Of a DNA stretch of 48,328 nt, positions 1-48,328 are shown in pieces. The stretch spans positions 1 through 48,328 of the forward strand of contig CAKZMG010000004.1 of assembly GCA_937128235.1 (NCBI GenBank), read 5' to 3'. Numbering within the stretch: the stretch's first letter is position 1; the number at the start of each line of letters is the position of its first letter. A program made the position numbers and the translations under genes. The notes under the pieces were generated by a model, which searched no databases, was not told where the DNA came from, and saw nothing but the letters and a program-made list of their open reading frames with translations. This DNA is from an uncultured Verrucomicrobiales bacterium. GTDB lineage: Bacteria > Verrucomicrobiota > Verrucomicrobiia > Verrucomicrobiales > Akkermansiaceae.

Positions 1-944
1 CCTTCTAGCTTGAGCTGCTCGGACATTTCAGCCATGGCGTTTTCAATGTTAGAGGTAAGTTTTCTGGTGTCGATACCAGGAGACTTCACGATGCTGAGGA
101 CGACTCCGGGGGCGGCATTGACTCCTGCTTCGCCACGCTGTGGCTCTATGCCCATGGTGATATTGGCTACGTCTGCGAGGGTGATGGTGCGGTCGTTGAC
201 TTTTTTGACGACTGTTTTTTTGATCTCTGCGATATCGGTGGTCATGGCGAGCACGCGGATCATTTGCTCCTGGGATCTGCTCTCAATGTACCCGCCAGTG
301 GTGGTGCTGGCGGCTTGTTTGGCTGCTTCGTTGATCTCGTTTGCAGAAATGTCATAGGCTAACATTTTGTGCGGTAGTGGCTGAATTTGGATTTGCTGAA
401 TGCCGCCGCCCATGGAGAGAGCCTCAGCCACTCCGGAGATTTTCTGGATGCGCTTGGCGAGTTCCCAGTCGGTAAATGTGCGTAGATCTGGCGGAGAAAT
501 GGTGCTCTCTGGTGAGGTGACTCCGATGAGCATGACCTCGCCCATGAGTGATGCTACGGGGGTGAGGTAGGGGTTCACTCCCTTGTCTAGGTTCACGCCT
601 CGGATGCGTTCTTGGATGAATTGTCTGGCTTGGTAAATGTCCGTGCCCCAGTCAAATTCTACAAAGATGAGCGAGAGCCCTACGTCTGTGGTGGACTGGA
701 TGCGGGTGACGCCTTGGATGCCATTGACTGCGCGTTCGAGCGGGATGGTGACTTGGTTTTCTACTTCTTCCGGTGCCTTTCCTGGGACCTCGGTCATGAT
801 GGTGACGCGTGGCTTGGTGAGGTCTGGCAATACTTCAACGGGGAGCTGGGTGAGCTGGTAGGCACCCCACGCCATGACGGAGAGCGCGATGGTGAGCACG
901 AGTAGGCGGTTGTGGAGGGATTTTTTGATGAGGAAATCTAACAT
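1..944 (-). CDS. Heavy-metal RND efflux permease (CusA/CzcA type), N-terminal part, cut by window edge
   Basis: Inner-membrane proton-driven pump that exports metal ions through the tripartite complex formed with the two genes upstream of it. The reading frame runs open from an ATG at 944 to the window edge, about 314 residues of roughly 1,040 usual for the family. It begins MLDFLIKKSLHNRLLVL, then a first membrane segment and PVEVLPDLTKPRV, the characteristic N-terminus of HME-RND pumps, followed by the porter region (PLERAVNGIQGV, MGEVMLIGVTS). The substrate-defining TM4 motif lies outside the window, so copper/silver versus zinc/cobalt cannot be decided. It is the last gene of a minus-strand operon (His-rich protein, TolC, MFP, pump), separated from the MFP gene by 204 bp. 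It carries one copy of the 13-mer repeat at 51-63. Confidence 0.93.
   Translation of the reverse strand, partial: MLDFLIKKSLHNRLLVLTIALSVMAWGAYQLTQLPVEVLPDLTKPRVTIMTEVPGKAPEEVENQVTIPLERAVNGIQGVTRIQSTTDVGLSLIFVEFDWGTDIYQARQFIQERIRGVNLDKGVNPYLTPVASLMGEVMLIGVTSPESTISPPDLRTFTDWELAKRIQKISGVAEALSMGGGIQQIQIQPLPHKMLAYDISANEINEAAKQAASTTTGGYIESRSQEQMIRVLAMTTDIAEIKKTVVKKVNDRTITLADVANITMGIEPQRGEAGVNAAPGVVLSIVKSPGIDTRKLTSNIENAMAEMSEQLKLE
51..63 (-). repeat. Dispersed 13-mer AAAACTTACCTCT (first of nine exact copies)
   Basis: Exact copies (plus-strand coordinates): 51-63 and 19727-19739 on the minus strand; 3290-3302, 3891-3903, 27239-27251, 33510-33522, 40775-40787, 41898-41910 and 42213-42225 on the plus strand. 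Near copies lie at about 31612, 40268 and 41750. Flanks favour extra A on the left and A or G on the right. Eight copies are inside genes, read in different frames (KLTS, EVSF, NLPL); one (19727) is intergenic. Chance expectation for any given 13-mer here is far below one. Function unknown; see findings. Confidence 0.9.
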
Positions 945-962
945 AATGGTTGCTGCGCTTAG

Positions 963-1136
963 GTCATTAGCCAATGGACAATGGTCATTGGTGGTGGACG
1001 ATGAAGCTTATGGTTGGATGTTGAATAGTGGATTAGAAATTTGTTGGTGTAGAGGTAATTGCTTGTGTCTGGCTTGTGTGTTTTGATCTTGGTTTCATTG
1101 TGCTGTGCTATTGACTGTTGACTATTGGCCAATGAC
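963..1136. repeat. Imperfect inverted repeat in the MFP-pump intergenic gap
   Basis: The gap 945-1148 has no gene. Its ends carry an inverted pair, 963-982 and 1117-1136, matching at 16 of 20 positions around a core TCATTRGCCAAT. Short CAATGG/TCATTGG units recur between the arms. It looks like an intergenic repeat element inserted within the efflux operon; it could also fold in the operon mRNA between MFP and pump. Confidence 0.45.
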
Positions 1137-1148
1137 GTGGCGGAGCCG

Positions 1149-2306
1149 TTACCCTATGTCTTGTTTCTTAAAGATGGTGAAGATGAGGAGGAGGGCGAGG
1201 ATGACATTTCCGGCGATGAGTAGGGTGACGAAGGTGGGGTTCGCTGCTCCTCCTGGTGCTACGCCTCCGTTGGCTGCGATGGCTTTTTTCTTGGCGGCTG
1301 CGGCTTTATCGGCAGCGGTCATTTCTGAGCCATCTTCATTGTGCTCGTGTCCGTGAGCGGCATCGAGAGCTTCCTTGAGGCTGCCTTTGTCCGCACTGCT
1401 GGTGTGCGAGAGGAAGTAGGCTCCGGAGGTGACGACTTCATCCACAACGTTGAGCTCTTTGTCTTGTAGGATGATCTCTGTGACGCGGTCATTCACCTCA
1501 CCGAGCACTACCGGGACTTTGATGTAGGCTTTGGATTTTTTGTTAGTGAGTTCAAAATTTACTTTAAATACGTGCGCATTGAGGCGGTCTCCCTGCACGG
1601 CAGAGTTTGGCACGGTGAAGACTTTTTCTCTGGTCTCGGTGACGATGTTGAACTCGGTGAGCATGTTCGGGCGGAGTTTTCTGTCTGGGTTATCTAACAG
1701 AAAAATAGCCTTGAGTGTGCCGGTGCCGGCATCAGCCTGAGTGCCGAAACGGATGAGTGTTCCTTCAAAGGTTTCATTGCCGAGTGAGACGACTTTGATG
1801 ATGGCTTTCTGCCCTAATTTGACGCTAGCGGCTCTGCTTTCAGGGATGTTTGCCACTGCCCAGACTTGGCGGATGTCGATGATGTCCATGAGCTCTTCTG
1901 AGGGATCTACTGGTTCGCCGAGATTGATGTGGCTCTCGAAAATAGTGCCTGATGCGCTGGCTTTTACCGGAATGACTGGCGGTGGACTGCCAGGCTGGCG
2001 GCTCTCTACCTGGATGATGGTGTCGCCTTTTTCTACCTGGTCACCTACTACGGGTGGCTTGGAAATGACCCTGCCGGCAATGCGCGATGAGACTACGGTG
2101 CGGTTTCCAGGGATGGCTTGGATTCTGCCGATGCAGAAGAGTGTGGTCTGGAAGGTGGAGACGGTGGGTGCGGTGGTTTTGATGCCCGCGTTTTTCATCT
2201 GGATAGGCTCTAACAGAACGGTGTTAGGATCTAGCTCAGCGTGCTGAGCGGATAGAAATAGGCTGTTGCTGAGCAGGCTGAAAATGATGGTGGTGATGAG
2301 TTTCAT
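1149..2306 (-). CDS. RND efflux membrane-fusion protein (CusB/CzcB type) with C-terminal anchor
   Basis: Periplasmic adaptor linking the inner-membrane pump to the TolC channel; 385 residues with an N-terminal signal peptide (MKLITTIIFSLLSNSLFLSAQ). Barrel-sandwich/lipoyl halves are visible (GRVISKPPVVGDQVEKGDTI; ASGTIFESHINLGEPV), followed by the beta-barrel region (RPNMLTEFNIVTE) and the membrane-proximal domain. Unusually, the C-terminus adds a His-rich stretch (HGHEHNEDG, about residue 317), an Ala/Lys-rich linker and a hydrophobic segment (about 355-378) ending FKKQDIG, which looks like a second membrane anchor. Typical family members end at the membrane-proximal domain. The His cluster fits a metal substrate. 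The TolC gene lies 5 bp upstream, so the two are surely co-transcribed. Confidence 0.9.
   Translation of the reverse strand: MKLITTIIFSLLSNSLFLSAQHAELDPNTVLLEPIQMKNAGIKTTAPTVSTFQTTLFCIGRIQAIPGNRTVVSSRIAGRVISKPPVVGDQVEKGDTIIQVESRQPGSPPPVIPVKASASGTIFESHINLGEPVDPSEELMDIIDIRQVWAVANIPESRAASVKLGQKAIIKVVSLGNETFEGTLIRFGTQADAGTGTLKAIFLLDNPDRKLRPNMLTEFNIVTETREKVFTVPNSAVQGDRLNAHVFKVNFELTNKKSKAYIKVPVVLGEVNDRVTEIILQDKELNVVDEVVTSGAYFLSHTSSADKGSLKEALDAAHGHEHNEDGSEMTAADKAAAAKKKAIAANGGVAPGGAANPTFVTLLIAGNVILALLLIFTIFKKQDIG
1693..1700 (-). repeat. Dispersed 8-mer CTGTTAGA / TCTAACAG (first of at least 22 copies)
   Basis: Start positions found by eye: 1693, 2209, 2796, 2856, 15146, 15468, 21254, 21587, 26128, 27686, 28014, 28981, 30567, 30657, 31578, 33196, 33649, 33917, 37182, 37836, 38109, 42346. 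A uniform-base expectation for an 8-mer on both strands of 48 kb is about 1.5. It occurs in both orientations and several frames (for example LLD, SVR, NR), so protein sequence does not explain it. It is absent from the two nucleotidyltransferase TA modules and from 42.4 kb to the end. The list may be incomplete. Confidence 0.8.
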
Positions 2307-2311
2307 GGTGA

Positions 2312-3637
2312 TTAAAATGCTGAGGTTGATTTTCCGAGAGCGGCGAAGTATTTGACGCGAGCTTGGTGGAAGTTGAGGTTGTTATCTATGAGTGAGGTTT
2401 GTAGTTGTAGCTCTTGGTTTTTAGATTTGAGAAGGCTGGTGAAGTCTCCTTGTCCGTTCTTGTAGGCAGTTTCTAAATCTGCAGAAGTTTTCTGAGCTAG
2501 TGGTAGGAGTTCATTTCTAATGGATGCGTTTTGAGTTAACCATGTGCGCATTTCTTGCTTGTGGGTGGCGACTTGAAGACGGATCTCTGAGGCGAGCGCG
2601 CCACGCTCTAACACTTTGCGCTGAGCCTTAGCTGTGGCGGCTGCGATGTTGCCTTCATTTTTATTATAGAAGGGGAGCGGAATGGAGAGCCCCATGCCGA
2701 TGGTGCCTTCGGTCTCTAGTCCTTCTGGCGCATCTTCTTCTCTTCCTAGTGCGCCCATGACGGAGACTTCTACGTCATCGTAGCGTTTGGATTTCTCTAA
2801 CAGAATGTTGCTTTTCGAGTGCTGGAACTCTAGCGCCTTGGCGCGGAAGTCTGCTCTGTTAGAGAGGGATAATTTCTGTGATGGGATGCTGAGTGAGGGG
2901 AGTGAGCCGGAGAGATTCAGCGGCTTAGATGCTGGCATGCCGATGTATTGTTTGAGTCGCGTAGTGAGCAGGCTGCGCTTGGCTGCGAGCTGCTTTTTCT
3001 TGATGCTGAGGGTCTGGATTTCTAGCTTGGTCTGCGCGGCATCTAGCGGTGAGAGCTCGCCTAGGGCGGCTGCTTTATCAATAAATGTGGTGATGCTCTG
3101 GAGTGAGTTGATCTGTTTATCGATATGCGCTTTCTGGCTACCGAGTTGGAGGATTTCTACTGCAATCATCTGAGCGGCTGTGATGAGCTGCTGCTCAGCC
3201 ATTTTTATTTCTTCTTGCGCGATGAGCAGCTGATCAGCTGAGACGCGTTTCTCAAGGCTGAGTTTGTTGGTGATAGGGAAACGCTGAGAAAAACTTACCT
3301 CTAGCTCGCCCTCAGAGCCTGGGACGGACTTGCTGACACCGATGCCGAGCGTGGGATTAGCGCGTTTGCCTGCCTGGCTGAGTTTCCCAGCAGCCTCGGC
3401 TATCTTGAGCTTCGCAGCGCGGAGTTGTGGGTTGTTGTTAGAGACTCGGCGGGCGAGTGAGCGGATGTTTAGCGCGCTGCTGTAGTCCGTGGAGCGGAGC
3501 TTGGTGGAGAACTTGGGTAAATCAGCCTCATCCGTGAGGACGATGCGTTTTTTATCTATCTGCTTCTCAAGACTGGCGCATGAGGAAAATAGACTTACCG
3601 AGCAGGCGGTGATTATGAGTGGGGTGTGAAATTTCAT
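2312..3637 (-). CDS. TolC-family outer-membrane efflux lipoprotein (CusC/CzcC type)
   Basis: Outer-membrane channel of the tripartite metal efflux complex, 441 residues. The N-terminus MKFHTPLIITACSVSLFSSC has a lipobox (FSSC), as in CusC/OprM-type channels. The body shows the two long alpha-helical repeats of TolC proteins: Ala/Leu/Gln/Lys-rich coiled-coil segments with ARRVSNNNPQLRAAKLKIAEA in the first half and EFQHSKSNILLEKSKRYDDV followed by a strand-rich SIPLPFYNKNEGN in the second. It starts the MFP-pump part of the operon and is preceded by a 130-bp A-rich gap with nothing recognisable. It carries one 13-mer and two 8-mer dispersed motifs. Confidence 0.9.
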   Translation of the reverse strand: MKFHTPLIITACSVSLFSSCASLEKQIDKKRIVLTDEADLPKFSTKLRSTDYSSALNIRSLARRVSNNNPQLRAAKLKIAEAAGKLSQAGKRANPTLGIGVSKSVPGSEGELEVSFSQRFPITNKLSLEKRVSADQLLIAQEEIKMAEQQLITAAQMIAVEILQLGSQKAHIDKQINSLQSITTFIDKAAALGELSPLDAAQTKLEIQTLSIKKKQLAAKRSLLTTRLKQYIGMPASKPLNLSGSLPSLSIPSQKLSLSNRADFRAKALEFQHSKSNILLEKSKRYDDVEVSVMGALGREEDAPEGLETEGTIGMGLSIPLPFYNKNEGNIAAATAKAQRKVLERGALASEIRLQVATHKQEMRTWLTQNASIRNELLPLAQKTSADLETAYKNGQGDFTSLLKSKNQELQLQTSLIDNNLNFHQARVKYFAALGKSTSAF

Positions 3638-3767
3638 GATGAAAATGTAAAAAATTTAATAAGATGGGTGTGCTAGAAATGCACAAAAAAAGATGGGTTC
3701 CTAGAAAGGTTAGGAAATCAAAAAAAAGGGTGCTAAACCATTCAAGAGGTGTAGCGAACGTGGAGGA

Positions 3768-4238
3768 CTAAATAAGGAACACGCCCAGATGAATAGACGT
3801 AAAACGGGTGTCAGACTGAGGTAAATAATCAGTTTGAGGAGGCGGAGCGTTGCTTTGGTTTGACTTGCAGAGTAGCAGGGAAAGCTGTGAAAAACTTACC
3901 TCTGTGGATGTGATGGCCCCAGCATCGAGAGCATTTTGCTTAGATTTCTGCTCCACGATCTGATCGCTCATAACGTAGGGGTAAGTTTTCTGCGGACTGC
4001 ACGTGCAGTCATGAGGAGGGGTGGTAGGGACGGAGACGCAGAGGTCAGCGTTCACTACCTCGGCTGGGGAGCTATGATGGTGACCGCAGCCACAATGATG
4101 ATGCACTTTCTCAGAAACATCTGCTACAGTAACTGGCTGCCCTACTTGGCATTCTGGAGCATGCGAAAGAAGCCCCATGCTCAGAACAATCTGAGTGAGG
4201 ATAGCGATGGTGCAAACTATGTTACCAATGAGCTTCAT
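3768..4238 (-). CDS. Small secreted His/Cys-rich protein, first gene of metal efflux operon
   Basis: 156 residues. A hydrophobic N-terminus (MKLIGNIVCTIAILTQIVLSMG) suggests a signal peptide or anchor. Then comes a strong potential metal-binding patch, KVHHHCGCGHHHSS (about residues 45-58), followed by further cysteines (DLCVSV, HDCTCSP). It precedes the TolC gene on the same strand with a 130-bp gap. The family is not recognised by name. From its His/Cys cluster and position I infer a periplasmic metal sensor, buffer or chaperone feeding the efflux pump. The 13-mer repeat at 3891-3903 lies inside it. Confidence 0.7.
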   Translation of the reverse strand: MKLIGNIVCTIAILTQIVLSMGLLSHAPECQVGQPVTVADVSEKVHHHCGCGHHHSSPAEVVNADLCVSVPTTPPHDCTCSPQKTYPYVMSDQIVEQKSKQNALDAGAITSTEVSFSQLSLLLCKSNQSNAPPPQTDYLPQSDTRFTSIHLGVFLI

Positions 4239-4255
4239 CTGTTAAACTGAGCGTC

Positions 4256-4283
4256 ATAGTAGTCCAGCCTTGTCTTTTTTCAA
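4256..4283 (-). promoter_or_regulatory. Candidate promoter of the metal efflux operon with dyad
   Basis: On the minus strand TTGAAA (4283-4278) and TACTAT (4261-4256) are separated by 16 bp. A dyad CCTTG-N8-CAAGG (4268-4285) covers the -35 and part of the spacer, where metal-responsive regulators often bind. The -10 ends only 17 bp before the ATG at 4238, so the leader would be about 10 nt. Supported by sequence pattern only. Confidence 0.35.
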
Positions 4284-4316
4284 GGAGGAATTTTTTTGTG
4301 AGGATGGCGGTTGGAT

Positions 4317-4733
4317 TTAAAGATTCTGACTCTGACTCTGGTTTTGGTCTAGCTTGATTGTGTGGAGCCATGTTGCTTGTTTAAAGACGGTGTCGAAAGA
4401 GTCGGGTTTACGGTCTGGATAATACTCGAATACGTCTGCTCCTAATTCCTTAAGTTTGAGAATCGCGTTCTGTTCTTGTTTGCTGTGAAGATTTTTTACT
4501 ATGTTTTTGAATTGCTCTGGATGCTTGCCGAATGCTTCTCCAACTAGAGCTATTTTGAGATAACTGAATGCACCGTCTGTGCGCGTATTGAGTAACTCTC
4601 TTAACCGATCTTCACTGGGATTGCTGTGAAAAGATTGAGAGTGAGCATAGAGTAGCTTTTCGTCTCCTACCAGTGCGTCTTCACATGAAGTGAGAGTAAA
4701 AATCATAAGCATTGATAGAATGAAAAGTTTCAT
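4317..4733 (-). CDS. Hypothetical lipoprotein
   Basis: 138 residues; MKLFILSMLMIFTLTSC is a lipoprotein signal with lipobox LTSC, so the mature protein is probably membrane-anchored on the periplasmic side. The remainder is polar and helical, without a motif I recognise. The tail is a short Gln/Ser repeat (NQSQSQNL), encoded by a small CTGACT-type tandem repeat at about 4324-4340. It stands between the metal operon and a divergent TA module and shows no functional link to either. Confidence 0.6.
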   Translation of the reverse strand: MKLFILSMLMIFTLTSCEDALVGDEKLLYAHSQSFHSNPSEDRLRELLNTRTDGAFSYLKIALVGEAFGKHPEQFKNIVKNLHSKQEQNAILKLKELGADVFEYYPDRKPDSFDTVFKQATWLHTIKLDQNQSQSQNL

Positions 4734-4809
4734 ATTTCTATTCTACTGAATATTTTGTTTCTCGGTCAAGTTCTGTAAATGCAACCGAATCTTACTCCGA
4801 GGTTTTACT

Positions 4810-4869
4810 GTAACGTTAAAAATAAATTGTAACATATTTGTTGTTACAATTAGTTAATTGTGTTACTAT
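4810..4869 (+). promoter_or_regulatory. Operator/promoter of the wHTH-nucleotidyltransferase TA module
   Basis: Four GTAAC/GTTAC half-sites lie in this AT-rich gap. Two form a clear inverted repeat, TTGTAAC (4827-4833) and GTTACAA (4843-4849), with a 9-bp centre. A promoter fits on top: TTGTTA (4841-4846), 17 bp, TACTAT (4864-4869). The -10 lies 8 bp before the ATG at 4878, so the transcript would be leaderless or nearly so. The overlap suggests autorepression by the wHTH antitoxin. Confidence 0.5.
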
Positions 4870-4877
4870 GAGTCGTC

Positions 4878-5876
4878 ATGAAGGAATCTTCCTTGAAACC
4901 TAAGCTAAAACGTTATCTTTCCGAGACTTTAGGGATTACTCTAGAGCCTTCTCGGAAGGCGATTCCTGCTGTTCCGTTTTATTTACAGGGACGCTATGAG
5001 TTCCGATTAGCGATTCTAAATGGGGTTGATTGCCTCTTCTTTACACCGAGTGATAGCTATGAGGCTTGGGGCGCGCTGAATGTTGTGAGAGATAGAGAAC
5101 AGCTTGCTAGTTTGACAGATTTGAACACGGTTTTTATTGCAGAACGGATTACTTCTGGGCGGCGGCGACAATTGATGTCTCAAAAAACTCCGTTTATTAT
5201 TCCTGGATCTCAACTTTATTTACCTGATCTTCATCTAGATCTCCGAGAACATTTTATCAAAGCTAGGGAGCGACCTAGTTATTTAAGTCCTTCGTCTCAA
5301 AGAATTCTGCTTTATATGATTCAGAGTGGCTATGTTGAGATGGGTAGTGGAGCCATATTGGCACGAGAGTTAAAAATCTCAAGAATGACGAGCTCCAGAG
5401 CAATGGAGGAATTAGAATATTTTAATTTAGCTGAAATTATGGATGAAGGTCGGACTAAACGCATTAGGATTTCTCGTGATTTCGAGATGTTATGGAAGAA
5501 TGCTCAGAAGAGCCTCAGGTCTCCTGTGAAAAAGAAAATTTTTGTTTGTGATGAGGATCAAGGATTATATACTGGATTGATGACTGGAGGATTAACAGCT
5601 CTTGCAAAACATTCCAATTTACTTGCTCCAGAACGTCCAGTATTCGCTTATAATAGACCTCCTGGTGACCCTACAAAAAAAATATTAGGGTGGAACGAAA
5701 CAAGCGATCCTAGTGAGGCTGATTTCGAGGTAGAGTTCTGGAGTTATCCTCCAATTTCTGTTCGCAACAATGTCAATGATGTTGACAAACTGTCACTTTA
5801 TCTAAGCCTCAAAGATGATGAAGATGAACGAGTTCAGCAGGCTCTCAGTGAAATGATGAAAGGAATAAAATGGTAA
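4878..5876 (+). CDS. Winged-helix antitoxin-like protein (AbiEi/MarR-like), TA module 1
   Basis: 332 residues, cytoplasmic. The N-terminal third (about 1-135) is an alpha/beta region. The middle holds a MarR-like winged helix-turn-helix (about 137-200), with the recognition part around LARELKISRMTSSRAMEEL and a basic wing (RTKRIRIS). The C-terminal third resembles the region that AbiEi-type antitoxins place next to their toxin. It overlaps the downstream nucleotidyltransferase gene by 7 bp (stop in AAATGG context), implying translational coupling. Likely role: transcriptional autorepressor and antitoxin of a type IV-like pair. DNA and codon use are visibly more AT-rich than the neighbouring dinB-like gene, suggesting acquisition. 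Function is inferred from domain order and context. Confidence 0.7.
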   Translation: MKESSLKPKLKRYLSETLGITLEPSRKAIPAVPFYLQGRYEFRLAILNGVDCLFFTPSDSYEAWGALNVVRDREQLASLTDLNTVFIAERITSGRRRQLMSQKTPFIIPGSQLYLPDLHLDLREHFIKARERPSYLSPSSQRILLYMIQSGYVEMGSGAILARELKISRMTSSRAMEELEYFNLAEIMDEGRTKRIRISRDFEMLWKNAQKSLRSPVKKKIFVCDEDQGLYTGLMTGGLTALAKHSNLLAPERPVFAYNRPPGDPTKKILGWNETSDPSEADFEVEFWSYPPISVRNNVNDVDKLSLYLSLKDDEDERVQQALSEMMKGIKW

Positions 5877-6625
5877 GAGGATTAGATGTTTTTCGTGATC
5901 ATTTCGTGGATCATAGCTCTCAATATGCACTTATCGGGGGGACTGCTTGCTACTTAGCTTTCTCTTCAAAGGGCTTGGAGTTCCGCGCTACGAAAGATTT
6001 GGATATTGTTTTAATTGTTGATGCCCTTGATGCTGATTTTGGTAGAGTATTTTGGGATTTTGTAAGAAAAGGTGGTTATCAGAATAAAGGTTCAAGTGGG
6101 GGAGGAGAGGTGCAATTCTATCGTTTCAGTAATCCTAGTGATGAAAGTTACCCAGCCATGCTGGAGCTCTTTTCAAGAGAGCCTGATTTTGAGATTCCCT
6201 TGGAATCAGGACATCTAACACCCATCCCTTTAGGAGAGGTTTCTAGCCTTTCAGCTATACTTTTAAATAATGATTATTATGAGCTTATTCAGAAGGGAAA
6301 TTTAGTTGAGCAAGAGATTAGCTTTATTTCACCAGAAACTCTTATTCCACTTAAGGCAATTGCTTGGCTAGACCTTACTAGGCAAAAATCTGCGGGTGAG
6401 AGAGTAGATTCAAAAAATATTAAGAAGCATAAAAATGATGTTTTTCGTTTGTTCTCTCTTTTATCTCCTAATTCAGAAGTAACAATTCCTGCTTCTGTTA
6501 GGGTTGATTTTAAAGAGTTTCTTGATCGTATGACCGAGCAACCACCTGATCTCAAATCATTAAAGATACCTTTTAAACCTGAAGAGGTAATTGAAATTTT
6601 GAGGGGAATTTATTTGGAACAGTAA
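5870..6625 (+). CDS. Nucleotidyltransferase toxin-like protein (AbiEii/MNT-like), TA module 1
   Basis: 251 residues. The nucleotidyltransferase signature is visible near the N-terminus: YALIGGTACYLAFSS (about 19-33) supplies the GG motif, and RATKDLDIVLI (about 39-49) supplies the DxD metal-binding aspartates. A helical C-terminal region follows, as in AbiEii-type toxins, which transfer nucleotides to tRNA or other targets. An AAAGGA Shine-Dalgarno-like stretch just before the ATG, inside the antitoxin gene, supports this start. AT-rich like its partner. It lies 119 bp before the Y-family polymerase gene, which has its own promoter. Confidence 0.75.
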   Translation: MVRGLDVFRDHFVDHSSQYALIGGTACYLAFSSKGLEFRATKDLDIVLIVDALDADFGRVFWDFVRKGGYQNKGSSGGGEVQFYRFSNPSDESYPAMLELFSREPDFEIPLESGHLTPIPLGEVSSLSAILLNNDYYELIQKGNLVEQEISFISPETLIPLKAIAWLDLTRQKSAGERVDSKNIKKHKNDVFRLFSLLSPNSEVTIPASVRVDFKEFLDRMTEQPPDLKSLKIPFKPEEVIEILRGIYLEQ

Positions 6626-6700
6626 GAAAAGAAGGGGAATACAGGCTTTAGAGAACTTCCGGTAACCTCATTTATTTCCATTCCACAATTCATATTTTTC

Positions 6701-6729
6701 TTGAATAAGTGTTCATTTGAGTATATAAA
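6701..6729 (+). promoter_or_regulatory. Sigma70-type promoter of the Y-family polymerase gene
   Basis: TTGAAT (6701-6706), a 17-bp spacer, then TATAAA (6724-6729): a near-consensus promoter. The ATG at 6745 is 15 bp beyond the -10, leaving a leader of about 8 nt and no room for a Shine-Dalgarno sequence. I saw no convincing LexA-type palindrome over it. Confidence 0.6.
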
Positions 6730-6744
6730 ATTCACCCAATTCTC

Positions 6745-7980
6745 ATGAATGATTCTATTCCATTGTCCGCGTTGTTTATTGATTTCGATTCTTATTTTGC
6801 CTCGGTTGAGCAGCATTATGAGCCTTCGCTGCGTGGGCGGGCGGTGGGGGTGGTGCCGGTGATGGCGGAGAGTTCTTGCTGTATCGCGGCGAGCTATGAG
6901 GCGAAGGCGATGGGGGTGAAGACGGGGACGCGGGTGGCGGAGGCTAGGGTGATGTGCCCAGGGATAGTGATTGTTCCAGCGCGACCTGAGCTCTACGTCA
7001 GGACACATCATAAGACGGTGGAGGTGGTGGAGCGGTGCATCCATGTGGAGGGGGTGTTGTCGATTGATGAGATGTGGGCTTGGTTGCCGTATAACTGGCG
7101 GACGGAGGAGAAAATCTCGGAGATTGCGGAGTCGATCAAGCGCGAGATGTTGGCAGAATTTAGCCCTGCGCTGACGTGCTCTATCGGGGTGGCACCTAAC
7201 CGATGGCTGGCTAAGATGGCATCTAAAATGCGTAAACCGAATGGATTTCTGACGATCCGTGAGGATGATTTACCAGATATTTTGTACTCGGAGGATCTCT
7301 CGGAGATTCATGGTGTGGGGCGAAGTATGAAGCTGAGGTTACATGCGGCGGGGATTCACTCTGTGAGGCAGCTGTGTGCGGCGACTCGGCAGGAGCTGCA
7401 TCGTATCTGGGGTAGTGTGGAGGGGGATAGGCTGTACTTGCAGCTGCGCGGGCATAGTGTGCCAGATGTGGTGACGGAGAAGCGTACGATTGGGCATTCG
7501 CATATTTTGCCTCCAGCGAAACGCAGACCTGATCAGGCGGAGGCGGTGCTGCATAAGCTGACTCAGAAGGCGGGTACGCGGCTGCGCTCTTATGAGATGC
7601 TGGCGGAGGCTCTGGTGGTGGATGTGCGGTATCTGAATGGGGAGCGCTGGGCTCAGGAGGCGAGGTTTGATGCGAGCTCGGATGCGCTGTTTTTTGCTAA
7701 GCTGGTGTCTCAGCTGTGGCGGCAGCGGAGCCTCCCGCAGCAGCCTATCCGTAAGCTGGGGGTAACGATGTTTAAGCTGGTGGAGAAGACGAATTTTACT
7801 CCATCGCTCTTCTCACCTGTGCATAGAAACCGCGATGCGCTGAATGAGGCGATGGATTCTCTGCAATTACGTTTCGGCAAGAATGCGATGCATCTAGGCT
7901 GTGATCACGCCGCGCTGGATAACGATAACATGCGTATTGCGTTTACCCATATTCCTGATCTGGATATTGAGAATTATTGA
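6745..7980 (+). CDS. dinB: Y-family translesion DNA polymerase (DinB/Pol IV-like)
   Basis: Error-prone polymerase that copies past DNA lesions; 411 residues. Catalytic carboxylates are present: FIDFDSYFASVE (D13) and SIDEMW (D108, E109). The fingers motif SYEAKAMGV and the helix-hairpin-helix region IHGVGRSMKLRL (about 190) are present, followed by the little-finger domain. Beta-clamp binding would be near the C-terminus, but no classical motif is obvious (ends LDIENY). The sequence is nearer to DinB than to UmuC or ImuB because the catalytic residues and palm insert are complete. Transcribed from its own strong promoter. It is GC-richer than the TA module upstream. Confidence 0.9.
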   Translation: MNDSIPLSALFIDFDSYFASVEQHYEPSLRGRAVGVVPVMAESSCCIAASYEAKAMGVKTGTRVAEARVMCPGIVIVPARPELYVRTHHKTVEVVERCIHVEGVLSIDEMWAWLPYNWRTEEKISEIAESIKREMLAEFSPALTCSIGVAPNRWLAKMASKMRKPNGFLTIREDDLPDILYSEDLSEIHGVGRSMKLRLHAAGIHSVRQLCAATRQELHRIWGSVEGDRLYLQLRGHSVPDVVTEKRTIGHSHILPPAKRRPDQAEAVLHKLTQKAGTRLRSYEMLAEALVVDVRYLNGERWAQEARFDASSDALFFAKLVSQLWRQRSLPQQPIRKLGVTMFKLVEKTNFTPSLFSPVHRNRDALNEAMDSLQLRFGKNAMHLGCDHAALDNDNMRIAFTHIPDLDIENY

Positions 7981-8089
7981 TTGGGGGTTATGGTTGGGGA
8001 TTAAAGTTTTTGTAAAATTTAGAAGCATTCAAGGAATCCGTAATAGAAAGTTCTTTTCCAGTGAAATGTGGTAGGTCATTCTATGAGAC

Positions 8090-8767
8090 ATGTTATCCAG
8101 ACTCTCTCTCCAACTCTCTCTGATTCTCCTTAGTTTTTCTCTTAGTGTGATTACTAGCATGGCTGGGCCAGAGACTCGCATTATCATTGATGCTGGTCAT
8201 GGTGGGAAAGATGAGGGTGCGCACTGGTATGGTGTGAGGGAATCTGATCTAAATTTACAGGTGGCGAAGAAGCTAGAGGCTCTCTTGCTGGCGAGAAATA
8301 TCCCGGTGACGATGACGCGCAGGAGTGATGTGTTTGTCCCGCTTGCGAAGCGTGCAGAGATAGCGAATAGTTATCAGAATGCGATTTTTGTGAGCATTCA
8401 TTTCAACGCACACAGGATGACATCGATCCATGGTGTGGAGACATTTTATGCCAGCCCTGCCGGTAAGCCGATAGCGATGAAGATACAGAAGGAGCTAGTG
8501 AAGCTGGTGGAGACGAGAAACCGTTTCATTAAACGCGGCTTAGGCTATGCTGTGCTGAATAAAACGAAGTGCCCCGCAGTGCTGGTGGAGTGTGGATTTA
8601 TCAGTAATCCGCTGGAAAGAAACCGCTGTAAAACGGGATGGTATCAGATGCTAGCTGCTAGGGGGATAGCACAAGGTCTCATCAATTCTATGTCTCCACT
8701 TAATCAGAAAAAAGTGTCTGATGAGGCGGGTGCGGCAGGTGAAAAGGCTGTGGTGAAATCTGAGTAG
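8090..8767 (+). CDS. N-acetylmuramoyl-L-alanine amidase (Amidase_3, AmiC type)
   Basis: Secreted zinc amidase that cuts the bond between MurNAc and the stem peptide, used in cell separation and wall turnover. 225 residues with a signal peptide (MLSRLSLQLSLILLSFSLSV). The metal and catalytic residues of the family are visible: IDAGHGG (H37), VRESDLN (E51), VSIHFNA (H104) and LVECGFISN (E167). The C-terminal tail (QKKVSDEAGAAGEK) is short and polar; no extra targeting domain is present. Confidence 0.93.
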   Translation: MLSRLSLQLSLILLSFSLSVITSMAGPETRIIIDAGHGGKDEGAHWYGVRESDLNLQVAKKLEALLLARNIPVTMTRRSDVFVPLAKRAEIANSYQNAIFVSIHFNAHRMTSIHGVETFYASPAGKPIAMKIQKELVKLVETRNRFIKRGLGYAVLNKTKCPAVLVECGFISNPLERNRCKTGWYQMLAARGIAQGLINSMSPLNQKKVSDEAGAAGEKAVVKSE

Positions 8768-8769
8768 GC

Positions 8770-8795
8770 TTGTGAGGTGATCTTGTGAGGTGATC
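8770..8795 (+). repeat. 13-bp perfect tandem duplication
   Basis: TTGTGAGGTGATC occurs twice head-to-tail (8770-8782, 8783-8795), followed by another TTG, immediately after the amidase stop codon. It is noncoding and looks like a small slippage duplication. Function unlikely. Confidence 0.85.
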
Positions 8796-8850
8796 TTGTT
8801 TTTAGTGTCTTGTAGAAATCAATGTTTATTTGATGACAGCGAGGCTCTAA

Positions 8851-10710
8851 GTGAGTATCAAATTTTCCATGATGAATGGTAAGCCTATAAAGAGTAAGAT
8901 ATCTGAGCTGAAGTCAGGTAGTAGGCTGGGTAGGGAGTGGGAAATCCCAGCAAAAAAGGGTGTGGGATTTTTGATGGTTTTTGGGTGTTTCTTTGGTGGT
9001 GTTCCGTTGCTTATTATCACTTTCACTATTTATAGTGCTGTCTTTGGGAATGGCGATAGGATGAGTGGGTTGGAAATTTTAGGGCTTACTGCATTTCTAA
9101 GCATCTTTGTGTTGATAGGGGGAGGTGCGTTTTATTACGGTTTTAAAATGCGCTATACCACTTATAAAGTGAAGTTGCGCGGTGGCTCGGTGGAGGTGAC
9201 GAAGAGGTTTCTGGGCAAGGAATCTATGGAGAGTTTGAGGAAAGGCGAGGTCTATGGTGTAGGGCTGTATTCTAATTCTTCTACGAATAATAAACCTGAT
9301 TATGGCTTGGTTGTGAAGGCGAGGGAGGGAAAGGATATTAGATTTTCCAATGAGTATAAGGAGGATGAGTTGCGGTGGCTGGCGAGTGAGATGTTAGCTA
9401 GTCTATCGCAGCAAGGAGGATTACCTAGTGAGGAGGAGGTTGGGGAGATGTATTTTGGTTCAGGTGCGGGTGGTGATGTGAGAGGGGAGTTTGAGCATAA
9501 GGGGGTGAAGGTATCTTTGTTAGATGGTGGTGACAATAACGGATTTGTGATTGAGAAGAATGGTTCTGCGATTGGTAAGGGGATGATTTTTGGTGGTGTG
9601 TTTGGGATGATCTTTGGGAGTGTTTTTGCGTGGATAGGTTTTGGCATGGATGATGGAGATTTGATCTTCGGGGTAGTAGGTTCTGTGTTCATTCTAGCAG
9701 CTTTTGTGACTTTTATTCTGGGGCTCATGAAGATGGGAACTTCTGAGAGATTTATTTTTAGTGGAGATACTGTGGCTAAGGAGATGCTCCGTGGAGGAGT
9801 GGCTAGAAGTAAGATGACATATCAGAAGTCTAGCTTGAGGAATCTCTATGTATCAAGTAGTGGGTCTAGTAATGGGGCAGAGCGTTATTCTGTGAAGTTA
9901 GAGGGAGGAAATGAGAAGTTAAAGATTTTCAGCTGGGTGGATGAGGAAGTTTCTGAGCTGGTGAGGCATAAGATTAAGGCTTGGTTAAAACCGCCTAAAC
10001 GACGAGCTGAAACTGATGCCACGCAACGAGAAGAGGCTGCTATTGGCAACGGCAATGGCTATGGCGGATCGATGCCTGTGGAGAAGATGTCAGAGGTTTA
10101 TTCAAAGCCAGAGGAGCCTCAGGTATCACCGCGTGAGGTGCAGATTTATAAATCAATGCCAGCTTTAAGAGATATTAAAGGTGGTAGGTGGTTCCTTAGA
10201 TTATTCTTAGGGATCTTTTTGATGATAGGACTAGGGATGCTCATATTAGGTGTTTCTAAGATAATGACAGCCAAAGACAGCGAGACCTGGCCGAGCAAAG
10301 AAGGAACTGTTCTAGAAAGTAAAATAAGTATCAACTCCAGTGATGACGGCACGACTTACGGAGCAGATGTGACCTATGAATATAAAGTAAATGAGAAGAC
10401 CTATGAAGGCGACAAAGTAACTGTCAGCGAAGTCAGCACTGGCAGCCGAGGTAGAGCTAGAAATATAGTAAACCGCTATCCTGTGGGTAATAAAGTTACC
10501 GTCTTTTATGACCCAGATGATCCTGAGACAAGCGTGCTAGAAACAGGAATGACTGGGGGGAGTTGGTTATTTCCTGGGATAGGCGTTGTATTTTTCCTTA
10601 TACCTCTCACCATCCTGATCACGTCTGAGAAGGCGAGTAGAAAGGAAAATAAGCAGATCAATAAACATTCACCTAAGGCTATCCAGAGCAGGTATGGTAA
10701 AATGGAGTGA
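8851..10710 (+). CDS. Multi-domain membrane protein with C-terminal DUF3592-like domain
   Basis: 619 residues starting at GTG, with GAGG 7 bp upstream; an ATG 18 bp downstream is an alternative. Hydrophobic pairs near residues 32-58, 70-92 and 245-290 flank two soluble beta-rich regions that resemble each other (for example RFLGKESMESLRKGEVYGV versus EMLRGGVARSKMTYQKSSL), suggesting internal duplication. A further membrane segment near 450 leads into a DUF3592-like domain (TWPSKEGTVLESKI, VTYEYKVNEKTYEGD, VFYDPDDPETSVLE) and a last membrane helix. DUF3592 has no assigned function. Originally its stop faced the mfd stop about 11 bp away. Confidence 0.75.
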   Translation: MSIKFSMMNGKPIKSKISELKSGSRLGREWEIPAKKGVGFLMVFGCFFGGVPLLIITFTIYSAVFGNGDRMSGLEILGLTAFLSIFVLIGGGAFYYGFKMRYTTYKVKLRGGSVEVTKRFLGKESMESLRKGEVYGVGLYSNSSTNNKPDYGLVVKAREGKDIRFSNEYKEDELRWLASEMLASLSQQGGLPSEEEVGEMYFGSGAGGDVRGEFEHKGVKVSLLDGGDNNGFVIEKNGSAIGKGMIFGGVFGMIFGSVFAWIGFGMDDGDLIFGVVGSVFILAAFVTFILGLMKMGTSERFIFSGDTVAKEMLRGGVARSKMTYQKSSLRNLYVSSSGSSNGAERYSVKLEGGNEKLKIFSWVDEEVSELVRHKIKAWLKPPKRRAETDATQREEAAIGNGNGYGGSMPVEKMSEVYSKPEEPQVSPREVQIYKSMPALRDIKGGRWFLRLFLGIFLMIGLGMLILGVSKIMTAKDSETWPSKEGTVLESKISINSSDDGTTYGADVTYEYKVNEKTYEGDKVTVSEVSTGSRGRARNIVNRYPVGNKVTVFYDPDDPETSVLETGMTGGSWLFPGIGVVFFLIPLTILITSEKASRKENKQINKHSPKAIQSRYGKME

Positions 10711-10721
10711 GATGTAGTGTT

Positions 10722-10988
10722 TTAGATGCTTTTTAGCATGTTGAGGGCTTCATGGAGTTTTGCGTTTGGGTTGGTGGATTTTAGGCGGGGGAATTTGGTT
10801 TGGGAGAGCATGATGTATTGGTTGTTGCGGGTGAGCATGAGGCGTTGGGATTTTATTTCTATGCTGGTGATGTTGGCGTGGGCGGCGGCTATTTTTAGGA
10901 GGGTGGTTTGGAGGAGGTTTTGGGCTGGGGCGGGGAGTTTTCCGTATTGGTCTTGCCAGTTTTCTTGGAGGGTGTGGATGGTTTTTTC
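10722..10988 (-). pseudogene. Displaced 3' end of mfd (last 88 codons)
   Basis: This stretch reads, in the minus frame, as an intact mfd C-terminus with its own TAA stop, but has no start or upstream gene body. It aligns with 12563-12829 inside the functional mfd at a constant offset of 1,841 bp. Positions 10723-10877 are identical to the mfd copy; the ~15 differences all lie in 10878-10988, nearest the junction. They change only a few residues (Q to T, I to L, E to A, R to H), so it is a genuine diverged allele, not random decay. It ends exactly where the abiEi promoter begins. Inferred to be the original gene end, cut off by insertion of the AbiE cassette. Confidence 0.85.
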
Positions 10989-11027
10989 TTGCTAAACGTT
11001 ATATATTATGATATATTGTGTAACGTT
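10989..11027 (+). promoter_or_regulatory. abiE promoter and inverted-repeat operator
   Basis: TTGCTA (10989-10994), 17 bp, TATATT (11012-11017) form a good promoter starting at the first base beyond the mfd remnant. AACGTTA (10995-11001) and TAACGTT (11021-11027) are perfect 7-bp inverted arms framing the -10. AbiEi antitoxins are known to autorepress through inverted repeats at this place. The leader to the chosen start would be about 10 nt. Confidence 0.6.
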
Positions 11028-11034
11028 TTACGAC

Positions 11035-11646
11035 ATGACGATGCCATCTACTCTTCAGAAAAATCTAAGTTCTCTTGCTGCTGCAAATGAGCTACTGACG
11101 ACGTCTCAGCTTCTTGATGCGGGGATTTCTGATCAGAGCATCACTCGTCTTGTGGAGCAGAGCACGCTTGAGAGGGTGCAGCGTGGGCTTTATAAGCATG
11201 TGGACTCCGAGATTAGCGAGCATCATGATCTGATTCAGATTAGCAAGGCGAGTTCCCGGGCTGTCGTTGTGCTAATAAGTGCGCTTAGATTTCATGAGAT
11301 TGGTACTCAGTCACCGCGTGAGGTTTGGATTCAACTTCCTGCACAGACGCGTGTTCCGAAAATAGACTGGCCACCTATCCGAGTGATCAGAACACGGGTG
11401 AAGGAGCTACAAAGTGAAGGGGTGGAACGTCACGAGCTAGGGGGAGCCATGGTGTCTGTGACAAGTCCTGCGCGAACGGTGGCTGATTGCTTCAAACACC
11501 GTAATAAACTGGGGATAGATGTCTGCGTGGAAGCGCTCAGAGAAACACTGAACGACCGTAAGGCCACAATAGGGGAGATAGGAGAGATGGCGCGACTCCT
11601 GCGAGTGGGGAAGGTGATGAGACCTTATCTGGAGGCGATGATATGA
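11035..11646 (+). CDS. abiEi: AbiEi-family antitoxin, TA module 2
   Basis: Antitoxin and autorepressor of a type IV abortive-infection TA pair, about 203 residues from ATG 11035 (or ATG 11041). An in-frame ATG at 11008 is rejected because it precedes the -10 box. An N-terminal wHTH is visible (LLTTSQLLDAGISDQSITRLVE, then RVQRGLYKH), followed by the AbiEi C-terminal domain (VTSPARTVADCFKHRNKLG, CVEALRETL). Its stop overlaps the toxin start in an ATGA arrangement, so the two are translated together. Confidence 0.88.
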   Translation: MTMPSTLQKNLSSLAAANELLTTSQLLDAGISDQSITRLVEQSTLERVQRGLYKHVDSEISEHHDLIQISKASSRAVVVLISALRFHEIGTQSPREVWIQLPAQTRVPKIDWPPIRVIRTRVKELQSEGVERHELGGAMVSVTSPARTVADCFKHRNKLGIDVCVEALRETLNDRKATIGEIGEMARLLRVGKVMRPYLEAMI

Positions 11647-12542
11647 ACAATGTAGCTGTATCGGTGCGGGCTAAACTTCTTAATCTATCGCGTGCGAAGG
11701 ACGTGCCGCTGAATGCCTTGATGGAGCAGTATGCTACTGGCCGTTTCCTGTATCGTTTGGCTCAGAGTAGGTATCGAGAAAGATTTGTCCTGAAAGGGGC
11801 TCAGTTGTTTAGAATCTGGGAGGCTGAGGAATACCGACCTACCCGTGACTTAGATCTCTTGGGGTATGGTGAAGCGACTGAAGGAGCAATTCAAAGTATA
11901 TTTACCGAGCTGACTGAGCTGGAGGTGGATCCACATGATGGGCTCGAGTGGGGCGATGTGAGTGTGGCATCAATCCGTGATGAAGTGGCTTATGGTGGTG
12001 TGAGAGCCAAGGTAAAGGTGCGTCTTGCGGGTGCTCGCTTGGGCATACAGGTGGATGTAGGGTTTGGCGATGCTATCACACCGGGAGTGATAGAAAAAGA
12101 ATGGCATGAGTTGCTGCCTTTCCCGAGTGCGCATCTGCTAGTTTATCCTGCAGAGACTGTGATTGCTGAGAAGTTGGAAGCAATGGTTTCACTTGGTATG
12201 AATAATAGCAGGGTGAAGGATTTTTATGATTTGTATTGGCTGTTATCGCATCAGGATTTTGATGGGGATGTTTTGACTGAGGCGGTGGTGAATACCTTTA
12301 TTCGGAGAGAAACTGAACTGCCTGATCAAACTCCACGATGTCTCACGGAAGAATTTAGTAACGATGCTCAAAAGGTGACTCAGTGGAATGCTTTCTTGAG
12401 AAAAGGAGGTATGCCTAAAGTGGAGCTAAGTGAGGTGGTTGGGTGCATTAGTGGATTTCTTATGCCAGTTCTGGAAAAGAAGGTTGGGAGCATGAAGTGG
12501 AGTTCTAAAGAGCAATGGCAGTTATCCGGAATTTTCGGATAA
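11643..12542 (+). CDS. abiEii: AbiEii-family nucleotidyltransferase toxin, TA module 2
   Basis: 299 residues. Nucleotidyltransferase motifs: RFVLKGAQLFRIW (about 43-55) and YRPTRDLDLLGY (about 60-71, the DxD pair). The following IQVDVGFGDAI contains the third acidic motif, and PAETVIAEKLEAMVSLG with NSRVKDFYDLYWL matches the conserved C-terminal part of AbiEii. The family can arrest growth during phage infection. Complete and coupled to abiEi by a 4-bp overlap. It converges on mfd with only 20 bp between stop codons. Confidence 0.9.
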   Translation: MNNVAVSVRAKLLNLSRAKDVPLNALMEQYATGRFLYRLAQSRYRERFVLKGAQLFRIWEAEEYRPTRDLDLLGYGEATEGAIQSIFTELTELEVDPHDGLEWGDVSVASIRDEVAYGGVRAKVKVRLAGARLGIQVDVGFGDAITPGVIEKEWHELLPFPSAHLLVYPAETVIAEKLEAMVSLGMNNSRVKDFYDLYWLLSHQDFDGDVLTEAVVNTFIRRETELPDQTPRCLTEEFSNDAQKVTQWNAFLRKGGMPKVELSEVVGCISGFLMPVLEKKVGSMKWSSKEQWQLSGIFG

Positions 12543-12545
12543 CTG
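12519..12545. terminator. Perfect 10-bp hairpin over the abiEii stop, between convergent genes
   Basis: CAGTTATCCG (12519-12528) and CGGATAACTG (12536-12545) form a perfect stem with a 7-nt loop, including the last abiEii codons. No strong U-run follows on either strand, so it may be a weak bidirectional terminator or only an mRNA 3'-end stabiliser. Confidence 0.4.
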
Positions 12546-12562
12546 AACTTGTTAAGATTGTA

Positions 12563-15500
12563 CTAGATGCTTTTTAGCATGTTGAGGGCTTCATGGAGTT
12601 TTGCGTTTGGGTTGGTGGATTTTAGGCGGGGGAATTTGGTTTGGGAGAGCATGATGTATTGGTTGTTGCGGGTGAGCATGAGGCGTTGGGATTTTATTTC
12701 TATGCTGGTGATGTTGGCTCGGGCGGCGGCTATTTTTAGGAGGGTGGTTTGTAATAAATTTTGGGCGGGCTCGGGGATTTTGCCGTATTGGTCTTGCCAG
12801 TTTTCTTGGAGCTGGTGGATGGTTTTTTCGGTGTCGGCTTCGGCGAGTTGTTTGTAGGCGCGGATGCGCATGGTGGGCTCGGTCATGTAGTGGGCTGGGA
12901 TGAAGCAGTCTAAGGACTGATTTGAGATTTGAGATTTGAGATTTGAGATTGGTTGTGCACCTTCGGTGAAGTTTAGGAAGTCTGCTCTTAGGGTGACGTC
13001 TATTCTTATGGCGTTTTTGTTGCCTTTTAGGCGTTCTATGGATTGGCGGAGGAGTTGGCAGTAGAGGTCGAATCCTACGCTGGAGATGTGTCCGGATTGT
13101 TTGGTGCCTAGGAGGTTTCCTGCGCCTCTTATTTCTAGGTCGCGCATGGCGATTTTAAATCCGGAGCCTAGGGCGGTGTATTGTTTGATGGCGTTGATGC
13201 GCTTGGTGGCGTCTCCTCCTACGGTGAGGTCGCGCGGGATGAGGAGGATGGCGTAGGCGTTTGTGCCGCCGCGGCCTACGCGGCCACGGAGCTGGTAGAG
13301 GTCTGCTAGGCCGAAGCGGTCTGCGCGGTCGATGATGATGGTGTTGGCGTTTGGGATGTCGATGCCGCTCTCGATGATGGTGGTGGCTAGGAGGATGTCT
13401 GCGTCTCCATTGACGAAGGTGCGCATGACTTGTTCGAGTTCGTCTTTTTCCATTTGTCCGTGACCGATGACTATTTTGGCTTCTGGGACGAGGGCGTGAA
13501 TTTTATCCCGCATGGTTTCTATGGTTCCTACGCGGTTGTGGAGGAAGAAGGTTTGCCCACCGCGATCCATCTCGCGGGTGATGGCGGTGCGGATGATGCG
13601 CTCGTCGTAGCCGCAGATGGAGGTCTGGACTGGGACTTTGTTTGGCGGTGCGGTGTCTATGGTGGACATGTCCCGGGTGCCCATGAGGGAGAGGTAGAGG
13701 GTTCTTGGGATGGGTGTGGCGGAGAGGGTGAGGAGGTCTATGCCGTTGAAGAGTTCTTTGAATTTTTCTTTGTGCTTCACTCCGAAGCGTTGTTCTTCAT
13801 CTACGATGGCGACTCCGAGGTCTTTGAAATGGACGTCGTTTGAGACGAGGCGGTGGGTGCCGATGACGATGTCAACTGATCCATCTGCGAGGCCTTTGAG
13901 TGTGGAGCGGACTTCTTTGGGTTTGCGGAAGCGGTTGAGTAGCTCGATGCGGATGGGGTAGTCGCTCATGCGCTCGCGGAAGGTGCGCCAGTGCTGCTCT
14001 GCGAGGACGGTGGTGGGGACGAGAATGGCGGCTTGTTTTCCTCCAGTGACGGCTTTGAATGCTGCTCTTATTGCAACTTCGGTTTTGCCAAATCCTACGT
14101 CTCCGCAGATGAGACGATCCATGGGCTTGGGGCATTCCATGTCTTCTTTGGTGTCTTCGATGGCGGTGAGTTGGTCTGGGGTCTCGGTGTAGCGGAAGGA
14201 GTTTTCAAATTCCCACATCCACTTGGTGTCGGGTGGGTGGCCGGTGCCTTTTCTGACTTGTCGCTCTGCCTGGAGGCGGAGGAGCTGGGCAGCGTAGTCC
14301 ATGATGGATTTCTCTGCGGATTTTCTGGCGCGGCTCCATTTGGCATCGCCTAGTTTGGAAAGGGTGGGGGCTTTTCCGCCCATTCCTACGTATTTGGCGA
14401 GGAGGTGGGCTTGGTCGATGGGGACGGAGAGGATGGATTTGTCTCGGTAGCGGATGTTGATTTCTTCTGTGCCGTCGAGGTCTGTGGTGATGTCTTGAAA
14501 TCTGCCGATGCCGTATTCTGTGTGGACGACGAGGTCACCTTTCTCGATGTCTAAAATATCTGTCTGAGCACGCGCGCGGCGTTGGTGTTCGAGGTGGGTG
14601 TTTTTGCGGTTGTTAGAATTTGATGTCTGGTATCGACCGAAGAGCTCTGCGGATGAGATGACTGCGAGCCTAACAGATGGGATGGTGAAGCCGTGGGCGA
14701 GTTCCCCTATGGAGGTTTTTATTCCGTTTAGAATGGAGTCTCCCATGAGCTCGGTGAAGCGTTCTATTTCTCCTTTGTTAGAGAAGATGAGATGGATATC
14801 CCAGTCTTCTGCATTCCATTCTGCGAGCTGTTTGGTGAAGGCGTGGCGTTTGTTTTGCTGGAGAACGAAGTCACCTGCTTCGAAGGCTCCGAGGGGTGAG
14901 GGGTGGATGGATGTTTTGGCGAGTGGGTCGTTGGTGATTTGGAGGTGGTGAATTGTTGGAGATTGGAAATCTCCAGCACATTGGAGAGTGATGATGAGAT
15001 CATTTGCTCCGATGTAGTCTGCTACGGTGGCGTTTTCTTCTGGCTCAGAAAGCTGGATTTGGGTTTGGTTTATTTTCCGGATTGAGGTCTGGGTGTTGAG
15101 GTCGAACTCGCGTATGGAGTCTATTTCTGTATCGAAAAATTCTACTCTAACAGGTAGTGGGGCTTGCCATGTGTAGATGTCTAAGATGCCTCCACGGAGG
15201 GCGTATTGTCCACGGTTATGGATGTGGTCCACGCGCTCAAATCCTGCATTTTCGAGTAGCTGAGTGAGCTGGTCTAGGTCTTGCTCGGTGCCGGTTGTTA
15301 GAGTGGTGCCTTGGAGGGTGATGGCATCGGGCGCGGGGCAGGGGGAGTTTAGGTTGCTGGTGATCACGAGTCCTTCTGCCCCTGAAGCTATTTGCGAAAG
15401 GGTATGGAGCCGCTCGGCATTGGCTTCTGGGTCATCTAGCTCGGTGGCGGCTGAGGCGGTATTTTTTTCTAACAGAATCTGCGCGTTGATATTCCAGAAG

Positions 15501-15751
15501 TCTAGTTCGGTGGCAAGTGCTTGGTTTAGGCGGGGCTGGTCTGAGAGGTTCCAGATGCGGGATTGGGGGAAATTTTCTCTGTGCTGATGGGCAGCGGCGG
15601 CGATGATGAAGGATAGCCCCGAGTGTCTGTCCATGTCTGCTAGGCATAGTGGTGCCATCTCAGATGATGATGTGGTGGTCAGTGCGTGGCTAAAATCTGA
15701 GTGCTGGAGTGCTTGGAGGAGAGCGGTGTGGGTGTGTTCTGATTGTTTCAA
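12563..15751 (-). CDS. mfd: Transcription-repair coupling factor Mfd
   Basis: ATP-dependent translocase that removes RNA polymerase stalled at lesions and recruits UvrA; 1,062 residues, slightly shorter than E. coli Mfd, mainly at the N-terminus. The UvrB-like module is recognisable (GQYALRGGILDIY), then the RNAP-interacting CarD-like domain (GDLVVHTEYGIGRF, about 405), Walker A (GDVGFGKTE, about 547), Walker B (DEEQRFGV, about 651), ATPIPRTLY, the TRG/helicase C part (GRVGRGG) and the TRCF C-terminal domain. The start is TTG at 15751; ATG 15658 is a possible shorter start. A tiny minus-strand reading frame (15771-15748) ends over this TTG. The last ~88 codons are duplicated at 10722-10988, and a 7-bp repeat lies at 12919-12950. 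Confidence 0.95.
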   Translation of the reverse strand: MKQSEHTHTALLQALQHSDFSHALTTTSSSEMAPLCLADMDRHSGLSFIIAAAAHQHRENFPQSRIWNLSDQPRLNQALATELDFWNINAQILLEKNTASAATELDDPEANAERLHTLSQIASGAEGLVITSNLNSPCPAPDAITLQGTTLTTGTEQDLDQLTQLLENAGFERVDHIHNRGQYALRGGILDIYTWQAPLPVRVEFFDTEIDSIREFDLNTQTSIRKINQTQIQLSEPEENATVADYIGANDLIITLQCAGDFQSPTIHHLQITNDPLAKTSIHPSPLGAFEAGDFVLQQNKRHAFTKQLAEWNAEDWDIHLIFSNKGEIERFTELMGDSILNGIKTSIGELAHGFTIPSVRLAVISSAELFGRYQTSNSNNRKNTHLEHQRRARAQTDILDIEKGDLVVHTEYGIGRFQDITTDLDGTEEINIRYRDKSILSVPIDQAHLLAKYVGMGGKAPTLSKLGDAKWSRARKSAEKSIMDYAAQLLRLQAERQVRKGTGHPPDTKWMWEFENSFRYTETPDQLTAIEDTKEDMECPKPMDRLICGDVGFGKTEVAIRAAFKAVTGGKQAAILVPTTVLAEQHWRTFRERMSDYPIRIELLNRFRKPKEVRSTLKGLADGSVDIVIGTHRLVSNDVHFKDLGVAIVDEEQRFGVKHKEKFKELFNGIDLLTLSATPIPRTLYLSLMGTRDMSTIDTAPPNKVPVQTSICGYDERIIRTAITREMDRGGQTFFLHNRVGTIETMRDKIHALVPEAKIVIGHGQMEKDELEQVMRTFVNGDADILLATTIIESGIDIPNANTIIIDRADRFGLADLYQLRGRVGRGGTNAYAILLIPRDLTVGGDATKRINAIKQYTALGSGFKIAMRDLEIRGAGNLLGTKQSGHISSVGFDLYCQLLRQSIERLKGNKNAIRIDVTLRADFLNFTEGAQPISNLKSQISNQSLDCFIPAHYMTEPTMRIRAYKQLAEADTEKTIHQLQENWQDQYGKIPEPAQNLLQTTLLKIAAARANITSIEIKSQRLMLTRNNQYIMLSQTKFPRLKSTNPNAKLHEALNMLKSI
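12564..12829 (-). repeat. mfd 3' end, copy B of a 266-bp direct repeat bordering the AbiE cassette
   Basis: Pairs with 10723-10988 at an offset of 1,841 bp. Both copies are in the same orientation and both end in a stop codon (TAG here, TAA there). The segment 10989-12829 is therefore the likely inserted unit: abiE promoter, abiEi, abiEii and a replacement mfd 3' end. No integrase or transposase is inside it. Confidence 0.85.
12919..12950. repeat. Heptanucleotide tandem repeat (GATTTGA)n inside mfd
   Basis: GATTTGA is repeated four times head-to-tail plus GATT. In mfd it encodes an ISNLKSQISNQS-like stretch at about residues 930-945, just before the C-terminal autoinhibitory domain. Seven is not a multiple of three, so gain or loss of one unit shifts the reading frame. 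Confidence 0.9.
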
Positions 15752-15840
15752 GGGGAGTGGATTGTTAGCATGTGTGGAGGTGAGTTGGAAGGGTGTTTTT
15801 TGGGCTGGTGTGAAATTTGCTGATGATTTATTATGGGCGC

Positions 15841-17283
15841 ATGAAAAGCGTGCATTTTTTGACTGAGTTGTTGTTGTGTTTGGGGTGTGTTTTTTTATCT
15901 GGCTATGTGGGAGAGGGTGCGGTGTTGGGGCTTAAGGATGGTGGCGAGGTAGTGGGTGAGTTCCGAGGGGTGAGTAAGAGTGGTGAGGTGTTGTGGGTGA
16001 GGAAAGGTGAGGATGATGTGAGTGTGTTTGATGGTGGTAGTGTGAGGGAGGTGGATTTTGGTGCTGGAGGAGCTGGAGTGAAGTTACTATGTGATAAGGG
16101 GTTTGTGGTGCTGAGGAATCTGGATGTGGTGGCTGGTGAGGTTGTTGGTTTAGATGATGAGAGGGTTTATTTGGTGACGGATTTTGCGGGTAAGATTTCT
16201 GTGGCTAGGAAGAATGTGAGAAGTGTTTATTTTAGTTCTGTGGCTGAGAGGATGTTGTTTAGTGGGGATGTGAAGGAGGCTGAGTGGACGAACGAGGTAT
16301 TTTCTTCTAAGCTAAAGGAGGAAGGGAAGTCTGAGGCTTGTTTTGATTTTGCTGATGGTGAGATTAAGAATACTGAGTCTGCGGGGTTTTGTGCGTTGAG
16401 GCGTGAGTTACCGAGTCTAGTGGGTGAGCTAGGTGGGATGGAGGGGTTTTGTTTTAAATTTAAGTTAAATAGGGACGCACGGAGCTGGGCGGAGGTGATT
16501 TTACTGGCAGATAAAGTGGTGCCTGAGCAGGAGGCTGAGGAGGGGGCTAAGATTCCTAATTATATGGCGGAGTGGACAGGGTCTTGTTTGTCTATTCTTT
16601 TAAGAGAGGAGGTGGAGTTGAGGTTGCATTATTTTGGTGATGGGGGGGAGCCGCTTACGATGAAGGTGCCGAATATGATGAAGCCTTTGAAGTTGAGTTA
16701 TACTGAGGGGTCGAAGGGGGAGTATGCGGTTTATTTTAACGAGAAACGGAGTTTGCTTAGCTTGTATAAAGATGGGGTGCTGGTGAGTCAGTGGGATGTG
16801 GCTATTGCGAAAAATTTTCTAAAGGGGCGAGTAGTGGGTTTTGCGGATAGGTGGGGGAATGAGGAAGAGTCTGAGTTTACGGTGAGTGATGTTGAGCTGA
16901 GAGTATGGGATGGAGCGGGGGGGGTGGTCTTGAAGGAGGAAAAGCTAGGGGTGGGAGAAGATATGGTTGAGATGGAGGATGGTGTGTCTCGGTTTTATGG
17001 GAAGGCGGGGGCTGTGAATGATGCGAAAGAGTTAGGGTTTAGGGTGTTGAGAATAGAGATGAGTATTCCTGTTGATGGGGTGAATGTGGTGCGTTTTTCT
17101 GATGGGCTGGCTGGTGGCATAAGAGGTGGGAAGAGTGCTGTTACTGTTTATTTTGAGGGTAGAGGGGCTGTCTCGGGTAAGGTGCTGAGGTGTGATGATG
17201 CATTTATTTATCTGGAAACTGTGTTCATGGGTGAGGTTGGTATTAGGCGGGATTTTCTGAGTAAGATGAGATTTAATAATTAG
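15841..17283 (+). CDS. Secreted protein with Sm-like beta motifs flanking a LamG-like domain
   Basis: About 480 residues from ATG 15841, chosen because MKSVHFLTELLLCLGCVFLSG is a good signal peptide; an in-frame ATG at 15817 adds eight residues. Three short Sm-like beta segments are seen: LGLKDGGEVVGEFRGVSKSG near the N-terminus, GEVVGLDDERVYLVTDFAGK after it, and GKVLRCDDAFIYLETVFMGE at the C-terminus. The last two share the pattern GxV-DD-YLxTxFxG-R-F. Between them lies a jelly-roll-like region (YFNEKRSLLSLYKDGVLVSQ, FTVSDVELRVWDG). Proteins of this layout are common in PVC bacteria; function unknown. The coding strand is extremely G/T-rich. Confidence 0.7.
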   Translation: MKSVHFLTELLLCLGCVFLSGYVGEGAVLGLKDGGEVVGEFRGVSKSGEVLWVRKGEDDVSVFDGGSVREVDFGAGGAGVKLLCDKGFVVLRNLDVVAGEVVGLDDERVYLVTDFAGKISVARKNVRSVYFSSVAERMLFSGDVKEAEWTNEVFSSKLKEEGKSEACFDFADGEIKNTESAGFCALRRELPSLVGELGGMEGFCFKFKLNRDARSWAEVILLADKVVPEQEAEEGAKIPNYMAEWTGSCLSILLREEVELRLHYFGDGGEPLTMKVPNMMKPLKLSYTEGSKGEYAVYFNEKRSLLSLYKDGVLVSQWDVAIAKNFLKGRVVGFADRWGNEEESEFTVSDVELRVWDGAGGVVLKEEKLGVGEDMVEMEDGVSRFYGKAGAVNDAKELGFRVLRIEMSIPVDGVNVVRFSDGLAGGIRGGKSAVTVYFEGRGAVSGKVLRCDDAFIYLETVFMGEVGIRRDFLSKMRFNN

Positions 17284-17359
17284 GTGGCGTATGAAATTAC
17301 ATAGAGCTTATTAAATGATGTCTGGCTTGTTTGGGGATTTATGATAGTGGTATAGCTAT

Positions 17360-18256
17360 ATGTTTCATTTTTCATGTAATTGTTGGCTAGGTAGGTTGCT
17401 TGTTGCAATCCTAGCCGCTGTTTTATTTTCATGCAGTGCTGATCCTGAGCCGCCTATGTATTACCCTATATATTCACAGTCTGTTAATGTGAATTCTGGT
17501 CAGCCTGGGATGGGGTCTGCTAGACCTGCAATGTCCTCTAACCAGTTGTTGGGTCAGGTGAATTTGAACCGAGATTACATTCCTTATGGGCGACATGCGC
17601 GGAAGTATAGACGGAGGATGACTCCGCGGTATATAACGATTCATAGCACGCAGAACTATAGCGCTACTGCTGATGCGTGGCAGCATAGCAAGGCTCTGAA
17701 AAACGGAAAGCTCCGTGCTTATAAGCGCAGAGGAGGGAATAGAATTGGTTATTTGGTTTGGCATTACACGATCGATCAATCCCGCGCAGTACAGCATTTA
17801 CCGGATAATGAGCAGGGTGAGCATGCGGATTTTGATGGGCCGGGGAATAATTATTCACTTGGACTGGAGATGTGTGAGAACCGAGGGAATAGCCGAGCAG
17901 CTACGGTGGAGCGGACGGCGAAATTAACCGCGTATCTGATGAAACGACATGGAATACCGATCAGGAATGTGGTGCCTCATTATCATTGGCCACGTGCTGG
18001 ATCTTCTAAACCGAATAAGAATTGCCCACATTTCTTGTTAGATAATGGTAGGCCGGGGGCAAAGTGGAGAGCGTTCCAGACTAAGGTGATGGGGTATTAT
18101 AATCTGATCACTCGTCCAGTGGCTATCCAGCCAGCTCCAGCACCGCAACCGTATCACCCGACCTATCCTCAATATAGGCAGCAGCCTCCATATACGACTA
18201 ACCCTTACGGTGGTAACGGAGGTCCATCTGGATACGGAACACGAGGATATTACTAG
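17360..18256 (+). CDS. N-acetylmuramoyl-L-alanine amidase lipoprotein (Amidase_2, AmpD/PGRP fold)
   Basis: 298 residues. An N-terminal hydrophobic stretch ends in a lipobox-like LFSC (C25), predicting membrane anchoring. The zinc-amidase residues are present: YITIHST (H95), VVPHYHW (H207 or H209) and NCPHF (C222), with SLGLEMC and VWHYTID as further family motifs. A Pro/Gln/Tyr/Gly-rich tail of about 45 residues follows the catalytic domain. It probably cleaves peptidoglycan or anhydro-muropeptides outside the cytoplasm. The next gene starts 6 bp downstream. Confidence 0.88.
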   Translation: MFHFSCNCWLGRLLVAILAAVLFSCSADPEPPMYYPIYSQSVNVNSGQPGMGSARPAMSSNQLLGQVNLNRDYIPYGRHARKYRRRMTPRYITIHSTQNYSATADAWQHSKALKNGKLRAYKRRGGNRIGYLVWHYTIDQSRAVQHLPDNEQGEHADFDGPGNNYSLGLEMCENRGNSRAATVERTAKLTAYLMKRHGIPIRNVVPHYHWPRAGSSKPNKNCPHFLLDNGRPGAKWRAFQTKVMGYYNLITRPVAIQPAPAPQPYHPTYPQYRQQPPYTTNPYGGNGGPSGYGTRGYY

Positions 18257-18262
18257 AGAAAG

Positions 18263-18679
18263 ATGGCTACAGGTATAGATTCAGATACTTGGTATCAATG
18301 CGACCGCTGTACCGCTTGCTGTAAATGGCCGGGCGATGTGAGGGTGGAGGATGATGAAGTGACAGCGATTGCTAAATTTCTAGAGATGGATGAGGATGCG
18401 TTTATCCAGAAATTCACGCGGCTGAGAATGAATAGGAATGGGTTGTCGCTGATAGAACGTGAAAACCACGAGTGCATTATGCTGGAGGATGATCGGTGTA
18501 AGATTCAGTCTGTGAAGCCATTTCAGTGTAAGGGTTTTCCTAATCGGTGGAATTTTCCTGACTGGAAAAAGGTGTGTAAAGCAAAGCCTGTGCCTATGAA
18601 TGAGGCGGTGAAAATGGGGCTTGTAGAAAAAGGTGATCTCTCGGCAGATCATCCGCTGAGGGGGAGCGAGCTAATATAG
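18263..18679 (+). CDS. YkgJ-family cysteine-cluster protein
   Basis: 138 residues, cytoplasmic. The CxxC-x2-C type cluster (CDRCTACCKWPGDV, residues 13-26) plus later cysteines (HECIML, DRCKI, FQCKGFP, KVCKA) match the zinc/iron-chelating YkgJ/UPF0153 family, whose biochemical role is not established. The start ATG follows AGAGAAAG and lies 6 bp after the amidase stop, so they form an operon ahead of tRNA-Glu. Confidence 0.85.
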   Translation: MATGIDSDTWYQCDRCTACCKWPGDVRVEDDEVTAIAKFLEMDEDAFIQKFTRLRMNRNGLSLIERENHECIMLEDDRCKIQSVKPFQCKGFPNRWNFPDWKKVCKAKPVPMNEAVKMGLVEKGDLSADHPLRGSELI

Positions 18680-18782
18680 TGCGAGGGGTTTGATAAAAAA
18701 ATAATGAAAATAGTAAAAAAGAGCTTGCGGAAAGCGTTGGATTATGGTTTTTTGCGCCCGCGCTAGTCGCAACCATTACAGC

Positions 18783-18860
<78 letters not shown>

Positions 18861-18881
18861 TTATCTAGGTAGAAATGCAAG

Positions 18882-18918
18882 AAAAAGGCTTAATTCATAA
18901 GAGATTAAGCCTTTTTTT
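18882..18918 (+). terminator. Rho-independent terminator after tRNA-Glu
   Basis: AGGCTTAAT (18886-18894) pairs with ATTAAGCCT (18904-18912) around a 9-nt loop. The stem extends with A/T pairs on both sides, and a run of T follows (18912-18918). Confidence 0.9.
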
Positions 18919-18947
18919 CTGCCCTGGTCTCTGAACGTCCGTCCTGT

Positions 18948-18969
18948 CTCAAAAATGGCCGTTTTTGAG
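18948..18969. repeat. Short perfect hairpin CTCAAAAA / TTTTTGAG
   Basis: Arms 18948-18955 and 18962-18969 with loop TGGCCG. Weaker outer pairing (CGTCC near 18935 with GGGACG near 18983) could extend it. Lies downstream of the tRNA terminator; it may be a small intergenic palindrome. Role unknown. Confidence 0.5.
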
Positions 18970-19069
18970 CTGTCTGAAGCGGGACGAAGAAAGGTATAGT
19001 GTGGGAATGGTAGAAAGGATTAAATGGCGTTCAAATAACGGAATCTCTATGAAATGATTTTATCATGCT

Positions 19070-19372
19070 TTATGTTGAAAGCGTGGAGACAGGCTTGATG
19101 TCTTTGATGAGCTCTTGGCGTTTGCTTTTGAGCTTGCGGAAGTCACATTCTACTTGGATGCCGTGCCAGAATGAATCGCTTTGATTGAAGAATGCGCCAA
19201 ACCGTATTGACATGGTGGGAGTGATCGAGCGTTTGCCTAGCACGATTTCATTGATCGCCCTCGGTGGCACTCCTATGGCTCTTGCCATGGCATTCTGTGA
19301 GATGCCTAGTGGCTTGAGGTATTCTTCTAAAAGGATTTCTCCCGCTGTGATGGGTGTCATTGTTTTCTTCAT
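19070..19372 (-). CDS. higA: HigA-family antitoxin (XRE-type HTH)
   Basis: 100 residues. HigA hallmarks in order: [19 protein letters not shown], then the helix-turn-helix [18 protein letters not shown] with [14 protein letters not shown], and [17 protein letters not shown]. It binds its operator and neutralises the HigB mRNase. It follows higB by 36 bp in the usual toxin-antitoxin order of this family. The toxin is broken, so here HigA may persist only as a solitary regulator or an orphan antitoxin. Confidence 0.93.
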
Positions 19373-19375
19373 GGG

Positions 19376-19394
19376 TATAATGTATCACGTTATA
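19376..19394 (-). promoter_or_regulatory. Candidate HigA operator between higB and higA
   Basis: TATAATG (19376-19382) and CGTTATA (19388-19394) form an inverted repeat with one mismatch and a 5-bp centre, directly upstream of the higA ATG (19372). TTGAAT-like and TATA-like boxes overlap it, so higA may have its own promoter. Confidence 0.45.
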
Positions 19395-19408
19395 GTCAGC
19401 ATTCAAGG

Positions 19409-19687
19409 CTAATGATAATCAACGATGGCAACTTGCTCTACTCCTTGAGGAGTCCAGATGAAGGTGATGCGCCATTGCCTGTTGATGCGAATAGAGTGAT
19501 AGCCTTTCAAATTTCCTTTAAGAGCTTCTAGGCGGTTGTTTGGTGGAACGGATAGGTCTTGAAGTGTAGCGGCTTGGTTTAGCTAAATGAGCTTGCGGAG
19601 GGCTACTCTGGCTATGTTGTTGAATCGTCTGTTACGCTCTTCATGGAAAAGCTGTTCAGTGTCACGATTGGCGAATGATAGAATCAT
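19409..19687 (-). pseudogene. higB: higB toxin interrupted by one in-frame amber codon
   Basis: Read on the minus strand from ATG 19687, the frame encodes a full-length HigB-like mRNase (about 92 residues) except for TAG at 19585-19583, codon 35. Before it: MILSFANRDTEQLFHEERN and ARVALRKLI. After it: [40 protein letters not shown] and [10 protein letters not shown], all matching the family and staying in frame to a normal stop. A CAG to TAG change is the simplest explanation, giving the expected KLIQLNQA. The toxin is presumably inactive unless the stop is suppressed. Confidence 0.85.
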
Positions 19688-19747
19688 GTTAGAGTTTATG
19701 AGATGGCTTTTAGCTAATGCTTCATTAGAGGTAAGTTTTTCTTGTGC

Positions 19748-20128
19748 TTATTCCTCTAGTTCCAAAATGAAGCCTTCGTTACCTTGGATTTTTTGTTGGT
19801 AAAATTTGCCTTTGCTTTCGGCATTTTTGAATGCATTCCAGAGTTTCTGGTTAATGTTCTGGTAGAGTAGGGTGGGGATTTTCCCGCGATGGTGATAGAT
19901 GATGAGGTAGCCGGTGTCACCAGCTGGATAGTATTCTATCTTTTTGAAAAGACTGGAATCTGGGGTAATGGTTTCTGCTTTGTGGTTCTCCTTGATCCAA
20001 GTTTCCGCTGATTGGTAGTCGGTAAATGAAGCGGGGTTAATCTCTTCAGTAGTTTCAGACGATTTGCATGAGGTGAAGCTCATTGAGGTGAATAATAGTA
20101 TACTGAGAGATTTTAGAAGGATAGACAT
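19748..20128 (-). CDS. Lipoprotein with KTSC-like domain
   Basis: 126 residues. MSILLKSLSILLFTSMSFTSC is a lipoprotein signal (lipobox FTSC). The C-terminal half (LFKKIEYYPAGDTGYLIIYH, PTLLYQNINQKLWNAF, ESKGKFYQQKIQ) resembles the KTSC fold, in which a strand pair with Y-x-Y leads to a helix and an ASxGxFF-like motif. The function of KTSC domains is not known. It is divergent from the KsgA-Nudix gene, with the starts only 17 bp apart if the upstream start is used for that gene. Confidence 0.65.
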   Translation of the reverse strand: MSILLKSLSILLFTSMSFTSCKSSETTEEINPASFTDYQSAETWIKENHKAETITPDSSLFKKIEYYPAGDTGYLIIYHHRGKIPTLLYQNINQKLWNAFKNAESKGKFYQQKIQGNEGFILELEE

Positions 20129-20145
20129 GCTATTTAGAGTGCTAA

Positions 20146-21531
20146 ATGTTTGACGCTATGTCAATAGAGAGGTTTGATGGTCGGACAATGATAGCGAGCG
20201 AGATTATAGAAGTTCTGAAGAAACATGGAGTGATGCCGAGTAAAAAGCTGGGGCAGAATTTTCTCTGTGATGCTAACGTCGCGCGCTGGATTGTGGATCA
20301 GCTAGAACCTCAGCCTGAGGATACAGTGGTGGAGGTGGGTCCTGGGACTGGTGCGCTGACTGAGCATCTCGTGGGCAAAGTGAAGCGGGTGATTCTAGTG
20401 GAGTTTGATGCCCGACTGGCAGAATACCTGACGCAAAAATTTAGTGATTGCGATGATGTGGAGGTGCATCATTTTGATGGGGCGAGATTTGATGTTAGAA
20501 ATCTATACAAGCACGCACCGATTAAGTTTCTGGGGAATTTGCCCTACAGTGCAGGTGGTGCAATTATGCGGAATTTTATGAAGAGCCCGACTCCTGTGGT
20601 GCGCGCTGTGCTGATGTTGCAGAAAGAATTTATAGACCGAATCGTCGCTAAGCACAGGACGAAGGAATACGGGGTGCTCTCGCTACGGATGCAGAGTGAG
20701 TGGGAGAGTAAGCCAGTGAAGACGGTGCCTCCAGAGGCGTTCCATCCGCGGCCATTGATCGACTCTACAGTGATGACTTGTGTGCCTTCTAAAAATTCCG
20801 AAGTCTATGATAAGCGGTTATTTGATGAGTTAGTAAGGCGCGGGTTTTCACAGCGTAGAAAGCAGGTGAAGAAACAAATGCCTGAGTCTGCGGACTGGGA
20901 GGAGGTCGCTAAATCACTAGGTCTTCCTGTGACGGCGAGGGCAGAAGAGATTAGCCTAGAGCAGTGGATAAAAATCACTCAAGCCTATGATGATCATCCG
21001 CTGAAAAATCTGCCTCAAAGCGGGGATGAAATCTTCGATGTGGTGGATGAGGATGATGAAGTTCTCCGCCAGGAAACACGCAGTGTGGTGCATGCTGAGA
21101 ACTTACTCCACAGAGCGGTACATATCCTAGTTTTTAATAAGAAAAAAGAAGTGCTACTTCAGAAGCGTAGCACCCTTAAAGATAACTTCCCTGGAGTCTG
21201 GGACAGTAGCGCAGCGGGTCACTTGAACTCAGGAGAAGGCTATGATGAATGTGCTGTTAGAGAGCTGGAAGAGGAACTCGGCATCGATGCTGAAGTCCAG
21301 CATATTGCTCAGATCAAGCCTAGCGAGAACACTGGCTGGGAGCACATTGGTCTCTATGTAGCAAGACATGATGGTGCGCTGAGATTCCCGTGTAGTGAGG
21401 TGGAGCACGCAGTGTGGTTCGGCATGGATCAGCTAAATGACTGGATTTCTGCGAGACCAGAAGCATTTGCGACTGGCTTCCTGGAATGCTGGGAGGTGTT
21501 TTACGAGAAATTTAGTAACTATGGGGAGTAA
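20146..21531 (+). CDS. rsmA: RsmA/KsgA 16S rRNA dimethyladenosine transferase fused to a Nudix hydrolase
   Basis: 461 residues in one frame. Residues ~15-285 are KsgA, which dimethylates A1518/A1519 of 16S rRNA: KKLGQNFLCDANV, SAM-binding VEVGPGTG (62-69), catalytic NLPY (131-134), and the SQRRKQVKKQM helix. Residues ~300-455 are a Nudix domain of the YfcD/IDI-like type: VFNKKKEVLLQKRSTLKD, then a perfect Nudix box from G358 to G379 (E364, R372-E373, E376-E377). No frameshift is needed to join them. KsgA homologs normally begin near MIASEIIEVLKKHG, so ATG 20188 (residue 15) is a plausible true start. Fusion suggests coupling of ribosome maturation to nucleotide or prenyl-diphosphate hydrolysis; that is inference. 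Confidence 0.93.
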   Translation: MFDAMSIERFDGRTMIASEIIEVLKKHGVMPSKKLGQNFLCDANVARWIVDQLEPQPEDTVVEVGPGTGALTEHLVGKVKRVILVEFDARLAEYLTQKFSDCDDVEVHHFDGARFDVRNLYKHAPIKFLGNLPYSAGGAIMRNFMKSPTPVVRAVLMLQKEFIDRIVAKHRTKEYGVLSLRMQSEWESKPVKTVPPEAFHPRPLIDSTVMTCVPSKNSEVYDKRLFDELVRRGFSQRRKQVKKQMPESADWEEVAKSLGLPVTARAEEISLEQWIKITQAYDDHPLKNLPQSGDEIFDVVDEDDEVLRQETRSVVHAENLLHRAVHILVFNKKKEVLLQKRSTLKDNFPGVWDSSAAGHLNSGEGYDECAVRELEEELGIDAEVQHIAQIKPSENTGWEHIGLYVARHDGALRFPCSEVEHAVWFGMDQLNDWISARPEAFATGFLECWEVFYEKFSNYGE

Positions 21532-21536
21532 CAAAT

Positions 21537-22736
21537 TTATCCCTCAGGAGGCTGCTTATCTGGAGTATCTTTGAGCACATTCAAATCTGTTAGACCCAGA
21601 GTTTCTAGATCTGTGAACTGATCTTTTAGTGATCCTAGCTGATCTGATGTGTGGAGTTCTAGTTGGCGATTAAATGCTGCATGAAATAAGCTTAATAGAA
21701 TATCTGATGTTGCCACTGTCACGAGTAGGATGGTGGCTAAAAAATTACTGACAAAGGAAATGATGCTTGATACGTCCCAATCTTTTACTTTAGTCAGCAA
21801 GAGGGCGATGATGGCAACGGTTCCGATGAGGTTATAAAACTGTAATTTTTTCCTAGCTGAGCGGAGTGTGTTATCAAGCTCGCTAGCCGATGTGGGAGTC
21901 GTGAGCTTGCGTGTATTCATCACGAGTGTGAGAGGGGCGAAGCTGTAGGCAGCAAGTGCCACAATAGCTAGAAAACTCTGAGCCTGCACAGCGATCATGA
22001 GTGCGATGATAAAAAACAGTGCATAAAGAGGAGCGATAACAACTGCAATCCAGCCTGGCATAGTTGATTCTGGTATCAGTGTCTTTAGTGCAAGTGATGA
22101 GCGAATGAGACCGGGAAATAAGCCGAGCACCATGGGAAGTAAAGTAGCTAAAAATAGAACTCCCACTAAACCAATGGTGAGCATCGCTTGCTGGGGTCCC
22201 ATGATCTTAGTGTCTAGAAATGGTTTCACAGGAATCATAGAGACGGCAAATGGGATAATGAACATGCACATCCAACCCAAGCGCGTAAATTTTTTAGTCT
22301 TTTTGACATTCGTCCATGACATCGCCGCAAGGAGGATGAAATAGCTTGCACCCGCTTTAGCTATAATGAACATGATGAGGATGAAGGTGATTATGCCGGG
22401 GGATTTTTCTTCGATCACATCAATGAGTTCTACAAAGGAAAAAATAGCAGCGATGATGAGTGATATGCCGGCTATCCATAGCAAGCCTCTACGCCAAGCT
22501 AGAAAATTTCTCGCTAAGTGAGATTCTTTAGGGAACCCCGAGGTATCGAGGGCGGATTCTTCACTAGCTAATAACTCTTGCTGTTGGAAGTCACTCTTCA
22601 CAAAACGATTAAAGAACGCTTTGATAGTAGTTTGTAGAGTGCTGGCTTTATCTCCTATGGAATGATCAGTGTTACCAGGATTAGGAGTATTAGGTGATTC
22701 GGAGGGTGATGATGGTGGCGTGGGCGAATCTGTCAT
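21537..22736 (-). CDS. Multi-pass membrane protein, unknown
   Basis: 399 residues. A Pro/Ser-rich cytosolic-looking N-terminus (about 1-80) is followed by roughly eight hydrophobic segments, grouped at about 88-150, 155-175, 183-215, 228-270 and 308-350. A hydrophilic tail ends in KQPPEG. No catalytic motif or known family recognised. It converges on the KsgA-Nudix gene with 5 bp between stop codons. Confidence 0.6.
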   Translation of the reverse strand: MTDSPTPPSSPSESPNTPNPGNTDHSIGDKASTLQTTIKAFFNRFVKSDFQQQELLASEESALDTSGFPKESHLARNFLAWRRGLLWIAGISLIIAAIFSFVELIDVIEEKSPGIITFILIMFIIAKAGASYFILLAAMSWTNVKKTKKFTRLGWMCMFIIPFAVSMIPVKPFLDTKIMGPQQAMLTIGLVGVLFLATLLPMVLGLFPGLIRSSLALKTLIPESTMPGWIAVVIAPLYALFFIIALMIAVQAQSFLAIVALAAYSFAPLTLVMNTRKLTTPTSASELDNTLRSARKKLQFYNLIGTVAIIALLLTKVKDWDVSSIISFVSNFLATILLVTVATSDILLSLFHAAFNRQLELHTSDQLGSLKDQFTDLETLGLTDLNVLKDTPDKQPPEG

Positions 22737-22826
22737 AGTTAGTTGAATTTATAATGTTGATTACGACACTATAAATATAAACTAATCGGGTCAATGATTT
22801 TTCGTCATAGAGACCCTAACAGAAAT

Positions 22827-23351
22827 CTATTTCATCACAGCGAGTCTCTCATTTCCATCTTCATCTGTGAGGCGGTCAATAAGTGACCACGCGCTATTTT
22901 GTCCGTCTTTAGTTAGACGATATGATTTATGAGAGTGGAGACCATCGCTATTGATTTTTATGAAATGTTTCTTCTCTAGTGTGTCCACGATCTTCGTAGT
23001 GTTCGCTGGTTTGCGATCATAGCTGTGGAGGTAAATGTTGATTTGCTTTGTCTCTAAATGTTCAGATCCTTCTAGCTCTTTATAAAGACATGCTAGTAAA
23101 ACACACTCGCTTCCCGATAGTCTATAGCTTGGGTCATCTAACACTTTACGGATCGTTCTGAGAGTGTCAGATGTCTTCTGGTCTCCACCATCCTCTTGAT
23201 CCATCGCAGAGAGCAGCGCCTCTTCTGCTTTCTTAAACGCTAGCGACTTTGTGATGAACTCCTGGTAGAGTTCTAGCTGCTCCACGCTAAGTTCTTCATG
23301 CACGTTAGTGAGTGAATGTGAGATGTTTCGGAAGTTCGGTGTATCGGACAT
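22827..23351 (-). CDS. Hypothetical protein with C-terminal winged-helix-like region
   Basis: 174 residues, no signal peptide. The N-terminal half is acidic and helical. From about residue 80 (SGSECVLLACLYKELEG) to 160, three helices and a beta wing can be drawn (NTTKIVDTLEKKHFIKINS, SHKSYRLTKDG), as in MarR-like DNA-binding domains. The gene diverges from the 23604 gene across an AT-rich gap carrying AAATTAGC repeats, the first two within 35 bp of its start. It is the obvious candidate to bind them; that is inference. Confidence 0.6.
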   Translation of the reverse strand: MSDTPNFRNISHSLTNVHEELSVEQLELYQEFITKSLAFKKAEEALLSAMDQEDGGDQKTSDTLRTIRKVLDDPSYRLSGSECVLLACLYKELEGSEHLETKQINIYLHSYDRKPANTTKIVDTLEKKHFIKINSDGLHSHKSYRLTKDGQNSAWSLIDRLTDEDGNERLAVMK

Positions 23352-23357
23352 GATAGT

Positions 23358-23980
23358 AAATTAGCAATTTTTTAAAAAATTAGCAAGTTTTTCTTTAGGT
23401 TTGTGTTTTTGGTGTCCTAAAACCCTTATAAAACCGTTAAAATGCAACATTGTTTAATTTGTTGTGAATATCAATTTTAATTAAATTAGCTATTTTTTCC
23501 TTTATTTTATAATGTTTTAAAAAATAGTTGGTAGAATAATTTGCATAAATTAGCTTATAAAGGTAATTTTTTGTCACTCGAATAACCCATAACTTACTTA
23601 TCCATGAGAAAAAGACATCACACTAATCAGACAAGACATCAATTTAGCCTAAATGGTAGCTCTTCAAACAGATCTCTAAGAGGATCAATGCAGGGAAGCC
23701 GTAGAAGCATTAGTAAAAAATTAGCACCAAAAAATCAGGACGTAGAGAAATTAGCCAAACAGGGCAACGTAACGAGCGAAGAAAGCATGATTCCGCTCAA
23801 AGAATGGAAGAAAGAGGAGAATTACGAGATGAAGTTAGAAGATGAAATTTCCACAAATGAGCTAAATGATTTTGCTTTCAGCTGTATTGAGTCACTTGCT
23901 AATTTAGCTAATTCAAGTCAATCAATCCAACAAGCCTTAACGAAAATAGTGAAGCAGAAGCTAGTCAGTTTTGCTAATTT
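23358..23980. repeat. Array of AAATTAGC sites in and around the 23.35-24.0 kb divergent region
   Basis: Direct copies: 23358-23367, 23377-23386 (spaced 19 bp), 23483-23492, 23547-23556, 23718-23727, 23748-23757. Inverted copies TTGCTAATTT: 23896-23905 and 23971-23980, plus a variant at 23904-23913. The intergenic part (23352-23603, 252 bp, strongly AT-rich) holds four; the others run into the 5' half of the plus-strand gene. The decamer AAATTAGCAA occurs four times. It looks like a protein-binding or iteron-type array. Confidence 0.65.
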
Positions 23981-24308
23981 AGCACAGGAGAGCAGAGAGG
24001 CTAAAGGTGAATTCAGAGAATACGTAGCCTGGAGTAAGCAATTCATCTCCAGTGTTCAGCCACTTCTTAAAAGTCAGTCTGGTCCAGCTCAAGAGATTGG
24101 TCAGCTCACTACTCAAGTAATGCAGTGTGCGGAGCGCAGTATGAGGCAGAAGTATCGTTCAGAAACACTCACAAAGAGACTCGCATTTTTAGTAGAGGCG
24201 GTTTCTGCCCATGTTTCTAGTCTAGGTGTAGAAATGGGTTTTCCTCAGCCAGTGATGAAGAAGGTGAGGCTATCAGTGAGTCGTGCGCTTACGGCAGAGA
24301 CTAAATAA
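23604..24308 (+). CDS. Hypothetical basic, helical protein
   Basis: 234 residues, no signal peptide. The first 45 residues are very basic and Ser/Asn/Arg-rich (MRKRHHTNQTRHQFSLN, SLRGSMQGSRRSISKKLAPK), like a nucleic-acid-binding arm. The rest is mainly helical with Gln/Ala/Ser-rich stretches and no family I recognise. AAATTAGC-type sites occur inside its own 5' half. It ends in a very strong terminator. Position and composition suggest a DNA-associated partner of the divergent winged-helix gene; function is unknown. Confidence 0.6.
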   Translation: MRKRHHTNQTRHQFSLNGSSSNRSLRGSMQGSRRSISKKLAPKNQDVEKLAKQGNVTSEESMIPLKEWKKEENYEMKLEDEISTNELNDFAFSCIESLANLANSSQSIQQALTKIVKQKLVSFANLAQESREAKGEFREYVAWSKQFISSVQPLLKSQSGPAQEIGQLTTQVMQCAERSMRQKYRSETLTKRLAFLVEAVSAHVSSLGVEMGFPQPVMKKVRLSVSRALTAETK

Positions 24309-24337
24309 TTTTTATTGTTATACGGGGGTATATGCGA

Positions 24338-24393
24338 TTAGCCATTTGCTTCGATGAGATTCATTCTCGTTGAGGTGAATGGCTAAATTTTTT
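24338..24393 (+). terminator. Strong rho-independent terminator
   Basis: Arms 24338-24359 and 24365-24386 pair along 22 bp as RNA, with several G-U pairs (outer TTAGCCATT/AATGGCTAA perfect). The loop is 5 nt and TTTTTT follows at 24388-24393. The G-U pairs work only in plus-strand RNA, consistent with the upstream gene. Confidence 0.85.
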
Positions 24394-24417
24394 GATTGAT
24401 AAATGTTAGGTTTATAA

Positions 24418-24439
24418 TTTTCAAATGGCTATTTGAAAA
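24418..24439. promoter_or_regulatory. Palindromic operator of the TetR-controlled efflux operon
   Basis: TTTTCAAAT (24418-24426) and ATTTGAAAA (24431-24439) are perfect 9-bp arms around GGCT. TTTCAAAT recurs just before the tetR-like ATG (about 24478-24485). This is the size and symmetry expected for a TetR dimer site. Possible -35 elements (TTGAAA, TTGATT) overlap or follow it. Confidence 0.55.
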
Positions 24440-24483
24440 AATGATTTGATTTTTTAGTGTGACTCGGCTAAGTCTCCTTTCAA

Positions 24484-25110
24484 ATGAAACTGGATGCCAA
24501 AGAAAAGCTGATCCGCAGTGCGATAGATGTTTTCGCGGAGCAAGGCTACCGTGATGGCAAGATCGCAGACATCGTGAAGGGTGCTGGTGCGAATATAGCA
24601 GCGGTGAATTATCATTTCGGTTCAAAAGATCAGTTGTTCGTAGCGGCATTACGCCAGGCATTTGCGGATGCAGATGAAATTTATCCCAGCAGGGGAAATC
24701 TAGCAGAGGATGCATCTGCAGAGCAGAAAATAGCTGCCATTGCGCGCGCTATACTGAAACGATCATTGGATGATGGGAAGGCTGGGAATTTCAACCGTAT
24801 CATGAGCCGCACCATGCATGTGCCCGGCTCTCCCGTGGAAATAATACTAAAAGAGGTAGAGGACTTTGAGTTGAAATTCCTCGGTGCCGCACTAAAAGAA
24901 TTTCTGGGTACGAAATCACCTAAACTCATCAACTGGGCGGTGGCTGTATTTATTTCACTAGCAACGATGATTTCAAAATGTCCCGTAGGTGCGAAGGAGC
25001 ATCTATTTAGCCAGAAGCCTAAGCAAAGCCAAATAGACTCAATGATAGAGTCACAGATTGATGCCATCTTTGCAGCGCTCAAAGCTCTGCCCAAACAATT
25101 CCCAAAATAA
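24484..25110 (+). CDS. TetR/AcrR-family repressor
   Basis: 208 residues. N-terminal TetR HTH: KEKLIRSAIDVFAEQGYRDG, then KIADIVKGAGANIAAVNYHF, the canonical recognition helix ending, with GSKDQLF. The C-terminal ligand domain (NFNRIMSRTMHVPGSPVEII) resembles that of CecR/YbiH-type regulators of efflux. It is the first gene of the efflux operon; the channel gene starts 7 bp after it. Likely an autorepressor relieved by a drug or toxic metabolite. Confidence 0.92.
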   Translation: MKLDAKEKLIRSAIDVFAEQGYRDGKIADIVKGAGANIAAVNYHFGSKDQLFVAALRQAFADADEIYPSRGNLAEDASAEQKIAAIARAILKRSLDDGKAGNFNRIMSRTMHVPGSPVEIILKEVEDFELKFLGAALKEFLGTKSPKLINWAVAVFISLATMISKCPVGAKEHLFSQKPKQSQIDSMIESQIDAIFAALKALPKQFPK

Positions 25111-25117
25111 ATAGACC

Positions 25118-26503
25118 ATGAAAACTAAACACATCATTTTCACCTCAATCTTTCCAGCGATTGCACTGATTTCTTCATGTAAGAACATGCCGCTAGAGCC
25201 AAAATCTAAGTCTCAAAATGCGAATCAGACATTAGCCATTCCTGAGAAATTTGATTCTACAACTCTTCCCGTGCCTGAAGTGGCGAATGGTCTGCTCTCT
25301 CTCTTTTCAGACGCGGAGTTAAGCCGCTATGTGAAGCAGGCATTAAAATCGAACCCAAATCTGCAGACTAGTCTCGCTCGTTTAGAGGAAGCGGGATTCA
25401 ATACTCGCAAGTCATACGCTCCCGGTGTGCCGGCACTATCAGCTGGTGCTGGGCTCGGTCGAAGACGGGCGAATGGCTCTAACGCTGGACTGTATTCCGC
25501 CACGCTGGATGCTCAATGGGAAGTGGATGTCTGGGGGCGTATTCGTGCAGGGATCAATGCCGCGTCACAAAGTCAGGCAGCACTGGCAGCGGATCATGAA
25601 GCGGCAAGACAGTCGATAGCCGCACAGACCATGCAGGCTTACTTCTCGCTCATTGCGTCAGAAAAATTGTTAGATCTCTCGCAGCGGAGGTTAGCTATAT
25701 TTGAGAAAACAGCCAGTCTGGTAAATCGCCGATTTGAAGCTGGTACTGGTAAGTTAAGTGATCTCGATCTTGCCCGAACCGATGTGGAAAATACACGCGG
25801 GCAAGTAGAGCAGCGCAAGAATGCGCGTGACCAAGCCGCTCGTCAGTTAGCGGCTCTCACAGGCAGCTATCCAAATACGCGAGCATCAGCGAAAAATTAT
25901 CCTGCATTGAAGCGGAGTGTTCCTGCCGGGATTCCATCTTCTGTGCTGCTAAACCGACCAGACATCCATGCTGCTTACGCGCGTATCTTGGCGGCAGATT
26001 CCCGAGTCACCGTGGCTCACCGTGACCTTTATCCTCGGTTTCCGCTCACGGCTAGTGCGGGGCAGCAGTCTAACATTTTGAAGAAACTAGCAGATACAAA
26101 TTTCAGTGTCTGGTCCATTGCGGGAAATCTAACAGCACCCATACTCGATGGTGGTAGCCGCCGCGCTGAGCTAGGAGCAGCCAATGCTCGCGCTAAGCAA
26201 GCACTGTCAAATTATCGCTCCACTGTCCTTAGCGCATTCCAAGAAGTTGAAAATGCGCTGGGGTCAGAATATTATCTCAAGAGACAACAACTCTCCTATA
26301 AAAATGCCCTAAAAGCTGCCAAAAATGCGGAGTCTAGCACACAGAGAAATTACGAAAACGGCTTAGTAGAAATACTCACTTTACTCGATGCTCAGCGCAG
26401 ATCCTTCAGCACTGAAGAGTCATTGATTAATACCGAAGCCCTCAGATTTCAAAATCGTGTTAGCCTCGCGCTAGCTTTAGGAAACGGAGGCAAAGGACTC
26501 TAA
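25118..26503 (+). CDS. Outer-membrane efflux lipoprotein (NodT/OprM family)
   Basis: 461 residues. A signal peptide with lipobox (ALISSC) anchors it to the outer membrane. Two TolC repeats are visible: LSRYVKQALKSNPNLQTSLA with VDVWGRIRAGINAASQSQAA, and GIPSSVLLNRPDIHAAYARI with FQEVENALGSEYYLKRQQL. The LLNRPDI and DVWGR motifs are typical of the NodT/OprM group. It forms the exit duct of the downstream MFP-RND pair. Confidence 0.92.
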   Translation: MKTKHIIFTSIFPAIALISSCKNMPLEPKSKSQNANQTLAIPEKFDSTTLPVPEVANGLLSLFSDAELSRYVKQALKSNPNLQTSLARLEEAGFNTRKSYAPGVPALSAGAGLGRRRANGSNAGLYSATLDAQWEVDVWGRIRAGINAASQSQAALAADHEAARQSIAAQTMQAYFSLIASEKLLDLSQRRLAIFEKTASLVNRRFEAGTGKLSDLDLARTDVENTRGQVEQRKNARDQAARQLAALTGSYPNTRASAKNYPALKRSVPAGIPSSVLLNRPDIHAAYARILAADSRVTVAHRDLYPRFPLTASAGQQSNILKKLADTNFSVWSIAGNLTAPILDGGSRRAELGAANARAKQALSNYRSTVLSAFQEVENALGSEYYLKRQQLSYKNALKAAKNAESSTQRNYENGLVEILTLLDAQRRSFSTEESLINTEALRFQNRVSLALALGNGGKGL

Positions 26504-26519
26504 CAATTTCTATCTACCC

Positions 26520-27650
26520 ATGAAAGATTTCATTAAAATCATTATCCCGCTAGCCATCATCGGTCTAGCTGTCTTAGGCTTCATAGGGCTCAAGGCTAGT
26601 AAGAAGGAACCCAAGCCTAAGGAGCAACCTGAGATTATTACCAGCGTGGATGTTATCCAATCAAGACTTGCCACGCATGCGACCAAAGCGGAGACATTCG
26701 GAACGGTGCGTAGTAAATTTGAAACAAAAATTTCTGCACAAGTGAGTGGTAAAATCATTGAGCTGTCACCACAGTTTCTGGTCGGAAAAAGGGTGTCTTC
26801 TGGTACCATCTTAGCGGTTTTAGATGATACAGACTACATTGCCGTGTTAGCTCAACAGCAAGCGAATTTAACCATCGCAGAACGTAGCTTAGATGAAGAA
26901 AAATTACGTGCCGAGCAAGCCGCACAGGATTGGCTAGCATCAGGCAGAGAACTAGCAACAGCATCAGACTTCGTGCTGAGGAAACCGCAGTTAGCCGCTG
27001 CAAAAGCGTCTATCGATGCCACTAAAGCCATTATAGAGAAGGCAAAAGCGGATATTGATCGCACTAAAATAATTGCTCCCTTTGATTCTATAGTTAGTTC
27101 TAGAAATGTTTCGCTTGGAGATTTTTCTACGCCACAAACGATTCTCGGAAGCCTCATTTCCAGTGACCAAGCAGAAATTTATCTTCCACTCACAGCAGAG
27201 CAGAACCAGCAGATCGCTCCTGATGCAAACACAGAAATAAAACTTACCTCTAACACATCCGAATCATCTGCTACTTGGACAGCTAAATTTTCTCGCTACG
27301 CACCCACTATTGATACCAAGAACCAAGTGACTTATCTTATCGCTACGATTGATGATCCATACGGTGACAAGCCACTCCCTGTTGGCACTTTCGTCAATGC
27401 TTCGATACCAGCTAAGACTATTAAAAATGCCTACAGTGTCCCCGAGAGTGCGCTAGTGAATGATGCTTATATATGGATGGTGAGTGATGAAAATAAGCTC
27501 GTGAAGACAAATGCTATCAGGCTGTTTAGTCTTCCCAGTGGGATGTTGATCATCAAGTTAGACGATAAAACTAATGAAGAAATAAAGGTAGTCTCGCGTC
27601 CTCTTTCCACATTCAAAGATGGCATGAAAGTCCAGATTTCTAACCTCTAA
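26520..27650 (+). CDS. RND efflux membrane-fusion protein (HlyD/AcrA family)
   Basis: 376 residues with an N-terminal membrane segment (IIIPLAIIGLAVLGFIGL). Then a lipoyl half (SGKIIELSPQFLVGKRVSSG), an alpha-helical hairpin (about 110-175, Ala/Gln/Glu/Lys-rich), a second lipoyl half (IIAPFDSIVSSRNVSLGDF), a beta-barrel and a membrane-proximal domain. It connects the NodT channel and the pump. The next gene begins within 31 bp. It carries one 13-mer at 27239-27251. Confidence 0.92.
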   Translation: MKDFIKIIIPLAIIGLAVLGFIGLKASKKEPKPKEQPEIITSVDVIQSRLATHATKAETFGTVRSKFETKISAQVSGKIIELSPQFLVGKRVSSGTILAVLDDTDYIAVLAQQQANLTIAERSLDEEKLRAEQAAQDWLASGRELATASDFVLRKPQLAAAKASIDATKAIIEKAKADIDRTKIIAPFDSIVSSRNVSLGDFSTPQTILGSLISSDQAEIYLPLTAEQNQQIAPDANTEIKLTSNTSESSATWTAKFSRYAPTIDTKNQVTYLIATIDDPYGDKPLPVGTFVNASIPAKTIKNAYSVPESALVNDAYIWMVSDENKLVKTNAIRLFSLPSGMLIIKLDDKTNEEIKVVSRPLSTFKDGMKVQISNL

Positions 27651-27680
27651 TCTTTGCATCAAATTTTAAATCAAGATTCC

Positions 27681-30600
27681 ATGAATCTAACAGAACAACA
27701 AAAACATCCCTTCATTCACTGGTTCGCATCGAATCCAGTAGTGGCGAATATTCTCATGCTCACCATCCTGTGCGCGGGTGTCTTTACCGCGTTTACGGTA
27801 AGGAAAGAGGGTTTCCCTGCATTCGCGGCTGAGACTGTCACGGTGCGCGTGCCTATTCGTGGGGGGACTCCAGAGGATGTTGAGCGCGGTGTTTCTATCA
27901 AGATAGAAGAAGCAATTGAATCTGTTGAGGGCATAGATCACATTCGCTCTGTGTCCTCAGATAATATCGCCACAGTCACTATTAATGCGAAAGAAGGTTA
28001 CGACATAAAGAAACTGTTAGATGATGTAAAAATTCGCGTTGATGCTATTCCTAGATTGCCAGAGCAAGCAGAAAAGCCAGTCGTCACTGAGAAGAAACGC
28101 GAGAACATCGTCCTCTGGGTAGAGCTGCATGGTGATGTGCCACTTGCGGAGAGAAAGGAAGCTGCTAGAAAGCTCAGAGATGTTCTTCTGCGTCAGCCAG
28201 CTATCTCTAAAATTGAAACTTTTGGAGCGCCAGATTATGAAATTTCAATCGAGCCATCAGAAGAGAAACTCCGTCGCTACCAGCTAACTTTTAGCGAAGT
28301 GGCAGATGCCGTTTCTAACAATTCCATCAATCTCGGAGGCGGTGATATTAAGTCAGATCGCGGTGATATATCGCTCCGTTCCCGCCACCAAGCTTATCGT
28401 AAAAAAGACTTTGAGAACATTCTACTCCGCAGTAGTGAAGACGGCACTCGCATCTACTTAAAGGATGTAGCCACAGTGCGCGATGACTTTGTGGATCAAG
28501 AAACTTTAAACCGCTTCAACGGCATCCCCACGACGAGTCTCAAGATCATCACAGAAGGAAATGATGACATCATCAATGCGGTGAAGCAGGCGAGAGAAAC
28601 CCTAGAAGAATATAAAGATCTGCCAGATGGTGTGACACTCACTAGCTGGCTAGACGGCTCTACAAATATTCGTGATCGTCTCGTTCTACTCGGGAAAAAT
28701 GGTGGCACGGGAATCCTCCTCGTTCTCATTATCCTCATGCTCTTCCTCAATCTCCGCCTCGCATTTTGGGTCGCGTTAGGTATTCCTATTTCGCTTGCTG
28801 GAGCCGCTATTTTGTTCCCTCTTCCAGGCATAGACATGTCCATCAATGTGCTATCCTCATTTGGTTTCCTTGTCGTTTTAGGAATCGTGGTTGATGATGC
28901 CATCGTCATCGGTGAATCCATTTATTCCGAAAAGGAAAACGCTAAAAACCCCGCCAGTAAATCTAGTCCTATCAACACGACTGTTAGAGGTGTGAGCAAG
29001 GTTGTGACCCCTGCTACCTTCGGAGTCATTACCACCATTGCAGCCTTTCTTCCGCTTACTCAGGTGAGTGGTAGATTAGGAAATGTCTTTGGTCAGATTG
29101 CTGTAGCGGTCATCTTCTGCCTTATCTTTTCACTCATCGAATCCAAGCTCATCTTGCCATCTCACCTCGCGCACATTGATGTCCATAAGCAGCCAAAGAA
29201 CCCAATATCGTGCGCATGGGCTAAGCTACAAAAAGCCATAGCGAATGGTCTGCAATGGGTGATTAATCAATTGTATCGACCGTTCATCCGAGTGTGTATT
29301 AGTTGGCGGTATGCTGTGCTCGCCAGTTTCATTGCTATTTTAATTCTAGTGATTGGGCTGTTCCCAGCGGGTCAACTTCGCTTCGTGTTTTTCCCTAACA
29401 TTTACCGTGACAATGTATCTGCTCTTATCGAGCTAGAGCAGGGGCAATCCGTGGATTACCTTCACCAGCAAGCCCTCCGTGTGGAAGCTGCGGCAAATGA
29501 ACTGGGTGCAGAGTATAAAGAAAAGTATGGGCAAAACCCATTCAAGCATATCCAGATCTCAGCGAGTACAGATAATAAAGCAGCTGTAGCGGCTGAGCTT
29601 ACCCGCTCCACCACGAGGCAAAATTTAGACACTGCTACCATCATCAGGGAGTGGCAAAAGAGGGTGGGGGAAATAGCCGGAGCTCGCTCGCTAGCATTCA
29701 CCGCCAGAGCGGGTCCTCCAGGTGGAGACATCGTTATCAATCTCGAAGGAGATGATCTCAATCAACTGAAAACTGTAGCGGATGATCTCAAGAAAACCAT
29801 CGCCACTTACCCTGGAACATACAGCATTATCGATACCTTTGATTCTGGTAAACCAGAGATTCAATACCCGATCACACCTGCGGGTCAGGCAGCGGGGCTC
29901 TCTCAGGGTGATCTCGCTCGCAATGTGCGTGATGCCTTTTACGGTAGAGAGGCTCAGCGTGTCCAGCGCGGCAGAGATGAGGTCCGCATCATGGTGCGCT
30001 ATCCGCTGGAAGACCGGGAGAATCTCAGCACTCTGCGTGATATGCGCGTGCGTAAACCAGATGGGACAGCGGTGCCATTCTCGACTGTGGCAGAGACAAA
30101 ATATTCATCATCCTTAGCCTCGATTGAACGCTATGATAACAAGCGCATCGTAGCGGTAGAAGCGCGGATTGATAAAGCGGTCACCACGCCAGATGAGGTA
30201 AACAAAAGGCTTCAAGAAGAGTTCTTCCCAACGATGAAAGCCCAGTATCCGAACATCACTACTAGTCCTAGTGGTGAAATTGAGCAGCGCATGAAATCCA
30301 TGCAGTCGCTCATTCGAGGTTTTGTTATCTCCATCATTCTCATTTATATCCTCATCGCCATCCCGCTAAAAAGTTATACCAAGCCACTCATCATCATGTC
30401 CGTCATACCGTTCGGTATCATTGGTGCGCTACTGGGGCACTACATCATCGGGATTCCCGTGAGTATTCTCTCCGTCTTTGGAATACTCGCGCTTAGCGGA
30501 GTGGTGGTGAATGATAGCCTAGTGCTGGTCTGCCGTATCGATGATCTGAGAGCGGAAGGAACAAATCTGTTAGACGCGTGTCGCCGTGCAGGTGCAGATC

Positions 30601-30818
30601 GCTTCCGCGCGATTCTTCTGACTTCGCTGACCACCTTCTTCGGGCTCGCACCACTGCTGTTAGAAAAGGAAGTCCAGGCACAGTTTCTGAAGCCCATGGT
30701 CGCATCACTCGCCTTCGGCATACTTTTCGCCACCGTCATCACGCTCGTCCTACTACCGACTCTGATGATCATCGCACGCGATATAAAATACGGATTTAAA
30801 AAATACTGGAGTATGTAA
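27681..30818 (+). CDS. RND multidrug efflux permease (HAE family, AcrB-like)
   Basis: 1,045 residues from ATG 27681; a TTG nine codons upstream is in frame, but the conserved HPFIHWFASNPVVANIL start supports the ATG. Features: the first membrane helix and porter domains, VRVPIRGGTPEDVERGVS, TM4 with the proton-relay Asp pair (LGIVVDDAIVIGESIYSE), the loop to TM7, and a C-terminal half repeating the fold (FGILALSGVVVNDSLVLV). The missing N-terminal metal-type signature and the TetR context favour an organic substrate. It pumps periplasmic or membrane toxicants out through the NodT channel using the proton gradient. Confidence 0.93.
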   Translation: MNLTEQQKHPFIHWFASNPVVANILMLTILCAGVFTAFTVRKEGFPAFAAETVTVRVPIRGGTPEDVERGVSIKIEEAIESVEGIDHIRSVSSDNIATVTINAKEGYDIKKLLDDVKIRVDAIPRLPEQAEKPVVTEKKRENIVLWVELHGDVPLAERKEAARKLRDVLLRQPAISKIETFGAPDYEISIEPSEEKLRRYQLTFSEVADAVSNNSINLGGGDIKSDRGDISLRSRHQAYRKKDFENILLRSSEDGTRIYLKDVATVRDDFVDQETLNRFNGIPTTSLKIITEGNDDIINAVKQARETLEEYKDLPDGVTLTSWLDGSTNIRDRLVLLGKNGGTGILLVLIILMLFLNLRLAFWVALGIPISLAGAAILFPLPGIDMSINVLSSFGFLVVLGIVVDDAIVIGESIYSEKENAKNPASKSSPINTTVRGVSKVVTPATFGVITTIAAFLPLTQVSGRLGNVFGQIAVAVIFCLIFSLIESKLILPSHLAHIDVHKQPKNPISCAWAKLQKAIANGLQWVINQLYRPFIRVCISWRYAVLASFIAILILVIGLFPAGQLRFVFFPNIYRDNVSALIELEQGQSVDYLHQQALRVEAAANELGAEYKEKYGQNPFKHIQISASTDNKAAVAAELTRSTTRQNLDTATIIREWQKRVGEIAGARSLAFTARAGPPGGDIVINLEGDDLNQLKTVADDLKKTIATYPGTYSIIDTFDSGKPEIQYPITPAGQAAGLSQGDLARNVRDAFYGREAQRVQRGRDEVRIMVRYPLEDRENLSTLRDMRVRKPDGTAVPFSTVAETKYSSSLASIERYDNKRIVAVEARIDKAVTTPDEVNKRLQEEFFPTMKAQYPNITTSPSGEIEQRMKSMQSLIRGFVISIILIYILIAIPLKSYTKPLIIMSVIPFGIIGALLGHYIIGIPVSILSVFGILALSGVVVNDSLVLVCRIDDLRAEGTNLLDACRRAGADRFRAILLTSLTTFFGLAPLLLEKEVQAQFLKPMVASLAFGILFATVITLVLLPTLMIIARDIKYGFKKYWSM

Positions 30819-30840
30819 TCTTAGTTTAACCTAACCTAGC

Positions 30841-31947
30841 CTAGCATAGCCCATTCATCTCAGCCTTAAGCGCCATGTAGCCGGGTAAAATAATGCCATG
30901 CATGATCCTCACACGTTGCTCGTGTGGGGCGAAGGCACTCTTCATTGCATTCATGGCTAACTTCTCCAGATCATTTAGACCTAGGTCATAGAGCTCGGTA
31001 GCGATGCTTAGCTCCTGTGACATTTCGGTATCGCTCATCAGGCGGTCATCCGTATTCACGCTGACCCGGAATCCCATTTCATAAAATAACTTAAACGGAT
31101 GCTTCTCCAGGCTCTCACATGCACCAGTGTGGACATTACTAGACAGACACATTTCTAATGGAATGCGATGATCTAAAACATGCCGAGCAAGACTTCCCAG
31201 AATCACATTTCCCTCAGCATCATGACTCACATCATCTAACAACCGCGTCCCGTGACCTAAGCGATGCGCTCCGCACCACTGCAATGCCTGCCAGATGGAA
31301 TCCATCCCGTATGCCTCACCAGCATGAATGGTGATGTTAAAATTAGCCCGCTGAATGGCTTGAAATGCCTCGATGTGTTTCTTAGGTGGGAAGCCCGCTT
31401 CGCCTCCTGCGAGATCAAATCCCACCACACCATTATCACGGTGTTTGATAGCCAGCTCCGCAGCTTCCAGTGAGTCTTCACGGTCACGCATAGCACAGAT
31501 AATGATCCCCCAAGCCACCCCATGATCCTTCTCCGCACGGGTCAGACCAGCCACCACGGCATTCACCACCTCATCAGCTGTTAGAGTCTCACTCACATGG
31601 AAGACAGGAGCAAACCTTACCTCTGCATAGACGACTCCATCGAGCGCCATATCCTCCAGAAATTCATACGCCACGCGCTCCAGGGCATCCTTTCCCTGCA
31701 TCACACCTATCGTATGCGCAAACCCCTCCAGATACTCCGGCAGGTTTCCGCGCTGCGCACCCCGGTGAAACCATTCCCCAAGCTCAGCTGCATCTGTGGT
31801 GGGTAAGCCATCATAGCCAGTTTCCTGTGCGAGCTGGATCACGGTGCTAGGTCTCACGCCTCCATCTAGGTGTTCATGGAGTAGTACTTTCGGGAGCCGT
31901 TTGAAGTCCAGTGTCTCGACTAATTTTTTTCCTCTGGGTGTGCGCAT
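30841..31947 (-). CDS. add: Adenosine deaminase
   Basis: Converts adenosine (or deoxyadenosine) to inosine in purine salvage; cytoplasmic zinc hydrolase of 368 residues. Zinc and catalytic motifs are complete: LLHEHLDG (H24, H26), ITIHAGE (H208, E211), AHRLGHG (H228/H232) and SVNTDD (D300, D301). The adjacent LSSNVHTGA fits adenosine- rather than adenine-deaminase. It converges on the RND pump gene with 22 bp between them. Confidence 0.95.
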   Translation of the reverse strand: MRTPRGKKLVETLDFKRLPKVLLHEHLDGGVRPSTVIQLAQETGYDGLPTTDAAELGEWFHRGAQRGNLPEYLEGFAHTIGVMQGKDALERVAYEFLEDMALDGVVYAEVRFAPVFHVSETLTADEVVNAVVAGLTRAEKDHGVAWGIIICAMRDREDSLEAAELAIKHRDNGVVGFDLAGGEAGFPPKKHIEAFQAIQRANFNITIHAGEAYGMDSIWQALQWCGAHRLGHGTRLLDDVSHDAEGNVILGSLARHVLDHRIPLEMCLSSNVHTGACESLEKHPFKLFYEMGFRVSVNTDDRLMSDTEMSQELSIATELYDLGLNDLEKLAMNAMKSAFAPHEQRVRIMHGIILPGYMALKAEMNGLC

Positions 31948-31965
31948 AGTATAAGTGATTTGAAG

Positions 31966-33024
31966 TTATTTAAACGTGAAAGTGGCTTTCTCATTTTGGT
32001 GGTCTCTTGTTTTACAATCATCTTTTCTGAGTATAAATGAGAAACCACTTTCGAGCGGACATCCCGGGTATTGGGTTAGTAGGAGCTTGGCTTCTTTTGC
32101 AGATCCTCTATCCACTCGGAGTTTTGTTTTTGCTAATATGGGACCTGTCATCTCATACCTTTTGGTGTCTCCTTTAAGCCTGTCTTCTTCCAAGAAATCT
32201 ACTTTTTTATCATTCCCGGAGTAGGCTTCTTGCTTCAGCTTCATCTTCTTTAGAAATGATTTGTCAGTAGAAATTTTACTTGGCTTACTCACGGTATGGA
32301 CTAGGCGGTGAATCATTTCTGGAGGCGTCTCTGGGGACTCATCTGAGCGTGTCCAGGTAGTGAAGCCATCTGGTGTGAACTCATACACGACCTCGCACTT
32401 TATGTCTCCATCACGCTGATGAGTGTATCTCACTTCCGCGGGATTCATCTGAGCGTTACCGTGTTTGAGTATTTTCTGAAATTTATAAGAAATGGTTTTG
32501 GCTTCTGTGATGCGCCGAGCATCCGGATAGATTCTGATAGACCACTTTGGCAGGATAGCGCCATCAGCCTCTTTGTATTGAATGGTCAGGACACCTTTTG
32601 CATTCACTTTAGCGATGTATTTTTCACCTTCATAATAAGCGTGAAATCCCCTACCTTTTCCATCAGCTAAAAGTGGTAGTAACCCCGCTTTAGGAGCGGC
32701 GGTGGGCTTTGCTGTGGGTTCGGTTTCTGGCTCCGTTTTTTTATTCAAGTCGGGGCTAGCATGTTGTTTTTCTTTGGCGGCTTTCAGTTCTTTGAGAAAT
32801 TTTATATCATCGTTACTCAAGCCGCTGATTGGTGTCGCTATTTCTTTGCCTTTGTCAGTTTTGAAAACCACGATCGTTTCTCCCACGAAGATAGCTTCTG
32901 CGGTGATTTTTTTCCCTTTACTGCTGCTCCACTCGCGCATTTCGGCTACGGCACTTGAGCAAAGAGAAATGAAGGCGAGTGCGATAACTATCAGCGATGA
33001 TGAAGAATATTGTGAATTGTTCAT
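31966..33024 (-). CDS. Secreted SHD1-domain protein
   Basis: About 352 residues from ATG 33024 (MNNSQYSSSSLIVIALAFIS gives a signal peptide; an in-frame start at 33051 adds nine residues). Residues just after the signal form an SLA1-homology-1-like domain: MREWSSSKGKKITAEAIFVG, ETIVVFKTDKGKEIATPISG and LSNDDIKFLKEL. A Lys/Pro/Thr-rich linker then leads to a larger beta-rich domain with no recognised family (IRIYPDARRITEAKTISYKF, RHQRDGDIKCEV-like strands). SHD1 domains are frequent in PVC bacteria and their ligand there is unknown. It follows add on the same strand with 18 bp between them. Confidence 0.75.
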   Translation of the reverse strand: MNNSQYSSSSLIVIALAFISLCSSAVAEMREWSSSKGKKITAEAIFVGETIVVFKTDKGKEIATPISGLSNDDIKFLKELKAAKEKQHASPDLNKKTEPETEPTAKPTAAPKAGLLPLLADGKGRGFHAYYEGEKYIAKVNAKGVLTIQYKEADGAILPKWSIRIYPDARRITEAKTISYKFQKILKHGNAQMNPAEVRYTHQRDGDIKCEVVYEFTPDGFTTWTRSDESPETPPEMIHRLVHTVSKPSKISTDKSFLKKMKLKQEAYSGNDKKVDFLEEDRLKGDTKRYEMTGPILAKTKLRVDRGSAKEAKLLLTQYPGCPLESGFSFILRKDDCKTRDHQNEKATFTFK

Positions 33025-33108
33025 TTTATATCCATACCACAGCCTCAGCATTGCTCAATACGAAAGTGGAGAGTTCGTGGTATCTCTGGGCTTGCAGTCC
33101 GTGAGATC

Positions 33109-34107
33109 ATGGGACATGGTGTTGGGGTGACTAGAGATAAAATTATTGAGAGAGCGAGGCGCGTGATCGAGATAGAGCAGCAGGCTATTACTGGTCTGTT
33201 AGAAAATCTTGGGCAGGATTTTGTAGATGCGATAGGGCTGCTCTCATCCGCGGTGGAAGCGAAGAATAAAGTCGTTGTGGTAGGAGTGGGTAAGTCTGGA
33301 AACATCAGCCATAAGATAGCGGCTACTCTGAACTCGACCGGATGCACCGCTGTGGTGCTCAATTCTCAAAATGCGCTTCACGGTGACTTAGGTCTCATCT
33401 CTGATGGTGATGTGGTGCTTGCTCTTTCCTATTCTGGAGAGACTTCTGAGCTGATAGATCTCATCCCATCGATGAAGAGATTCGATGTCAAATTCATCAG
33501 CATTACTGGAAAACTTACCTCTACGTTAGCGAAATTTTCAGACGTAACATTAATCACACCCATCGAGCGTGAGGCTTGCCCTATGAACTTAGCACCTACT
33601 TCTTCATCAACAGCAGCATTGGTGATGGGAGATGCATTAGCCATGGTTCTGTTAGATGCACGCGGGTTTACTGAAGAAGATTTCGCACGCTATCATCCTG
33701 GTGGCTCGCTGGGTAGAGCATTGCTCACTACTGTGGAGGACATCATGCGGAAGGGGGATGCTCTCGCTAAAATCTCACCAGACGTCACGGTAGAAAAAGC
33801 CATTGGAGCCATGAGTAAATCCCGCTCGGGTGCCTGTGTGCTAGTGAATGAAGATGGTGGCTTAGCCGGTGTCTTCACGCATGGAGATTTTGCCAGAGCG
33901 TTTGAACAACATGATTCTGTTAGAGGGAGACTGGTAAGAGAATTTATGACTGAGAAACCGATCACGGTGCAGGCGAACTCGCTCGCGGCAGAGGCGATCA
34001 AAAAGATAGGGAAACACAAGATCGATGACATTGTGGTGCTGGATGATGCTGGCAAGCCAGTGGGGCTAGTGGATACTCAGGATTTTGCGAGATTGAAATT
34101 AATTTAA
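33109..34107 (+). CDS. kdsD: D-arabinose-5-phosphate isomerase (SIS + two CBS domains)
   Basis: Interconverts ribulose-5-phosphate and arabinose-5-phosphate, the first step toward KDO for lipopolysaccharide. 332 residues: SIS domain (VVVVGVGKSGNISHKIAATL; SQNALHGDLGLI; LSYSGETSEL), the diagnostic HPGGSLGRALL around residue 200, then CBS1 (EDIMRKGDALAKISP...) and CBS2 (REFMTEKPITVQANS...). This architecture is standard for KdsD/GutQ and shows the cell makes KDO-type LPS. Stop TAA overlaps the next gene's ATG by one base (TAATG). Contains one 13-mer and three 8-mers. Confidence 0.95.
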   Translation: MGHGVGVTRDKIIERARRVIEIEQQAITGLLENLGQDFVDAIGLLSSAVEAKNKVVVVGVGKSGNISHKIAATLNSTGCTAVVLNSQNALHGDLGLISDGDVVLALSYSGETSELIDLIPSMKRFDVKFISITGKLTSTLAKFSDVTLITPIEREACPMNLAPTSSSTAALVMGDALAMVLLDARGFTEEDFARYHPGGSLGRALLTTVEDIMRKGDALAKISPDVTVEKAIGAMSKSRSGACVLVNEDGGLAGVFTHGDFARAFEQHDSVRGRLVREFMTEKPITVQANSLAAEAIKKIGKHKIDDIVVLDDAGKPVGLVDTQDFARLKLI

Positions 34108-35309
34108 TGATAGAAATGAAGAATATGAAAAAAAATTTATTATGTATGATAGTGGCACTCACCACATTGAGTGTCTGTTCAGGTCAGGAGACGCCAGTAG
34201 ATAGTAGGCTGTCAGCAGGTGTGATAAAGGCTCTTAAAACATCAGGAGAGAATAAAGCAGAGATAGCAAAAGCGCTAACTTTAGCTCCAAGTGTGCAGCG
34301 CAAGGGGATGAAATTTCTCATCGAGCACATGCCTGAAACAGATCTGAAAACCCTCAAAGCTGACTTTTTGTTAGAGAATGTAGCGTTGGCTTATAAAGCA
34401 CGTGCGGAGTTTCCGTGGGCGAAAAATGTGCCAGAGGAAATTTTCTTTAATGATGTTCTTCCCTATGCAGTTTTAAATGAAACAAGAGATAACTGGCGTA
34501 AGGATTTCTATGAAAGATTCTCCAAGTATGTCAAAGAGGCAAAGACCATGGAGGAAGCGATCACTGCGGTGAATAAAGCGATCAAAGATGAGGTGAAAGT
34601 GGACTACAATACCAAGCGCAAAAAGCCGCACCAGAGTCCTTATGAATCCATGGAAATCAACATGGCGAGTTGCACCGGTTTATCAATTTTACTCAATGAT
34701 GCCTTCCGCTCAGTAGGTATTCCATCACGCGTGGCAGGGATTCCCATGTGGACGACTAAACCCGGTAACCATAACTGGGTAGAGGTATGGACGCCATCAG
34801 ATAAGAGCTGGCATTTCACTGAATATTATCCAGATGATAGTGGCAAGCTAGACCGCGGATGGCTACTAGCAGATGCGGCTAAGGCAAATCCGAAGAGCTT
34901 TGTTCATAGTGTCTATGCTACCTCTTGGAAGCCGACTGATGGACATTTTCCTATGGTCTGGAATATGAAAAGTAAGCAAGTCCCAGGCGTGAATGTGAGT
35001 GAATTTTATATCAAGCTAGGTGGCGGAAATGAGAAGAAAGCTGCGAATATGTGCGAGCTTAGGATCGACCACACCGTGGATGGAAAGCGCATCGAGGTGC
35101 CAGTGGCAGTGATCCAGGGAGACGTGAAGCTGGATGAAGGAACGACTCCGAAACCTACTGATGACATGAACATGTTTTATAGTTTTTCAGTATCTAAAGG
35201 TCAGATGTATCAGGTAGTCTGGATGGCACCAGGTGAGAAGAAATGGCGTAGAGTAGAGATTCATCCGAAAGGTAAGGAATCCTTCCTGCGGGTGAAGTTA
35301 GCTAAATAG
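34107..35309 (+). CDS. Secreted transglutaminase-like protein
   Basis: 400 residues from the overlapping ATG; ATG 34125 (MKKNLLCMIVALTTLSVCSG) better fits a signal peptide. The core matches the transglutaminase/protease-like fold: MASCTGLSILLNDAFRSVGI (C189), GIPMWTTKPGNHNWVEVWT (H222) and HFTEYYPDDSGKLDRGW (acid at 243-244), in the correct order and spacing for a Cys-His-Asp triad. The C-terminal ~120 residues are beta-rich and unassigned. Likely acts on envelope proteins or peptides. It is translationally coupled to kdsD, although a shared pathway is not obvious. Confidence 0.85.
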   Translation: MIEMKNMKKNLLCMIVALTTLSVCSGQETPVDSRLSAGVIKALKTSGENKAEIAKALTLAPSVQRKGMKFLIEHMPETDLKTLKADFLLENVALAYKARAEFPWAKNVPEEIFFNDVLPYAVLNETRDNWRKDFYERFSKYVKEAKTMEEAITAVNKAIKDEVKVDYNTKRKKPHQSPYESMEINMASCTGLSILLNDAFRSVGIPSRVAGIPMWTTKPGNHNWVEVWTPSDKSWHFTEYYPDDSGKLDRGWLLADAAKANPKSFVHSVYATSWKPTDGHFPMVWNMKSKQVPGVNVSEFYIKLGGGNEKKAANMCELRIDHTVDGKRIEVPVAVIQGDVKLDEGTTPKPTDDMNMFYSFSVSKGQMYQVVWMAPGEKKWRRVEIHPKGKESFLRVKLAK

Positions 35310-35366
35310 ACTGAACTGACAGGTTTTAGACTTGGTGTGAGTTAGAAATTAGCTACAAGGACTCAG

Positions 35367-36275
35367 ATGCATATTTCAGATATTCTAAATGGTGACACAC
35401 CATCGCTTTCATTCGAGTTCTTCCCGCCGCGCTCTTCTGCTGCCTCGGATGCGCTTTATGGCGTCATTGAGGAGTTAGAACCTTATAAGCCATCGTTTGT
35501 ATCCGTGACCTACGGAGCAGGTGGTGCTACGCGAGATCTCACGCATGATCTAGTCATTCGGATCAAGGAAACTACTGGTGTTCCACCCGTCCCGCATCTA
35601 ACTTGCATAGGGCATTCTGAGGAGGAAATTGATAGCATTTTACAGCGCTACGCAGATGCTGGAGTGGGGAATATCCTTGCGCTCCGTGGTGATCCGCCGA
35701 GAGATCAGCCAGATTATGATCGGTCAAATGATGCGTTCAAATTCGCCTCTGACTTAGTAGCATTCATCAAGAAATTTAACGAATCTGGCAGACATCCTGA
35801 TCCTAAGGGCAGAGGATTCGGAATCGGTGTGGCGGGATTCCCTGAGGGACACCCTACGACTCCGAACCGAGTGAAAGAAATGGAATTTCTCAAAGCGAAA
35901 GTGGATGCCGGCGCGGACTACATCTGCACCCAGCTATTCTTTGACAATCATGACTTTTTCGACTTCCGTGAGCGATGTGAGCTAGAGGGGATAAACATTC
36001 CCATCATCGCAGGTATCATGCCTGTGACATCCCTAAAAGGAATGAACCGAATGGCAGAACTCGCTGAGGGTGCTAGGTATCCAGCTAAGCTCATCCGCGC
36101 TCTTCAGCGAGCAGGTGATGACCCTGAGGCAGTGGAAAACGTAGGAATCCACTACGCAGCACAGCAGTGCTTAGAGCTTCTAGATGCTGACGTGGCGGGG
36201 ATTCATTTCTACACATTGAACAAAAGTAGAGCCACACAGAAAATTTATTCAAGTTTAGGCTTGAGTCATACGTAA
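35367..36275 (+). CDS. metF: 5,10-methylenetetrahydrofolate reductase
   Basis: Reduces methylene-THF to methyl-THF for methionine synthesis; cytoplasmic flavoprotein of 302 residues. Family motifs: SLSFEFFPPRS (catalytic Glu), FVSVTYGAGGATRD, HLTCIG, ILALRGDPP, GVAGFPEGHP, GADYICTQLFFDN and PIIAGIMPV. Length and motif order are normal. Separated from the transglutaminase-like gene by 57 bp and followed by tRNA-Gly. Confidence 0.95.
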   Translation: MHISDILNGDTPSLSFEFFPPRSSAASDALYGVIEELEPYKPSFVSVTYGAGGATRDLTHDLVIRIKETTGVPPVPHLTCIGHSEEEIDSILQRYADAGVGNILALRGDPPRDQPDYDRSNDAFKFASDLVAFIKKFNESGRHPDPKGRGFGIGVAGFPEGHPTTPNRVKEMEFLKAKVDAGADYICTQLFFDNHDFFDFRERCELEGINIPIIAGIMPVTSLKGMNRMAELAEGARYPAKLIRALQRAGDDPEAVENVGIHYAAQQCLELLDADVAGIHFYTLNKSRATQKIYSSLGLSHT

Positions 36276-36330
36276 ACCTGCTCTAATACTCCCCCCGAAG
36301 CGGAATTACTGCTTCAAAAATATCAAAAAA

Positions 36331-36404
36331 GCGGGTATAGCATAGTGGTAATGCACCAGCCTTCCAAGCTGAGTAGGAGAGTTCGATTCTCTCTACCCGC
36401 TCCA
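36331..36404 (+). tRNA. tRNA-Gly (anticodon TCC), CCA encoded
   Basis: Acceptor GCGGGTA/TACCCGC, anticodon loop CTTCCAA (anticodon 36363-36365), T-loop TTCGATT, discriminator T and encoded CCA (36402-36404). The lowest anticodon-stem pair is a C-A mismatch; the rest of the cloverleaf is sound. Confidence 0.95.
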
Positions 36405-36428
36405 TTTGAAATAAACAATAGTCAAAAG

Positions 36429-36454
36429 AAGCCTGCTACTCAGCAGGCTTTTTT
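36429..36454 (+). terminator. Rho-independent terminator after tRNA-Gly
   Basis: AAGCCTGCT (36429-36437) pairs with AGCAGGCTT (36442-36450) around a 4-nt loop and is followed by TTTT(G). Confidence 0.92.
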
Positions 36455-36496
36455 GTTAGTGCTTTTCTCTGTTAGTAGCTTAAGGTTTGCTTCATC

Positions 36497-36844
36497 ATGA
36501 ATATCAAATTTATCTTTTCAGCCTTGCTAGCATGTATTCTTTTATCATCTTGTGATAGTAGTGATTCGAATCAAGCAATCATCACAAATCCGCCGATCGA
36601 GCAACGCCCAGTTGTACTGCTGCCAATAACTTCTGCTGATATACCTAATCTTAATTTGCTTTATGTAGGTTTATCAGCTGATGAAGCTGTATCGGTAGCG
36701 AGTCAGCAGAAGCATATTTATCGCGTTGTATCTATCGATGGAAAGGGCTTGGCTGTCACGGAAGACTACGTAAATGGTCGCGTGAATGCGACCATAGTTA
36801 AGAACAGAGTCGTATCAATTAGTGTAGAGATTTTGAATTTATAA
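36497..36844 (+). CDS. Small lipoprotein, possibly I78/potato-inhibitor-like
   Basis: 115 residues; MNIKFIFSALLACILLSSC is a lipoprotein signal (LSSC). The C-terminal ~60 residues (YVGLSADEAVSVASQQKH, YRVVSIDGKGLAVTEDYVNG, RVNATIVKNRVVSISVE) follow the layout of I78-type protease inhibitors: a helix, the V-T-x-D-Y loop, then R-x-N and a final strand. The similarity is by eye and moderate. If correct, it would protect envelope proteins from secreted serine proteases. It converges on the VWA gene with 5 bp between them. Confidence 0.55.
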   Translation: MNIKFIFSALLACILLSSCDSSDSNQAIITNPPIEQRPVVLLPITSADIPNLNLLYVGLSADEAVSVASQQKHIYRVVSIDGKGLAVTEDYVNGRVNATIVKNRVVSISVEILNL

Positions 36845-36849
36845 TCCCT

Positions 36850-38235
36850 CTACTTAGAATATTTACGCTTGGAAGCCTTGCCGCCTTTGCTCCACTTCTT
36901 GCGCTCGTAAGCACTTTTCTCAGCTTTATCGATGTCGCCAGCCATTTTTTCAGCTTCCTTGGTTGCTTCATCGAGCTTCTTTTTCCACTGCTCAGGGATT
37001 TTTCCTGAGCTTACTTTGGCAGCGGCGACTGCGCTTTGAAGTTCTTTTTTAGCGTCATCGTATTTACGCTGCTCCACGAGCTTGGCTGCATTTTCGAGTC
37101 TGTTAGCGAGCTCTATCTCTGCGATACGGGCAGTGACTTCCATGTCCTGAGCTCCTAAGATGAGTTGTTGGTCATCAGAAACTGTTAGAGTGAGTTCTTC
37201 AGTTTTAAGAGTGGTCGGTTCCTCTTTATCGCCAGCGAGATGCTTGTAGTCTAGAGTGAATGATGGGATGGTGAGTTGCTGTCCAGACTGAAGATTCTTC
37301 GGTAAATGAACGCGGCAGAGGATAGCTCTAGTTTGACCAGAGAAAATTTCACCTAGTGGCACACGGACTGACTGAGCATTGTTCTCAGCGATCCAGCCAT
37401 ACACTTTATCTAGTGTGATGCCTTCAGGGAAGGTTGTCTTAAGTTGCAGATCTTTACCCACTGTTGATGCCATTTGAGAAATTTCCTGGTTGAGGGTCTC
37501 GGTGATTTTATCTGACTCTTCGATGAAGTAATAATTTCCGCCACCGTTATCCGCGATGCCAGTCATGAGGTCTTCATTGTAATCTACTCCGAGTCCAAGT
37601 GTGGTGATGACGATTCCATTTTGCAGTGCTTCACGCGCGATTTTATTGAGCTTCGCTGGCTCGGTAATTCCTTTATTGGCATTTCCATCCGAGATAAGTA
37701 GCACGCGGTTTACCTGTGCCTTTTCCTTGTTTTTAGAAACGCAGCTGATGCCGTTGATCAGTCCATCACTGAGGTTCGTGCCTCCACCATCTGAGATGGT
37801 ATGGATGATGGCTTCTATCTTGCCTCTGGTGATTTCTGTTAGAATGGTTGGTTCTACATTGACGGTGAAGTCACTTGAGTAGCTCACCACAGAGACAGTA
37901 TCACCATCACGCATGGATTTTACCATCTGAATGGCAGACTTTCTCGCATCTATAATTTTTTGCCCTGACATGGATCCTGATCTATCGATGACGAGTGAAA
38001 GGTTCAGCTTTTTGTGTGCCTGTGGGGTGGCGGATTTGGCTGAGGATAGCCTTAGTAAAACGTAAGCATGTTTCTCAGTAGCGGAGATGAGAGGTTTCTG
38101 AGTCTTCGCTGTTAGAGTGAGTTTTGGTTGGGCTTGATCTTGGGCGAATGCACCGCTGCTAGTGGATAGCAGTGCTATTGAGCTAAGCAAGTAAGTTACG
38201 ATCTTGGATTTGATGATAGTAGTTTTTAAGTTCAT
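36850..38235 (-). CDS. Secreted von Willebrand factor A (VWA) domain protein
   Basis: 461 residues with a signal peptide ending near SSGAFAQ. The VWA domain (about 78-255) has a complete MIDAS metal site: DRSGSMS (D84, S86, S88), GGGTNLSDG (Thr) and LLISDGNANKG (Asp). A beta-sandwich region follows, then a long Lys/Glu/Ala-rich helical tail with a very basic end (ERKKWSKGGKASKRKYSK). Domain choice resembles the chloride-channel-accessory/YfbK type of bacterial VWA proteins. Probably a surface or periplasmic protein-binding factor; partner unknown. Contains three 8-mers. Confidence 0.88.
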   Translation of the reverse strand: MNLKTTIIKSKIVTYLLSSIALLSTSSGAFAQDQAQPKLTLTAKTQKPLISATEKHAYVLLRLSSAKSATPQAHKKLNLSLVIDRSGSMSGQKIIDARKSAIQMVKSMRDGDTVSVVSYSSDFTVNVEPTILTEITRGKIEAIIHTISDGGGTNLSDGLINGISCVSKNKEKAQVNRVLLISDGNANKGITEPAKLNKIAREALQNGIVITTLGLGVDYNEDLMTGIADNGGGNYYFIEESDKITETLNQEISQMASTVGKDLQLKTTFPEGITLDKVYGWIAENNAQSVRVPLGEIFSGQTRAILCRVHLPKNLQSGQQLTIPSFTLDYKHLAGDKEEPTTLKTEELTLTVSDDQQLILGAQDMEVTARIAEIELANRLENAAKLVEQRKYDDAKKELQSAVAAAKVSSGKIPEQWKKKLDEATKEAEKMAGDIDKAEKSAYERKKWSKGGKASKRKYSK

Positions 38236-38351
38236 GATTTTTGTGGTTTTGTAATAGTCTTAGACTAGATACGCTCGGAACTGTTCAATTCTTATCGCTA
38301 CTGTGTAAAGGCTTTGTAAAATGCTATTTTTTCTTCGCTAACTCTCGCTTT

Positions 38352-38505
38352 AAATTATTTTTTTTAACCGCAGATTTTCGGGATTTTGCGCTGATTTCTT
38401 AATTCCTTGCTCTCTGCTATTAACCAATTAACTGAGAGTATTATTTTAAATAAAAAGCACATTTAAACATGCTGGAATCTGCGCATAATCAGCGGTAAAT
38501 AATTT
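38352..38505. repeat. Intergenic inverted-repeat element (38236-38609 has no gene)
   Basis: The 374-bp gap between the VWA and coiled-coil genes lacks a credible reading frame. Its centre is bounded by imperfect inverted arms: 38352-38396 and 38476-38505. They share AAATTATTT, ACCGC-GATT and GCGC-GATT blocks (AATCTGCGCATAATCAGCGG type). This resembles the short palindromic intergenic repeats scattered in many bacterial genomes; whether other copies exist cannot be seen here. Confidence 0.5.
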
Positions 38506-38609
38506 CTTTGATCTTTAAGTGTAGTATCCCTGACGGTCGCTATAAAATTGTATAATGATTTCAAAGTCTAAGAAATAACATCATGCATAACTGACGGAGA
38601 ACCGGAAAA

Positions 38610-39470
38610 TCATCTAAATCTTTTATGTTTTACCGGTGCTGGGCATGGAGTGGGTGGGCACTTCGGTTGTGGTCTGGGCTGTGGCCTGAATACTGAATTT
38701 GGTGTAGTAGGTGATGTAGGTGGGCAGTATGCTGGTCCACTGTTATCAATGATGGTTTCATGATGAATATGATTCACGGGTGGAGTATTGTTCACCACCA
38801 CCACTTCGTGTTTCGGTTGATTTGCTAACACCGCAAGACGATTATTTTCTTTGAGAGCGATCTGATACTTAGCATCAAGAACAGCGAAATTTCTTTTAGC
38901 CACCTGGATTTCCTTCTCCAATTTCTCAAACTGATTGATCACAGCATCAGCCTTTTCTTGATCTGTCTTCGCTTGTTTTAACTTGGCTCTAGCTTGCTGA
39001 GTTGTTTCATAGGCATTTAGAGCATGGTTCTCAGCATTGGTTTTAGCTTGGATCGAGCGCACCACTGCCTCAGAGGCAACCCGCTTTTCTATGATGGCTA
39101 ATTCTTGTAATGCAATCAGCTCAGCTTTTTCCGCTTCAAGCGCCTTGACTTTCTCCAGAACCATTTTCTTTTCGACTTTCATCTCTGCTCTTACACGTTG
39201 AGTTTTAGAAATTTCATCGTACCATTTGTCCTCAGTTTCTAGCGCTTCAAGATGAGCTTGCTTCACTTTCTCCATTTCAGCATGATGATTTCGTAAAATA
39301 TTGCGGTCCTCTTCAGTGAGAATTTCTACAGCATCTGTCATATCTTTAGAGCCAGCTACGTGATATAGATGAGTAGCCATTCCCCCAAGAGTGAGCCCAG
39401 TGAGAGCAATACCAGACAAAAGCAGTGCAGATTGTTTGCTTTTAGATTTAGTTTGAGATCTTCTTTTCAT
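38610..39470 (-). CDS. Membrane-anchored coiled-coil protein with Pro-rich tail
   Basis: 286 residues. A very basic N-terminus (MKRRSQTKSKSKQ) is followed by one membrane segment (ALLLSGIALTGLTLGGMA). A long Glu/Lys/Ala/Gln-rich coiled coil (about 50-215) leads to a Pro/His-rich tail (VNNTPPVNHIHHETI, RPQPRPQPKCPPTPCPAP). No enzyme motif. It is read away from the next gene, with 154 bp to that gene's chosen start. Likely an envelope scaffold; function unknown. Confidence 0.65.
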   Translation of the reverse strand: MKRRSQTKSKSKQSALLLSGIALTGLTLGGMATHLYHVAGSKDMTDAVEILTEEDRNILRNHHAEMEKVKQAHLEALETEDKWYDEISKTQRVRAEMKVEKKMVLEKVKALEAEKAELIALQELAIIEKRVASEAVVRSIQAKTNAENHALNAYETTQQARAKLKQAKTDQEKADAVINQFEKLEKEIQVAKRNFAVLDAKYQIALKENNRLAVLANQPKHEVVVVNNTPPVNHIHHETIIDNSGPAYCPPTSPTTPNSVFRPQPRPQPKCPPTPCPAPVKHKRFR

Positions 39471-39624
39471 GTTGTGTGTTAGTTTAGTGTGATGAGTGTG
39501 ATGCCATTTTGGGATGAATCAGTTAGCGATGGAGATGAGACGAGATAGAAATTCAGTTTATTCAAAAAAAAAAGGTATTTTCATTCATTTTGAACAATCA
39601 TTGAAGGGGTCTGTCGAAGTTAAT

Positions 39625-42600
39625 ATGAAATCCATTCTGAGTGTTCTTTTTACTTTCTGTTTCTGCATCCATTTAGCTCATGCTCAAGCGAGTATTTCTA
39701 TCGGGATGGGTCGGGATAAAAGACAAACGCATTTACATTCTCTTAAAATAGAAAATGAGATTTTAGGCGATCTACTGATCCAGAAATATGAAATGAGCTT
39801 CTACAATGACGGCACTCGGAGCAGTGAAGGAGAGCTAGTCTGTCCACTGCCGGAGGGAGCCAGGATAGTAGAATATGCGATGGATGTCTTTGGTGAGAAA
39901 CGCGATGGCGTGGTGGTATCATCTGAGAAAGCTGTGTTCGCTTACGAGGACATTGTAAGACAGAAAACCGATCCAGGGATTGTAGAAATAGACGAAAAAA
40001 ATCACCTGTTCCGTATGCGTGTCTTTCCTATCGAGGCACAAAAAGAAAAGAAAGTCTGGCTCACAACAATGCGAGTGATCGAAAATGGCAAAATAGATCT
40101 GGGGCTGGAAACTCTGGGAGCTGCGATGACCAGCGAGACGAGTATCAAAATTTCTAATGTAGAGAAAGCTCCGGTATCTGATGGATGGAAATTTACTGAA
40201 ACAGAGAAAGGAAACTGGACGGCTAAAATGGAAGGAAAGAAGCTGGCTCTGAAATCCTGTAGCATTGCTGTGAAGAGCTTACCTCTACAGTTGGAGTGGA
40301 AAGAGAAAGGCAAGATCTACAGCACGGTTGTATCAAGTGAAGGTGAAAAATTCGGAGGTTCACCAAAGAGATACATTGGAGTGACACAGCTATGGTGGGA
40401 TGGATCAGTGAAAGCGAATTTTAAAATACTAGAAGAACTGACCGAGTGGATGAAGTGGATCAAAAGCGGTGAAATACAGCTTACCATCTTCCGAGATGAA
40501 CTCAGCAAGAAAGAAAGTTTCAGAATAAAAAATGGTGAGTGCGATGCACTGCTCGAACGACTCCAAAGGATAGAAGCGCACGGCATGGCGAGACCTTCGT
40601 TACTGCCTTGGAAAGAAAATTTTGACGGAGTAATCATAGTCAGTGATGGAGAGTTTGCAGAAGGATTTAAAGATGTTCCTGAAAAAGTAGAGTTCCCGCT
40701 CTATAGTATTTTAGAAACGAGTGGTGAAAATTTCCTAACAGATCTAGGAGAGCTTAGTTTGCGCCATGAGATGAAAAACTTACCTCTGAGTGAAGTTGGT
40801 TTCGGTAAAATGAAATCACATTTCATTTACTCTGGTATTTCTAATGAGGTGGATTTAGGTGCAGCTAAGCACAAAGCCGCATATTGGCTGTGGGCGTATC
40901 ATTATGCTAAAAAGCTACGGGCAAAGGCAGAGAGTAGTTTCGAGATTTCAGCATTCCACACCGAGCACCAAGTTGCAGACGGAAAATATTCTTGGATTGT
41001 GTTAGAAAATATTCAGCAACATATCCAATACAACATCCCACCACCTGATTCGAATAAGAAACTCATGGCAGGTTGGAGAGAACACATCGTTGGTAAAAAA
41101 GTGGGGCTGAATCAACGCTTGCTAGAATATTCGGTGGAGTGGGATAAACGTTGTGATGAGTTGATGAAAGCCAAGCCCTTGTTTAAGCAATTTGCGAATG
41201 GATTTATACGAGATGATGTCGCGTATTGGAAAAATATGCCAGAAGAAGTCGTGAAAATTAGCGATGAAGAGAGACAGACTCTAGATTCGATCTTAGCCAA
41301 AGTCGGTCAAGCCACGAAAGAAGAAATCATCTATCAGCAGATGAAAGAATACGCAGAATTCCGCGATAAACTCTTTGCGAGGCAGAAAATGATGTTTGTA
41401 ACCATCACTGGGCAAGTAGGGCGACCAGGGCCCACGCTGATGCAGCTTGGAACCCCTATTAAAAAAGCGATAGACTTAGCCAAACCCTCTACATTCGGAG
41501 CATTAAATAGAGTAGAATTGCTCAGAAATGGTAAGCTCTATAAATACAACATGAAGATCCGAGCTCATGCAGCTGAAAAACTCTATCCGAAAGATATAAT
41601 ACGCGTGCCAGAGAAAAACTTTTGGGGTCGTGGAGCTACAGGAGGTGGCGGAAATAACTTGGATACAGATCCATTCGGGGGAAAGCCGAGTAAGAGAAAA
41701 ATTGAAAATAAGATGACCTTGAAAAAGGCTGATTACAAATGGGATAAGAAAAAAACTTACCTTCAGACCCTCAGTAATATTCCGATCACAGATATTGAAA
41801 AGTGGCATAAGGAATATCTTGCTCTGAGAAAAGAATTTGGCTGGAGAGCAGATTTCTATGAAGAGATCATTTGCTTCTTGTTAGAGAAAAAAGCGAAAAA
41901 ACTTACCTCTAGGGTTGCTCAGGATCTCGCAGAGCTGCATCCAGACAACACAGAAATTCTCCGCAGAGCGGGTAGAGCATTCTTGCGCAATGGCGAGCTA
42001 GAAATAGCCAAACGCATCTTCCAGCGCATCGCCTTCCTGACCGACAACGATGAAACTAGTCTCTATGACCTTGCCCGAGTCTTTGATCGCGAGAAAAACT
42101 ATAAAGCTTCCAGCGTGCTCTATTACGCAGCCATAGAATGCGACCGCTCAAGCCAAGCCGAGAGCCGCTACATCGTTTACATGGAAGAGATGAACGCCTG
42201 CATCCATAAAGGAAAACTTACCTCTAAGGATCTAGACGAGTTAGGTATAAGTATCGCACTTGTCCGCCATGTCCCGCTAGATGTTAGAGTTAACCTTATC
42301 TGGGATTCTGAGAAAGCGAATGTGGATCTCATCGTGAAAAACACACTGTTAGATATTTACCAAGGTGAGATGTATGCAAACAAATACAACTACTGGCGAG
42401 CCTCAGGCGATGTCAGCCAAGGCGTAGGACCAGAGTCAGCCGCTATCCGCGAAAAGCTCATAGGCGACTACCATCTCACCGCAAAATTTCACGGAGACTG
42501 GAACGACACTCACAAAAGCGACACCACCGTCACCATGGAAGTCATCAGAAACTTCGGCTCAGAAAATGAAACGCGAGAGTCCGTGACGAGACGCCTCCAC

Positions 42601-42654
42601 GAAGGCAACAGAGAAATCTTGATGAACCTAGAAATTTCGCCTAAAAAGAAGTAA
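39625..42654 (+). CDS. Large secreted VIT / SLBB-like / TPR-like / DUF2135-like mosaic protein
   Basis: About 1,009 residues from ATG 39625, chosen for its signal peptide (MKSILSVLFTFCFCIHLAHA); an in-frame ATG at 39514 adds 37 residues. In order: a VIT domain (EILGDLLIQKYEMSFYNDG; CPLPEGARIVEYAMDVFGE); a degenerate VWA region (FDGVIIVSDGEFAEG) without an obvious complete MIDAS; an SLBB-like segment (MFVTITGQVGRPGPTLMQLG, GALNRVELLRNGKLYKYNM); a DPFG motif; TPR-like helices (LHPDNTEILRRAGRAFLRNG); and a DUF2135-like end (VRVNLIWDSEKANVDLIVKN, GVGPESAAIREKLIGDYHL). Partner ligand unknown. It contains three 13-mers, the most of any gene here. Confidence 0.75.
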   Translation: MKSILSVLFTFCFCIHLAHAQASISIGMGRDKRQTHLHSLKIENEILGDLLIQKYEMSFYNDGTRSSEGELVCPLPEGARIVEYAMDVFGEKRDGVVVSSEKAVFAYEDIVRQKTDPGIVEIDEKNHLFRMRVFPIEAQKEKKVWLTTMRVIENGKIDLGLETLGAAMTSETSIKISNVEKAPVSDGWKFTETEKGNWTAKMEGKKLALKSCSIAVKSLPLQLEWKEKGKIYSTVVSSEGEKFGGSPKRYIGVTQLWWDGSVKANFKILEELTEWMKWIKSGEIQLTIFRDELSKKESFRIKNGECDALLERLQRIEAHGMARPSLLPWKENFDGVIIVSDGEFAEGFKDVPEKVEFPLYSILETSGENFLTDLGELSLRHEMKNLPLSEVGFGKMKSHFIYSGISNEVDLGAAKHKAAYWLWAYHYAKKLRAKAESSFEISAFHTEHQVADGKYSWIVLENIQQHIQYNIPPPDSNKKLMAGWREHIVGKKVGLNQRLLEYSVEWDKRCDELMKAKPLFKQFANGFIRDDVAYWKNMPEEVVKISDEERQTLDSILAKVGQATKEEIIYQQMKEYAEFRDKLFARQKMMFVTITGQVGRPGPTLMQLGTPIKKAIDLAKPSTFGALNRVELLRNGKLYKYNMKIRAHAAEKLYPKDIIRVPEKNFWGRGATGGGGNNLDTDPFGGKPSKRKIENKMTLKKADYKWDKKKTYLQTLSNIPITDIEKWHKEYLALRKEFGWRADFYEEIICFLLEKKAKKLTSRVAQDLAELHPDNTEILRRAGRAFLRNGELEIAKRIFQRIAFLTDNDETSLYDLARVFDREKNYKASSVLYYAAIECDRSSQAESRYIVYMEEMNACIHKGKLTSKDLDELGISIALVRHVPLDVRVNLIWDSEKANVDLIVKNTLLDIYQGEMYANKYNYWRASGDVSQGVGPESAAIREKLIGDYHLTAKFHGDWNDTHKSDTTVTMEVIRNFGSENETRESVTRRLHEGNREILMNLEISPKKK

Positions 42655-42688
42655 CCTATGAGAGCAATTCTCGTAGGTACTTTAGAAG

Positions 42689-43225
42689 ATGAAATATTTA
42701 TTAGAGACAGTTACGGTTATACTAGCATTTACAGTAGGTGCATGTGGCGATAAGAAAGAAGAAATTTTACAGAGTGAACCTGTGTCTGAGAATCGAGTTG
42801 CTGAGCAATCTGCTGAGACCATAGTGATCATCAATGATACAGTAAAGCGACCCGCTGAAAATAAACTACGAGTAACCGCGAGTGTTTATGATGCAGCAGC
42901 TCTACCTCTGGGTGAAAATTTCAAGTCCACGGAGCAGCTTAAGAAAGCCAGAAAAATAGCCGAACTCACCAACATCACCTTATCTGGTCAGCTTGCTAAA
43001 ATTGATGACCAGTGTTGCGTGTTCGCAACGGAGGCGCTTTTAGGTGAGGACTTTAAGTTAGTGGATGTTGCGGCTGAAATCGCAGTGAGAGATATGTCGA
43101 TGAAATTTTCCACCACACTGAGACGCGGTAGCTCAGCCTTCTACGAGATGAATCAGAGTGAGGACACAAGTAGGATGTATGTGGTGGTGCTTAATGTTGA
43201 ATTTGAAAATAATGAGTCGAAGTAA
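42689..43225 (+). CDS. Lipoprotein with a single copy of the island's repeated unit
   Basis: 178 residues; the signal ends in a lipobox-like VGAC. After a Glu/Ser-rich linker, the body (KLRVTASVYDAAALPLGENF, LTNITLSGQLAKIDDQCC, then a C-terminal MYVVVLNVEFE strand) matches one half of each of the next three proteins: strand with Y-x-x-D, helix, L-S/A-x-x-SG, and a closing hydrophobic strand. Spaced 34 bp after the mosaic protein and 3 bp before the next gene, so clearly in the same transcription unit. Family not recognised. Confidence 0.6.
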   Translation: MKYLLETVTVILAFTVGACGDKKEEILQSEPVSENRVAEQSAETIVIINDTVKRPAENKLRVTASVYDAAALPLGENFKSTEQLKKARKIAELTNITLSGQLAKIDDQCCVFATEALLGEDFKLVDVAAEIAVRDMSMKFSTTLRRGSSAFYEMNQSEDTSRMYVVVLNVEFENNESK

Positions 43226-43228
43226 GCG

Positions 43229-44749
43229 ATGAAGTTTTATGTTCTATCTCTCTTGTTTGTTAGCTCTGTTTTAATTGTAAATCAGGCACAGGCTCAGGAA
43301 GAAAATATACACGATGATCCTTTTGGTGTTTCTGATGAATATTTAAAACCACCTATGCCGAGAGAGGCTAAGTATTTTAAGGGGAAAGTGAGAAAGGAGA
43401 AGAATGAAATCATCGCTCGAAGCTTATTGAGTCTTCTGCAGCCTATAAATAAGTTGCCATTGGTAGATCATGCTCAAACACAACTTCCACACACTAAATC
43501 TACAGATAGAGTTTATAATATCAGCGCATGGTTCCCTAACTGTACCGATGAGCAATGGGTGTATTATAATGACACATCAAATTATCTGATCGCAAATGCA
43601 TCACACAGATTGAAAGCTTCTGTAAGTGAATATGTTTATCGTGTGATTAAGAAATTACCTGTGAACTTAAAACTTACAGCAACATATCTAGTAGTGGATA
43701 GAAATATTCCTCTGACGATAGAAGCGATTAAGAAATCTCAGCATAAGAAGGTAATGAGCTTTTCAGGTGTATTAAAATCCGGGGAAAAGGCGATGTTTGG
43801 CAAGGTTGAGCGGTATCTTTCTGCCGAAGGATTGATCTATCCAGGGGCGCATAGTGCATATTGTAGTCTGAATTTATATCTGGCGGATGAGCTTGAAGTG
43901 GAAATAAATACTTCTCTACAAGTAGGGTTAAGAGAGGTTGTTCAAGTAGGTATAATTAAAGGTAATGAGAAAGGTGTGATGATTTTGAATCTGGAACGCC
44001 TAGACATGAATGGGAGAAAGGTGAGAGAAAAAAGGGTGAATCCACAAATCGAAATCTCTAACTATCAGGTGAAAAGGGAAGTCATAAGTGGGAGAGAGTA
44101 TTTATTTTGGAGAGTTCCAGATTTAATTACATTGCTGGGACCTTGTGAAGAACGACTTGTTGTTAACTCAAATTTGGGGGTATTCGCTAAAGAAGCTATT
44201 ATATATGATTTTAGTGAAAATTTAGAGCTGCAAGGAATAAGAATGAGAAAGGATGATCTTGCTATTTATGACTCTATGAGCGGGTTACTAGTCGTGTCAG
44301 GAAATACAAGTGTCTTGGATATGGTAGAGGAGATTTCTTATGAGATCTCTGTGAGCTATGGTTTAAACATTTCGACTGTGACGAATTTTTATGAAGTGGA
44401 TGCTCATAGCAAAGCTGAAGTTGGCAATGAGTGGGATGTGGTGAGCATACTTTCACGTAATCCTGAGTTGCTGGGGAATGTAGGATATTTTCTCGGGGGC
44501 GGAGAGAAAGTTAGACATAGTTCTCCACAAGGAAGTGTTATTTTAGAAGTTATTTTGGATGAATCGGGGCGTTTTACAAATCAAGTATACCAATTAGATC
44601 TCAATTTTTTAAATCATAAGATTAAATCGAAACTTAAAACTGACGTTGAATATAACAGACCGAAATTCATCGAACTCCAAACCAATCCCGTCACGAGGCG
44701 ATCCATTATTATGATGATTTTAACAACGAAAAAGAGGATATTCCGATAG
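43229..44749 (+). CDS. Secreted two-unit repeat protein, paralog 1
   Basis: 506 residues with a signal peptide (MKFYVLSLLFVSSVLIVNQAQA) and an early DDPFG motif. Unit 1: VYNISAWFP, QWVYYNDTSNYLIANAS, ATYLVVDRNIPLTIEAIKKS, GVLKSGEKAMFG, closing KGVMILNLERL. Unit 2: LAIYDSMSGLLVVSGNTSVL, FYEVDAHSKAEVGNEW, NPELLGNVGYFLGGGEKVR, closing IIMMILTTKK. The segments around SGLLVVSGNTSV resemble the short STN/secretin N-type folds seen in outer-membrane assemblies, but no secretin channel domain is present. Its stop overlaps the next gene's GTG by one base. Confidence 0.65.
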   Translation: MKFYVLSLLFVSSVLIVNQAQAQEENIHDDPFGVSDEYLKPPMPREAKYFKGKVRKEKNEIIARSLLSLLQPINKLPLVDHAQTQLPHTKSTDRVYNISAWFPNCTDEQWVYYNDTSNYLIANASHRLKASVSEYVYRVIKKLPVNLKLTATYLVVDRNIPLTIEAIKKSQHKKVMSFSGVLKSGEKAMFGKVERYLSAEGLIYPGAHSAYCSLNLYLADELEVEINTSLQVGLREVVQVGIIKGNEKGVMILNLERLDMNGRKVREKRVNPQIEISNYQVKREVISGREYLFWRVPDLITLLGPCEERLVVNSNLGVFAKEAIIYDFSENLELQGIRMRKDDLAIYDSMSGLLVVSGNTSVLDMVEEISYEISVSYGLNISTVTNFYEVDAHSKAEVGNEWDVVSILSRNPELLGNVGYFLGGGEKVRHSSPQGSVILEVILDESGRFTNQVYQLDLNFLNHKIKSKLKTDVEYNRPKFIELQTNPVTRRSIIMMILTTKKRIFR

Positions 44750-44751
44750 TG

Positions 44752-46362
44752 ATGATACGATTTTTAATACAATTTTTGCTCATTGTTTCTAGTTTCTATT
44801 GCACCGCAGTAGAAGAGGCTGTTGGAGGCGATTTTGATCAAATACTAGCAGAGCAAAAAGCGATACCTACACCTCAGAGAGGGTTCCCGGAACCGATGCC
44901 TTATATTGAGACAGAGCCTTCGATTGTGAGTTTACATTTGCCTACTTTTTTAAATCCACCTCAGCCATTTTCAGAGATGAGCAGAGTTTCTAAATTTGAT
45001 CCAGCTTTACCATATACCAAACTAGCTGATGAGGTTTACGATATTACCAGTTGGTTCCCGCTAGAAAAAATGAGGCACGAGGGAACAGTGGATGAGAGGC
45101 GTTGGGTGTATTACAATAAGACCAGCGGTTACATTATCAGCTACGCTGACCAGTTCTTGCAGTCATCAGTTTACCTTTATGTGAAAAAGAAGTTACTTTC
45201 AGAGGGGGTAAGGCAGAGAGTGTCATTTGTGTATCTTATCGCGGATGAGAAAACGTCTATGAATGTGGAATCCTTGAGTCAGTCTTCACATGAAGTGCTC
45301 TGGAGCAGTTCTGCGATTGTTTGGTCTGGAATGAAGAGTGAGTTTAAGAGAGGTAATTCGGAGCTAGGGATAGAAATGAGAACATCAGAAAATGAGTTAA
45401 GTGCGGATGTTAGTTTACATTTCTATCTTGAGGGGAAATTACAATTCAGTAGTGCCACGCATATCGCGGTTAATCATTGGCGAGTCTGTGAAGCTGGGTT
45501 TTCTGAGGAGGGAAAGAGGGGCGTGATGATGATTAAGGTAGAGAATATAAACTCTTTGGGGCAAATGGTTCATTTGCCTCCAGATTATGAGCTGTTTCTT
45601 GAGGATGTGGAAAATGAAGAGGATGATCCATTCGGTTCAGATCCCTTTGGTGAAGAGAGCAAAAAACGTATCATCACATACCGAGTTCCGCCCGATATTA
45701 TTCAGCTGTTAGAAGCAGATGAAAATGAAGATCCTTTTGAAGATCCCGTTGAAGATCCTTTTGGTGATATAGATACTCATACTACGGATGAAAATGGTCT
45801 GAGAAATACAAAAGATCGCATCAACATATCTGGACTTGTGGCTAAGAATGGTGTTAAAATAGATGCTTATTTTTTCCCGAGTGTTTCTTACATTATTGCT
45901 TATGGAACAGAATCTGAGCACGATGAATTAGGTGGACTCCTAACTACTCTAGGACCGTATGTGCCCCACAGTTATAACATAGGAATACATTTTTATGAGG
46001 TGGATAAAGTGGATCAGTGGCAAGGTCGGAAATTGGGAGTCGAAGATTTATTAGCACGAAATCCGTCGAGGTTGGGTAGTGTTGGCGGAGTGACAAGAAG
46101 TGGTGAGCGAGTTGATATTTATCGAGGAGAAAATGAGTGCCGTATAGAGCCTATTAGAGGAGAAGTTGCCAATTCGATAGATTTGAACCTGATCTTGAAA
46201 ATAGATATGGCGGGCTTAAAGTTAGAGAAAAAATTCGAGCTCGCTACTGTCCTAGATGTACCACAGGTTCATTATCTAGGGAAATCAGAGACCACTGGTC
46301 GAGATCTAATGATGCTAATAAGAGTGCAAGAAATAGAATGGAAGGAAGAGAAACAAAGATGA
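44752..46362 (+). CDS. Secreted two-unit repeat protein, paralog 2
   Basis: 536 residues from ATG 44752; a GTG one codon upstream overlaps the previous stop. Signal peptide MIRFLIQFLLIVSSFYCTAV. Unit 1: VYDITSWFP, RRWVYYNKTSGYIISYADQF, FVYLIADEKTSMNVESL, AIVWSGMKSEFKRG, closing RGVMMIKVENI. A middle acidic stretch repeats DPFG/DPFE motifs, then YRVPPDIIQLLEA. Unit 2: FFPSVSYIIAYGTESEHDEL, IHFYEVDKVDQW, NPSRLGSVGGVTRSGERVDI, closing LMMLIRVQEI. Function unknown; organised exactly like its neighbours. Confidence 0.65.
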   Translation: MIRFLIQFLLIVSSFYCTAVEEAVGGDFDQILAEQKAIPTPQRGFPEPMPYIETEPSIVSLHLPTFLNPPQPFSEMSRVSKFDPALPYTKLADEVYDITSWFPLEKMRHEGTVDERRWVYYNKTSGYIISYADQFLQSSVYLYVKKKLLSEGVRQRVSFVYLIADEKTSMNVESLSQSSHEVLWSSSAIVWSGMKSEFKRGNSELGIEMRTSENELSADVSLHFYLEGKLQFSSATHIAVNHWRVCEAGFSEEGKRGVMMIKVENINSLGQMVHLPPDYELFLEDVENEEDDPFGSDPFGEESKKRIITYRVPPDIIQLLEADENEDPFEDPVEDPFGDIDTHTTDENGLRNTKDRINISGLVAKNGVKIDAYFFPSVSYIIAYGTESEHDELGGLLTTLGPYVPHSYNIGIHFYEVDKVDQWQGRKLGVEDLLARNPSRLGSVGGVTRSGERVDIYRGENECRIEPIRGEVANSIDLNLILKIDMAGLKLEKKFELATVLDVPQVHYLGKSETTGRDLMMLIRVQEIEWKEEKQR

Positions 46363-46409
46363 CAATTAGCTTAATTACTTCGCTGATATGGGAGCTATTG
46401 TCTAGTTCT

Positions 46410-47996
46410 ATGAAACGAGTGTTCTTTGGTTTTGTCCTGTGCTTTTTTGCGTTGTTTACCATCGCTGATGGGCAGGAGTCGCTTGAGGTTACTGATAGAG
46501 ATGAGGAGAGTATCAGGGAATTACTGAGGATCCCTAGGATCGATTATCCTGAGGATTTGCCTATTGATGAGACTCCGTGGGTATTGATGGAGCTTCATGT
46601 TGCTACTGTTAGGGCTCCTGATTCTACTTGGTCTGGGATGCGTAAAGTGAGTGCTGTAGATAGTGCCTGGAAGCATGCAAAGGAGGGAGATGATATTTAT
46701 GATGTTACCGATTGGTTTCTGACAGCTAAGCAAAAAAAGCTGCGTAAGGATAAAAAGAATCGCTGGGTGTATTATAATAAAACGAGCGGATACATTATCG
46801 CTCATGCTGATTTATTTCTGAAGAGCACGATCCAGACCTTTGCGTGGCATTCGATGGCATTGAATGGGTATTATCCTCGATTACAACTGATGTATCTGGA
46901 TGTGGATGATAAAGTGGAGCTGGAGTTTGGGGCGATTCAGGAATCGCGACATCGTGTTTTGTTTCGCAATACGATGAGCATTAATTCTAAGACTAGTCTC
47001 AAGTGTGGTGTTGGGGGTTCATCTTACGGTGTTGAATTAGTGGATATTATTCCTGAGTATGATCGGAGATTATACAGCTTCATTCTGAAGATGAATGCGG
47101 GGGAGCAGATGGTGTATGAAAATAGATTGTTTCTAGTTCCTAATCGCTGGGTAATTCATGAGTGCGGTATTTCCGCTAAAGGCAAACGAAAGGTGTTGGC
47201 TATTAAAGTGGATCATGTGAGTCACTTTGGTGAGGTTTTAACCTTTCCCGTTGATGATAATATTAGTGAAACAAATTTTGTTAGAACGAGTAGCGAAGAC
47301 GAGGGGCACCCATTTGGTGAAAGATTCCAAACTGTTCATACGTTTTATAGGGTGCCAGCTGATATGTTCCATGCGATGGGATCCGATGACGATGATGATT
47401 ACGATCCCTTTGCTGAGAGTGAAGATGAGCGAGAGTTGCCGAATATGAAAAACGTCTCGGAAATTCTCTCACTCCTGTTTAGAGATTTAGAAGGATATTA
47501 CTTTAATTATCAGAATCTATTTTTATTAAAGTCGTCAGAGGGTGGGCGTTTGGAGTTTGATGTGTTGATGGCTGATCTTGAGCTTAGAAAAAAACTGCCG
47601 CTGGTAGAATGTAGGTTGCTTTTTTATGAGATAGATTTTTACAACGACTATGCCGCGCGGTCTTGGAAGGTGGAGGATGTGCTTTCTGGGAATCCTGTGA
47701 AGCTAGGTAGTATGGGTTCTATGCTGGATCTTGGTGGTGATGCGGTGATGAAGTATGGTGATGATGATTGTGTGCTTTCTTTGTATTATCCTCAGACGAA
47801 GGAGGCTCAGGAAAAAATCTCAGATGAGCGGATGTTGGAATGGAAGCTAAATTTATCATCGATGGATATTGAGGATAAGAACGAAACTCGGGTAAGGATC
47901 GGGGAGGCAAAAGTAATCTGTCTTGGTAAGAATGTTGAGAATGGTAAGTTGCGGATGATGGTGATTAATCTCAGTGAGCTAGCATCCAATAAATAA
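46410..47996 (+). CDS. Secreted two-unit repeat protein, paralog 3
   Basis: 528 residues from ATG 46410, which gives a clean signal peptide (MKRVFFGFVLCFFALFTIADG). Upstream in-frame ATGs at 46338 and 46359 overlap the previous gene (46359 makes an ATGA overlap). Unit 1: IYDVTDWFL, RWVYYNKTSGYIIAHADLF, QLMYLDVDDKVELEFGAIQE, closing RKVLAIKVDHV. Then FYRVPADMFHAMG and an Asp-rich DDDDDYDPFAES stretch. Unit 2: YYFNYQNLFLLKSSEGG, LLFYEIDFYNDYAARSWKVE, NPVKLGSMGSMLDLGG, closing LRMMVINLSEL. Unit 2 keeps less of the STN-like segment than the other paralogs. Confidence 0.65.
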   Translation: MKRVFFGFVLCFFALFTIADGQESLEVTDRDEESIRELLRIPRIDYPEDLPIDETPWVLMELHVATVRAPDSTWSGMRKVSAVDSAWKHAKEGDDIYDVTDWFLTAKQKKLRKDKKNRWVYYNKTSGYIIAHADLFLKSTIQTFAWHSMALNGYYPRLQLMYLDVDDKVELEFGAIQESRHRVLFRNTMSINSKTSLKCGVGGSSYGVELVDIIPEYDRRLYSFILKMNAGEQMVYENRLFLVPNRWVIHECGISAKGKRKVLAIKVDHVSHFGEVLTFPVDDNISETNFVRTSSEDEGHPFGERFQTVHTFYRVPADMFHAMGSDDDDDYDPFAESEDERELPNMKNVSEILSLLFRDLEGYYFNYQNLFLLKSSEGGRLEFDVLMADLELRKKLPLVECRLLFYEIDFYNDYAARSWKVEDVLSGNPVKLGSMGSMLDLGGDAVMKYGDDDCVLSLYYPQTKEAQEKISDERMLEWKLNLSSMDIEDKNETRVRIGEAKVICLGKNVENGKLRMMVINLSELASNK

Positions 47997-48056
47997 TAAG
48001 ATTTTTTTCATTCTAACAAAATACCCATCAACCAAGGGCTTTCATCGTCCATTACA

Positions 48057-48083
48057 TTCGTGAAAATTCGTGTAGATTTGTGG
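48057..48083 (+). repeat. Three TTCGTG-type units spaced exactly 10 bp
   Basis: TTCGTG at 48057 and 48067 and TTTGTG at 48077, followed by G. The same layout (ATTCGTG-AATTCGTG-type tracts) is a familiar dispersed intergenic element in various bacteria; here only one copy is visible. Nothing else is recognised in 47997-48149. Confidence 0.45.
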
Positions 48084-48149
48084 TAGAAAAATCCAATTGC
48101 TTGCGGCATTAGAATTTACTTTTTCCAGCAGACTAGATAGTTTTGGTGA

Positions 48150-48328
48150 ATGAACATTGAGGTAGCAGATAAGCCGCTCCGCTGGGGTGAGCTGGATATG
48201 AATTTATTTGGGATTGAGAGCGATTGGTATGGCCAGAAACTCGCTAAGCCCGCGACTTTTGGGCTGGCGGTGGATAGAGATTACTTGTGGTTTGTGGCTG
48301 GGCATCAGCAGCCGGCGAGTATTCATCC
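48150..48328 (+). CDS. Start of a hypothetical protein, cut by window edge
   Basis: An open frame from ATG 48150 to the end (59 complete codons). It begins MNIEVADKPLRWGELDMNLF and continues GLAVDRDYLWFVAGHQQPAS. No signal peptide and no recognisable motif. The sentence-like codon use and clear start make a real gene likely; the family cannot be judged from this fragment. Confidence 0.55.
   Translation, partial: MNIEVADKPLRWGELDMNLFGIESDWYGQKLAKPATFGLAVDRDYLWFVAGHQQPASIH

What the first reader, a model, noticed from the sequence alone, without database searches (positions are those of the whole stretch)
51..42225. A 13-mer, AAAACTTACCTCT, recurs nine times exactly across the window
Exact copies at 51-63(-), 3290-3302, 3891-3903, 19727-19739(-), 27239-27251, 33510-33522, 40775-40787, 41898-41910, 42213-42225, plus at least three near copies. 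They lie in unrelated genes, on both strands and in at least three reading frames (KLTS, EVSF, NLPL), and one is intergenic, so protein conservation cannot explain them. The core with A-rich left flank resembles the logic of DNA uptake signal sequences in Pasteurellaceae and Neisseriaceae. None lies in the two nucleotidyltransferase TA modules or the 43-48 kb island, as expected for a signal that accumulates only in long-resident DNA. Alternatives: a site for a chromosome-organising protein or a recombination hotspot. I know of no uptake sequence described for this group.
Basis: partly seen in the sequence, partly recalled or inferred. Interest (0 to 1): 0.82.

Follow-up and report, generated by a model that had tools for sequence, protein, structure and literature searches.

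The report
Uptake-signal-like DNA word in Verrucomicrobia
One bacterium of the Verrucomicrobia carries hundreds of scattered copies of the same 15-letter DNA word, kept intact at the DNA level, which looks much like the "self" labels that two other bacterial families use when taking up DNA.

Summary
The 13-mer has 9 exact copies in the window and 245 in the 3.86 Mb genome: 124 forward, 121 reverse, reversed control 1. The refined word RAAAACTTACCYCTR has 285 (149/136, control 1). A Markov-4 model expects 0.4 of the 13-mer.
It is no repeat family: flanks share nothing. Codon shuffling removes it (43 against 0.5). It is enriched between genes. In a congener 6 of 8 aligned copies are identical, against 7.5% of background windows. 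In comEC it arose by synonymous changes.
Of 12 genus members it is abundant in two, thin in two, a single copy in one and without exact copies in seven. Record titles point to Rubritalea-like Verrucomicrobiota.
Best explanation: a DNA uptake signal, independent of those of Pasteurellaceae and Neisseriaceae, spread by biased uptake plus recombination. ComEC and DprA are present. Uptake itself is untested and no receptor was found. Lack of strand bias and palindromy argues against KOPS, Chi and matS types. A second word, TCTAACAGA (864 copies), is unexplained.

The parts
51..63 (-). 13-mer copy, sense in gene 3-974(-), peptide KLTS
3290..3302 (+). 13-mer copy, antisense in outer-membrane efflux gene 2312-3637(-), peptide LEVSF; identical in G005, one mismatch in G009
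3891..3903 (+). 13-mer copy, intergenic by my gene calls; 12 of 13 in G005, 11 of 13 in G009
3977..3989 (-). C variant AAAACTTACCCCT, 86 bp from 3891 in opposite orientation; identical in G009
19727..19739 (-). 13-mer copy, intergenic, 8 bp past the stop of the KTSC-domain gene 19748-20128(-)
27239..27251 (+). 13-mer copy, sense in HlyD-family gene 26520-27650(+), KLTS; preceded by T, so it misses the 15-mer
31612..31624 (+). near copy AAACCTTACCTCT, one mismatch
33510..33522 (+). 13-mer copy, sense in SIS-CBS (KpsF-like) gene 33109-34107(+), GKLTS; not shared by the 9 congeners aligned
40775..40787 (+). 13-mer copy, sense in VIT-domain gene 39514-42654(+), KNLPL
41898..41910 (+). 13-mer copy, same gene, KKLTS; identical in G001
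42213..42225 (+). 13-mer copy, same gene, GKLTS; G001 has 8 of 13

Best explanation
RAAAACTTACCYCTR is most likely a DNA uptake signal of a Rubritalea-like clade, equivalent in role to the USS of Pasteurellaceae and the DUS of Neisseriaceae but unrelated in sequence and independently evolved. Inferred mechanism: a surface receptor of the competence machinery (by analogy a minor pilin) binds the word on extracellular double-stranded DNA; bound DNA is drawn in and passed as a single strand through ComEC, protected by DprA and recombined into the chromosome. Fragments with the word enter more often, so alleles that carry it are copied into the population. This biased replacement both creates and repairs copies, in either orientation and wherever the protein tolerates it. 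When receptor specificity is lost or shifts, copies erode by mutation, as G008, G009 and G005 suggest. Shown: abundance, shape, balance, DNA-level cause, intergenic enrichment, conservation in G001, reduced and mismatched copies in relatives, comEC and dprA present. Inferred: the receptor, the uptake preference, the drive and the direction of change (erosion rather than gain).
For: 245 exact copies against 1 control, 285 of the 15-mer against 1, Markov-4 expectation 0.4. Orientation balanced (149/136, P 0.48) and no relation to GC skew (P 0.30). Masked flanks of 55 sites show no homology except two neighbouring pairs whose windows overlap. In genes 43 against 0.48 codon-shuffled. Intergenic 16 of 59 where 8.25% of DNA is intergenic (P 1.6e-5; 13 of 56, P 5e-4, without three sites at stretch ends) and sense orientation favoured in genes 34 to 9 (P 1.7e-4). 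Published uptake sequences also favour one orientation in reading frames and, in H. influenzae, lie in genes less often than expected (PMC2346458 passages). 6 of 8 aligned sites identical in G001 against 7.5% of 13-bp windows (P 4e-6); leaving out the two that lie on a G001 contig already known to carry the word, 4 of 6 (P 4e-4). The other two keep 5 and 8 of 13 positions, as reported for DUS (71% exactly conserved, singletons with many mismatches; PMC2397512 passages). In comEC KLTS is kept in G009 by AAG CTC ACA TCA but written AAA CTT ACC TCT in G000 and G001. Clade-limited: G008 5 exact and 38 within one mismatch, G009 10 and 37, controls 5 each. ComEC in 11 of 12 genus members and DprA in 11 of 12, both in G000.
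Against: Uptake has not been measured and no receptor was identified; pilus motor, secretin and ComEA genes were not searched. ComEC and DprA are equally present in congeners that lack the word, so they do not discriminate. Density (1 per 13.6 kb for the 15-mer) is far below DUS (about 1,900 copies of a 10-mer in N. meningitidis; PMC3630211 section). Genome-wide, one-mismatch copies (263) slightly outnumber exact ones (245). Spacing is no more even than random (gap CV 0.83, random 0.77-1.21). Depletion in foreign DNA could not be shown. Only 8 orthologous sites underlie the G001 test; in G009 and G005 only 1 of 5 and 1 of 4 sites are identical. No dialect was found in the congeners sampled, apart from a weak AAACCTTACC excess in G009 (7 against 0.5).
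Confidence: 0.62

Rival explanations
1. A binding site of a chromosome-organising or DNA-processing protein (nucleoid-associated protein, KOPS, Chi or matS type), kept by selection on chromosome biology rather than uptake.
For: Hundreds of copies, maintained at the DNA level; words of this kind can be lineage-specific (recalled).
Against: KOPS and Chi are about 5-8 bp and strand-polarised (recalled); here orientation is balanced against GC skew (25 against 34, P 0.30). matS, parS and SlmA sites are palindromes (recalled); this word is not. The draft genome prevents a true map along the replichores.
Confidence: 0.2
2. A recombination-initiating or repair-promoting sequence (hotspot) that spreads by biased gene conversion without involving uptake.
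For: The same population-genetic drive would give creation in permissive positions, conservation and multi-mismatch singletons.
Against: I know of no bacterial hotspot word of 15 bp (recalled). Hotspots under conversion bias tend to destroy themselves, whereas this one accumulates (inference).
Confidence: 0.1
3. A transposable short repeat (MITE, REP-like) or remnants of a mobile element.
For: High copy number in one clade.
Against: No homology beyond about 15 bp; of 22 own-site alignments to relatives one has a gap inside the site and one a 10-base gap beside it, the rest differ by substitutions or not at all; 43 of 59 copies are inside genes.
Confidence: 0.02
4. An RNA-level or terminator signal: transcription termination, translation pausing or mRNA processing.
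For: Sense orientation preferred in genes (34 to 9) and intergenic enrichment. Two inverted pairs under 100 bp were seen (window 3891/3977; C95 25799/25862, 63 bp apart).
Against: Nine antisense copies in genes and mixed orientation between genes; of six pairs under 500 bp in the sample only one is inverted within 200 bp, so hairpin terminators are not the rule. The sense bias has a simpler cause: the reverse complement carries an in-frame TAA in one frame and a ribosome-binding-like AGAGGT (sequence; inference).
Confidence: 0.05

Closest known systems
DUS of Neisseriaceae (DNA uptake sequence; its receptor, pilin ComP, is recalled)
   Same: Short non-palindromic word, many exact copies, clade-specific, better conserved than its surroundings, singletons with many mismatches, placed in permissive spots (PMC2397512 passages; PMC3630211 abstract and one section).
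   Different: Unrelated sequence, different phylum, 15 bp rather than 10-12, about 285 copies rather than about 1,900 or more; no dialects seen in the congeners sampled; uptake untested.
USS of Pasteurellaceae (9-bp core AAGTGCGGT, recalled)
   Same: Excess in both orientations, one orientation favoured in reading frames, over-represented between genes (PMC2346458 passages).
   Different: Unrelated sequence, no informative flank beyond one base on each side, lower density, mostly not arranged as inverted pairs.
Chi / KOPS polar words
   Same: Over-represented words inside genes.
   Different: Those are short and polar with replication (recalled); this one is long and shows no polarity.

Membership tests
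DNA uptake sequence (USS/DUS) | Genome-wide excess of one short word over composition and codon expectation | tested here: met
   245 against 1 control; Markov-4 0.4; codon shuffle 43 against 0.48 in the sample
DNA uptake sequence (USS/DUS) | Both orientations about equal, no link to replication direction | tested here: met
   149/136; GC-skew test P 0.30 on 59 sites; skew is a proxy, the genome is a draft
DNA uptake sequence (USS/DUS) | Dispersed single sites created in place, not a mobile repeat | tested here: met
   No flank homology; gap inside the site in 1 of 22 own-site alignments
DNA uptake sequence (USS/DUS) | Word conserved above its surroundings, placed in permissive positions and between genes | tested here: met
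   6 of 8 identical in G001 against 7.5%; 16 of 59 intergenic against 8.25%, 13 of 56 without stretch-end sites
DNA uptake sequence (USS/DUS) | Host has a natural-competence machinery | tested here: inconclusive
   ComEC (745 aa; Pfam Competence and DUF4131 over cut-off, Lactamase_B below; TIGR00361 below its cut-off, TIGR00360 above) and DprA (TIGR00732 above cut-off) in G000; 12 prepilin-type matches, of which two clusters were examined: one type II secretion, one resembling Verru_Chthon cassettes below cut-off; uptake pilus not searched
DNA uptake sequence (USS/DUS) | Depleted in recently acquired DNA | tested here: inconclusive
   43-48 kb expects only 0.4-1.1 copies; the one fetched contig part with no copy, C81:1-20000, has ordinary matches in the four proteins scanned of 18 called
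DNA uptake sequence (USS/DUS) | DNA with the word is taken up preferentially, by a sequence-specific receptor | not testable with these tools
   needs competent cells or purified pilins
KOPS/Chi polar words | Orientation bias with replication | tested here: not met
   P 0.30 against contig GC skew
matS/parS/SlmA-type sites | Palindromic site | tested here: not met
   sequence is not palindromic
Mobile short repeats (MITE/REP) | Homology beyond the core and insertion at empty sites | tested here: not met

The most novel reading that the evidence does not exclude
A third, independent evolution of a DNA uptake code, in Verrucomicrobiota, caught inside one genus at several stages: maintained (G000, G001), eroding (G008, G009), one relic at an orthologous site (G005), absent elsewhere. 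Possibly alongside a second, faster-turning code word of the wider family (core CTAACAG).
Probability: 0.5. Interest if true: 0.9.

Novelty: new variant of a known kind. Interest (0 to 1): 0.8.

Why it matters
In the papers seen here uptake sequences belong to two families, Pasteurellaceae and Neisseriaceae; why they arise and how they are lost is debated. An unrelated word in another phylum, with different states among close species, would make molecular drive against selection directly testable and would predict that these bacteria are naturally transformable and tell self from foreign DNA. It might also help genetics in this group.

Tried and rejected
Extended flank signal: none beyond one base on each side. 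Even spacing as in a selected grid: gaps fit random placement. Terminator hairpins: not the rule, though two inverted pairs under 100 bp exist. Link to replication strand: none seen. Dialects in congeners: in samples of G004 (213 kb), G005 (80 kb) and G011 (200 kb) no long word stood out apart from simple or local repeats and pieces of CTAACAG; G009 (200 kb) shows a weak AAACCTTACC excess. G002 (31 kb) was too small to tell, and G003, G006, G007 and G010 were not sampled. C81:1-20000, without copies, was tested as an island: four of 18 called proteins were scanned and looked ordinary. Three prepilin places have copies nearby (C37, C108, C50); of two examined, C37 is type II secretion (GspG over cut-off) and C108 resembles Verru_Chthon cassettes below cut-off; C50 was not examined. 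A ComEC tree of 11 genomes puts G000, G001, G005 and G009 together (UFBoot 96, SH-aLRT 95; order within unresolved; G008 absent for want of a ComEC match; the tool flagged long branches elsewhere). The KpsF alignment mixed orientations and was discarded; one search replaces it. One search failed on a file path and was rerun. My notebook entry counts 13 stretches of CALFBV01; the right figure is 11.
Full report
OBSERVATION. All nine stated copies of AAAACTTACCTCT are present, none in 100 shuffles. The genome (3.86 Mb, 347 contigs, 94.6% complete) holds 245 exact copies, 124 forward and 121 reverse, against 0 and 1 for the word read backwards. An order-4 Markov model of the sampled DNA expects 0.40 in the genome. 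The sample is 431,585 bases: 20 stretches on contigs chosen because they carry the word, plus the window. It is therefore richer in the word (59 sites, C variant included) than the genome, which affects densities but not frames or flanks. In it the six most over-represented 10-mers and eleven 11-mers are pieces of this word; among 8- and 9-mers TCTAACAG(A) leads.

SHAPE. Among the 59 sites with T or C at position 11, the next base is A or G in all 59 (A 81%), and the base before is A 64%, G 24%. Nothing else in 30 flanking bases carries much information. The working consensus is RAAAACTTACCYCTR: 285 copies, 149/136, control 1. In the sample exact copies outnumber one-mismatch copies (48 against 30; 11 of the 30 are the C variant), but the sample was chosen for exact copies. 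Genome-wide there are 508 within one mismatch, so 263 with exactly one, against 10 for the control.

NOT PROTEIN, NOT REPEAT. By a home-made gene caller (376 genes, 91.7% coding), 43 of 59 sites lie in genes: 27 in the xKLTS/P frame, 7 NLPL, 5 antisense xEVSF/xGVSF, 4 antisense RGKF. Shuffling synonymous codons within each gene leaves 0.48 on average, maximum 2 in 60 trials. Between genes lie 16 of 59, where 8.25% of DNA lies (P 1.6e-5). Three of the 16 are near the end of a fetched stretch where a gene may be missed; without them 13 of 56, P 5e-4. The masked flanks of 55 sites show no mutual homology except two pairs of neighbouring sites whose windows overlap.

WHICH ORGANISM. A 17-base form scanned over GTDB 220 gave 34 stretches: 11 in CALFBV01 (uncultured Rubritalea sp., contig lengths equal to G001), 1 in CALGZA01 (uncultured Verrucomicrobiales, equal to G005), 1 in CALJOJ01 (uncultured Rubritalea sp.) and 21 single hits in other taxa; I reckon about 30 chance hits for a 17-mer in 257 Gb on both strands. 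The window's own record may be left out of that scan by its own statement, so the taxon is inferred from kin.

DISTRIBUTION. Of 58 genomes from genus to order, own included, 9 had any exact copy: G000 245, G001 105 (58% complete), G009 10, G008 5, G022 2, and 1 each in G005, G012, G031, G056. Within one mismatch, G008 has 38 and G009 37 against 5 each for controls; G005 12 against 12; the seven other genus members 4-17 against 2-13. The one exact copy of G005 lies at the site orthologous to window 3290, and its neighbour at 3891 is one base off; G009 has 12, 11 and 13 of 13 at window 3290, 3891 and 3977. I read this as an ancestral word eroding in G008, G009 and G005; spread of that operon by transfer, or gain in the G000/G001 line, is not excluded.

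CONSERVATION. G001 DNA (14 loci fetched by homology, 40 contigs taken by number) aligned to 8 sites: 6 identical, 2 with 5 and 8 of 13, against 7.5% of 45,419 background windows at 13 of 13 (P 4e-6). The first 20 contigs skipped those listed with the word; two of the second 20 (C193, C204) were already known to carry it. C204 gives two of the six identical sites, one of which (comEC) was also fetched by homology; C193 gives none; without both C204 sites it is 4 of 6, P 4e-4. Motif-picked loci had given 2 further conserved sites, left out here. In comEC, G000 and G001 write KLTS as AAA CTT ACC TCT while G009 writes AAG CTC ACA TCA; a second copy in G001 comEC (AAA CTT ACC CCT) faces AAG CTC ACC CCA in G009. 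In the KpsF-like gene only G000 has the word among 10 genomes, at a variable spot. Against G009 and G005 the homology-fetched sites gave 1 of 5 and 1 of 4 identical; in G008 none aligned.

POLARITY AND SPACING. Orientation is unrelated to contig GC skew (25 against 34; P 0.30). Gaps between sites fit random placement. Close pairs under 500 bp number six in the sample, one of them inverted within 200 bp; the partial list (100 of 245 places) shows one more inverted pair, 63 bp apart, on C95. In genes the sense orientation prevails 34 to 9; the reverse complement has a TAA in one frame and an AGAGGT like a ribosome-binding site, which would explain it (inference).

MACHINERY. ComEC is found in 11 of 12 genus members, DprA in 11 of 12; the misses are G008 (83% complete) and G001 (58%) respectively. 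G000 comEC is at C20:10219-12456 and holds a copy of the word at 10821. G000 has 12 prepilin-type matches. Pilus motor, secretin and ComEA were not searched.

MECHANISM AND RIVALS. The pattern (balanced, scattered, in permissive places, conserved, singletons with many mismatches, clade-bound) is that of uptake sequences as described in passages of PMC2397512 and PMC2346458 and in the abstract and one section of PMC3630211. Density is lower than there. A chromosome-organising site or a recombination hotspot remains possible. In print: uptake signal sequence with Verrucomicrobia gave 0 papers; DNA uptake sequence with verrucomicrob 1, a review on transfer in metagenomes (listing only); Rubritalea with natural transformation 1, a review on plastic waste (listing only); the 13-mer as letters 1, on C. 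elegans (listing only). The listings (20 of 139; 12 of 102; 10 of 12) name no uptake sequence in this phylum. The library lacks most subscription papers and all preprints.

SECOND WORD. TCTAACAGA has 864 copies in G000 (413/451, control 26) and is raised, patchily, among 60 genomes of the family: G074 498, G011 353, G009 291, G033 227; many others are at or below control level. It lies in genes (116 of 121, 5.1 after codon shuffling), is not clearly conserved in place (4 of 15 in G001, background 13.9%, P 0.14) and has no clear polarity (68 to 53, P 0.20). Its looser core is CTAACAG. A letter search in papers gave 90, of which 5 were listed, none on this group. It is unexplained.

Noticed in passing
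genome-wide in G000; 12 copies in the window; family f1: Second over-represented word TCTAACAGA (864 copies, control 26), almost only inside genes, not clearly conserved in place, raised in some but not all genera of the family; core CTAACAG.
   Followed up: partly
window 20146-21531 (+): Fusion of an rRNA adenine dimethylase (KsgA-like) with a NUDIX domain in one 461-aa protein.
   Followed up: no
window 42689-47996 (+): Four consecutive genes (178, 506, 537, 552 aa) with no Pfam match at E 0.01.
   Followed up: no
window 18783-18854 and 36331-36401 (+): Two tRNA genes; the first explains the 96% identical stretch shared with G001.
   Followed up: yes
G009 samples L051-L056, L152-L155: Weak excess of AAACCTTACC (7 against 0.5), possibly a drifting dialect of the word.
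   Followed up: partly
window, reverse strand of each copy: The reverse complement contains AGGTAAGT, which equals the eukaryotic 5' splice-site consensus (recalled); taken as coincidence.
   Followed up: no
G004 C1 samples L136-L145: Words AGTGTTCAG and TTAGCTGATTTAGC in excess, seemingly from local repeats.
   Followed up: no
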